This document shows positions 1 to 42,792 of a stretch of 42,792 nucleotides of DNA, piece by piece. The position numbers and the translations under genes were made by a program. Origin of the DNA: Actinomycetes bacterium (GTDB taxonomy: Bacteria; Actinomycetota; Acidimicrobiia; Acidimicrobiales; RAAP-2); assembly GCA_021828005.1 (NCBI GenBank), contig JAKATJ010000001.1:8211-51002 (forward strand), read 5' to 3'. Numbering within the stretch: position 1 is the stretch's first letter; each line of letters starts with the position of its first letter. The notes beneath the pieces were generated by a model. The model ran no database searches, was not told the DNA's origin, and saw only the letters and a list, made by a program, of their open reading frames with translations.

Positions 1-48
1 CCTGTGCTCCACGTCCCACCTGTGCTCCACGTCCCACCTGTGCTCCAT
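1..48. repeat. 18-bp tandem repeat (cctgtgctccacgtccca x2 plus a partial third copy)
   Basis: Direct reading: 1-18 and 19-36 are identical; 37-48 repeats the first 11-12 bases. Confidence 0.9.
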
Positions 49-257
49 TTCGAACCACTTTCCTCCACTTTACGCCTCATCCCTCCACCAGTCAACATTC
101 TCACTCCACTTGGCCTCTTTTCTGGACGGCCACGATGGACGCGTAGGGAACGCGTGGGAGCAACTGGACCAGGTCGCTGCACCTGCTGCACCTGCTGCGG
201 GGAGCGGCGACGCGGGGCGGGGCGGGGCGCGGCGGCGCTCCGCCTATCCGCGCACGG

Positions 258-950
258 TCACGCCTGCACCACTTCCCAGGATGCGGGCTCGACGAGCGCG
301 TCGATCAATTGGTCGTGGCCCCACGACTCGACGCCGATCTCCCCCAGGCCGAGCGCTGCGGCGCGCAGCGGCCCGACGAGCGCGTGGCGAGCCGCCGATG
401 GCAGATCGAGTAGGTCGACCAAGGGCTCTGGGTCCCACCGGCGGTACGCGCACCCGTGCACGAGCACCCCCTCGCGGCTGCGCCATTGGGCAAGGCCAAC
501 CACCTTGCGGCCTTCCCACACCACCTCTCCGGGCCCGACGCCCGCGAAGCACACCACATCGCTTCCCGGCGCTGGGATCGACGCTCCTCGGTGGACGCCC
601 AGGCCATCGGCCACATGGCGGGACACCGCGCCCAGCGCGCGTGCCCACCACTCCCCGGCGACGGCCGCGCTCGCTCGCGGCTCGACCGACCAGAGCGGGT
701 CGTCGCGGGGGACCCACAGGTCTGCCCAGACCTGCGCGCCCGGGAGAAGGAGCACCGCTGCCCCTCCGCTCCGCCGCCGCACGACCGAGACCCCGCGGCG
801 GAACACGCGGTCCGCGTCCACCACCGAGCTGGGCTGCGCGCTCCCCATGACGAGCACTGGCTCGTCGACGTGGCGCAAGACCACCCGGCGACCCGCGCTC
901 CGGAACGGCTCGACGTCGAAGGCCCCCGAGACCGCGCGGGCCCCTGGCAC
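258..950 (-). CDS. Lipoate-protein ligase A-like / BPL-LPL family protein
   Basis: Motifs RRRSGGAAVLLLPGAQVWADLWVP and GRKVVGLAQWR resemble the LplA core (RRxSGGGAVxH, K-xx-G). GTG start at 950 overlaps the HNH gene end. Confidence 0.65.
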   Translation of the reverse strand: MPGARAVSGAFDVEPFRSAGRRVVLRHVDEPVLVMGSAQPSSVVDADRVFRRGVSVVRRRSGGAAVLLLPGAQVWADLWVPRDDPLWSVEPRASAAVAGEWWARALGAVSRHVADGLGVHRGASIPAPGSDVVCFAGVGPGEVVWEGRKVVGLAQWRSREGVLVHGCAYRRWDPEPLVDLLDLPSAARHALVGPLRAAALGLGEIGVESWGHDQLIDALVEPASWEVVQA

Positions 951-952
951 GC

Positions 953-1459
953 TCAGGAGGCTGCCGCCAGGTACGGCTCCCACAACGGGTCGATCTCGGC
1001 GAGGTGCCGGAGCCGCCAGAGATGGCCGTCGGGCGCCCAGGGCTTGAACGAAAGCGTCCAGCCGATCTCCGAAAGGAGCTGGTCCCCCTTCATGAGGTTG
1101 TCCCGCTTGCACGACGCCACGACGTTGGTCCAGTCGTGTCGCCCCCCACGGCTCCTCGGCACGACATGGTCGACGGTGTCGGCGGTCTGCGCGCAGTACG
1201 CGCAGATGCCGCCGTCGCGGCGGAGCACCGAGCGCCTCGTCAGCGGGGGCGTGCGGGCCCAACGCGGAATGCGGACCATGCGAGACAGCCGCACGATCGC
1301 GGGCACCTCCACGCTCAGGTGCGCCGACCGGAACACTCGCCGCTCCGGCCTGAACGCGACCGCCTCCGCCCGGCCGTCCAGCATCAGCACGATCGCGCGT
1401 CGGTCGGAGACCAACGCCAGCGGTTCGTACGTCGTGTTGAGCAGGAGTACCCGCTCCAT
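953..1459 (-). CDS. HNH endonuclease
   Basis: MERVLLLNTTYEPL...CAYCAQTADTVDHVVPRSRGGRHDWTNVVASCKRDN is a typical HNH fold (CxxC, DHVxPRSRGG, N). Confidence 0.9.
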   Translation of the reverse strand: MERVLLLNTTYEPLALVSDRRAIVLMLDGRAEAVAFRPERRVFRSAHLSVEVPAIVRLSRMVRIPRWARTPPLTRRSVLRRDGGICAYCAQTADTVDHVVPRSRGGRHDWTNVVASCKRDNLMKGDQLLSEIGWTLSFKPWAPDGHLWRLRHLAEIDPLWEPYLAAAS

Positions 1460-1470
1460 GGTCCCGAAGG

Positions 1471-1770
1471 CTATCGGAGCGCGCGGACCTGACGAGGCCA
1501 TCTTCCCCTGCACCACTGGAGAAACTCGCGCACGTCGTCGGGATCGGGCTCCGCGTCGCCCTCGCCCCCGTAGGCGGTCTCCATGCGAAAGCGCCAGTAC
1601 CCCGCGTCCGGCCACGGCGCGGGAGGCCATCTCCGCCACCACCCCGCCGGCGCCAGGCGCACTGCCACCACCACCGCGACGGGCCACAGCTCGGGTCGGG
1701 CGGCGATCCCCCGCGCGACGCGGCAGAGGCCGTGCCGTCCCTTCACGCGCCGGCGAGCCACGTCTTTCAC
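1471..1770 (-). CDS. Conserved hypothetical protein (RLAPAGWWRRWPPAPWPDAGYWRFRMETAYG motif)
   Basis: 99-aa ORF with a GTG start overlapping the ROK gene stop (GTGA); the WWRRWPP...YWRFRMETAYG motif looks like a known actinobacterial family. Confidence 0.65.
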   Translation of the reverse strand: MKDVARRRVKGRHGLCRVARGIAARPELWPVAVVVAVRLAPAGWWRRWPPAPWPDAGYWRFRMETAYGGEGDAEPDPDDVREFLQWCRGRWPRQVRALR

Positions 1771-2642
1771 CCGAGCTCGGCCCCGCGGAACCCGACGGCG
1801 CCCGCCCCCACGAGCGGCCCGTCGGCGCCGAGCGCTCCCGGCACGATCCTGGCGCGGGCGACGAAATCCAGACGCGCCCGCGCGGACAGCTCCCTTTGCG
1901 CCGCGGCGAAGAAGGGCGCGCCGAAGCCCAATGCGACGGACCCGGAGACGACGGCGAGATCGAGGTCCAGCAGCGACGCGACCGACGCGACCGCCCGTCC
2001 CACGAGCGTGCCCGTCCGCTCCACCACCTCGGGCGGCGCGTCGGCCGGCGCGACCTTCGTGATGGCCTCGATCGCGGTGCCAGAGGCCTCCGCCTCGAGG
2101 CACCCCCTCGCGCCGCACGTGCAGCGACGCCCGTCGGGGACGACGATGACGTGACCGACGTGGCCCGCGTTGCCCAGCCGCCCGTCGAGGAGGCGCCCGT
2201 CCACCACGAGGCCGCCGCCCACCCCCGTCGAGACCACCATCGCCAGGAAGTCGAACGAGCCCTTCGCGCTCCCGTACCGACCCTCGGCGAGCGCCAGGGC
2301 CTTGGCGTCGTTGTCGACGAAGGTCGGCAGGCCCGTCAACGCCTCGAGCCGGCTACGCAAGGGGAAGTTCCGCCACCCGGGGATGTTGAGCGGCGAAACG
2401 GCGTCGCCGTGGTCGCGCATCGGCCCGCCGCAGCCCACGCCGCACGCCAGCGCGGCGCCTGCGAGCGGGTGCTCGACCATCTTGCGCACCAAGGCGGCGA
2501 GCGCGACCCACACGCCCTCGGGGTCCGGCATGGACGGCGTCGGCACCGTGCTCGCGGCCAAGATCCGGCCGTCCGCCCCCACGATCCCGGCTCGCAGCTT
2601 GGTGCCGCCGATGTCGACGGCCAGGACGTGCGCGGTGCTCAG
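1767..2642 (-). CDS. ROK family sugar kinase / glucokinase
   Basis: LAVDIGGTKLRAGIV, VDNDAKALALAE, STGVGGGLVVDG and a ROK cysteine motif (CTCGARGCLE). Non-canonical CTG start assumed. Confidence 0.85.
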   Translation of the reverse strand: MSTAHVLAVDIGGTKLRAGIVGADGRILAASTVPTPSMPDPEGVWVALAALVRKMVEHPLAGAALACGVGCGGPMRDHGDAVSPLNIPGWRNFPLRSRLEALTGLPTFVDNDAKALALAEGRYGSAKGSFDFLAMVVSTGVGGGLVVDGRLLDGRLGNAGHVGHVIVVPDGRRCTCGARGCLEAEASGTAIEAITKVAPADAPPEVVERTGTLVGRAVASVASLLDLDLAVVSGSVALGFGAPFFAAAQRELSARARLDFVARARIVPGALGADGPLVGAGAVGFRGAELG

Positions 2643-3028
2643 CGGTCTCGCCGGAAGAAGTGCGAGCGGAACCACTCCTTGGTGCCCTCGAGCGCTTGCA
2701 CGATGCCCGCCGGCTGCTCCTCGGAGCGACGCGACCTCGTCAGGTCGTGCCAGCTGGCCCTCCCCAGCCGCCGCAGGTTCCGTTCGAACACGACAGCCGA
2801 GCCGAACATCATCGCGACGCCGACGAGACCGAGCACGACCGACTGCGAGTAGAAGGCGACGAGCACGGCGAGACCGGCGAGGAACCCGAGCGCCGCCCAC
2901 TTGCACTGCCGGCCGGCGTGCCGGTAGACGGTCTTCGTCCTCACGCGCTCGGCGAACCGCGGGTCCTCGCGCACGAGCGACTCTTCGAGCTCGGCCAGGA
3001 TCCGCTGCTCGTGCTCAGACAGCGGCAC
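2639..3028 (-). CDS. DUF3040 domain membrane protein
   Basis: MPLSEHEQRILAELEESLVREDPRFAERV followed by hydrophobic segments. Confidence 0.9.
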   Translation of the reverse strand: MPLSEHEQRILAELEESLVREDPRFAERVRTKTVYRHAGRQCKWAALGFLAGLAVLVAFYSQSVVLGLVGVAMMFGSAVVFERNLRRLGRASWHDLTRSRRSEEQPAGIVQALEGTKEWFRSHFFRRDR

Positions 3029-3213
3029 CGGCCCACCCTTCTTCCGCCTCGCCCTGCGGCACCATGCCCTGCAGCACCTGCACGGTGAAGGACCTCCTCG
3101 CCCTTCCGCTCGGTGCGTCCGTGGTCACCGCGGCCATGGTCGCGCGAGCGCTCGTCGAGACCCGATTCTATGGCGCAGCGACCCGCACGACATCTCGCCT
3201 TGCCTCCGGGGGG

Positions 3214-3498
3214 TCAGCCGCCTCCCGGCTCACCGGCCCTTCGGCGCCGCCGGAGCCAGGACCACAGGCCGGACGCCGCGGCTCCGAGGAACCCCGAGAT
3301 GAGGATGACCACGATGAGCGGAGCACCGGTCGTCGACACCCAGAAGTGGATCTGCACGTCTTGCAGGTTCACCACCGCGAACCAGATCAGAATGACGATG
3401 GCGGCGCCGAGCAGCACCAGCCGGGCGGGCCGAAAGTCCCGCCGCGACGGTCCGTGGTCCGGGAGCTGGGCGCCCGGCAACGTCGACTGGTCGTCCAC
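3214..3498 (-). CDS. LapA-like (DUF1049) small membrane protein
   Basis: LVLLGAAIVILIWFAVVNLQDVQIHFWVSTTGAPLIVVILISGFLGAAASGLWSWLRRRRR; strong SD (aaggagg) before the GTG at 3498. Confidence 0.75.
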   Translation of the reverse strand: MDDQSTLPGAQLPDHGPSRRDFRPARLVLLGAAIVILIWFAVVNLQDVQIHFWVSTTGAPLIVVILISGFLGAAASGLWSWLRRRRRAGEPGGG

Positions 3499-3556
3499 AG
3501 TCGCCTCCTTCTCCACGTGGGCTCCGGCGCGCTGGACTCCTCGCCCTCGCCTCGCC

Positions 3557-4186
3557 CTAGCCTTCCAGACCTGCGACGCCAACGGGGCACGCGACGCCGG
3601 TGCCCCCGAGCCCGCAGTAGCCGTTCGGGTTCGCCGCGAGGTACTGCTGGTGGTACGGCTCGGCGTAGTAGAAGGGTCCAGCGGGCTCGATCTCCGTGGT
3701 GACGAGGCCGAACCCGACCGCCCTCAGCCTCTCTTGGTAGGTCGCCCTGGCCGCTTGCGCTGCGGCGAGCTGCGCGTCGGAGACGGCATAGACGGCGGAC
3801 CGGTACTGGGTGCCGATGTCGTTCCCCTGCCGCATGCCCTGGGTCGGGTCGTGACCTTCGAAGAAGACGGCGAGGAGCTCCTCGTAGGACGTCTCGGAGG
3901 GGCGGAAGACGCAGAGGACCGCCTCGGCGTGGCCGGTGAGCCCCGTGCAGACCTCCTCGTAGGTGGGATTGGGGGTGAAACCTCCGCTGTAGCCCACTGC
4001 GGTCGTGAACACGCCCTCGGTCTGCCAGAATTCGCGCTCCGCTCCCCAGAAGCAACCCATGGCGAAGATCGCGACCTGCGTCCCCTCCGGAAAGGGTGGT
4101 GCGAGCGGCGTACCGAGCACGAGATGCCGCTCCGGCACGGCCGTCGCCGTCTGCCGGCCGGCGAGCGCGCGTGCCGGATCCACCAT
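3557..4186 (-). CDS. msrA: Peptide-methionine (S)-S-oxide reductase MsrA
   Basis: [31 protein letters not shown]...[18 protein letters not shown]...YHQQYL. Confidence 0.93.
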
Positions 4187-4484
4187 CTGGGCCCGCTCCC
4201 CGGTCTCCCTGCTCCCGACGATGCCCACGCGGCGCTCCTCCATCCACGAGCGTCGATCTCCGGCCTGGACCAGCCGGGGCGGCACGCTCGTCTTCACCCT
4301 AGCGACGCCCAGGCACCCCCTCGGCACCGCGAAGGGCCGATGGCCACCCAGAAGGGTCGGCAGCACGAATTCCGTGCGAGGGGGATTACGTTGGGGTGGT
4401 CCCCTCCTGGCGGGGGCACCGCCAGTGTCCGGGCGGGCCGCACACGACGAGCGCCCGCCGGCCATCGAAGGGAGGGTGCGCGCG

Positions 4485-5756
4485 ATGGCCAGAGCAGATT
4501 CCGACCCGACCCCACAGACACGCGCCGCACGTGCAGCTCACCTGCGCGCCGCCTACGACGGCGCGCGAGCTGCGACGGAGACGCTGGCGGCACCGCTGTC
4601 CGCCGAGGACCAGACCGTGCAGTCGATGCCCGACGTGAGCCCCACCAAGTGGCACCGTGGCCACACGTCGTGGTTCTTCGAGACCTTTCTCTTGCTGCCT
4701 GAGCTGCCGGGCTACGAGCGGCGTCATCCGATGTACGCCTACCTCTTCAACTCCTACTACGAGGCGCTGGGGGCGAGGCATCCCCGGCCCGAGCGGGGCC
4801 TGCTCTCGAGACCGGGGATCGACGACGTCGCCGCATACCGGCGGCACGTGGACGAGGCGACCACCAGGCTGCTCGCCCGGCCCCTGGCCGCCGAGACGCT
4901 CGACCTTCTGGAGCTCGGGATCCACCACGAGCAGCAGCACCAAGAGCTCCTGCTCATGGACATCAAGCACGTCTTGTCGAGGAACCCTCTGCTGCCTTCC
5001 TACGACCCGGTGCCCCGGGCGACTCGAGGGGGATCGGAAACCGAGGTCCCGAAGGTGGGGTGGATCGAGCACTCCGGCGGAGCCGTCCGGATCGGGCACG
5101 AGGGGAGCCGTTTCTCGTTCGACAACGAGTCGCCGCGACATGTGGTGCAGCTCGTCCCGTTCGCGCTCGCCGACCGCCCGGTGACCTGTGGCGAGTGGAT
5201 GGAGTTCGTGGACGACGGCGGCTACACGCGACCCGAGCTCTGGCTCTCGGAGGGCTGGGCCACCGTCCAAGCGCAGCGCTGGCGCGCGCCGCTCTACTGG
5301 GACGTGGACGACGGCGACGACTCCGTCTTCACCCTCCGAGGCCCTCGAGCGCTCGCGCCCGGCGAACCGGTGGTCCACGTCAGCTACTTCGAGGCGGACG
5401 CCTTCGCGCGGTGGGCCGGCGCGCGCCTCCCCACCGAGGCGGAGTGGGAGACGGTGGCGACCGCGAGCGACCCCGACGACGCGCCGTTCGACCTGCACCC
5501 GAGCAGGGTCGCCGGCACGGGCTTCTTCGGCACCGTGTGGCAGTGGACGCAGTCCAGCTACAGCCCCTACCCGGGCTTCCGGCCCGACCCAGGAGCGGTC
5601 GGCGAGTACAACGGCAAGTTCATGGTGAACCAGCAGGTGCTGCGCGGGAGCGCGTGCATCACCCCGGTGGGCCATGCCCGCAGGACGTACAGGAACTTCT
5701 TCCCGGCCTCGGCCCGCTGGGCGTTCAGCGGCCTGCGCCTCGCGAGGGACCTGTGA
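4485..5756 (+). CDS. egtB: Ergothioneine biosynthesis protein EgtB
   Basis: DinB-type N-terminus ([32 protein letters not shown]) plus an FGE-sulfatase C-terminus ([29 protein letters not shown]). Confidence 0.93.
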
Positions 5757-6751
5757 TGGCAGCCTCCACGTCGCCTTCGCTCAGCCTCGACATCCATCTC
5801 GGGGCCGAAGACCTGAGAGCCGAGCTGGAACGAGACGTCAAGTCGGGGCTCGGCGGCGCACGCAAGTCGCTCCCGCCCAAATGGTTCTACGACACGGTCG
5901 GGAGCAAGCTGTTCGAGGAGATCACCGAGCTTCCCGAGTACTACCCGACCAGAGCCGAGCGGGCGCTCCTCGAGCTCCACGCGGCGGACATCGCCGTGCT
6001 GGCCCGGTCCGACACGCTCGTCGAGCTCGGCGCCGGGTCGTGCGAGAAGACGCGACTGCTCCTGGACGCGCTGGCCGCCAGCGGCGAGGTGCGCAGGTAC
6101 GTGCCCTTCGACGTGAGCGCGGACTTCTTGAAGGCATCCGCTGCGGACCTCTCGCGCGACTACGAGGGACTGCAGGTGCACGCGGTCGTCGGCGACTTCC
6201 TCTGCCATCTCGACGCGATCCCCGGTGCAGGACGGCGCCTGGTCGCGTTCTTGGGCGGGACGATCGGCAACCTCGTCCCTACGCAGCGCCGCCGCTTCTT
6301 GGCGGCCCTCCGGGGCTCCATGGGTCCTTCCGATCATCTCCTGCTCGGTACCGACCTCGTGAAGGACGTGGCGAGGATCCTGGCCGCCTACGACGACGCC
6401 GCCGGGGTGACCGCCCGCTTCAACCGCAACGTCCTCAGCGTTGTGAACCGGGAGCTCGAAGCCGATTTCGTCCCCTCACGGTTCGACCACGTCGTCCGGT
6501 GGGACCCGTACGCTCGCTGGGTCGAGATGCACCTCCGCTCCGATCGCGATCAGCTCGTGCACATCGGTGCGCTCGGGCTCACCGTCCCCTTCGCGCGAGA
6601 CGAGGAGCTCCTGACCGAGATCAGCGCGAAGTTCACGCCCGCAGGCGTCGAGGCGGAGATGGTCCGCGCGGGTTTCACCGTCGACCGGCAGTGGGGGGCG
6701 GACCACGGCGAATTCCTGCTCACCCTTGCTCACCCGGGCTCTCGCCGCTGA
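5756..6751 (+). CDS. egtD: L-histidine N(alpha)-methyltransferase EgtD
   Basis: PPKWFYDTVGSKLFEEITELPEYYPTRAE...LVELGAGSCEKTRLLLDAL; ATG overlaps the EgtB stop by 1 bp. Confidence 0.93.
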   Translation: MAASTSPSLSLDIHLGAEDLRAELERDVKSGLGGARKSLPPKWFYDTVGSKLFEEITELPEYYPTRAERALLELHAADIAVLARSDTLVELGAGSCEKTRLLLDALAASGEVRRYVPFDVSADFLKASAADLSRDYEGLQVHAVVGDFLCHLDAIPGAGRRLVAFLGGTIGNLVPTQRRRFLAALRGSMGPSDHLLLGTDLVKDVARILAAYDDAAGVTARFNRNVLSVVNRELEADFVPSRFDHVVRWDPYARWVEMHLRSDRDQLVHIGALGLTVPFARDEELLTEISAKFTPAGVEAEMVRAGFTVDRQWGADHGEFLLTLAHPGSRR

Positions 6752-6788
6752 AGGCTGCTCGAGGACCTCTCGGTCGGAGCCGTCTCGG

Positions 6789-7055
6789 TCACTGCTGGTA
6801 GCGCTGCACCGTCTCGACGGGGCGCTCTTGCGCTCCGTCAGGATCACGGCCTGCGTGCCGCAGGGCGCGCCGCTGGCGGAGAAGGTCCCAGAGCTGGTCG
6901 AGCGTCGTCTGCAGGAGCTCGAGACGGTCCTGCTCGTGCTGGTCCAGGCCTTCAGACGTAGCCGCGTGCGCCTCCTCGAGCCGCCGCTCCTCGTCTGCGA
7001 GCTCCCCGATGCGGCGGATGATGTCTGTGTCCTTTTGCCGTTCTTGCCGTTCCAC
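6789..7055 (-). CDS. DUF2630 family protein
   Basis: DIIRRIGELADEERRLEEAH...LDQLWDLLRQRRALRHAGRDPDGAQERPVETVQRYQQ. Confidence 0.85.
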   Translation of the reverse strand: MERQERQKDTDIIRRIGELADEERRLEEAHAATSEGLDQHEQDRLELLQTTLDQLWDLLRQRRALRHAGRDPDGAQERPVETVQRYQQ

Positions 7056-7083
7056 GCCCGCGATCCTCCCATCGCCTCCGCGT

Positions 7084-9498
7084 TCACGCGACCGCCGGGA
7101 GCGCGTCTCCCCCGACGGTCGTCTTGTCCGCTGCTCCGCCTTGCATGTCCTCTCCCTCTGCTCCCTGTTCTCCCGCCGTCGTCCGGTCGTCTCGAAAGGC
7201 GGGGCCGAGCACGTCTGCGACGGTGCGCGCGAGATGAAAGGTCATCTGCGCGCGCACGTCCTCGGGGACGTCCTCGAGCTCTGGTTCGTTGCGCACGGGC
7301 AAGACGACCTCGGAAAGCCCCGCGCGATGCGCGGCCAACACCTTCTGCTTCACCCCGCCGATCGGGAGGACTCGGCCCTGCAGCGTCACCTCGCCGGTCA
7401 TGCCCACGACCGGCCGCACCGGCACGCCCGTGAGGAGACTCACGAGTGCAATGGTCATGGTCACCCCCGCGGACGGGCCGTCCTTTTGGACCGCTCCCGC
7501 GGGCACGTGAAGGTGGAACCGCTTACCGGCGAACGCCTTGGGATCGACCCCGAGCTCCACGGCGTGCGACCGCACGAAAGAGAGCGCGATCTCCGCCGAC
7601 TCCTTCATGACGTCGCCGAGCTGGCCGGTGAGCGTCAGCCCCTCGGGGCCGTCCGACAGCGACGCCTCCACGTACAGCACGTCGCCTCCGGCTCCGGTGA
7701 CCGCGAGCCCCGTCGCCACACCGGGAACGCCGGTTCGATCGGCGGGCTCGAAGAAGTACCGGGGCCGGCCCAGCCAGCCGCGGAGGTCGGCGGCGTCGAC
7801 CAGGACCGGGGTGGCCACCTTGTCGGAGGCCAGCGCCGTCGCAACCTTCCGGGCGAGCCGGCCGAGCTCCCGCTCGAGCGACCGGACGCCTGCTTCACGC
7901 GTGTAGTCGGCCACGATCGTCTGCAGGGCCTCGGTCGTCACGTCGAGCTCGTCGGCGCTGAGCGCCGCCCGGGACACCTGGCGCGGCAGCAGGTGGTGAC
8001 GCGCGATCGCGACCTTCTCCGCTTCGGTGTAGCCGTCGAGGCGGATGACCTCCATCCGGTCGAGAAGCGCGGGCGGCACGGTGTCCACGACGTTTGCGGT
8101 CGCGATGAAAAGGACCCTGGACAGGTCCAGCTCCACCTCGAGGTAGTGGTCGCGGAAGGTGTGGTTCTGTGCCGGGTCCAGCACCTCGAGAAGAGCGGAC
8201 GAGGGATCCCCGCGGTAGTCCGCGCCGATCTTGTCCACCTCGTCGAGAAGGAGCACCGGGTTCATGGTGCCCGCCTCGCGCAGCGCGCGAACGAGCCGGC
8301 CGGGCTGCGCCCCGACGTAGGTGCGCCGGTGGCCGCGGATCTCGGCTTCGTCGCGCACTCCTCCCAGCGCGACTCGTACGAACTTGCGCCCGAGCGCGCG
8401 GGCCACCGACTCGCCGAGCGAGGTCTTCCCGACGCCGGGCGGACCGACGAGCAAGAGGATCGCGCCGGCTCCCCGCCCCCCGGCAAGCGCCAGTTTGCGT
8501 TCGGCTTGGAGCTTGCGGACCGCCAGGTGCTCGAGGATCCGGTCCTTCACGTCACGGAGCCCGTCGTGGTCCTCGTCCAGGATCTGCGCGGCGGCGGCCA
8601 CGTCCAGCCGGTCCTCCGACTCGACGGCCCATGGCAGGTCGAGGACCGTGTCGAGCCAGGTGCGGATCCAGCCGCTCTCGGGGTTCTGCTCGCTGGTGCG
8701 CTCCAGCCGGTCGACCTCCCGCTCCACGGCCGAACGCACCTTGGCAGGAAGGTCGCGCGACGCCAACTTGGCGCGGTAGTCGTCGGGATCCTCCTCCCCC
8801 TCTCGTCCGCTCAGCTCGCCGAGCTCCTTGCGGATCGCCTCGAGCTGGCGACGGAGCAGGAATTCGCGCTGCGTCCGCTCCATCCCTTCTTCCACGTCGC
8901 TCTTGATGCGCTCCCGGAGCGCCAAGTCGGCCAGGGTGTCGCGAGCCCATCCGAGCACGAGCTGCAGCCGAGCCTCCACGTCGACCGTCTCGAGCACCTG
9001 CACCTTCTGTGCGAGCGTGAGGTCGGGCGAGTACCCGGCGAGGTCGGCGAGCCGCCCGGGATCGGCGACCTCTCGAAGCTGCGCCACCACGCGGCGCTCG
9101 CCACGCCCGAGCAAGATGTTCTCGAGCACCGCTCGGTACTCACGGGCGAGCTCGGCCGCCGCCGACGTCGCCGATCCCTCATCGACGAGCTCGGCCTCGA
9201 CCCACAACGCCTCACCGGTACCCGGCACCCCGGTCCCGATGTGCGCCCGCTGGTCCCCTCGTACGACGATGGCGACGAGCCCACCGGGGAGCTCTCCGCG
9301 CTCGGTGATCTCGGAGACGGCGCCGACGGACGCGTAGCGCCCCTCGATGTGCGGGACGAGCAGCAGCCTGCCGCCCGCAGACGTGGCTGCGTCCGCCGCC
9401 GCCAGCGCCTCGGCTGACTCGAGGGCGATCGTGAAAACCATGCCGGGGAGCATGACGCCCGACTTCAAGGGGAGGAGGGGAAGGGTCAACCTGTCCAA
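7084..9498 (-). CDS. lon: ATP-dependent Lon protease
   Basis: LON substrate-binding N-domain, AAA GPPGVGKTSLGESVARALGRKFVR, catalytic PKDGPSAGVTM. Confidence 0.95.
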   Translation of the reverse strand: MDRLTLPLLPLKSGVMLPGMVFTIALESAEALAAADAATSAGGRLLLVPHIEGRYASVGAVSEITERGELPGGLVAIVVRGDQRAHIGTGVPGTGEALWVEAELVDEGSATSAAAELAREYRAVLENILLGRGERRVVAQLREVADPGRLADLAGYSPDLTLAQKVQVLETVDVEARLQLVLGWARDTLADLALRERIKSDVEEGMERTQREFLLRRQLEAIRKELGELSGREGEEDPDDYRAKLASRDLPAKVRSAVEREVDRLERTSEQNPESGWIRTWLDTVLDLPWAVESEDRLDVAAAAQILDEDHDGLRDVKDRILEHLAVRKLQAERKLALAGGRGAGAILLLVGPPGVGKTSLGESVARALGRKFVRVALGGVRDEAEIRGHRRTYVGAQPGRLVRALREAGTMNPVLLLDEVDKIGADYRGDPSSALLEVLDPAQNHTFRDHYLEVELDLSRVLFIATANVVDTVPPALLDRMEVIRLDGYTEAEKVAIARHHLLPRQVSRAALSADELDVTTEALQTIVADYTREAGVRSLERELGRLARKVATALASDKVATPVLVDAADLRGWLGRPRYFFEPADRTGVPGVATGLAVTGAGGDVLYVEASLSDGPEGLTLTGQLGDVMKESAEIALSFVRSHAVELGVDPKAFAGKRFHLHVPAGAVQKDGPSAGVTMTIALVSLLTGVPVRPVVGMTGEVTLQGRVLPIGGVKQKVLAAHRAGLSEVVLPVRNEPELEDVPEDVRAQMTFHLARTVADVLGPAFRDDRTTAGEQGAEGEDMQGGAADKTTVGGDALPAVA

Positions 9499-9679
9499 CG
9501 GGACTCCGATCTGTCGTGCCGCGGCGGCGACGTTGACGGCGCCTGCCCGGGCAGAGGTTCAACGCCTCTCGGTGCCGGTGGTATTCCTTGACGGGCGGCT
9601 GCCGCCTCCGGGCCTCCCCCGGCCGCACCTGGCGAGCGGGCGGCGACCCGACCCTCCAGGGACGGCCATGATGTGGTCC

Positions 9680-10060
9680 ATGACCGTCGTGCGGATCAAT
9701 GCCATCACCGTCCCCGCGGATCGGAGCGCCGAGCTCGCGCGCCGATTCGCCGCGCGCGCCGGCGAGGTGGAGCGGGCCGAGGGATTCGAAGGGTTCGAGC
9801 TCCTCCGGCCGACCGACGGCCGCGACACCTGGCTCGTCGTGACCCGCTGGCGCGACGACGCCGCGTTCGGGGCATGGGTCGCGTCCCCGGCGTTCGCGCA
9901 CGGCCAACGCGGACCGGCCGGGGGGGCGGGCGCCGCCCAGAACGAGGCGGTCGCCGCCCAGAAAGAGGCGGTCGCCGCCCAGAAAGAGACGGTCTCCACC
10001 TCGAGCGAGCTCTGGTCCTACGAGGTGGCCGACCTGCAGGGCGACCTACGAGGAGGCTGA
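9680..10060 (+). CDS. Antibiotic biosynthesis monooxygenase (ABM) / MhuD-like small protein
   Basis: TVVRINAITVPADRSAELARRFAARAGEVERAEGFEGFELLRPTDGRDTWLVVTRWRDDAAFGAWVAS. In-frame ATGs at 9668 and 9671 are alternative starts. Confidence 0.8.
   Translation: MTVVRINAITVPADRSAELARRFAARAGEVERAEGFEGFELLRPTDGRDTWLVVTRWRDDAAFGAWVASPAFAHGQRGPAGGAGAAQNEAVAAQKEAVAAQKETVSTSSELWSYEVADLQGDLRGG
9932..9994 (+). repeat. 3 x 21-bp in-frame tandem repeat encoding AAQ(N/K)E(A/T)V
   Basis: gccgcccagaacgaggcggtc / gccgcccagaaagaggcggtc / gccgcccagaaagagacggtc, direct reading. Confidence 0.95.
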
Positions 10061-10552
10061 CGCCTGGCGGGGCAGGAACACCCGCGCCTGCCACGTGCCG
10101 GTCAGTGGTGCCACCGCGAGCGCGGTCCCTGCCCTGAGCATCCAGTCGAGCACCTCGGACGGCGACGCGGCGGCGAGCGGGTGGACGATCAACCCCCGTC
10201 TGGAGTGGTCCTGGCTCACGCGCCAGCCCGGTGGCACGGGCACCCCGAGCTCTGCGAGCTGCGACGCGGCACGACGCCCTCGTGGGTGGAGGATTCCGAG
10301 GCTCTGCTCGCCGGTCCCACGCCTTCCACCTCCCGCCGGCATCCAGGTGCACATGCTCACGGGGGGCTGCGCGGTCCCGAAGAGGGCCGAGAAGACCCCC
10401 CGCGAAGGCCGCTCCACCTCGTCTTCGGGCACACCAGGGAGGAGGTTCATCCAACCCTCGCGCGCCTCGGAGAGCGCGCGCATCCGGTCGAGCACCGCCG
10501 CCGCTGTCGGCGGACGGAACTCGAGCTCCTCGACCCTGCGTCGCGTCGCCAT
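10046..10552 (-). CDS. Conserved hypothetical protein
   Basis: 168-aa ORF with MATRRRVEELEFRPPTAAAVLDRMRAL; tail-to-tail overlap (15 bp) with the ABM gene. Confidence 0.7.
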   Translation of the reverse strand: MATRRRVEELEFRPPTAAAVLDRMRALSEAREGWMNLLPGVPEDEVERPSRGVFSALFGTAQPPVSMCTWMPAGGGRRGTGEQSLGILHPRGRRAASQLAELGVPVPPGWRVSQDHSRRGLIVHPLAAASPSEVLDWMLRAGTALAVAPLTGTWQARVFLPRQASASS

Positions 10553-10586
10553 GAGGGAGTGTCTACAGGACCGAGACCGGGTGCGA

Positions 10587-10626
10587 CACCGCCCCGCTCG
10601 ACGCAGCTCGGTCGAGCGGGGCGGTG
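10587..10626 (-). terminator. Strong hairpin with 15-bp perfect arms, no T-tract
   Basis: caccgccccgctcga-cgcagctcgg-tcgagcggggcggtg, just downstream of the minus-strand 10681..11271 gene. Confidence 0.7.
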
Positions 10627-10680
10627 CGCCGCCTGTGGAGCCGGCAACCCGACGTCAGGGAAGGTCGCCGGGCTGCGAGC

Positions 10681-11271
10681 TCACGCGGCCTTGACGGTCT
10701 CGGTCGACCGCGCCTTGGGGAACTCCAACTCCGCTGGCGTCCGGGAGACGTGCCAGAAGCCGAGGGTCGTGAGGACCAACATCAGGAAGGCTGCGCAGAA
10801 GGCCGCCAGTGCCCCGTCGAAGGCGAGCGTCCCGAAGACCGAGAAAGCGTACGCCTCCAAGAGGAGCCCCTCGAGGGTCACCGCTCTGAAGCTGGTTGTC
10901 ACGAGGGCTGCCATCTTCTTTGTCCCCGGGTGCGTCATCGCATAGCCCGAGATCTTCGAGTAGACGCCATGGAACGGCATCCCGTAGACGTCCATCTGGA
11001 CTTTGTACGCGTAAGCCTTCGCCTGCGCGCCGGTGAGCACCTGCTGGCCCGCGTATGGCAGCTGCACCGCACGCGAGGGATAGTTCTCGCTCTTCGGTGT
11101 GTTGATTGTCTTCGCCGTCGGGAACGTGATCTCCTGGCGTGCCAGCTGGTTGTGCACCTGGTCGTTGGTGAAGTTGGATCCCCATACGAGAAGCGCTCCC
11201 GCCGCGATCAGGACGACCGTGAGGACTGCGCCGGCGCTCGTGAGGATGATGTCGAGAGTCTTGCGTTTCAT
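10681..11271 (-). CDS. Hypothetical membrane protein (N- and C-terminal TM segments), candidate DevR-regulated
   Basis: MKRKTLDIILTSAGAVLTVVLIAAGALLVWGSNF...; DevR-box-like sequences about 100-135 bp upstream. Confidence 0.8.
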   Translation of the reverse strand: MKRKTLDIILTSAGAVLTVVLIAAGALLVWGSNFTNDQVHNQLARQEITFPTAKTINTPKSENYPSRAVQLPYAGQQVLTGAQAKAYAYKVQMDVYGMPFHGVYSKISGYAMTHPGTKKMAALVTTSFRAVTLEGLLLEAYAFSVFGTLAFDGALAAFCAAFLMLVLTTLGFWHVSRTPAELEFPKARSTETVKAA

Positions 11272-11344
11272 GGTGTCTGCGCTCCCTTTGTTGGCCCGCT
11301 CGGGGTCTCCTGACGCCCTCTTTGGAACGTCTCGAACACAGCGT

Positions 11345-11358
11345 GCTCTTCGAAGAGC
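11345..11358. promoter_or_regulatory. Perfect 14-bp palindrome gctcttcgaagagc
   Basis: Direct reading; in the intergenic region upstream of the 10681..11271 gene. Confidence 0.45.
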
Positions 11359-11368
11359 GGTCATTGGA

Positions 11369-11382
11369 GGGCCAGAGGTCCC
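11369..11382 (-). promoter_or_regulatory. DevR/DosR-box-like site (minus strand GGGACCTCTGGCCC)
   Basis: Plus strand GGGCCAGAGGTCCC matches GGGCC-N4-GTCCC exactly. Confidence 0.6.
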
Positions 11383-11390
11383 TCCGATGC

Positions 11391-11404
11391 GGGCCGAAGG
11401 TCAC
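11391..11404 (-). promoter_or_regulatory. Second, tandem DevR-box-like site (minus strand GTGACCTTCGGCCC)
   Basis: Plus strand GGGCCGAAGGTCAC; one mismatch; 22 bp centre-to-centre from the first box. Confidence 0.5.
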
Positions 11405-11427
11405 AACCTGCGGGCCGTCGCGCATCG

Positions 11428-12369
11428 TCAGGAGGCCCAGGATCCCCGCTCGAGCCGGTGGCGCAACGTCGCGATCGCGCGCATCTCGATCTGGCGCACA
11501 CGCTCGGCGGAGATCGATAGCGCCGCACCCACTTCCGCCGCGGTGCGGGGGCCCTGGGAGGGCCCGATTCCGTAGCGCATCCGCAGGACCGTCGCGGCCG
11601 ACGCCGACAATTGCTCGAGGAGGTGGTCGACCTCACCGGGGAGGACAGCTGAGATCGCGACGTCCCCGACGTCCCTCGAAGAGTCTGCGACGAGCTCGCC
11701 GAGCTCGCTGCCGTCTTCATCGATCGGAGTGGACAGGGACACCACGGGAGCCGCAGCCCTGCGGATCGCGACCACGTCGGCCACCCGGATGCCGGTCTCG
11801 TCGGCGAGCTCGCACGTCCCGGGAGCGTGCCCCAGGTCGCGTTCGAGCCGCTCCGCGGTCTCCGACAGCATCCGCGCCTGTTCACGGCGATGCCGCGGGA
11901 GCCGCACCGACGACGAAGAGTCGCCCACGGCCTGCGCGACGCCCTTTCGGATCCACCAGGTCGCGTACGTCGAGAACTTGTAGCCGCGCCGCCAGTCGAA
12001 CCTCTCGATCGCATGGAGCAGTCCGACGTTTCCCTCCTGGACGAGATCGGCCAAGTCGACGCCGCGGTGCTGGTAGCGCTTGGCGATCGAGACGACCAGG
12101 CGGAGGTTGGACCTCGTGAATTCCTGGCGAGCCCGGCTGCCCGCTTCGACCGTCTTCTGCAGCGCCTGCCTCCGCTTGCGGCTCATCCGTCGTACGCGCC
12201 CGAGCTCTGCCGCTGCGTGCTCGCCTTCCTCGATCGCCTTGGCGAGGCGCACCTCGTCTTCTCGGGAGAGGAGCGCGTGCCACCCGAGCTCGTCGAGGTA
12301 CATGCGGATGAGGTCGATGTCTCGCTGGCCGGGGCGGTCGCCGGAGTCTCCTCGGTCGTGCTGCATCAT
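11428..12369 (-). CDS. RNA polymerase sigma factor, sigma70 group 2 (SigB/HrdD-like)
   Basis: SNLRLVVSIAKRYQHRGVDLADLVQEGNVGLLHAIERFDWRRGYKFSTYATWWIRKGV; regions 3 and 4 with SISAERVRQIEMRAIATLRH. Confidence 0.93.
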   Translation of the reverse strand: MMQHDRGDSGDRPGQRDIDLIRMYLDELGWHALLSREDEVRLAKAIEEGEHAAAELGRVRRMSRKRRQALQKTVEAGSRARQEFTRSNLRLVVSIAKRYQHRGVDLADLVQEGNVGLLHAIERFDWRRGYKFSTYATWWIRKGVAQAVGDSSSSVRLPRHRREQARMLSETAERLERDLGHAPGTCELADETGIRVADVVAIRRAAAPVVSLSTPIDEDGSELGELVADSSRDVGDVAISAVLPGEVDHLLEQLSASAATVLRMRYGIGPSQGPRTAAEVGAALSISAERVRQIEMRAIATLRHRLERGSWAS

Positions 12370-12586
12370 CGCTGCCTCCGTTCCCGGCGCGTCGTCGCGC
12401 CGGCACGAGCCATGAGTAACCCAGCACGCAGCGGCGGGCTAGAGACGGAAGTCCCTTCGCCTCGTCGAGCACTCTCGAGACGCCGCGTCCGGCTCGGCTT
12501 GGACTCCTCTTGGCTCAAGGTAGGAAAGGACGTTCGACCCTCCCAGAGCTTTGGGCCCGCGAGGGACGCTTGGGAGGGAGGAGAGC

Positions 12587-14563
12587 GTGACCACCACCCA
12601 CAGTCCTCGCCCTCACGGCGCCTGCCGCAGGATCCCTGGCCCGAGCAAGAGGGCGCGCGGGACGGCGGCAAGGTTCCTCGTCGCCCTCGCGATCAGCGCG
12701 GCGACCACCGTCTTGTCCTCTGCGCCCAGCGCGTCGGCGGCACCCCGAGCCGAACGCGGCGCCAAGGGCGTAGCAACGCTGTCGCTGAGCCAACTGCTCT
12801 CGCTCGCGCGGCGGGGCGCCATCCGTTCCGCCGTCCTGGACACAGCCGCCGACACGGTGAGCGGGGCCTTCGCCCAGCACGACGCCACGCGGGACTACGA
12901 AGCCGCCTACCCCTCCGGCTACGGCGTCCGCCTCACCGAACAGCTCTTGGCCGACCGCGTGAACCTCTCCGCGGCGCCGGTAGCCCGAGGCGGGTCCTAC
13001 ACGGCGGTCGTCGCCGCGGTCAGCACGGGCACGCTGCTCGTCCTCTTCTGGATCGCGCTCGCCGCGCGCCGTCGCCGCGCGGGGGCCGGCGCGCACCCGG
13101 GGAGGCTCGGCGGCTCGCAGTCAGCCGCGAACCCGGCGGGGTTCGCCAAGGGTCACGGAGAGCAGGCCGAGGTGCCGCCGACCCGCTTCAGCGACGTCGC
13201 AGGGCTTGACGAAGCCGTCGACGACCTCTCCGAGCTCGTGGACTACCTGAGGGACCCCGAGAAGTACCAGGCAGCCGGTGCCGACCTGCCCCGTGGGTTC
13301 CTCCTCGTCGGTCCGCCGGGAACCGGCAAGACCCTCCTTGCCCGCGCAGTCGCCGGGGAGGCGGGCGTACCGTTCTTCGCGATCTCGGCGTCGGAGTTCG
13401 TCGAGAGCTACGTCGGGGTCGGCGCAGCGCGCGTCCGCGCGCTCTTCGACCGGGCGCGGGAGGCGACGTCGGCGATCGTCTTCATCGACGAGCTCGACGC
13501 GATCGGCAGGTCGAGGAGCAGCCACTCGGTGCCCGGCAACGAGGAGCGGGAGAGCACGCTGAACCAGCTGCTCGTCGAGATGGACGGCTTCGCCACGTCG
13601 GCGTCGGTCATCGTGCTCGCGGCCACGAACCGCCCGGACATCCTCGATCATGCGCTCTTGCGCCCGGGGCGCTTCGACCGGCAGATCGCCGTGCCCACCC
13701 CCGACCGGCGAGGACGGCTGCGCATCCTCGACCTCTACCTCCTCCGGCGCCACGTCGCGCCCGACGTGGACGCCGAGGTGCTGAGCAGGCGCACGGCCGG
13801 GTTCAGCGGGGCCGACCTCGCCAATCTCGTCAACACCGCGGCCCTGATCGCGGTACGCGCAGGGAAGCACTCCATCACGAGCTCCGAGCTGGACGAGGCG
13901 CTCGCGACCGTCGCGCTCGGACCTGCCCGCAAGTCCGCGTCAGTCGCAGCCGAGGACCGCCGGATCACGGCGTGGCACGAAGCCGGCCACGCGCTCGTCG
14001 GTCTGTGGCTCGAGCACGCAGCGGACCCGATCTCGGTCTCCATCGTCCCGCGAGGGCTGGCGGGAGGGGTGACGTGGTTCCCCGGGCACGACGACATGTT
14101 CCTCCGCCGCCGCCAGGCCACTGCGCAGCTCGCCGTCGCGATGGCCGGGCGAGCGGCCGAAGAGCTGCTCCTCGGCGACGACTTCACCCAGGGGGCGGCC
14201 CAGGACTTCAAAGCGGCGACGGAGCTGGCGCGCCGGATGGTGACCGAGTACGGCATGGGCTCGACGGGGCCCGGCTTCATCCTTCCCGAGGAGACGCACA
14301 TCGGCGTCCTCGCCGAGCGCGTCCACGCCTCCGTGCAGGTCCTCCTCGAAGAGGCGCTCTCGTGCGCCCGCGCCCTCCTGTCGCCAGCCCGTGACGTGCT
14401 CGAAACGGTTGCAACGCGCCTCCTCGAGGAAGAGACGATCGACGCCGCGGTGCTGCAGGAACTCGCCGGCCGTCCGTCGTCCGGCAGCGGCGAGGCGAAG
14501 GCCGCGGCGCAAAGCGACCTCGCCGTGACATCGGAGAGCCGCACGACCGCGGGCGCAGCCTGA
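12587..14563 (+). CDS. FtsH-like AAA+/M41 zinc metalloprotease, divergent N-terminus
   Basis: [27 protein letters not shown] (SRH), [22 protein letters not shown]; signal-peptide-like N-terminus, then a TM segment. GTG start. Confidence 0.9.
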
Positions 14564-14574
14564 AACGGGTTGAC

Positions 14575-16080
14575 ATGGGAGCAGAGGTCTCGGCGGCCGG
14601 AGGGCATCCGGGGCCGCGCATGGATGCCACTACCCTCGAGACGCACATGTCCGTGCTGTTCTTCTACGGGCAGCACGTGCTCAAGGTGCGAAAGCCCGTG
14701 AGCTACGGATTCGCCGACTTCCGCGACGTCGAGCGGCGTCGGGCAGACTGCCGGCGAGAGGTGCAGCTGAACCGCCGGCTCTCGCCGGACGTGTACGTGG
14801 GGACCGCCAGGGTGCTCTTTCAAGGGCGCACCGCCGAGCACGCGGTCCTCATGCGGCGGCTGCCATCGACACGAAGCCTCGCCTCGATCGTTGCGAGCGG
14901 CATCGACCCGCTTCCGGAGCTTGGGCGTGTCGCCGAGGTGCTCGCACGCTTCCACGGCCGCGCGGTGCGGTCCCCTGCGATCTCCGCGTCGACGACCCCT
15001 GCGGCGATCTGGCAGCGGTGGCAGGCCACTGAGGAAGCGCTCGGCCGCTTCGTCGGAACGCTCGTGGACGCGAGGGACTACCGGCGGCTGGTGAGCCTCG
15101 CGCAGCGCTTCCTCCGGGGATGGAGTCACCTGTTCCTGCGCCGGATCGCGTCGGGAGCGGTGTGCGACGGCCACGGAGACCTGCAGGCGGCCGACGTGTT
15201 CTGCCTGCCAGACGGCCCGAGGCTCCTCGACTGCCTCGAGTTCGACGACACGCTCCGCTACGGCGACGTCCTCGCCGACGCAGCCTTCTTGGTGCAGGAC
15301 CTCGAGCGCATGGGTGCGCCCGGCGCGGCACGCGCGTTCATCGAGGCCTACCGGCGGTCGTCTGGGTCGGAGCAGCCGGAGCCACTGCTGCACTTCTACG
15401 TCGCCTTCCGCGCCCACGTGCGCCTTCTCGTCGAGTGCCTCCGCCTCGAGCAGGACCTCGGCGAGCCGGCGGATCCCCCCGCGGTCCTCGCACAGGCGCT
15501 CTCACATCTCGAAGCGGCGATCCCCCGGCTGGTGCTCGTGGGCGGTCTCCCCGGGAGCGGGAAGTCCACCCTCGCGTCGTGGGTCGGCGAGGAGCTCGGC
15601 GCAACGGTGCTCTCCACCGACAGAGTCCGCACGACGAAGGCCACACGATGTGCCGGTCCTGTGCCGTTCGGCACCGGCCGCTACACGTTCCGAAGGAGGC
15701 TCGGCGTGTATCGGCAGATGTTGGCGCAAGCAGAGGACTCCTTGCGCGACGCCGGCTCCGTCGTCTTGGACGCCACCTGGTCGAACGCGGCGTTCCGTCG
15801 ACTGGCCATGGCGACGGCTCGGTCGACGGCCGCGACGGTCGTCGAGCTCGAGTGCCGCACCGGCCCCGACGAGCGGGCGAGGAGGATCTTCGAGCGCGGG
15901 CGGGCGGGCCAGTCCGACGCGACGCTCGCGATCGCCGAGGCGCTGGCCGCATCGTCGGACCCATGGCCCACCGCTCACGTCGTCGACACCTCGGGCTCCG
16001 TCGAAGAGGCCGGCAGGGGCGTGCTCGAGGTGCTTCGCGCCGGGACGCCCGCGCACGATGCACCGACGGCGGCGCCTTGA
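14575..16080 (+). CDS. Bifunctional APH-like phosphotransferase / P-loop ATPase (COG2187 + COG0645, Rv2004c-like)
   Basis: KVRKPVSYGFADFRDVERRRADCRREVQLNRRLSPDVY...GDGHGDLQAADVFCLPDGPRLLDCLEFDDTLRYGDVLAD...VLVGGLPGSGKSTLASWVG. Confidence 0.85.
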   Translation: MGAEVSAAGGHPGPRMDATTLETHMSVLFFYGQHVLKVRKPVSYGFADFRDVERRRADCRREVQLNRRLSPDVYVGTARVLFQGRTAEHAVLMRRLPSTRSLASIVASGIDPLPELGRVAEVLARFHGRAVRSPAISASTTPAAIWQRWQATEEALGRFVGTLVDARDYRRLVSLAQRFLRGWSHLFLRRIASGAVCDGHGDLQAADVFCLPDGPRLLDCLEFDDTLRYGDVLADAAFLVQDLERMGAPGAARAFIEAYRRSSGSEQPEPLLHFYVAFRAHVRLLVECLRLEQDLGEPADPPAVLAQALSHLEAAIPRLVLVGGLPGSGKSTLASWVGEELGATVLSTDRVRTTKATRCAGPVPFGTGRYTFRRRLGVYRQMLAQAEDSLRDAGSVVLDATWSNAAFRRLAMATARSTAATVVELECRTGPDERARRIFERGRAGQSDATLAIAEALAASSDPWPTAHVVDTSGSVEEAGRGVLEVLRAGTPAHDAPTAAP

Positions 16081-16100
16081 CGCCTCGCGGCCCGAAAGGC

Positions 16101-16140
16101 GCGACCACCTCACCGACGTGGCGACCACCTCACCGACGGC
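16101..16140. repeat. 20-bp tandem direct repeat upstream of the devR-like gene
   Basis: gcgaccacctcaccgacgtg / gcgaccacctcaccgacggc (first 18 bp identical). Confidence 0.9.
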
Positions 16141-16162
16141 CCGGGCGTGGCAGACTCTTCGT

Positions 16163-16837
16163 GTGAGCCTCCGGGTCTTCCTCGTCGACGACCACGAGGT
16201 CGTCCGGGCCGGGCTCCGCTCGCTCATCGAATCCGAAGAGGACATCGCCGTCGTCGGCGAGGCGGGAAGCGTGGAGGAGGCGCTGGTCCGGATCCCGCTC
16301 GCGAAGCCAGACGTCGCGATCCTCGACGTTCGCCTCCCCGACGGGAGCGGCATCGAGGTCTGCCGCCAGATCCGGTCCGACCACCCGCAGATCGCGTGCC
16401 TGATGCTCACCTCCTACGCCGACGACGATGCGCTGCTCGCAGCGATCATGGCCGGTGCGGCCGGCTACGTCCTCAAGCAGGTCGGGGGCATCGACCTCGT
16501 CGCCGACATCCGCACGGTCGGCGCAGGCGGGACGCTGCTCGACCCGAAGCTCACCGAGCGAGTTCTCGACAGGTTGCGGCGCGGCCCCCAAGAGGACGAG
16601 CGGCTCGCCACCCTCACCCCCCAGGAGCGACGGATCCTCGACCGGATCGCCGAGGGCCGGACCAACCGGCAGATCGGCGAGGAGCTCTTCCTCGCAGAGA
16701 AGACCGTGAAGAACTACGTCTCGAACCTGCTGGCGAAGCTCGGCATGGAGCGTCGCACCGAGGCAGCGGTCTTCGCGACGAAGCTGGCCGAGCGACGCGC
16801 GTCGCTGACCCGTCAGGAGCCGACGGGCGGCTCGTGA
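16163..16837 (+). CDS. devR: NarL/LuxR-family response regulator, DevR/DosR-like
   Basis: VFLVDDHEVVRAGLRSLI...VGEAGSVEEAL...PDVAILDVRLPDGSGIEVCR...LFLAEKTVKNYVSNLLAKLGMERRTEAAVFAT closely resembles mycobacterial DevR from memory. Confidence 0.88.
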   Translation: MSLRVFLVDDHEVVRAGLRSLIESEEDIAVVGEAGSVEEALVRIPLAKPDVAILDVRLPDGSGIEVCRQIRSDHPQIACLMLTSYADDDALLAAIMAGAAGYVLKQVGGIDLVADIRTVGAGGTLLDPKLTERVLDRLRRGPQEDERLATLTPQERRILDRIAEGRTNRQIGEELFLAEKTVKNYVSNLLAKLGMERRTEAAVFATKLAERRASLTRQEPTGGS

Positions 16838-17202
16838 CCGGCGTCGTTCACGGCGCGACGAACGCTGTCTCGCCGCCGGTGCGCGCGCAGGTCCACGCCG
16901 GCAGCTTCCAGCGCCTCTTCGAGACGCCTCCGCTCCTTCTGCGGACATGTGAACCGCCAGGCTCCACATGGGATCCCCTGAAGGCGGCAGAGACCGATGA
17001 GCGCACGGTCGTACCGCAGCTCCGTGGCAACGCGCGACGGGGCGTCGGGCCGGCGGGCAGGGGCGATGGCCTGGTCGGTACGGAGCCGGTCTCGGCACTC
17101 GGAGAGCTCCTGAAGGAGGCCCTTCTCGCTCGAGGCCGCGGCCTTTGAAGCCTCGTCCTCCTGGCTCAACGACATTGCCAGGAGCTCGCTGTACATCGAC
17201 AT
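16813..17202 (-). CDS. Conserved hypothetical protein (MSMYSELLAMSLSQ...)
   Basis: 129-aa ORF; 25-bp tail overlap with devR; DevR-box-like site about 38 bp upstream of its ATG. Confidence 0.65.
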   Translation of the reverse strand: MSMYSELLAMSLSQEDEASKAAASSEKGLLQELSECRDRLRTDQAIAPARRPDAPSRVATELRYDRALIGLCRLQGIPCGAWRFTCPQKERRRLEEALEAAGVDLRAHRRRDSVRRAVNDAGHEPPVGS

Positions 17203-17239
17203 CGTCGCCAATCTCGTGTCCGCCACTCCACGACCCTCG

Positions 17240-17253
17240 GGGACTGTCGGCCC
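17240..17253 (+). promoter_or_regulatory. DevR/DosR-box-like site GGGACTGTCGGCCC
   Basis: Exact GGGAC-N4-GGCCC in the divergent intergenic region between 16813..17202 and the histidine kinase; a weaker copy lies at 17296-17309. Confidence 0.6.
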
Positions 17254-17440
17254 GCTGGGGCACTCTGGGCACCACTCTTGGGCGCGGGAGCTATCGGGAA
17301 CAGGGTCCTCGGTCACACGCAGAGCCCCGTGTCGTGAGACGTGCCCGCCGGTACGGGAGTGCTCCGGGGACCCTGCCGCAGGACCTATGCTCGCACCGAG
17401 GGAAGCGATCGGACGCAGCCCCGTACCGTAAGGATCGGCC

Positions 17441-18583
17441 GTGCCATACAGGCACATTGACGACCCCGCCCGGCTGCGGCGGCTCCTCGAGGCGGTGCTC
17501 CTCCTCGAGGAGGACCTCAGCGTCCCAGTCCTCCTGCGCCACTTCGTCCAAGAGGCGTGCTCCATCACCGGCGCCCGCTACGGCGCGCTCGGGGTGCTGG
17601 ACCACGAGCGCAACGCGATCACCGAGTTCGTCTCCGTCGGCATCTCGGACGAAGAGGCCCAGGCGATCGGGCATCTGCCCACCGGCGCCGGCCTGCTCGG
17701 GCTCCTCGTGACCGACCCCAAGCCTCTTCGGCTCGCGAACATCGCGGACCATCCCGACAGCGCGGGGTTTCCTCCCGGCCACCCTCGGATGCGCTCGTTC
17801 CTCGGCGTCCCGGTCGCCGCCCACAACGAGGTCTACGGCAACCTCTACCTCACCGACAAGATCGGATGGTCCGAGTTCACCGAAGACGACGAGGCTCTCG
17901 TGTCGTCGTTCGCGCACGCCGCAGCGATCGCGATCGAGAACGCGCGCCTCCACGAGCGGGTGCAGGAGATCGCAGTGCTCGAGGACCGCGACCGCATCGC
18001 AAGAGACCTTCACGACTCCGTCATCCAACGGCTCTTCGCGATCGGGCTGTCCCTTCAGGGGCTCGCGAAGCCACCGCTCGAGCCACCGACGATCGAGCGC
18101 ATCCAGCACGCGATCAGAGACCTGGACGACACCATCCGGCAGGTACGGTCGTCGATCTTCGAGCTGGCGAGCACATCCACACCGAAACCCGGACTGCGCG
18201 CGAGCGTGCTCGCGCTCGTGCGCGAGCTGCGCCCGGTCGTCGGGTTCGACGTCTCGGTGTCCTTCGACGGTCCGGTCGACGCGAGCATTCCGGAGCCGAT
18301 CGCCGAGCACCTCCTCTTCACCATCCGCGAGGCACTGACGAACGTCGGCCGCCACGCCAAGGCGTCGCGCGCCTCGGTGCGCCTCCAGACCGACACCGAG
18401 TCGGTGACCCTCGAGATCGTGGACAACGGCCGGGGGCTCGCGGCTGCGACGGGCGACGGCACCACCGGCACCGGCCTCGGGCTCACGAACCTCCGGCGCA
18501 GGGCAGAGAAGCTCGGGGGCGAGCTGGAGCTCAGCACGCCCGAAGGCGGCGGCACCTCGATCCTCTGGCGCGTGCCGGTCTGA
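17441..18583 (+). CDS. devS: GAF-domain sensor histidine kinase (HisKA_3), DevS/DosT-like
   Basis: GARYGALGVLDHERNAITEFVSVGISDEEAQAIGHLPTGAGLLGLL..HPRMRSFLGVPV..GNLYLTDKIG; RDLHDSVIQRLFAIGLSLQ; HATPase DNGRGL, GTGLGLTNLRRRAEKLGG. Confidence 0.87.
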   Translation: MPYRHIDDPARLRRLLEAVLLLEEDLSVPVLLRHFVQEACSITGARYGALGVLDHERNAITEFVSVGISDEEAQAIGHLPTGAGLLGLLVTDPKPLRLANIADHPDSAGFPPGHPRMRSFLGVPVAAHNEVYGNLYLTDKIGWSEFTEDDEALVSSFAHAAAIAIENARLHERVQEIAVLEDRDRIARDLHDSVIQRLFAIGLSLQGLAKPPLEPPTIERIQHAIRDLDDTIRQVRSSIFELASTSTPKPGLRASVLALVRELRPVVGFDVSVSFDGPVDASIPEPIAEHLLFTIREALTNVGRHAKASRASVRLQTDTESVTLEIVDNGRGLAAATGDGTTGTGLGLTNLRRRAEKLGGELELSTPEGGGTSILWRVPV

Positions 18584-18734
18584 GGACATGATCGCGCGGC
18601 GGGCTCGATGAGCGCCGCCCCGTGCACCTGGAGATCCGCGCCGCGCTCGAAGGCCGTCTCGCACCGCTGCTCGCCGAGTCGTCCACGCGCGGCGTGATGG
18701 TGGCTGCCCGGCCCCTCGTGACGGAGCCCAGGAT

Positions 18735-18748
18735 GGGTCGTTGGGCCC
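18735..18748 (+). promoter_or_regulatory. DevR-box-like site GGGTCGTTGGGCCC
   Basis: One mismatch to GGGAC-N4-GGCCC; about 100 bp upstream of the 45-aa ORF. Confidence 0.45.
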
Positions 18749-18783
18749 TGCCCGCCGTCGACCTCCAGAGGTCGAATGGGCAG
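18748..18783. other. Two-part hairpin ctgccc-gccg-tcgacct-ccag-aggtcga-at-gggcag
   Basis: Nested complementary arms (6 bp + 7 bp), direct reading. Confidence 0.6.
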
Positions 18784-18847
18784 GAGACGCCACCCGTGGT
18801 CGGGCGGGCGGCGGCAAGGGTCCATCGGCTGCGGCAGGGAGTTCATC

Positions 18848-18985
18848 ATGCGGAACACGAAGCGTCGCCCGTCCACTCGAGTTCCTCGAGGCAACCACCC
18901 AGCGCGCATCGCGCTGAGCCCTTACCTGGTCGAGGAGATCACCTTCACGCTCGAAGAGATCCGCCGGGCACGCGACGCGGCCTGA
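18848..18985 (+). CDS. Small protein, 45 aa (MRNTKRRPSTRVPRGNHPARIALSPYLVEEITFTLEEIRRARDAA)
   Basis: ATG preceded by cagggag SD-like sequence; plausible helical C-terminus. Confidence 0.5.
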   Translation: MRNTKRRPSTRVPRGNHPARIALSPYLVEEITFTLEEIRRARDAA

Positions 18986-19025
18986 CGACAGATCCTCACC
19001 CGGTTCGGCGTCGGGTTCTGCGGCG

Positions 19026-20119
<1,094 letters not shown>

Positions 20120-20126
<7 letters not shown>

Positions 20127-20356
20127 GGAGCGCCGGTCTCTCTTCCTGCGTCGCCTCTCGTGCCGAGCAGTCTGGCGTCTTCTCGTCGCACGAGCTCGTC
20201 CAGGTACCCGCGGACAGGCTCGATCGAGAACCTGACCTTCACGACCCCTCCTTCGAAGCGGGTCGCCACGGGGAACCCGGTCTTGCGGAACATCACGAGC
20301 ATCGCGGCGTCGCCAGGAACGATCGGGCGGACGTGCACCACCTGTCCGTCACCCAT
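20120..20356 (-). CDS. 78-aa ORF resembling N- and C-terminal ends of a GNAT acetyltransferase (possible internally deleted remnant)
   Basis: QVVHVRPIVPGD (GNAT start) joined to AAMLVMFRKTGFPVATRFEGGVVKVRFSIEP (GNAT end); stop overlaps the deacetylase start. Confidence 0.55.
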
Positions 20357-20476
20357 CCGCGCGTCGCGCTCCCACCTGCCCGGGCTCTTCGAACCATCCG
20401 GAACGGGCGTTGTCACGACCGTCCGCCACGGCAGGGTGCAGGATCGCACGGACGTGGGCGCAGGAATTCTCTCGCT

Positions 20477-20920
20477 TCAGACCTTCGTGACCGGGATCTT
20501 CTTCGCCTCAGGCTCCTTCTCCGCAGGAAGCGGGATGCGGATCTCGAGCACCCCGTCCTCGTAGGTCGCCTTCACGTCGTCCCCGGACACCCCTTCGGGG
20601 AGGCGAATTGTCCGCGTCAGCTCGCCGTAACGGAACTCGGAGCGGTAATTCTGCTGGCTCTTGCGCTCGAGCTTCTCCTCCCGCTGTGCGTGGACGTGCA
20701 GCAGTCCGTCCGTCACGGTGACCTCGAGGTCCTTCGCCGGGTCGACCCCTGGCACCTCCGTGCGCAGTACGAGCGTCCCTTCTTCCCGGTACTCCTCGAG
20801 CTTGAGCCAACCGCTCTGCTCAAGGTCGAGGTCGAACATTCTGCGCCACCGCTCGGGCACCACGAACGTCGACCAGTCGGACAGCGGATGCTCCCGATGC
20901 TCCCGATGCACGATCGACAT
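20477..20920 (-). CDS. Hsp20/alpha-crystallin family small heat-shock protein
   Basis: LVLRTEVPGVDPAKDLEVTVTDGLLHVHAQREEK...YGELTRTIRLPEGVSGDDVKATYEDGVLEIRIPLP. Confidence 0.95.
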   Translation of the reverse strand: MSIVHREHREHPLSDWSTFVVPERWRRMFDLDLEQSGWLKLEEYREEGTLVLRTEVPGVDPAKDLEVTVTDGLLHVHAQREEKLERKSQQNYRSEFRYGELTRTIRLPEGVSGDDVKATYEDGVLEIRIPLPAEKEPEAKKIPVTKV

Positions 20921-21044
20921 GGCACACTCCTCTCTGCTCGTCTCCGCCTGCTTCCGATCGCCGCGCCGTCACCCTCGACCCCCTCCGCATCGCTCGGGCC
21001 CGGCGAACCTGTCTCCATGGTGGGTCGTCTTGTGACCGCGGAGC

Positions 21045-21059
21045 AGGGCCGAAAGGCTT
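21045..21059 (-). promoter_or_regulatory. Degenerate DevR-box-like site (plus strand AGGGCCGAAAGGCTT)
   Basis: One intact half site (AGGGCCGAAAG), degenerate other half; hsp20/DinB divergent intergenic region. Confidence 0.35.
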
Positions 21060-21085
21060 AGTCTCTGGCTCGAAAGGAGAGGACG

Positions 21086-21601
21086 ATGGCCTCCACTTCA
21101 GATCTCCTCGTAGACGGCTTCGGTCGGGTCCACGAGTCCGTCCACGGCGTCCTGAAGGGGCTCACGCTCGAGGCGATCACGTTCCGGCCGGACGAGGCGG
21201 CGAACCCGATCGGCTGGTTGGTCTGGCATCTCACGAGGGTCCAAGACGACCATGTGGCGGAGGTCGCGGGCATCGAGCAGCGGTGGAGCGAGGAAGGCTG
21301 GGACGCCCGGTTCGCGCTGCCCTTCGAGCAGTCGGCCACCGGCTACGGCCAGAGCGCCGCAGACGCGGGTGCGGTCGCTGTCGAAGCCCCGCTCCTGCTC
21401 GGGTATCACGACGCCGTGCACGATTCAACCGTCGCCTACGTGCGAGGGCTGGCCGATGCCGACCTCGAAAGGATCGTCGACACGCGCTGGCATCCTCATG
21501 TCACCCTTGGCGTGCGACTCGTGAGCGTCCTGGCCGACGACCTCCAGCACATCGGGCAGGCTGCGTACGTACGTGGCATCTACGAGCGCCGCGCCGGATG
21601 A
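21086..21601 (+). CDS. DinB / DUF664 family (mycothiol transferase-like) protein
   Basis: NPIGWLVWHLTRVQDDHVAEVAG...LADDLQHIGQAAYVRGIYER. Confidence 0.88.
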   Translation: MASTSDLLVDGFGRVHESVHGVLKGLTLEAITFRPDEAANPIGWLVWHLTRVQDDHVAEVAGIEQRWSEEGWDARFALPFEQSATGYGQSAADAGAVAVEAPLLLGYHDAVHDSTVAYVRGLADADLERIVDTRWHPHVTLGVRLVSVLADDLQHIGQAAYVRGIYERRAG

Positions 21602-21640
21602 CGGCGCGATGACGATGCTCCGGGGTACCGGAAGAGCCCG

Positions 21641-22747
21641 TCAGGCCGCGCTGCAGCGGTTCGGGCCGAGCTCGAGCGCCCGGACCTCTTCGCTGGACGC
21701 CGTCGTCTCGCCGGCGTTCAACCGGACGATCTCGACGTAGCTCGGTGGCCGGGGGGCGGCGCGCGTCGACGCCCACGACACGAAACGGTCCCGCTCCCAG
21801 GCGAGCTGCGGCACAGCCGCGCGCACGTCGCCAACGCGTGCGGCGACGGGGACGTCGGGCACGACCTCCACGGCGTCGCCGTAGTGCGCGGGCAGCACCC
21901 GCACGTCGTCGGGCCGGCCCGACAGCACCTTATCGAGGGAGACGAAGAGCTCCTGTGCGTACTCGCGCGCATGGTCGGCGAGGTCTGGCCGTCCGACGCC
22001 GTCGACGAAGAGCGTGTCACCGGTGAGGAGCGCCTGCCCATCGAGGTCCAGCACAACCGACCCGAGCGTGTGCCCCGGGGTGGAGAGCACCCGCACCGCC
22101 GCGCGCCCGAGCTCGAGCCGGTCGCCGTCCGCCAGCGGCGCGAAGGGGAACTCGAGCCGGTCGCGGGCGGAGAGGTGCAGCGTGGCGCGCGTCGCTGCGG
22201 CCAGCGCCCTGGCGCCGCTCACATGGTCCGCGTGGAGATGCGTGTCGACCACTCGGGTGACTCGCCAGCCGTTGTCCCTCACGACGTCGAGGGCGTGTGC
22301 GATCTCCGTCGACGGATCGACGACCAGCGCGTCGCCACCCGACGCCACGACGTACGACAGGCAGCCCTTCCCGCGGCGACGGATCTGCACGACGCTGAAC
22401 GGCCCGGCCTCCAACGACGCCATGTCGTAGACGCCGGCCCAGGCGAGCATCCCGCCGACGAGGTTGGCGGCATCGACCCCGGCGGCCCGAAGAACGCCGA
22501 CGGCCCTTGCAGACCGCTCCCCGCCGGCGCACACGACGACGACGCGGCGATCGCTCTCGACGGCCGGGAGCCGGTGCCCGAGGGTAGCGAGCGGAACGTT
22601 CCGGGCCCCGGGGATCGCCCATTCCGCGAACTCGTCGGGCTCGCGCACGTCGACGAGGACCGGTGCGCGTTCGGTGCCGAGCACCGCGGCAAGCTCGACC
22701 GGCGAGACCTCCGCGGACATCGAACCGCTGCTGGTCGCCTGGCTCAT
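21641..22747 (-). CDS. Rhodanese-MBL fold fusion protein (persulfide dioxygenase-like)
   Basis: N-terminal rhodanese (VLVDVREPDEFAEWAIPGARNVPL, VVCAGGERSARA), then MBL (THLHADHVSGARAL, STPGHTLGSV, LLTGDTLFVDGVGRPDL). Confidence 0.9.
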   Translation of the reverse strand: MSQATSSGSMSAEVSPVELAAVLGTERAPVLVDVREPDEFAEWAIPGARNVPLATLGHRLPAVESDRRVVVVCAGGERSARAVGVLRAAGVDAANLVGGMLAWAGVYDMASLEAGPFSVVQIRRRGKGCLSYVVASGGDALVVDPSTEIAHALDVVRDNGWRVTRVVDTHLHADHVSGARALAAATRATLHLSARDRLEFPFAPLADGDRLELGRAAVRVLSTPGHTLGSVVLDLDGQALLTGDTLFVDGVGRPDLADHAREYAQELFVSLDKVLSGRPDDVRVLPAHYGDAVEVVPDVPVAARVGDVRAAVPQLAWERDRFVSWASTRAAPRPPSYVEIVRLNAGETTASSEEVRALELGPNRCSAA

Positions 22748-22788
22748 CGCGCTCCTTTCTGCCACGCCACAAGACATCCGTCGGCGCC

Positions 22789-22826
22789 CGAGAGCCTCGG
22801 GCGTGACCGAGAGCCTAGGGCGTGAC
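22789..22826. repeat. 19-bp tandem direct repeat in a divergent intergenic region
   Basis: cgagagcctcgggcgtgac / cgagagcctagggcgtgac (18/19 identical). Confidence 0.92.
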
Positions 22827-22877
22827 CGGGCCACGTCGGGCTCTGGCTCGCCGGCGACGAGCCTGCCTGGTTGACCG

Positions 22878-24134
22878 ATGTGCTGCAATGAGACGGTGAG
22901 CACGGCACGCCGCCTCCGGCGCGACCCACCTGCAGTGCTCGTGCACGTGCGGCGCTCGTGCGTGTCCGTTCCGGTCGCCCTGGCCGCCCTCGCGCTCGCT
23001 GCGTGCACCGCGGCGCCGCACGGGTCGGGGGCGCCCACGTCCTCACCGTCGGCTCCCCGCGCCGCGACGGCCCCCACGGGCGCACCCCCTACGGCCTCGA
23101 CCAGCGCGCCCAGCGCCCCGTGCGTCGCTCCCCCCGCGAGCTGGCCCCTGACGCGGCTCGCCGATGAGCTCCTCATGGTGGTCGGCGAGCTCACACTCGC
23201 ACGAGCGCTCGAACCGGAAGCAAGAGCAGGCGTCGGCGGCTTCGTGCTCATGGGGGAGCCGGCAGCGGCGACGGGCCCGGCGCTGCGGACCGCCCTGTCG
23301 GATCTCGTCTCCGCGGCAGCGGCTGCTGGCCGGGTGGGGCCGTGGTTGTCCACGGACACAGAAGGGGGTCCGGTCTCGCGCCTCGCGAACATCCTCGGCA
23401 CGATCCCTTCCGCACGTGAGATGGCTACTGAGTGGACGCCCGAGGAGGTCGAGTCCGCGATGAGAGCCCGCGGAGCGGCGCTCCGCGGGCTCGGCATCAC
23501 GATGGACCTCGCACCGGTGCTGGACACCGCGCCACCGACAGATCCTGTGGCCGACGAGTCGCAACGCTCGTTCAGCGGCACACCGGCGGTCGTCGCCGCC
23601 TACGGCATCGCGTACGCGGCAGGGCTGCGCGCCGGCGGCGTCGTGGCGGTTGGCAAGCACTTCCCGGGGCTCGGGCACGCCTCGGCCGACACGGACACAG
23701 GGCCTGCCACCGACGCCCCGCTCGCCGAGCTGCGAGGCACCGATCTCGTCCCATTCGCCCGCGCGGTCTCCTCGGGCATTCCGGCCGTCATGGTCGGGCA
23801 CCCGATCGTGCCGGGCCTCACGGGGGGCCTTCCGGCAAGCCTCTCCCCCGCCACCTACGTCCTGTTGCGGAAGACACTCCACTTCGACGGCGTCGCGATG
23901 ACCGATGCGCTGAGCGCCGGCGCGATCTCCGCTGCGGGGTACAGCGAGGCCACCGCGGCAGTGGCCGCGGTGCGCGCGGGCGCCGACATGGCGATGGTGG
24001 ATGCGTCCACATGGGAGCCCGTCGTCGGCGCGTTGGTCCACGCCCTCTCGCAGGACGCGATCCCCCGCGCCCAGGCGGATGCGTCGGTGGCCCGCGTGCT
24101 GGCGGCCAAGGGCGTCGCGGTCTGCCCTGACTGA
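22878..24134 (+). CDS. Glycoside hydrolase family 3 (NagZ-like beta-N-acetylhexosaminidase), putative lipoprotein
   Basis: Lipobox LALAAC; TEGGPVSRL; LAPVLDTAP; GVVAVGKHFPGLGHASADTD; FDGVAMTDALSAGAI. Confidence 0.88.
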   Translation: MCCNETVSTARRLRRDPPAVLVHVRRSCVSVPVALAALALAACTAAPHGSGAPTSSPSAPRAATAPTGAPPTASTSAPSAPCVAPPASWPLTRLADELLMVVGELTLARALEPEARAGVGGFVLMGEPAAATGPALRTALSDLVSAAAAAGRVGPWLSTDTEGGPVSRLANILGTIPSAREMATEWTPEEVESAMRARGAALRGLGITMDLAPVLDTAPPTDPVADESQRSFSGTPAVVAAYGIAYAAGLRAGGVVAVGKHFPGLGHASADTDTGPATDAPLAELRGTDLVPFARAVSSGIPAVMVGHPIVPGLTGGLPASLSPATYVLLRKTLHFDGVAMTDALSAGAISAAGYSEATAAVAAVRAGADMAMVDASTWEPVVGALVHALSQDAIPRAQADASVARVLAAKGVAVCPD

Positions 24135-24156
24135 CGGCGCCGGGCCGGCCCCATAC

Positions 24157-24170
24157 GGGACCATCGGCCC
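24157..24170 (+). promoter_or_regulatory. DevR/DosR-box-like site GGGACCATCGGCCC
   Basis: Exact GGGAC-N4-GGCCC in the intergenic region upstream of the 24358..24855 lipoprotein. Confidence 0.6.
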
Positions 24171-24357
24171 TGGGGATCCGAAGGCACGACGGCCACTGTC
24201 GATGCGGAGGTCAGCGCCCATGACGATCGTGCCCGACTGCGTCGTCTCGGGGCGGCTCGCCGGGCGGCAGCTGACCGCGGACCCCGTTGCCGGCTTGGAC
24301 CCGAGCCGGGCCACGGACCGTCCGAGACCGCACCGGCGGGAGCCGAGGAGGGACATC

Positions 24358-24855
24358 GTGCGACCGGGACTCCCAACCTTTCTCGTCCTCAGCCTGGTGC
24401 TCGCCGTGCTCGCGGGCGCTTGCGGCTCGGGCGCTCCGGCGCAACCCCAGGCGAGGATGAGGAGCGAGATCGGGCGCGCCTACGCGACCCTGTTCGACTT
24501 CGCCGACCATGACGTGAAGACGAAGATGGCGGTCATCCAAGACGGGACGGTCCTCCACTCGGCCATCACCGAGGCCCTGTCGTCCCCTCTGGCGGCGAAG
24601 GCCACCGGCGCGAAGGTCATGGCGGTGAAGCTGCTCCCCAAGGCCCGCTGCGACGAGGCGGTCCTGCCCTCACCGTGCGCGCGGGTCACCTACGACCTCC
24701 TCGGCCCCTCCGGTCGGCCGCTCTTCACCACCCCCTCGACCGGCTACGCAGTGGAGGTCCGTGACCGGTGGCTCGTGGCGACGTCGACGATCTGCGGCTT
24801 GCTCGGGCTCTTCTACTCCGCGTCCGGGCGTCCGGGTCGACCACCCGGCTGCTGA
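24358..24855 (+). CDS. Hypothetical lipoprotein
   Basis: VRPGLPTFLVLSLVLAVLAGACGSG (lipobox LAGAC), AYATLFDFADHDVKTKMAVIQDGTVLHSAITEAL. GTG start; an alternative in-frame ATG is at 24220. Confidence 0.75.
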   Translation: MRPGLPTFLVLSLVLAVLAGACGSGAPAQPQARMRSEIGRAYATLFDFADHDVKTKMAVIQDGTVLHSAITEALSSPLAAKATGAKVMAVKLLPKARCDEAVLPSPCARVTYDLLGPSGRPLFTTPSTGYAVEVRDRWLVATSTICGLLGLFYSASGRPGRPPGC

Positions 24856-25691
24856 GGTGACCGATGTTGCGCGGACGACGAAGCTGCGCCGGCCACCGGG
24901 GCGCGCTGCGGCAGGAGACGGGCCACCACCGGCAGGACCTCGGCCACCGACCCCTCCGCCGCGACTCGGCCTCGCACGAGCACCACGGCGCGATCGGCCA
25001 TGGCGAGCACCCGGTCGACATGCTGCTCGACGACGAGCAACGAGGTGCCCGCGTCCCGGACCGCTCGCAACGCGCCGAACACCTCGTCGACGACAGCTGG
25101 CGCGAGGCCGAGCGACAGCTCGTCGACCACCAGAAGGCGCGCCGGCACGGCCAGCACCTTTGCGAGGCTCAGCATGCGCTGCTCTCCGCCTGACAACGTG
25201 CCGGCCAGCTGGTGCCGCCGCTCTGCGAGCCGGCCGAAGGCGCCGAACGCCCTGTCGAGGGCACCTTTCGACCGGCGTCGCCCGAGCAGGGCGCGAGCCG
25301 CCAGCTCCAGGTTCTCCTCGACCGTCAGCGACGCCAGGACCGAGCGACCTTCCGGCGCATGGGCGATGCCCGCTCGCGCAATGCGCCACGCCGGCCAGCG
25401 AGTGATCTCGCTCCCGGCGAGCCAGACGGAGCCGGCCTTCGCCCGCACCAAGCCCGAGACCACCCTGGCGACGGTGGACTTTCCCGCTCCGTTCGAGCCC
25501 ACGAGGGCGACGACCGAACCCTCGGGCACGGTGAACGACACCCCGAACAACGCGCGGTACGGGCCGTAGGACGCCTCGACGCGACGGAGCTCGAGGAGCG
25601 GCCGTCCGTCAGCCAGGCTGCGCGCGCCCTGGGCAACCGCGGTCGCGTCGATCCCCGGCCCCGCGTCGATCCCCGTCACCACGGCGCTCAC
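24813..25691 (-). CDS. livF: Branched-chain amino acid-type ABC transporter ATP-binding protein (LivF-like)
   Basis: VALVGSNGAGKSTVARVVSGL, HAPEGRSVLASLTVEENL, LSGGEQRMLSLAKVL; GTG start overlaps the LivG stop. Confidence 0.9.
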   Translation of the reverse strand: MSAVVTGIDAGPGIDATAVAQGARSLADGRPLLELRRVEASYGPYRALFGVSFTVPEGSVVALVGSNGAGKSTVARVVSGLVRAKAGSVWLAGSEITRWPAWRIARAGIAHAPEGRSVLASLTVEENLELAARALLGRRRSKGALDRAFGAFGRLAERRHQLAGTLSGGEQRMLSLAKVLAVPARLLVVDELSLGLAPAVVDEVFGALRAVRDAGTSLLVVEQHVDRVLAMADRAVVLVRGRVAAEGSVAEVLPVVARLLPQRAPVAGAASSSAQHRSPQQPGGRPGRPDAE

Positions 25692-26440
25692 CGGCCCGAA
25701 CCGAGGTAGGCCCTGCGCACCGCGCCATCGGCCAGCACCGCGTCGACCGGGCCGTCCGCGATCACCCTGCCCACGTCCAGCACCACGAGCCGGTCCACCA
25801 CTGCGGTGACCAAGTCCAGGTCGTGCTCGACCAGGGCCACGGCCACGCCTCGCTCGCGACGGACCCGCCCGAGCACCGACACCAGAATGGTGCGCTCCCC
25901 GTCGTCGAGCCCCGACGACGGCTCGTCCAGCATGAGGAGCTTGGGCGGGCCGACGAGCGCACGCGCGAGCTCGACCAGCCGGCACCGCCCGAGGTTGAGC
26001 GCCTCGACCGGCACGTCCGCCACGTCGCCCAGCCCGACGAGCTCGAGCAGGTCGTCGGCCTCGCGTCGCTCGCGCGGCGCCGGCCGGCCCAGCCCGACCA
26101 CGTCCTTCCACAAGCGTCCACCGCCGCCCCGGACCCTCTCGGTTACGAGGAGGTGCTCGCGCGGCGTCATGCCGCCGAACAGCTCGAGGCGCTGGAACGT
26201 CCTCCCGATGCCGAGCAACCCCCGGCGAAAGGTCGGCAAACGGTCGATGCGTCTGCCGTCGAAAGCGATCCAGCCGGCGTCTGGCTCCACGACCCCGAGG
26301 ATGCAGTCGAACAGCGTCGTCTTGCCTGCGCCGTTCGGTCCGACGACGCCGACCGATCCGCCGGCGTCGATGCGCAGCGACACGTCCGAGAGCGCGACGA
26401 CGCGGCCGAACCGCTTGGTGAGGCCCGCCGTCTCGAGCAT
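25688..26440 (-). CDS. livG: Branched-chain amino acid-type ABC transporter ATP-binding protein (LivG-like)
   Basis: VVGPNGAGKTTLFDCILG, GIGRTFQRLELFGGMT, LLMLDEPSSGLDD. Confidence 0.9.
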   Translation of the reverse strand: MLETAGLTKRFGRVVALSDVSLRIDAGGSVGVVGPNGAGKTTLFDCILGVVEPDAGWIAFDGRRIDRLPTFRRGLLGIGRTFQRLELFGGMTPREHLLVTERVRGGGGRLWKDVVGLGRPAPRERREADDLLELVGLGDVADVPVEALNLGRCRLVELARALVGPPKLLMLDEPSSGLDDGERTILVSVLGRVRRERGVAVALVEHDLDLVTAVVDRLVVLDVGRVIADGPVDAVLADGAVRRAYLGSGR

Positions 26441-26448
26441 GGCCGCGG

Positions 26449-28470
26449 TCACCGCCGATCGCCCCCATGCAGGTGCGGGCGCAGGTGTGGGCGCAGGTGC
26501 CCGTGGCGCTGCCCGGTGGCGGCGCCGGAGGGGCCGGCATACGTGGGCTCTGCCCGCTGGAGGTGGCGGGTCAGCTGCTCCGCCCGGTCGAGCACCCAGG
26601 CCTTGCCGTAGGCGACCACGCCCTCGGGATGGCGGACATAGGTGAGCGCCGCCAACGCGAAGACGAGCGCGAGCAGCGAGCTGAACCGGCTCGACAGCGT
26701 GCTGGTGAGCTGCATGAGCACCGCGTAGAGGACGCCGGCCTCCAGCGCGCCGGCGACCGAGTACACGCCGACGGCGGCCACCACGACGACGTAGACGAGC
26801 GAGAACTGGTAGTTGAAGTCGTTCACGGAGATCGACTGCTGCAAGGACGCGTACAGGGCGCCGCCGATCCCGGCGATGGCCGCCGACAGCGTGAACGCCA
26901 CGACACGCAGCCGCCGCATGTCGATCCCGATGGCCGCCGATCCCCGCTCCGAGCCGCGAAGCGCGGCGAGCTCCCGGCCGATCGTCCCCCCCTGGACCAG
27001 CTTCACCGCCCCGGCCAGCAGGACCAGGAAGGCCAGGACCAGCCAGAAGAAGGCACCGTTGCCGGCGAAGCTGACGGTGCCCACCTGCGGGCGCGGCACT
27101 GTGAGGCCCGTCGCGCCGTTGCCGGACCATGGGTAGAGGAACAGGACGTTTGTCGCCAGCAGGGCGAACGAAAGCGTGAGGAGGCCGACCGCGATGCCCC
27201 CGAGACGCAGGGCCGGCAGCGCGACCACGGCGCCGAGCGCGGCGGCCAACAGCCCGCCGAGCAGGACGGCGGCGAGGACCGGCACCGCGTGCATGGCCAG
27301 CTGGCCGGCGGTGAAGGCGCCCGCGCCGGCGAACGCTGCCTGGCCGAGGGAGATCTGGCCGCCCATCCCGGTGAGCAGGGTGATGGAGAGGAAGACGATC
27401 GAGAGGACGGTGCCGAGGGTGAAGACGAACTCCCAGCTGCCCGGGACGAGGACCACGGTCGTGGCCACGAGCATGCCCGCGACGAGCACGCTGAACGCCC
27501 GGCTGCCCACGGCGACCTGGGTCATGCGCGCCGGGGCCCGGAAGGCGAGAGCCGGCGGGTCGCAACTGGCGAGCGGGTCCCGCGCGGCGGGCTGGCGCAG
27601 GGTCCGGCGGGCGACGAGCGCGATCGCCAGGACCACGAACGGGAACGCCGGGCGCAGACCCGACGACAGGATCGTCCCCGAGGGCAGGTAGCCGGCGAGG
27701 AGCTGCTGGGCGATCCCGAGCCCGATCGCTCCGGCCAACACGAGCGGCAGGCTCTCGAAGCCGCCGATGGCCGCGGCGGCGATGGCGGCGACGAGCAGGG
27801 CCGTGAAGTTGGGAGCGCTCACGGTAGCGAAGAGCGGGGCGAGGAGCACCCCGGCCAGCCCCGCGAAGAGGCTGGAGAGCACCCAAGCCGTGGCGCTCGT
27901 GCGGTCGGCCCGCACGCCGGACAGCTCCGCCATCCGTGGGCTCTCCACCACGGCCCGCATGCGCAACCCGAGGCCGCTCGAGCGAAGCACCAGCGCGAAC
28001 AGCCCGACCACCACCACGGTGATCACCGTGGTGGACAGCTCCCCGCCGCTCACCGGGGTGCTGCCAAGGCGGAAGTAGATCTTCCAGGTCTGCAGCACGA
28101 GCGAGGACGGGAGGCGTGTCGAGGTCCCGATGATCATCTGCGTGACGCTCGGGATGGCGATGAGGAGACCGAGGGCCGGGACGAGCTTGACCAGCGGCCC
28201 GGCCGTGCGCGTGTAGCGGAAGAGGAGCCGCTCCATGGCGAGCCCGATGGCGGGGCTGGCGACCAGGACCGCGACGACGAAGGCAGCCCACGCCGGCCAG
28301 GCGTCGTGCACGGCGATCGAGAAGATGATCGCCGAGACGTATGCCTGGGCGCCGAAGGCGAGGTTGAACACGCCCGACGCCCGGTAGGTGAGCACCAGCC
28401 CGGCCCCCATGAGCGCGTAGGCGCATCCGTAGGGGATGCCGGGGAGGAGGAACGAGAGGAAAAGCGCCAC
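26449..28470 (-). CDS. Fused LivH-LivM ABC transporter permease
   Basis: 673 aa; LivH half (GIPYGCAYALMGAGLVLTYRASGVFNLAFGAQAY) and LivM half (LLTGMGGQISLGQAAFAGAGAF); His-rich C-terminal tail. Confidence 0.92.
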   Translation of the reverse strand: MALFLSFLLPGIPYGCAYALMGAGLVLTYRASGVFNLAFGAQAYVSAIIFSIAVHDAWPAWAAFVVAVLVASPAIGLAMERLLFRYTRTAGPLVKLVPALGLLIAIPSVTQMIIGTSTRLPSSLVLQTWKIYFRLGSTPVSGGELSTTVITVVVVGLFALVLRSSGLGLRMRAVVESPRMAELSGVRADRTSATAWVLSSLFAGLAGVLLAPLFATVSAPNFTALLVAAIAAAAIGGFESLPLVLAGAIGLGIAQQLLAGYLPSGTILSSGLRPAFPFVVLAIALVARRTLRQPAARDPLASCDPPALAFRAPARMTQVAVGSRAFSVLVAGMLVATTVVLVPGSWEFVFTLGTVLSIVFLSITLLTGMGGQISLGQAAFAGAGAFTAGQLAMHAVPVLAAVLLGGLLAAALGAVVALPALRLGGIAVGLLTLSFALLATNVLFLYPWSGNGATGLTVPRPQVGTVSFAGNGAFFWLVLAFLVLLAGAVKLVQGGTIGRELAALRGSERGSAAIGIDMRRLRVVAFTLSAAIAGIGGALYASLQQSISVNDFNYQFSLVYVVVVAAVGVYSVAGALEAGVLYAVLMQLTSTLSSRFSSLLALVFALAALTYVRHPEGVVAYGKAWVLDRAEQLTRHLQRAEPTYAGPSGAATGQRHGHLRPHLRPHLHGGDRR

Positions 28471-28491
28471 GACGTGCCCGCGCTCTTCTGA

Positions 28492-29802
28492 TCAGGTCGG
28501 TGGCACGCCGGCTGGCACGGGGTTCAGCACGCTGATCGGTCTTGTCGCCGGGGGATGGGGCGTCTCGAAGCAGGAGAACACGCTCTTCTTCGTGCCGTAG
28601 ACGGGGACGAACGTCTTCCCCTCGGCTTGGACGAACGCATTGCAGTTGATCGGGCCGGAGCTCGTGTGGGCGGTGCGCCAGTCGACCGGGGCGAGAATTG
28701 TGTCGGCGGTGAACGACTTGAACGTGTTGATGGCGTGCACCAGGCGGCTGCGCGTCAGGTTCCGGCCCACCGCCCTCAGGCCCTCGACGAAGAGGGCCGC
28801 GCTCGTCCAGCCCGCGAGCGCCGTCTCCGAGGGCAGGGTGCGCGGGAAGTACCGCTTCAGCGTCTTCTGGAACTGGTCCATCCCTGGGTAGGCGCCGGGG
28901 TGGAGCTTCGTGACCTCGAACGGCACGTTCGGCTCCATGAAGTAGACACCTTGCATCGACGACGTGTGCTGGCGGATGGCGTTCTCGTCGTAGCCTGTCG
29001 CCCAAAGCTGCGTGACGCCCGTCATGCCTGTCGCTCTCATCGTCTGTGACAGAAGCACGTCGCCGCTGAGTGTCATGCACGACACGACCATGTCGACCTT
29101 CGCCTGCTTCATGCGGGTCACGTCGGCGTGAAGGTCGCTGGCCGGGGCGGGGATCGCGAGGTCCTCGTAGGCGATGGGGACGTGGTACCTGCGGAGCCCG
29201 TTCACCATGCCTCTGCAGCCCTGCTGGGACTGGGCGACGTTGTAGGCCAGCACCGCCGCCGCACGGACATGGTGCTGCTGGGCGACGAACGCGGCCTGGA
29301 CGTTGGGAGACGTGAATGTGATGTACGAGCCGTTGTTGCCGTACAGGCTCGGGCCGTCCATCCACTGGGGGTTCACGTGCAGCCCGAACGTAGGCACGCC
29401 TTGCGCGGCGAGGAACTTGCCACCGGCGAAGGACGCAGTCGCCACCGCCACCACTGCGAACACGTGGTACTGGTCGACCAGCGTCCGGGCCTGGCTCGCG
29501 TCGATCGACGGGCTGGACTGGTCGTCGAGCGTGTAGGCGAGGTCGATCTCGCGGCCGTCCACGCCGCCCTTCGCGTCGACCATGTCGATGTACGCACGCG
29601 CCCCTGTGACCACCGGGGCGAACAGGGCGGGCAGCGGGCCGGTCTGCGAGACGAGGGCGCCCACGACGACGCGTGTCGAGTACACGCCCGTCGTGCCGTT
29701 CTCGGGGGCGTTGGTGGACGTCGAGGCGCACCCCGTCAGGACCGCCGCCAGGAGGACGCTGACGAGCACGGCCACGACGCGCGCCGCGCTGGAGGTCCGC
29801 AC
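28492..29802 (-). CDS. ABC transporter substrate-binding lipoprotein (LivK-like)
   Basis: Lipobox VLTGCAS; VVVGALVSQTGPLPALFAPVVTGARAYIDMVDAKGGVDGREIDLAYTLDDQSSP. The ORF extends to 29904. Confidence 0.9.
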   Translation of the reverse strand: MRTSSAARVVAVLVSVLLAAVLTGCASTSTNAPENGTTGVYSTRVVVGALVSQTGPLPALFAPVVTGARAYIDMVDAKGGVDGREIDLAYTLDDQSSPSIDASQARTLVDQYHVFAVVAVATASFAGGKFLAAQGVPTFGLHVNPQWMDGPSLYGNNGSYITFTSPNVQAAFVAQQHHVRAAAVLAYNVAQSQQGCRGMVNGLRRYHVPIAYEDLAIPAPASDLHADVTRMKQAKVDMVVSCMTLSGDVLLSQTMRATGMTGVTQLWATGYDENAIRQHTSSMQGVYFMEPNVPFEVTKLHPGAYPGMDQFQKTLKRYFPRTLPSETALAGWTSAALFVEGLRAVGRNLTRSRLVHAINTFKSFTADTILAPVDWRTAHTSSGPINCNAFVQAEGKTFVPVYGTKKSVFSCFETPHPPATRPISVLNPVPAGVPPT

Positions 29803-30135
29803 GCCGCGGGGCCGCCGCCTCTGGTCGGTCCCGCCTCGCGCACGCGTGCCCAGACCGGGGTCATGCTCCTCCACGATCGCATGGTGCGTCGCCGGCTGAC
29901 CCACGAGACAGTGCCGAAGGTCCTGCCCACGCCGTCCGGCGGACGCCGCAAGAGCCGGACGAGGACCGACCGGCTCCTTGCCGGCGACGCGTTCTCATGA
30001 CCAAGGTCCCTGTTGCAAACCGTTGTGCCGAGTCAACATATGGGCATGGCGTACGGCACCGCGGGATTGTGAGGCGGACGGATCACCGCGGTCGCCGTGC
30101 GTCGCCGCACCCGGCCGGTGACGCCGGGCGGGGCC

Positions 30136-30924
30136 CTAGTCGGCCCGGGCGGCTTCGACGTTGCGCCCGCGGACCGGCAGCTGCCGGATGATCGCGTCCC
30201 GACCCCCGTCCCCCACCGGCTCTCCGTCCCTCGCAGGCTTGGAGAGCCCGGGGGACGTCGCCCTTCGCGACGTCGATGGCCGTGTCGCGAACGGGCCGAT
30301 CGAGCCGCGGGTCCCAAGGTGTTCGTGGACGGTGGGGTCCACGACGTGACGATGCGCTGGGACCGCGTCGACGGAGAGCCGGAACAGCTCCCAGCGCCGC
30401 GCGGACCACAGGATCGTGACGGTGGCGAGCACGAGCGGCGTCACCCAGTCGAGCAGCGTGAAGGCGAGCCGACCGGGCAGCAGCGCAGTCGTGCTGCACG
30501 CGAGCGCGACGACGAGAGACCCGACCCCCCACGCCAGGGTCATCTCGACGTTCACCTTGCGAAAGCGCGGGTCCTCACGAAGGCCCGGTGCGACGAGCCG
30601 GACCGTGTAAGTCTCGCTCAGCGGGGTGAAGCGCAGCGACCCGAACGCGAGCAGGCCGAGCGTGGCGACGACCAGCGCCCTGGGGAGGCTCACCTGGTCG
30701 TTCCAGGCAGGGAAGACCAGCGCCGACACGAGGCAGACTGCGAAGATCCCCGAGGCGATGCTCGGCAGGAGCGCATACCGGCCGCGCCAGTAGGACCAGA
30801 CCACGAGCCCGGCGCTGCAGCCGAGGGAGCTGCCGCTCGCCCACGCCACGCCGAGCCCGAGCTTGCGATCCATCATGACGAACACCAGCCACGGCAGCAT
30901 GTCGACGTAGGCCTCGGCGTCCAT
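30136..30924 (-). CDS. Hypothetical membrane protein with Arg-rich C-terminal tail
   Basis: Multiple hydrophobic segments (GLGVAWASGSSLGCSAGLVVW, IASGIFAVCLVSALVF, WGVGSLVVALACS). Confidence 0.7.
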   Translation of the reverse strand: MDAEAYVDMLPWLVFVMMDRKLGLGVAWASGSSLGCSAGLVVWSYWRGRYALLPSIASGIFAVCLVSALVFPAWNDQVSLPRALVVATLGLLAFGSLRFTPLSETYTVRLVAPGLREDPRFRKVNVEMTLAWGVGSLVVALACSTTALLPGRLAFTLLDWVTPLVLATVTILWSARRWELFRLSVDAVPAHRHVVDPTVHEHLGTRGSIGPFATRPSTSRRATSPGLSKPARDGEPVGDGGRDAIIRQLPVRGRNVEAARAD

Positions 30925-30932
30925 CGGGGCTC

Positions 30933-30996
30933 CTCGTTCGGAATGCTCTCAACGAGAACCGGAGCGGCAGGAAGCTGCCGGTTCACTGCGCTGAAC
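30933..30996. promoter_or_regulatory. Cluster of inverted repeats in a divergent promoter region (possible MarR operator)
   Basis: ctcgtt..aacgag (30933-30956); gaaccgg..ccggttc (30956-30984) with nested cggcag-gaag-ctgccg; gttca..tgaac (30981-30996). Confidence 0.5.
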
Positions 30997-31103
30997 AGGC
31001 GGTTCGGCTATTCTTTGGCCTACAGTAACCTCGTCGGTAGTCTCCGACACTTCACCAGCGGAGGGGAAATGATGCATCCCGCAATGATGTGTGGGGTCGC
31101 CTC

Positions 31104-31610
31104 GTGACGGCGCTTCCAGAACCGTCCACCCACTCCGCGTCCATCGAAGCGGTCATCGCCTTCGTCGAGGCGATCGACACGGCGCAGTCGGCGCTCCGCG
31201 CCATCGGCGACGACGCGCTGAACGACCTCGGAGGGGGGATCACCACGACCCAGCTGCGCCTCCTCGACCGGCTCGAGCGCCTCGGCGAGTCCAGGCTGAT
31301 CGACCTCGCAGACGCGCTGTCGATCGCGCCGTCGACCGCGACGCGTCTGTGCGACGCGTTGGCGGAGCGCCAGCTCATCGTGCGGCACCGCCGCGGTCGC
31401 GACCGTCGTGAGCTGCAGATCCGGCTGACCGAGGCCGGCACGCAGCTTTTGGAGGCCGTGCGCGGGCGCACCGTGAGCGAGTGGACGCGGGCCCTCGCCG
31501 GCATCAGCGAAGAGGAACGCCTGCACGTGGAGCGCGTCCTCGCAAGGATCGCCCCCCCAGAGGCGGAGCAGGGTCCGCCCGGGGACCCCGCCCACGAGCT
31601 GTCCGCCTAG
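31104..31610 (+). CDS. MarR family transcriptional regulator
   Basis: TTTQLRLLDRLERLGESRLIDLADALSIAPSTATRLCDALAERQLIVRHRRGRDRRELQIRLTEAG. Confidence 0.92.
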   Translation: MTALPEPSTHSASIEAVIAFVEAIDTAQSALRAIGDDALNDLGGGITTTQLRLLDRLERLGESRLIDLADALSIAPSTATRLCDALAERQLIVRHRRGRDRRELQIRLTEAGTQLLEAVRGRTVSEWTRALAGISEEERLHVERVLARIAPPEAEQGPPGDPAHELSA

Positions 31611-31679
31611 CACCCGCGTCCGCAGGGGAGCCCGCGCCGGCGCGGCGGCAGCGCGCGGCGGTGGCACGCGGCGGCATTC

Positions 31680-31693
31680 GGGACGTTCGGCCC
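31680..31693 (+). promoter_or_regulatory. DevR/DosR-box-like site (TTC)GGGACGTTCGGCCC
   Basis: Exact GGGAC-N4-GGCCC with a TTC flank, 140 bp upstream of the MFS start. Confidence 0.6.
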
Positions 31694-31832
31694 TGCCTCC
31701 CTCGCCGGCGGCTCCTTAGCGTGCGAGACGTGCGGCCGCGCGCGGGTTTCATGCGATCGACGTGCCCGAGGCGCGACTACCCGGACGCCGTGAACGTCCA
31801 GTGTGCGGAGGGGCCCGCGTCCACCTCTTGTC

Positions 31833-33671
31833 ATGTTGGCTGCTGACCGGGCCGACCACCCCGTTCCGCACCGTTGGGTCGTGTTGGCGATCCTGTGCGT
31901 CAGCCTCCTCGTCACGAGCCTCGACACCACGATCCTCAACGTGGCGATCCCCGACATCATCCGCTCACTGCACGCGACGTCGAGCGACTTGCAGTGGGTC
32001 GTCGACGTCTACGCGGTGGTCTTCGCCGGTCTCCTGCTCGTCTTCGGCAACATGGGCGACCGACTCGGGCGCAAGTGGATGCTCGTCGCAGGGGTCGCGG
32101 TGTTCGGGGCCGGCTCGGCCGCGTCGGCCTTCTCGGGGAGCCCTGTGCACCTGGTCGCCGCGCGCGCGCTCCAGGGCGTCGGCGCGGCGGCCATCATGCC
32201 GTCCACCCTCTCCGTGCTCACCAACGTCTTCACCGACCCGCGTGAGCGGGCGCAGGCGATCGGTTTCTGGTCGGGGGCCACCGGCCTCGGCGTGGCGGTC
32301 GGACCGGTGATCGGCGGGTGGCTCCTCGCGCACTTCTGGTGGGGATCGGTGTTCCTCGTCAACGTGCCGATCTGCGTAGTGGGCTTCGCCCTCATGCTCT
32401 GGCTCGTCCCCAATTCGAAGGACCGTTTCGCGAAGAAGCCCGACGTCGTCGGCGCCGTCCTCTCCACCGCAGGCATGTCGCTCCTCCTGTGGGGCATCAT
32501 CGACGCACCGTCTGCCACCTGGGGATCCCCGTCGATACTCGCCGCGGTCACCGGCGGCGCTTGCCTGCTCGTCGCGTTCTTCGTCTGGGAGCGCCGCTCG
32601 GACCACCCCATGATCGAGCTCTCGCTGTTCCGCTCGAGGCGGTTCAGCGGTGCGATCCTCGCAATGGGGCTCGTCATATTCGCGTTGATGGGCGGGCTCT
32701 TCCTTCTCACCCAGTTCCTCCAGTTCTCGCTCGGCTACAGCGCGTTCGGCACCGGCATGCGCATCGCGCCGATCGCGCTCCTCCTCCTGGTGTTGGCGCC
32801 GGTGTCGATCCTGGTCGACCGGAAGTTCGGCTCGAAACCAGTGGTGTTCGCAGGGCTCGGCCTCGTGGCGGCCGGCTTCGCCATGCTCTCGTTCACGTCG
32901 GTCCACGGTGGCTACACCCAGGCCCTGCCTGCCTTCCTCATGATCGGGACCGGCGTGGGGCTCTCCTTCGCGCCCTGCACCGAGTCGGTGATGGGCTCGG
33001 TGCCTCTCGATCGCGCCGGTGTCGGGTCCGCGACGAACAGCGCGTCGCTGCAGATCGGCGGCGCGGTCGGCGTGGCGGTCCTCGGCAGCGCGCTGAACAG
33101 CCGCTACCAGCACACGCTCTCGCCCGTGCTGCAGCACGCGCACGTCCCCCAGAGCGTCGCCTCGATCGTCCAAGGTTCCCTCGGAGGGGCGATGGCGGTC
33201 GCGGCGAAAGTCGGCGGGCAGCTGGGCGCCGAGCTCGCGACGACGGCGCGCGGGGCGTTCACGAACGGGCTCGACCTGTCGGTGACGATTGCCGCCATGG
33301 TCGTCGGGACCGCCGCGCTCGTCGTCCTGGTGGCGCTCCCGAACCGCGCTCCGTCAGCGCCGCACCACGGCCCCGACAAGATTCTCGGCGGCCCCGACGC
33401 GACGAAGCCCCTGGGGCGGAGGGGGTTACCAGGGGCTTCGTCTTTGGCTGGTACCCGGCCATCGGGCCGGACTCACAGATTCTACCGAGGACCCTCGGAT
33501 CTCAAACACGCCCGAGTCGGAAATTCCCAGGGGCCGCGGCCTGCGATCGCTCCGCTCCCCGCTCGTGCGCCCCCGCCCCGTCACGCCACGCCCCAGGGGC
33601 GGAGCTGGAGCCTGATGCGGGCGCCGGTCGGCCGCTTGGCTTTCGAGATCGCGTGCTCCCAGTTGCGCTGA
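31833..33671 (+). CDS. MFS transporter, EmrB/QacA (DHA2) type, with unusual low-complexity C-terminal extension
   Basis: SLDTTILNVAIPDI, GNMGDRLGRKWMLVAG, RALQGVGAAAIMPSTLSVL; the extension after ALPNRAPSAPHHGPD has no transporter character. Confidence 0.92.
   Translation: MLAADRADHPVPHRWVVLAILCVSLLVTSLDTTILNVAIPDIIRSLHATSSDLQWVVDVYAVVFAGLLLVFGNMGDRLGRKWMLVAGVAVFGAGSAASAFSGSPVHLVAARALQGVGAAAIMPSTLSVLTNVFTDPRERAQAIGFWSGATGLGVAVGPVIGGWLLAHFWWGSVFLVNVPICVVGFALMLWLVPNSKDRFAKKPDVVGAVLSTAGMSLLLWGIIDAPSATWGSPSILAAVTGGACLLVAFFVWERRSDHPMIELSLFRSRRFSGAILAMGLVIFALMGGLFLLTQFLQFSLGYSAFGTGMRIAPIALLLLVLAPVSILVDRKFGSKPVVFAGLGLVAAGFAMLSFTSVHGGYTQALPAFLMIGTGVGLSFAPCTESVMGSVPLDRAGVGSATNSASLQIGGAVGVAVLGSALNSRYQHTLSPVLQHAHVPQSVASIVQGSLGGAMAVAAKVGGQLGAELATTARGAFTNGLDLSVTIAAMVVGTAALVVLVALPNRAPSAPHHGPDKILGGPDATKPLGRRGLPGASSLAGTRPSGRTHRFYRGPSDLKHARVGNSQGPRPAIAPLPARAPPPRHATPQGRSWSLMRAPVGRLAFEIACSQLR
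33401..33442. other. Perfect 14-bp inverted repeat (gacgaagcccctgg...ccaggggcttcgtc), loop 14 nt
   Basis: Direct reading; followed by ccggcc-atcg-ggccgg (33455-33470) and ccgag-gacc-ctcgg (33485-33498). Confidence 0.9.
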
Positions 33672-33694
33672 CAGCTCCCGCCCGCCCCACGGGC

Positions 33695-34231
33695 TCAGCG
33701 CTCTGCCTGCTCCACGACGCCCTCGTCGAGAAGCCCGCAGCACGAGGGGTGCGCGTCGAGGAGAGGCACGGCCGGCGGCAGGTAGGTCGCATGGGTGATC
33801 CGGCCGGCGCTCGCGTGGAGGACCCACACGGATCCTTTCTCGTGGGCACCTCCCGGACCGAAGGCGAGCTTGCCCGGACGAGCGAGCCCCCTTTGGAGTG
33901 ACTCGATCGTCTCCCCGTGGGTGCAGACGACCACGGTGCGGGCCGCCGACGTCAAGGAACGGACGAGACGCACCGCCTCGGAATCCGCTTGCGGGCCGAG
34001 CGCTTCGGACTCCTCGATCGCGAGCCCCAAGTGGGCGACGAGCGGGCTGACGGTCTGGAGGCAGCGCACGAGCGGGCTCGAGACCACCCTGACCGGCTCG
34101 TAGGCGGTGAGGGTGCCGACCAGCGCGAGCGCCTCTTTTCGCCCCCGATCGCTCAGCGGTCGGAGCCGGTCGTCGCCGCTCCAGCGGTCCTTGGCACCGG
34201 CATGCGCGTGCCGGACCACCAGCAGCTCCAT
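33695..34231 (-). CDS. Histidine phosphatase (SixA-like)
   Basis: MELLVVRHAHAGAKDRWSGDDRLRPLSDRGRKEALAL, SSPLVRCLQTV, VVCTHGETI. Confidence 0.9.
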   Translation of the reverse strand: MELLVVRHAHAGAKDRWSGDDRLRPLSDRGRKEALALVGTLTAYEPVRVVSSPLVRCLQTVSPLVAHLGLAIEESEALGPQADSEAVRLVRSLTSAARTVVVCTHGETIESLQRGLARPGKLAFGPGGAHEKGSVWVLHASAGRITHATYLPPAVPLLDAHPSCCGLLDEGVVEQAER

Positions 34232-34276
34232 CGTCCCGAGACTACGCGACGAGACCCACGGCTCGGCGCTTGCGGC

Positions 34277-35080
34277 TCACGAAGGGCCGCGGCCGGCCGC
34301 CCGACGCGCGCGGAAGTCGGCGAGCCAGGTGTCGAACTCGTCGGCCACGATCCGGGCACCGGTAAGGCCGTCGGCCTCCGAGGATGCCAGGAAGACCGCC
34401 GGCGGTCCCATGACGTCGGCTGCCAGCATGCCGCGCCGGCGGTCGGCTGGCATGTCCTCGGTCATCCCGCTCACGGTGGCGCCTCCGGGCAGGAGCACGT
34501 TCACCGCGATCCCGAAGGGCCGCAGGTCCTCGGTCATGATCGCGCTCAGCGACTCCGAGGCGGCACGTGAGGGTCCGTAGGGCACGAACCCACGTCGCAC
34601 CATCGTCTCTCGGTTCACCGAGACGTTCACGATCCGCCCCGCGCCCGCCTCGAGGAAGTGGAGCACGAACGCCCGCGCGACGAGGAAATAGCCGCCCAGG
34701 TTCGTGGCGACGACGTCGTCGAACGAGACCGGGTCCACCTCGAAGAAAGGCTGGGGGTGCTCGAAGAACCGTGGGTTGACCCTCCGCATGCCGATCCCTG
34801 CGTTGTTGACCACCATGTCCACGCGGCCCAGGCGCACGATCGCCTCGCGAGCCGCGAGCGTCACGGAGTCGGCGTCACGCACGTCGACGGGGACCGCGAC
34901 GGCGGATCCCGACCTGGCGAGCTGGGCCACCGCCTCGTCGAGGCGTGGGCCTGGGCGCGCGGCCACGCCGACCGACGCACCGGCGGCGGCGAGCGCCGCT
35001 GCCATCGCCGCTCCGAGGCCGCTCGTCGCGCCGGTCACGACGACCCGGCGATCCTCGAGCCGAAGAACTGCTCCAGCCAT
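34277..35080 (-). CDS. SDR family oxidoreductase with YxxxR in place of YxxxK
   Basis: VVVTGATSGLGAAMA, VVNNAGIG, NVSVNRETMVRRGFVPYGPSRAASE. Confidence 0.9.
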   Translation of the reverse strand: MAGAVLRLEDRRVVVTGATSGLGAAMAAALAAAGASVGVAARPGPRLDEAVAQLARSGSAVAVPVDVRDADSVTLAAREAIVRLGRVDMVVNNAGIGMRRVNPRFFEHPQPFFEVDPVSFDDVVATNLGGYFLVARAFVLHFLEAGAGRIVNVSVNRETMVRRGFVPYGPSRAASESLSAIMTEDLRPFGIAVNVLLPGGATVSGMTEDMPADRRRGMLAADVMGPPAVFLASSEADGLTGARIVADEFDTWLADFRARRAAGRGPS

Positions 35081-35192
35081 ACGCCCTCCTCGTCCTCTGG
35101 TGTGTATCGTTGCAGCCGAACACATCCGGCGCGTCCATCGTGCTCGTGGGCGGCGACGCACGGGAGAGCGGTCAGCGAGGGAGGGTGCGGCG

Positions 35193-35813
35193 GTGGCACT
35201 GACCAAGACGGGGCTCGCACCGGAGGGCGCAACGGCCCCGTCACCCGCGGCGCGAGAGACGGTCTCCTTCCAGATCGTGCCGTTGCGCGCGCTGCCGGTG
35301 GTGGGCACGGTGCTCGTGCTGCTCGTGGTCGCGATCGCGGGCAACTGGCTCTGGGCGATCGACTTCTTCCACGTGGCGGGCGGGGGTCTGTGGACGGCGA
35401 TCGACCTCTTCCTCGGGTTCGTGATCGGGCCGATCATGGGCAAGATGTCGATCCCCTCACGCGTCGAGTTCTCGAAGCGGCTCATGCCGAAGATGGTCGT
35501 CCTGATGCCCACGCTGGTCGTCTGCACCCTGGCCGCCGGATGGCAGCTCGCCCGGCACCTCGGCAACCTCTCGACGGCCTACCCCGAGCACGGATGGCTC
35601 GTCGCATCGATGGTGGTCGTGGCGGTGATGGCGATCGTCGCGATCGGCATCCTCGAACCCGCCAACCTTGCGGTGCTCTTCGAGCTCCGCAAGCCGCAGC
35701 CGAACGGTGAGCTGGTCGGAAAGCTGATGCGGCGGTTCATCTATTCGGCCGGAGTGACGGGCGCGATGCAGATCGCGACGCTCGTCATCATGTCTCGGCT
35801 CGCGACCGGGTAG
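35193..35813 (+). CDS. Hypothetical membrane protein
   Basis: 206-aa ORF with four hydrophobic helices; GTG start downstream of gagggtgcggcg. Confidence 0.75.
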   Translation: MALTKTGLAPEGATAPSPAARETVSFQIVPLRALPVVGTVLVLLVVAIAGNWLWAIDFFHVAGGGLWTAIDLFLGFVIGPIMGKMSIPSRVEFSKRLMPKMVVLMPTLVVCTLAAGWQLARHLGNLSTAYPEHGWLVASMVVVAVMAIVAIGILEPANLAVLFELRKPQPNGELVGKLMRRFIYSAGVTGAMQIATLVIMSRLATG

Positions 35814-35818
35814 CAGGA

Positions 35819-36283
35819 ATGAACGTCACCGACCCGCACCTGACGGACCCCTACGCCGGACATGCCCCTGGCGCGCCGCACGACGCGTTCGCCGGCAGAC
35901 CACCGATCCCGCTCGTGTGTGTCTCGTCCATGGCGCTCGTCCTCGTCAGCGGCATCTACCTTGCCGCGTACCTGCCGCGCCGCGCACCGCTCGGCCCAGC
36001 CGTCGGCCTGGTCGCCGCGGCGGGGGCCGGCTTGCTGCTGGCGGTCGTCATGGTCGTCCGGCTCCGGCAGTTCGCCTGGGACTCCTTCTTCGTCGTCGTG
36101 AAGTGGGCGTCCCTTGCCTACCTGGTGATCGCCGGCATCCTCGAGTTCGTCTTCGTCTACGACGGGACGCGCGGCACGATGCTCACCCTCCTCACCGTGT
36201 CGCTCGTCGTCTTCGCGGTCGACATCCCGGTGCTGCTCGGGTTCTCGGTAGCCCGGTTCCAGGCGCCGCGGGCGCACGCCTGA
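35819..36283 (+). CDS. Hypothetical membrane protein
   Basis: 154-aa ORF with hydrophobic segments, 5 bp after the preceding gene. Confidence 0.7.
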   Translation: MNVTDPHLTDPYAGHAPGAPHDAFAGRPPIPLVCVSSMALVLVSGIYLAAYLPRRAPLGPAVGLVAAAGAGLLLAVVMVVRLRQFAWDSFFVVVKWASLAYLVIAGILEFVFVYDGTRGTMLTLLTVSLVVFAVDIPVLLGFSVARFQAPRAHA

Positions 36284-36305
36284 GCGCACCCGGCCCGCCG
36301 GCCCG

Positions 36306-37202
36306 ATGACGCGCCGCGGCTGGGCGTACTTCATCGCGGTCGGCATCATCTGGGGGCTTCCCTACCTGCTCATCAAGATCTCGGTGCGGGAGATCAGCCC
36401 CCCGTTGCTCGTCCTCATCCGCACGGGCGGAGCCTCGCTCGTCCTGGTGCCGCTCGCGGCCGCCCGGGGGGCCCTCGTTCCGGCGATCCGACGCTGGCGC
36501 GCGGTGCTGCTCTTCACCGCTGCCGAGCTCGCCGTGCCGTGGGTCTTCCTGTTCAATGCCGAACGGAGGCTCCCGAGCTCGCTCAGCGGACTCCTCGTCG
36601 CTGCCGTGCCGCTCGTCGCAGCAGTGCTCGCCTGGTTGACGCGCTCCGAGCAGATCGACCTTCGGCGCGTGGCCGGGCTCGGCGTGGGCGTGCTCGGCGT
36701 GGGCGTGCTGGTCGGCTTCTCGGTCGCGGGCAGCCACCTCCTCTCCGTCCTGTCCCTCGGCGCGGTCGTCATCGGGTACGCGCTCGGACCCTGGGTGGTC
36801 GACCACCGTTTGCGCGGCGTGCCACCGATCGGGGTGATCGCGTGGGCGGCGCTGCTCTGCGCGATCGGGTACGCGCCTGCAGCACTGATCGACCTTCCCA
36901 CCAGACCGCTGTCGACCTCCGTCGTCGAGTCGGCCGTTGCCCTCACCGTCGTCTGCACCGCATTCGGGTTCGTGCTCTTCTTCTCCCTCATCGGCGAGGT
37001 CGGCGCGATGCGCGCGACGCTGGTGACGTACGTGAACCCGGCGGTTGCCGTCGTCCTCGGCGTGGCAGCGCTCGGCGAGCCCTTCGGCCCCGGGACGGCT
37101 GCAGGGTTCGTGCTCATCCTCGGGGGCTGCTATCTCGCCTCCCGGTCGCCGCGGCGTGCCGCAAAGCCCGCGGGGCCTCCGGGCGGGATCACGACGCGAT
37201 GA
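36306..37202 (+). CDS. EamA/DMT family transporter
   Basis: [41 protein letters not shown]; duplicated EamA half. Confidence 0.9.
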
Positions 37203-37759
37203 GCGACAGCCAAGACCACGATGCCGGCTGCGCTGAGCAGAGGGACCAGATCCGCACGCCGACCCTCACCGCAGTCCTCGGCGACGTCACGACGATGCAT
37301 GTCGATGCCGTGGTGAACGCCGCCAACCGCGCGTTGGCGGGTGGCGGAGGAGTCGACGGAGCCATCCACCGCGCCGCCGGAGCCGAGCTCCGAGCCGCCT
37401 GCCGCACCCTCGGCGGCTGCCAGCCGGGCGACGCGAAGGCGACGTTGGGCTTCGCGCTCCCCGCGCGCTTCATCGTGCACACGGTCGGCCCCGTGTGGCA
37501 CGGCGGCGACCATGGCGAGCGAGACGTGCTCGCGTCGTGCTACCGACGCTCGTTCGAGGTGGCCGAGTCCCTCGGTGCCCGTTCCATCGCCTTCCCTGCG
37601 ATCGCAACGGGCGTCTACGGATTTCCGCCTGACCTGGCCGCGGGCATCGCAGTGCGTACGCTCAGGTCGCTGCGCAGCGCCGTCATACGGGAGGTGGTCC
37701 TCGTCGCCTTCGACCCGTCGACCCTCTCCCATTACCGGCGCCACTTGAAGACCGCGTGA
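37199..37759 (+). CDS. Macro-domain protein (O-acetyl-ADP-ribose deacetylase-like)
   Basis: [64 protein letters not shown] overlap with EamA. Confidence 0.93.
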
Positions 37760-37786
37760 GGCGGCGCAAGCGCCGGCGCGGCCGGG

Positions 37787-39496
37787 TTACGGAGACAGCC
37801 GCTCGACCCGCCATCCGTCCCCGTCGCGCCGGTACCTGAGCCGGTCGTGCAGCCGGTTCGCCCCCTCTTCCCAGAACTCGATCGTGGAGGGGAGCAACCG
37901 GTAACCGCCCCAACGGTCCGGGCGCGCAGGTTCGGTGCCGCCGAGCGCGGCGACCGCCGCTTCGAGGTCCCGCCTGGACCCGACGATGGCGCTCTGTCGA
38001 GAGGCGACCGCGCTCCTCCTCGACGCCGGGGGCCGAGTCTCCCAGTACCGGTCCGACTCCTCGGCGGTGGTCCTCGCGACCGTGCCCCCGATCCGTACCT
38101 GCCGGTGAACCGGGAGGTGCCAATGGAAGACCGCCGCTGCCCGCGGATTGCTCTCCAGGTCCTTCGCCTTGTCGCTCCCGTAGTCGGTGTAGAAGACGAC
38201 GCCTTCGTCGCGCCCTCGCATGAGCACGTAACGTGCCGAGGGCTCGCCGTCGCGGCTCGCCGTCGCGATGCACATGGCCTCGGGCATCGGCTCACCACCG
38301 GCGCGTGCCGCTCCGAGCCACTCGTCCAGCTGGTGCATCGGGTCTCGGTCGAGGTCTTCTGCGTCCATCGCGCCAGTATCCACCACACCTCGAGGTCGAA
38401 GGGGGAACGGGGACCGCCGGACTCGAGGCGCGGCGGCGTCGGAGCGAGCGGTCCCGAGGTCCGCGTACGCGGCCGCGAAGCGGCGGATCGTCGCCATGCA
38501 GACATCGGCTCGTTGGAACGTGCCGAACGACAGCGTGTGCAGCCACGTCGCGAGGCCGAATGCCGGCGTTCCCCGATATCGGCTCCACGCCGCGTCGAGC
38601 GACGGGGCGCGGACGCCGGCACGAGCCAGCGCGTCGAGGTACGAAGCGAGCAGCTCGCGCTCGTGGCGCCGCCGGTCCTCGACGTCGAGCGAGCCTGCGA
38701 GGAAGTAGCCGACGTCGTGCGACCATTGGCCGAGCCGCGCGAGCTGCCAGTCGAAGAAGCCGGTCCGACCCTCCGCCGTCGTGTAGACGTTTCCGGGATG
38801 AGGGTCGCCGTGGAGCACGGTCCGCGGGCCAGACGCCGCGTCCGCCGCGCTCTGCCGGAACTGGTCGCCGAGCGCGCGAGCCCCGATATCCTTTTGAAGG
38901 CGAAGGGGCCCTCCCTCGGCCTCCGCTGCGAGGCGCAGCCCCCGCGCCAGGCTGGCGACCGAGACCAGTCCCCACACAGGTCCGAGGCGCCATGCGCGGA
39001 GGTGTCCCAGCGATGCGGGGACCGGACGCCCCCAGTACGTCGCGTGCAGCGCGGCGAGACCCTGCAAGCCCGAGCGGACCTGCTCCACGCTGAGCGGGAT
39101 CCGTGCGTCCTGGGGCCGGCCGCCCGCGGCCACCACGTCCTCGCTGACGACGACCGACGCCGCGCGCCGCCATTCCACCCCGCCGCCGTAGAAGACAGGG
39201 TGCACGAGCGGAAAGCTCACGCCCGCGTCCGCGAGCTTCGCCTCGGTCGCGAGCGCGCCCAGCGCGAGGAGCGCCATGCGGTGCGAAGGCCTTCCGGGAC
39301 CTTTCACGAACACCGAGGACGGACCCTCCCCCCCGGCGAGCAACAGGGCGACGCGTGCCCTCGTGTTCGTGCCCTGCTCCACCGCACCGACCTGCACGTC
39401 GCGCACGACGACGCCGGGATGCCGCCGGCTGAGCGCCGCGCTCATCCAGGCAGGGCTGAGATCGGACCAGTTCCTCGGCACCGGGAGCACCCGCAC
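37787..39496 (-). CDS. In-frame fusion: APH-like kinase (N-terminal) + pyridoxamine 5'-phosphate oxidase PdxH (C-terminal)
   Basis: VLHGDPHPGNVYTTAEGRTGFFDWQLARLGQWSHDVGYFLAG, then MPEAMCIATASRDGEPSARYVLMRGRDEGVVFYTDYGSDKAKDLESNPRAAAVFHW; no stop between domains. An internal ATG at 38368 could start a stand-alone PdxH. Confidence 0.8.
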   Translation of the reverse strand: MRVLPVPRNWSDLSPAWMSAALSRRHPGVVVRDVQVGAVEQGTNTRARVALLLAGGEGPSSVFVKGPGRPSHRMALLALGALATEAKLADAGVSFPLVHPVFYGGGVEWRRAASVVVSEDVVAAGGRPQDARIPLSVEQVRSGLQGLAALHATYWGRPVPASLGHLRAWRLGPVWGLVSVASLARGLRLAAEAEGGPLRLQKDIGARALGDQFRQSAADAASGPRTVLHGDPHPGNVYTTAEGRTGFFDWQLARLGQWSHDVGYFLAGSLDVEDRRRHERELLASYLDALARAGVRAPSLDAAWSRYRGTPAFGLATWLHTLSFGTFQRADVCMATIRRFAAAYADLGTARSDAAAPRVRRSPFPLRPRGVVDTGAMDAEDLDRDPMHQLDEWLGAARAGGEPMPEAMCIATASRDGEPSARYVLMRGRDEGVVFYTDYGSDKAKDLESNPRAAAVFHWHLPVHRQVRIGGTVARTTAEESDRYWETRPPASRRSAVASRQSAIVGSRRDLEAAVAALGGTEPARPDRWGGYRLLPSTIEFWEEGANRLHDRLRYRRDGDGWRVERLSP

Positions 39497-39556
39497 ATCC
39501 TCGCTCCCTCGCAGGTGGCCGGCAGCGCCTCCAAGGCGCTCTCCTCGCTGCCCCCC

Positions 39557-41569
39557 CTACTCGGCCGTGTGCTCGTCGACGGCGAGCCGGACGGCCGCCG
39601 ACGCAGACGCCGGAGCCGGAGACACGCCGGACTGGCCTGCGCGCCGCATCTTCACGGGCTCCAAGCCCGGCTCCCCCTCTGGGGCCGACACCGGTTGGGG
39701 AAGGCCGGCGATCCGGTAGACCTCGGCGCCGTCCAGCGTCTCGTTCGCCATCAGGAGCTCCGCCAGCTGCTCGAGCTGCTCTCGGTGCTCGGTGAGCAGA
39801 CCGACCGCGCGCCGCTCGGCCTGCGCAAGGAGCGCAGCCACCTGCACGTCGATCTTGGCCTGGGTCTCCTCGGCGTACGGGCGGCTCGACAGCGCGGGGC
39901 CGCCGGCGCCGAGGAACGCGGAGCCTCCCTCCGGGTAGCCGACCGGCCCCAGCTCCTTGGAGAGCCCGAACTCGCGTACCATCTTGACGGCGAGCTCGGT
40001 CGCCGACGCGAGGTCGTTGGCCGCACCCGTCGACCCCTGGCCGAGCTCCACCAGCTCGGCGGCTCGACCGCCCAGGCGGACGGCGAGCATGTCGTTGAGG
40101 TAGTCCTCGCCGTAGAGATGACGCTCGACGAACGGCAGCTGCTCGGTCACCCCGAGCGCCTGGCCTGCCGGGAGGATCGTGATCTTGGCGACGGGATCGG
40201 CCTTCGGGCTGTAGGCGGCGACGAGCGCGTGGCCGGCCTCGTGCACCGCGACCGAGTGCTTCTCGTCCGGGAGGAGCACGTTCGAGCCCTCCCTGCGACC
40301 GAGGATCAGCCGGTCACGCGCTTCGTCGAAGTCGGACGATTCCAAGACGCTGCGGTTGTGCCTGACAGCGACGATCGCCGCCTCGTTCATCAGGTTGGCG
40401 AGGTCCGCCCCCGAGAACCCAGGCGTTCCGCGCGCGACCACGTCGAGGTCGACGCTCGGACCCAGACGCTTGTCACGGGCATGCACCTGGAGGATCGCCA
40501 CTCGCTCGGTCAACGTCGGCAGCGGGATGGTGACCTGACGGTCGAACCGGCCCGGGCGAAGGAGCGCCGGATCGAGGATCTCGGGCCGGTTGGTCGCGGC
40601 GAGGACGACGATCCCTTCGGACGGGTCGAAGCCGTCCATCTCGGCCAGCAGCTGGTTCAACGTCTGCTCCCGCTCGTCGTTGGAGACGATCGCTCCCGCA
40701 CCGCTCCGTCGCTGCCCGATCGCGTCGACCTCGTCGACGAAGATGATCGCCGGCGCGCGCTTGCGAGCCTCTGCGAACAGGTCGCGCACCCGCGCGGCGC
40801 CAACGCCGACGAACATCTCGACGAAGCTTGACCCGGTCACCGAGAAGAACGGCACGGACGCCTCCCCCGCGACGGCCCGCGCGAGCAGCGTCTTGCCGGT
40901 GCCCGGCGGACCGACCATGAGGACCCCTCGGGGCGCGACCGCGCCGGCCAGCCGGTAGCGCTCGGGGCTCCTCAGGAATTCCACGACCTCCGCGATCTCC
41001 CGCTTGGCGCCCTCGTAACCCGCGACGTCCGCGAACGTCGTCGAGGGGCGGTCCGCGTCGAAGAGCTTCGCCCTGGACCTCCCGACCCCCGTCACCCCCT
41101 GCAGCCCGCCGACCCCTCCCCGGCGCGACAGCCGCATCCACAGCCAGCCGATGACGAGGAACGGCAGGAGGAGGATGAGCCAGGTGAGCACCTCCTCGCC
41201 GAACGAGGTCGTGGAGGCTGTCGCCGTGATCTGGACGCCTTCCTTCTCGAGCTGGGCGAGGAGCGAGGGTCCCGCGAGCGAGAGCGGGATCACGGTGGTG
41301 TAGTGCTTGCCGCTCTTCAACGCCCCCGATGCGGATCCGCTCGACGAGATGGTGATCGTCTTCACCTGCTTGGCCGTCACGTCCTTCACGAAGTTGCTGT
41401 ACGTCAGCGTCACCGTCGGTGTCGCGCGAGTGGAGGGGAGCACGAAGAAGAGGCCGATGAACAGGACAAGGGCAATGAGCCACAGCCAGTGACGCCACGC
41501 TGGCGGGGGTGGCGGCGCGGTCGGTATCGGCTTGTCGCCCTTGGGCGGCGGATTCGCCTGCCTGGTCAT
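39557..41569 (-). CDS. ftsH: ATP-dependent zinc metalloprotease FtsH
   Basis: [59 protein letters not shown]; canonical N-terminal TM and C-terminal coil. Confidence 0.95.
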
Positions 41570-41748
41570 CGCGCGCTCCTCCTCGCGCACCGGAGCTCCC
41601 GCCCGGCCCGCGTCACCGACTTTACGACGCCGCTGCTGCCCACCGATCTCCGTGCCAGCACGACGGGCGCCCTGCCGCCAGCGGGCGCGGATGCACTGGC
41701 GGTCGTGCCCTCACTGCCAGCAGAAGAAGGTGCCGCTGCTCCGTCGGC

Positions 41749-42792
41749 TCAAGAGCTGGTCCCCGGGATGAGGGAGGGACCGCTCCCTTCCACCACCCGG
41801 AGCCGCACCGTGGCAGCGAGCGCCTCGAGCTCCTTCACCAGGCCCTCGGAGGGATCTGCCGAGATGTCGGTGACCATGTAACCGACGTCGCCCAGGGTGC
41901 CCAGCCACTCCCCCTCCACGTTCAGTCCGTCGTCGGCGATCAGCGAGTTCACGTCGGCCAGGACGCCTGGGACGTTGCGGTGGACGTAGAGCAGCCGGTA
42001 CCCGGGCGGCTCGTGCACGTCCACGCGCGGGAGGTTCACGCTGAGCGACGTGGCCCCCTGCCCCACGAAGCGGACGAGCTTGCCGGCCACGAAGTTGCCG
42101 ATGTCCTGCTGCGCCTCTTCCGTGGACCCGCCCACGTGCGGGGTGAGGATCACGTTCGGCAGCCCCTGCAGCTCGGAGACGAACCTCTCAGCGCTGCTGG
42201 CCGGCTCGTGGGGGAAGACGTCGATCGCCGCGCCTGCCAGGTGCCCCGAGACGAGGTGGGCGCGCAGTGCTGCGTGGTCGACGACGAACCCCCGGCTCAG
42301 GTTCAGGAACAGGCTCCGGGGTCGCATCCGGGACAGCTCGTGCTCGCCGAACATCTGGCGGTTGGTCGGTCTTCCGTCCACGTGCAGGGTCACGATGTCC
42401 ACCGACTCGAGCAGCTCCTCGAGGGTCCCGCAAGACCGGGCGTTGCCGAGGGCGAGCTTGTCTGCCGTGTCGTAGAACCAGACCCCCATCCCCAGCGTCT
42501 CCGCCAGCACCGAGAGCTGGCTCCCGATGTTGCCGTAGCCGACGATGCCGAGCCGGCGCCCTCGGATCTCGTGGCTGCCGGCAGCCGACTTGTCCCACAC
42601 GCCTGCGTGCATGGCGCTGCTCTTGTCGGTCAGCCGTCGGGTGAGGGCGATCATCTCGGCGATGGCCAGCTCCACGACGCTGCGCGTGTTGGAGAACGGC
42701 GCGTTGAAGACCGCGATGCCGCGGCGAGCCGCCGATGCGAGGTCGACCTGGTTGGTGCCGATGCAGAACGCCCCCACCGCCAAGAGGCGGGG
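41749..42792 (-). CDS. serA: D-3-phosphoglycerate dehydrogenase (ACT-domain type), 5' end truncated by the window edge
   Basis: AVGAFCIGTNQVDLASAARRGIAVFNAPFSNTRSVVELAIAEMI, GRRLGIVGYGNIGSQLSVLAETLGM, ACT region YRLLYVHRNVPGVLADVNSLIADDGLNVEGEWL. Confidence 0.93.
   Translation of the reverse strand, partial: PRLLAVGAFCIGTNQVDLASAARRGIAVFNAPFSNTRSVVELAIAEMIALTRRLTDKSSAMHAGVWDKSAAGSHEIRGRRLGIVGYGNIGSQLSVLAETLGMGVWFYDTADKLALGNARSCGTLEELLESVDIVTLHVDGRPTNRQMFGEHELSRMRPRSLFLNLSRGFVVDHAALRAHLVSGHLAGAAIDVFPHEPASSAERFVSELQGLPNVILTPHVGGSTEEAQQDIGNFVAGKLVRFVGQGATSLSVNLPRVDVHEPPGYRLLYVHRNVPGVLADVNSLIADDGLNVEGEWLGTLGDVGYMVTDISADPSEGLVKELEALAATVRLRVVEGSGPSLIPGTSS

What the first reader, a model, noticed from the sequence alone, without database searches (positions are those of the whole stretch)
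11369..31693. Candidate DevR (DosR)-type regulon with several uncharacterised members
Four intergenic sequences match GGGAC-N4-GGCCC or its complement exactly: 11369-11382 (minus strand GGGACCTCTGGCCC), 17240-17253 (GGGACTGTCGGCCC), 24157-24170 (GGGACCATCGGCCC) and 31680-31693 (TTCGGGACGTTCGGCCC). Near matches lie at 11391-11404, 18735-18748 and 12442-12455. This resembles the mycobacterial DosR box (TTSGGGACTWWAGTCCCSAA and natural variants). The window also encodes a DevR-like regulator, a DevS-like GAF kinase, Hsp20 and an Rv2004c-like protein, all hallmarks of the DosR dormancy/hypoxia regulon in mycobacteria. Most genes next to the boxes have no assigned function, so this may be a lineage-specific hypoxia or redox regulon.
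Basis: partly seen in the sequence, partly recalled or inferred. Interest (0 to 1): 0.72.

Follow-up and report, generated by a model that had tools for sequence, protein, structure and literature searches.

The report
DosR-type oxygen-response regulon in Acidimicrobiales
An uncultured actinobacterium carries a close relative of the tuberculosis bacterium's dormancy switch together with its DNA docking sites, so an oxygen-response regulon known from mycobacteria and Streptomyces also exists in a distant class, where it appears to control different genes, including a general-stress sigma factor and an oxygen-sensitive-type aromatic-degrading enzyme.

Summary
All listed sites exist; a fifth exact match (3427-3440) is coding and probably chance. 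The loose core GGGACN4GGCCC is not enriched genome-wide (25 vs 23 control), but a weight matrix built only from relatives finds 9 hits of at least 12 bits in the window (0.37 expected), 8 intergenic. Orthologous promoters in 10 related genomes keep the boxes while flanks diverge: the tandem pair 11369/11391 in 11 of 11 genomes, 12442 in 8 of 8. More boxes lie at 12527, 29911, 29997 and 17303; 17240 is poorly conserved. The regulator (16163-16837) is closest to M. tuberculosis DevR, its phospho-Asp and DNA-reading positions invariant in 90 homologues; the adjacent kinase has a DosS/DosT-type GAF with the heme histidine. Boxes are enriched in genomes that carry devR, not in those lacking it. Best reading: a true DosR/DevR regulon in Acidimicrobiales, autoregulated, with lineage-specific targets (group-2 sigma factor, FtsH-like protease, Rv2004c-like protein, membrane protein, Liv operon; elsewhere a benzoyl-CoA-reductase-like operon). 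Hypoxia as signal, and binding itself, are inferred. New member of a known kind.

The parts
16163..16837 (+). devR/dosR-like response regulator (REC + LuxR HTH), 224 aa
   Evidence: PDB best hit M. tb DevR 3c3w E 4.5e-73; Pfam Response_reg + GerE; D55, K105, K180, K183, N184 invariant in 90 homologues; sole close DevR homologue in the genome, next paralogue 38%
17441..18583 (+). DosS/DosT-like sensor histidine kinase, one GAF domain, HisKA_3 + HATPase_c
   Evidence: Pfam GAF, HisKA_3, HATPase_c; GAF aligns to DevS GAF-A 2y8h E 2e-45 and DosT 2vzw E 3e-42 with the heme-His and distal-Tyr positions kept and Gly at the Glu87/Gly85 position; His kept in 8/8 relatives
11369..11382 (-). DosR-type box A of a tandem pair upstream of membrane protein 10681-11271
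   Evidence: 14.3 bits; pair 22 bp apart, footprint in 11/11 genomes, also where the upstream gene is not sigB
11391..11404 (-). DosR-type box B of the tandem pair
   Evidence: 13.0 bits; footprint in 11/11 genomes
10681..11271 (-). Membrane protein of unknown function, best-conserved target in this lineage
   Evidence: no Pfam hit above cut-off, no NCBIfam hit; homologue in all 10 relatives examined
12442..12455 (-). DosR-type box in the sigB/ftsH2 divergent promoter
   Evidence: 14.2 bits; aligned and kept in 8/8 genomes, directly upstream of devR in G011 and G002
12527..12540 (+).
   Evidence: AAAGGACGTTCGACCCTC, 15.8 bits; kept in G001, G005, G008, G009, G012
11428..12369 (-). Group-2 (SigB-type) sigma-70 factor
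   Evidence: Pfam sigma70 r1.2/r2/r3/r4; NCBIfam RpoD 262 bits and SigB 252 bits, below the curated cut-offs
12551..14563 (+). FtsH-like AAA/M41 protease (second FtsH paralogue)
   Evidence: Pfam AAA + Peptidase_M41; NCBIfam FtsH_fam 583 bits, just below cut-off 600
14575..16080 (+). Rv2004c-like protein (APH-like + AAA_33)
   Evidence: Pfam AAA_33, weak APH; homologues at 44-45% in devR loci of Pseudonocardia (L068), Frankiaceae (L075) and another actinomycete (L106)
17240..17253 (+). Weak DosR-like site between 16813-17211 and devS
   Evidence: exact core but 8.9 bits; intact only in the window and G009
17303..17316 (.). Conserved degenerate DosR-like site upstream of devS
   Evidence: AACAGGGTCCTCGGTCACA, in 7 of 8 aligned genomes; 8.0 bits
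16813..17211 (-). Small protein of unknown function divergent from devS
   Evidence: conserved ORF; no family hit
18735..18748 (.). DosR-type box about 100 bp upstream of a 45-aa ORF
   Evidence: 14.2 bits; kept in G008 and G009
18848..18985 (+). Small ORF, 45 aa (MRNTKRRPSTR...)
   Evidence: about 90% identical in G008 and G009, not found in more distant relatives
24157..24170 (+). DosR-type box upstream of a lipoprotein-like gene
   Evidence: 18.7 bits; in G008 as GGGACCATCGACCC; exact upstream of similar lipoprotein-like genes in G001, G005, G012
24220..24855 (+). Lipoprotein-like gene (start 24220 or 24358)
   Evidence: ORF conserved in G001, G005, G008; no Pfam or NCBIfam hit
29911..29924 (-). 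DosR-type box upstream of the liv operon
   Evidence: 11.3 bits; GACAGTGMCGAAGGTCCTGC kept in 4/4 genomes aligned, including two with inverted gene order
29997..30010 (.). Second DosR-type box upstream of the liv operon
   Evidence: 15.2 bits; kept in G008, absent in G001/G005
24813..29904 (-). Branched-chain amino acid-type ABC transporter (LivK-LivHM-LivGF)
   Evidence: Pfam Peripla_BP_6, BPD_transp_2, ABC_tran
31680..31693 (+). DosR-type box upstream of an MFS efflux transporter
   Evidence: 19.8 bits; kept in G008, G011, G019; absent in G001/G005, where the intergenic region is short
31803..33671 (+). DHA2-type MFS efflux transporter
   Evidence: Pfam MFS_1; NCBIfam efflux_EmrB subfamily above cut-off
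21046..21059 (.). Degenerate DosR-like site between hsp20(-) and DinB-like gene(+)
   Evidence: 5.5 bits; same position occupied in 5 aligned genomes, better matches in G001/G005
20477..20920 (-). Hsp20 small heat-shock protein
   Evidence: Pfam HSP20; other Hsp20-like genes in G001, G005, G012 have exact boxes (Hsp20 identity read from sequence)

Best explanation
This is the core of a genuine DosR/DevR regulon in an Acidimicrobiales bacterium. Proposed mechanism: a DosT-like single-GAF heme kinase (17441-18583) is inhibited by O2 and, when O2 falls (or NO/CO binds), autophosphorylates and phosphorylates DevR (Asp55). DevR~P binds 14-18 bp near-palindromic boxes (consensus about AGGGACYTTCGKCCCT), cooperatively where they are paired 22 bp apart, and activates its own operon (ftsH2, Rv2004c-like gene, devR), the divergent group-2 sigma factor, an unknown membrane protein, a liv transporter operon, a lipoprotein and an MFS pump in the window, and an ATP-dependent benzoyl-CoA-reductase-like operon elsewhere. 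Shown: the proteins, their diagnostic residues, the boxes, their conservation and their co-occurrence with devR. Inferred: binding, activation rather than repression, the O2 signal, and the operon structure.
For: DevR best PDB hit is M. tb DevR. Phospho-Asp, Lys104 and DNA-contact Lys/Lys/Asn positions invariant in 90 homologues. Kinase GAF with heme-His and distal-Tyr positions and a DosT-like Gly (residue roles from PMC4082495). Relatives-only matrix: 9 hits vs 0.37 expected, 8/9 intergenic. Footprints in up to 11/11 genomes. GGGACNWWNGKCCC in 46 devR+ relatives 433 vs 149 control, in 15 devR- relatives 43 vs 32; phylum sample 285 vs 169 in 45 devR+ and 142 vs 238 in 73 devR- genomes, one outlier left out, Mann-Whitney p 0.0013. 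In 80 named devR loci 57 vs 3 control. Target types recur across relatives (Hsp20, Zn-ADH, lipoprotein, membrane protein). Boxes directly 5' of devR in G011, G003, G004, G002. Box 5' of the bcr-like operon in 4/4 genomes carrying it. The motif agrees with S. coelicolor OsdR AGGGCCGATCGGCCCT (PMC5069765).
Against: No binding or expression data. The loose core is not enriched genome-wide in this genome. Some devR- genomes have motif excess (G015 12 vs 2) and some devR+ ones none (G003, G059). Genomes are not phylogenetically independent, so the p-values are optimistic. Box 17240 is poorly conserved and the window Hsp20 box is degenerate. The kinase has only one GAF domain.
Confidence: 0.86

Rival explanations
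1. The boxes are operators of this DevR, but the system mainly senses redox state, NO/CO or another cue rather than low O2.
For: DosS-family GAF sensors respond to NO and CO, and redox sensing is debated (PMC4082495); targets include transport and efflux genes, not only respiratory ones.
Against: The position equivalent to DosS Glu87 is Gly, as in the O2 sensor DosT; an anaerobic-type ring-reductase operon carries a box.
Confidence: 0.25
2. The sites are operators of another NarL/LuxR-type regulator and not of the adjacent DevR.
For: The genome has 11 further, weaker matches to the DevR query.
Against: The next paralogue is only 38% identical; boxes cluster around devR and track devR presence; the motif matches the OsdR/DevR consensus.
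Confidence: 0.05
3. The palindromes are transcription terminators or RNA hairpins between genes.
For: Palindromes form hairpins; 11369/11391 lie just downstream of sigB; the C88 place lies between convergent genes.
Against: Boxes occupy divergent promoters (sigB/ftsH2), and the membrane-protein pair stays about 100 bp upstream of its gene where the neighbour is devR or ftsH2 (G003, G004, G019); spacing of the pair is constant.
Confidence: 0.04
4. Chance matches in 71% GC DNA.
For: GGGACN4GGCCC is as frequent as its reversed control genome-wide; 3427 and C154:28935 are coding.
Against: Footprints, intergenic bias and relatives-only matrix.
Confidence: 0.02

Closest known systems
DosRST / DevRS dormancy regulon of Mycobacterium tuberculosis
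   Same: Orthologue-like regulator with conserved phospho-Asp and DNA-contact positions, DosS/DosT-type heme-GAF kinase, box of the GGGACTWWAGTCCC type, closely packed paired sites, Hsp20 and Rv2004c-like genes nearby
   Different: One GAF in the kinase; devR sits behind ftsH2 and an Rv2004c-like gene; a group-2 sigma factor, FtsH-like protease, liv operon and bcr-like operon carry boxes
OsdR/OsdK of Streptomyces coelicolor (PMC5069765)
   Same: DevR-type regulator outside mycobacteria, near-identical palindrome AGGGCCGATCGGCCCT, stress genes around the regulator gene
   Different: The nitrate reductase and universal-stress-protein targets emphasised there were not seen next to the boxes examined here; different class of Actinomycetota
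DosRS of Mycobacterium abscessus (PMC10034137)
   Same: Conserved regulator with a species-specific target set
   Different: Defined by mutant and RNA-seq there; here predicted from sequence in an uncultured lineage

Membership tests
DosR/DevR response regulator | Closest homology to DevR among NarL-family regulators | tested here: met
   3c3w E 4.5e-73 vs VraR 2e-42
DosR/DevR response regulator | Equivalents of Asp54, Lys104 and of DNA-contact Lys179/Lys182/Asn183 (the last three from my own knowledge; K182 also PMC5999986 abstract) | tested here: met
   D55, K105, K180, K183, N184, invariant in 90 homologues
DosS/DosT sensor kinase | GAF-A with proximal heme His149 and distal Tyr171 equivalents | tested here: met
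   aligned; residue roles in PMC4082495; His kept in 8/8 relatives
DosS/DosT sensor kinase | Heme binding and O2/NO/CO-dependent autokinase activity | not testable with these tools
   needs purified protein
DosS/DosT sensor kinase | Two GAF domains (GAF-A and GAF-B; from my own knowledge) | tested here: not met
   Pfam reports one GAF stretch, residues 27-166 of 380; hence called DosS/DosT-like, not a DosS
DosR regulon | DosR-type box upstream of several genes, enriched over control and conserved | tested here: met
DosR regulon | Boxes in the regulator's own promoter | tested here: met
   by position only: boxes in the sigB/ftsH2-2004c-devR promoter, directly 5' of devR in G011, G003, G004, G002
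DosR regulon | Regulator binds the boxes and induces the genes in hypoxia | not testable with these tools
   needs EMSA or DAP-seq and RNA-seq
DosR regulon | Typical targets such as hspX/Hsp20 carry strong boxes | tested here: inconclusive
   window Hsp20 site is degenerate (5.5 bits); Hsp20-like genes of G001, G005, G012 have exact boxes

The most novel reading that the evidence does not exclude
A DosR-type oxygen switch has been recruited in Acidimicrobiales to drive (a) a group-2 sigma factor and an FtsH-like protease, making a hypoxia-to-general-stress cascade, and (b) an ATP-dependent benzoyl-CoA-reductase-like operon, that is, oxygen-gated anaerobic ring reduction in an actinobacterium, with the operon and its operator possibly exchanged together between species.
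Probability: 0.45. Interest if true: 0.62.

Novelty: new member of a known kind. Interest (0 to 1): 0.5.

Why it matters
It places a DosR-type regulon in a deep, largely uncultured class of Actinomycetota, which suggests that the tuberculosis dormancy switch derives from an old environmental gas response rather than from adaptation to a host. It gives a testable list of operators and targets, including unnamed genes and an oxygen-sensitive-type aromatic-degradation operon, and the box/devR co-occurrence is a simple way to map such regulons across the phylum.

Tried and rejected
The loose core GGGACN4GGCCC was dropped as a genome-wide measure because it equals its reversed control; GGGACYWTCGGCCC with 2 mismatches was only mildly enriched (171 vs 130). 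The pattern GGGACNWWNGKCCC was chosen after seeing boxes in the relatives examined, so searches are not fully blind for those genomes; the phylum sample is largely independent of them. Some relatives contributing training boxes are congeners, so one search is independent of the window sequence but not of its ancestry; the training set was hand-picked. Terminator reading rejected (divergent promoters, constant distance to the gene). 3427 rejected as coding. My simple gene caller misplaced some starts (for example it called boxes of the membrane-protein promoter in G004 'coding'), so coding/intergenic tallies in relatives were not used. No structure prediction was run because sequence matches to solved DevR and DevS were already strong. 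Literature searches for DosR with Acidimicrobi* and for DosR with benzoyl-CoA reductase found nothing in the open-access library, which does not prove absence elsewhere.
Full report
Observation. Five matches against 0.63 expected is more than chance, but the loose core is not informative genome-wide: 25 matches against 23 for the reversed control. A tighter pattern, GGGACNWWNGKCCC, gives 9 strand-hits at 8 places against 0 control in this genome; from the flanking ORFs I read 6 of the 8 as intergenic.

Independent scoring. I built a matrix only from 40 boxes of relatives, leaving out the window and its two closest relatives, and scanned the window. Nine positions reach 12 bits against 0.37 expected in Markov-1 sequence, and eight of the nine are intergenic although only 12.6% of the window is noncoding (binomial p 5e-7). 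The ninth is the coding site 3427. Site 17240 scores only 8.9.

Footprints. The devR region was fetched from nine congeners and one genome of the same family. Upstream of the membrane protein 10681-11271, two boxes 22 bp apart are kept in 11 of 11 genomes while the flanks diverge, and stay at the same distance from the gene where the neighbouring gene is devR or ftsH2 instead of sigB. The box 12442 in the sigB/ftsH2 promoter aligns in 8 of 8 genomes. In genomes without ftsH2 and the Rv2004c-like gene next to devR, boxes lie directly upstream of devR (G011, G003, G004, G002), which points to autoregulation. The liv box 29911 is kept in 4 of 4 genomes, two with inverted gene order. Box 31680 is kept in G008, G011, G019 but not G001/G005; 24157 recurs upstream of similar lipoprotein-like genes in G001, G005, G012. 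17240 is intact only in G009; a degenerate conserved element at 17303 (AACAGGGTCCTCGGTCACA) is the better candidate operator of devS.

Regulator and sensor. The 16163-16837 product is closest in the PDB to M. tuberculosis DevR (3c3w, E 4.5e-73). The positions of the phospho-Asp, Lys104 and three DNA-contact residues are invariant in 90 homologues. The kinase has one GAF domain, HisKA_3 and HATPase_c; its GAF aligns to DevS and DosT GAF-A, keeps the heme His and distal Tyr positions, and has Gly where DosS has Glu87 and DosT has Gly85. This favours an O2-sensing, DosT-like behaviour, by inference.

Co-occurrence. Among 46 relatives with devR the pattern occurs 433 times against 149 for the control; among 15 without, 43 against 32. 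In a phylum-wide sample, 45 devR+ genomes give 285 vs 169 and 73 devR- genomes 142 vs 238, one outlier (G149) left out. In 80 named devR loci of Actinomycetota the count is 57 vs 3. Genomes are related to each other, so these p-values are optimistic, and there are exceptions in both groups.

Targets. In the window: SigB-type factor, FtsH-like protease, Rv2004c-like protein and devR itself, membrane protein, lipoprotein, liv operon, MFS pump, and a 45-aa ORF. Elsewhere in this genome a box lies about 100 bp upstream of an operon encoding two HGD-D-type subunits, two BcrAD-type ATPases, an FrhB-like protein and a ferredoxin, just upstream of a -35/-10-like pair TTGCGT-N17-TATACT, the arrangement reported for DevR targets in M. 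tuberculosis, where the proximal site overlaps the -35 element (PMC3029386). NCBIfam scores for benzoyl-CoA reductase subunits are high but below equivalog cut-offs, so 'benzoyl-CoA-reductase-like' is as far as it goes. The box is present in all four genomes carrying the operon (G000, G007, G008, G009), with changes that keep the palindrome. In G007 the enzyme is 95% identical while DevR is 80%, which hints at transfer of operon and operator together. Other places lie upstream of LigAB-type dioxygenase genes (C68) and a CitE/HpcH-type lyase (C123). In relatives, Hsp20, Zn-alcohol dehydrogenase and the lipoprotein recur.

Taxonomy.

Comparison and verdict. The closest characterised systems are DosRST of M. 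tuberculosis and OsdR of S. coelicolor, whose consensus AGGGCCGATCGGCCCT matches (PMC5069765). Species-specific DosR target sets are known (PMC10034137). Membership tests that can be done by sequence are met, except that the kinase has one GAF and the window Hsp20 box is degenerate. I file it as a new member of a known kind with lineage-specific targets; binding, activation and the O2 signal remain to be shown.

Noticed in passing
L231:3050-8880 (G000 contig C18): Benzoyl-CoA-reductase-like operon with a DosR-type box about 100 bp upstream, conserved in the four genomes that carry the operon; 95% identical enzyme in G007, whose DevR is only 80% identical, suggests transfer.
   Followed up: partly
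G149 (phylum sample): 142 strand-hits of GGGACNWWNGKCCC against 7 control in a genome with two DevR homologues: a very large regulon or a repeat family.
   Followed up: no
window 18848-18985: 45-aa ORF between devS and the HDAC-like gene, about 90% identical in G008 and G009, box about 100 bp upstream.
   Followed up: partly
window 39557-41590 and 12551-14563: Two FtsH-type proteases in one window; of the two only the one next to sigB and devR has a box.
   Followed up: no
window 21641-22740: Rhodanese plus metallo-beta-lactamase-fold protein (persulfide-dioxygenase-like) next to the Hsp20/DinB genes.
   Followed up: no
L232:2206-3409 and L233:4356-5294: LigAB-type dioxygenase genes and a CitE/HpcH-type lyase with strong boxes (21.2 and 21.0 bits) upstream; conservation in relatives not tested.
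   Followed up: no
G000:C88:2478-2491 (L037, L236): Perfect palindrome-type site GGGACCTTCGTCCC between convergent genes, where a promoter role is not obvious.
   Followed up: no
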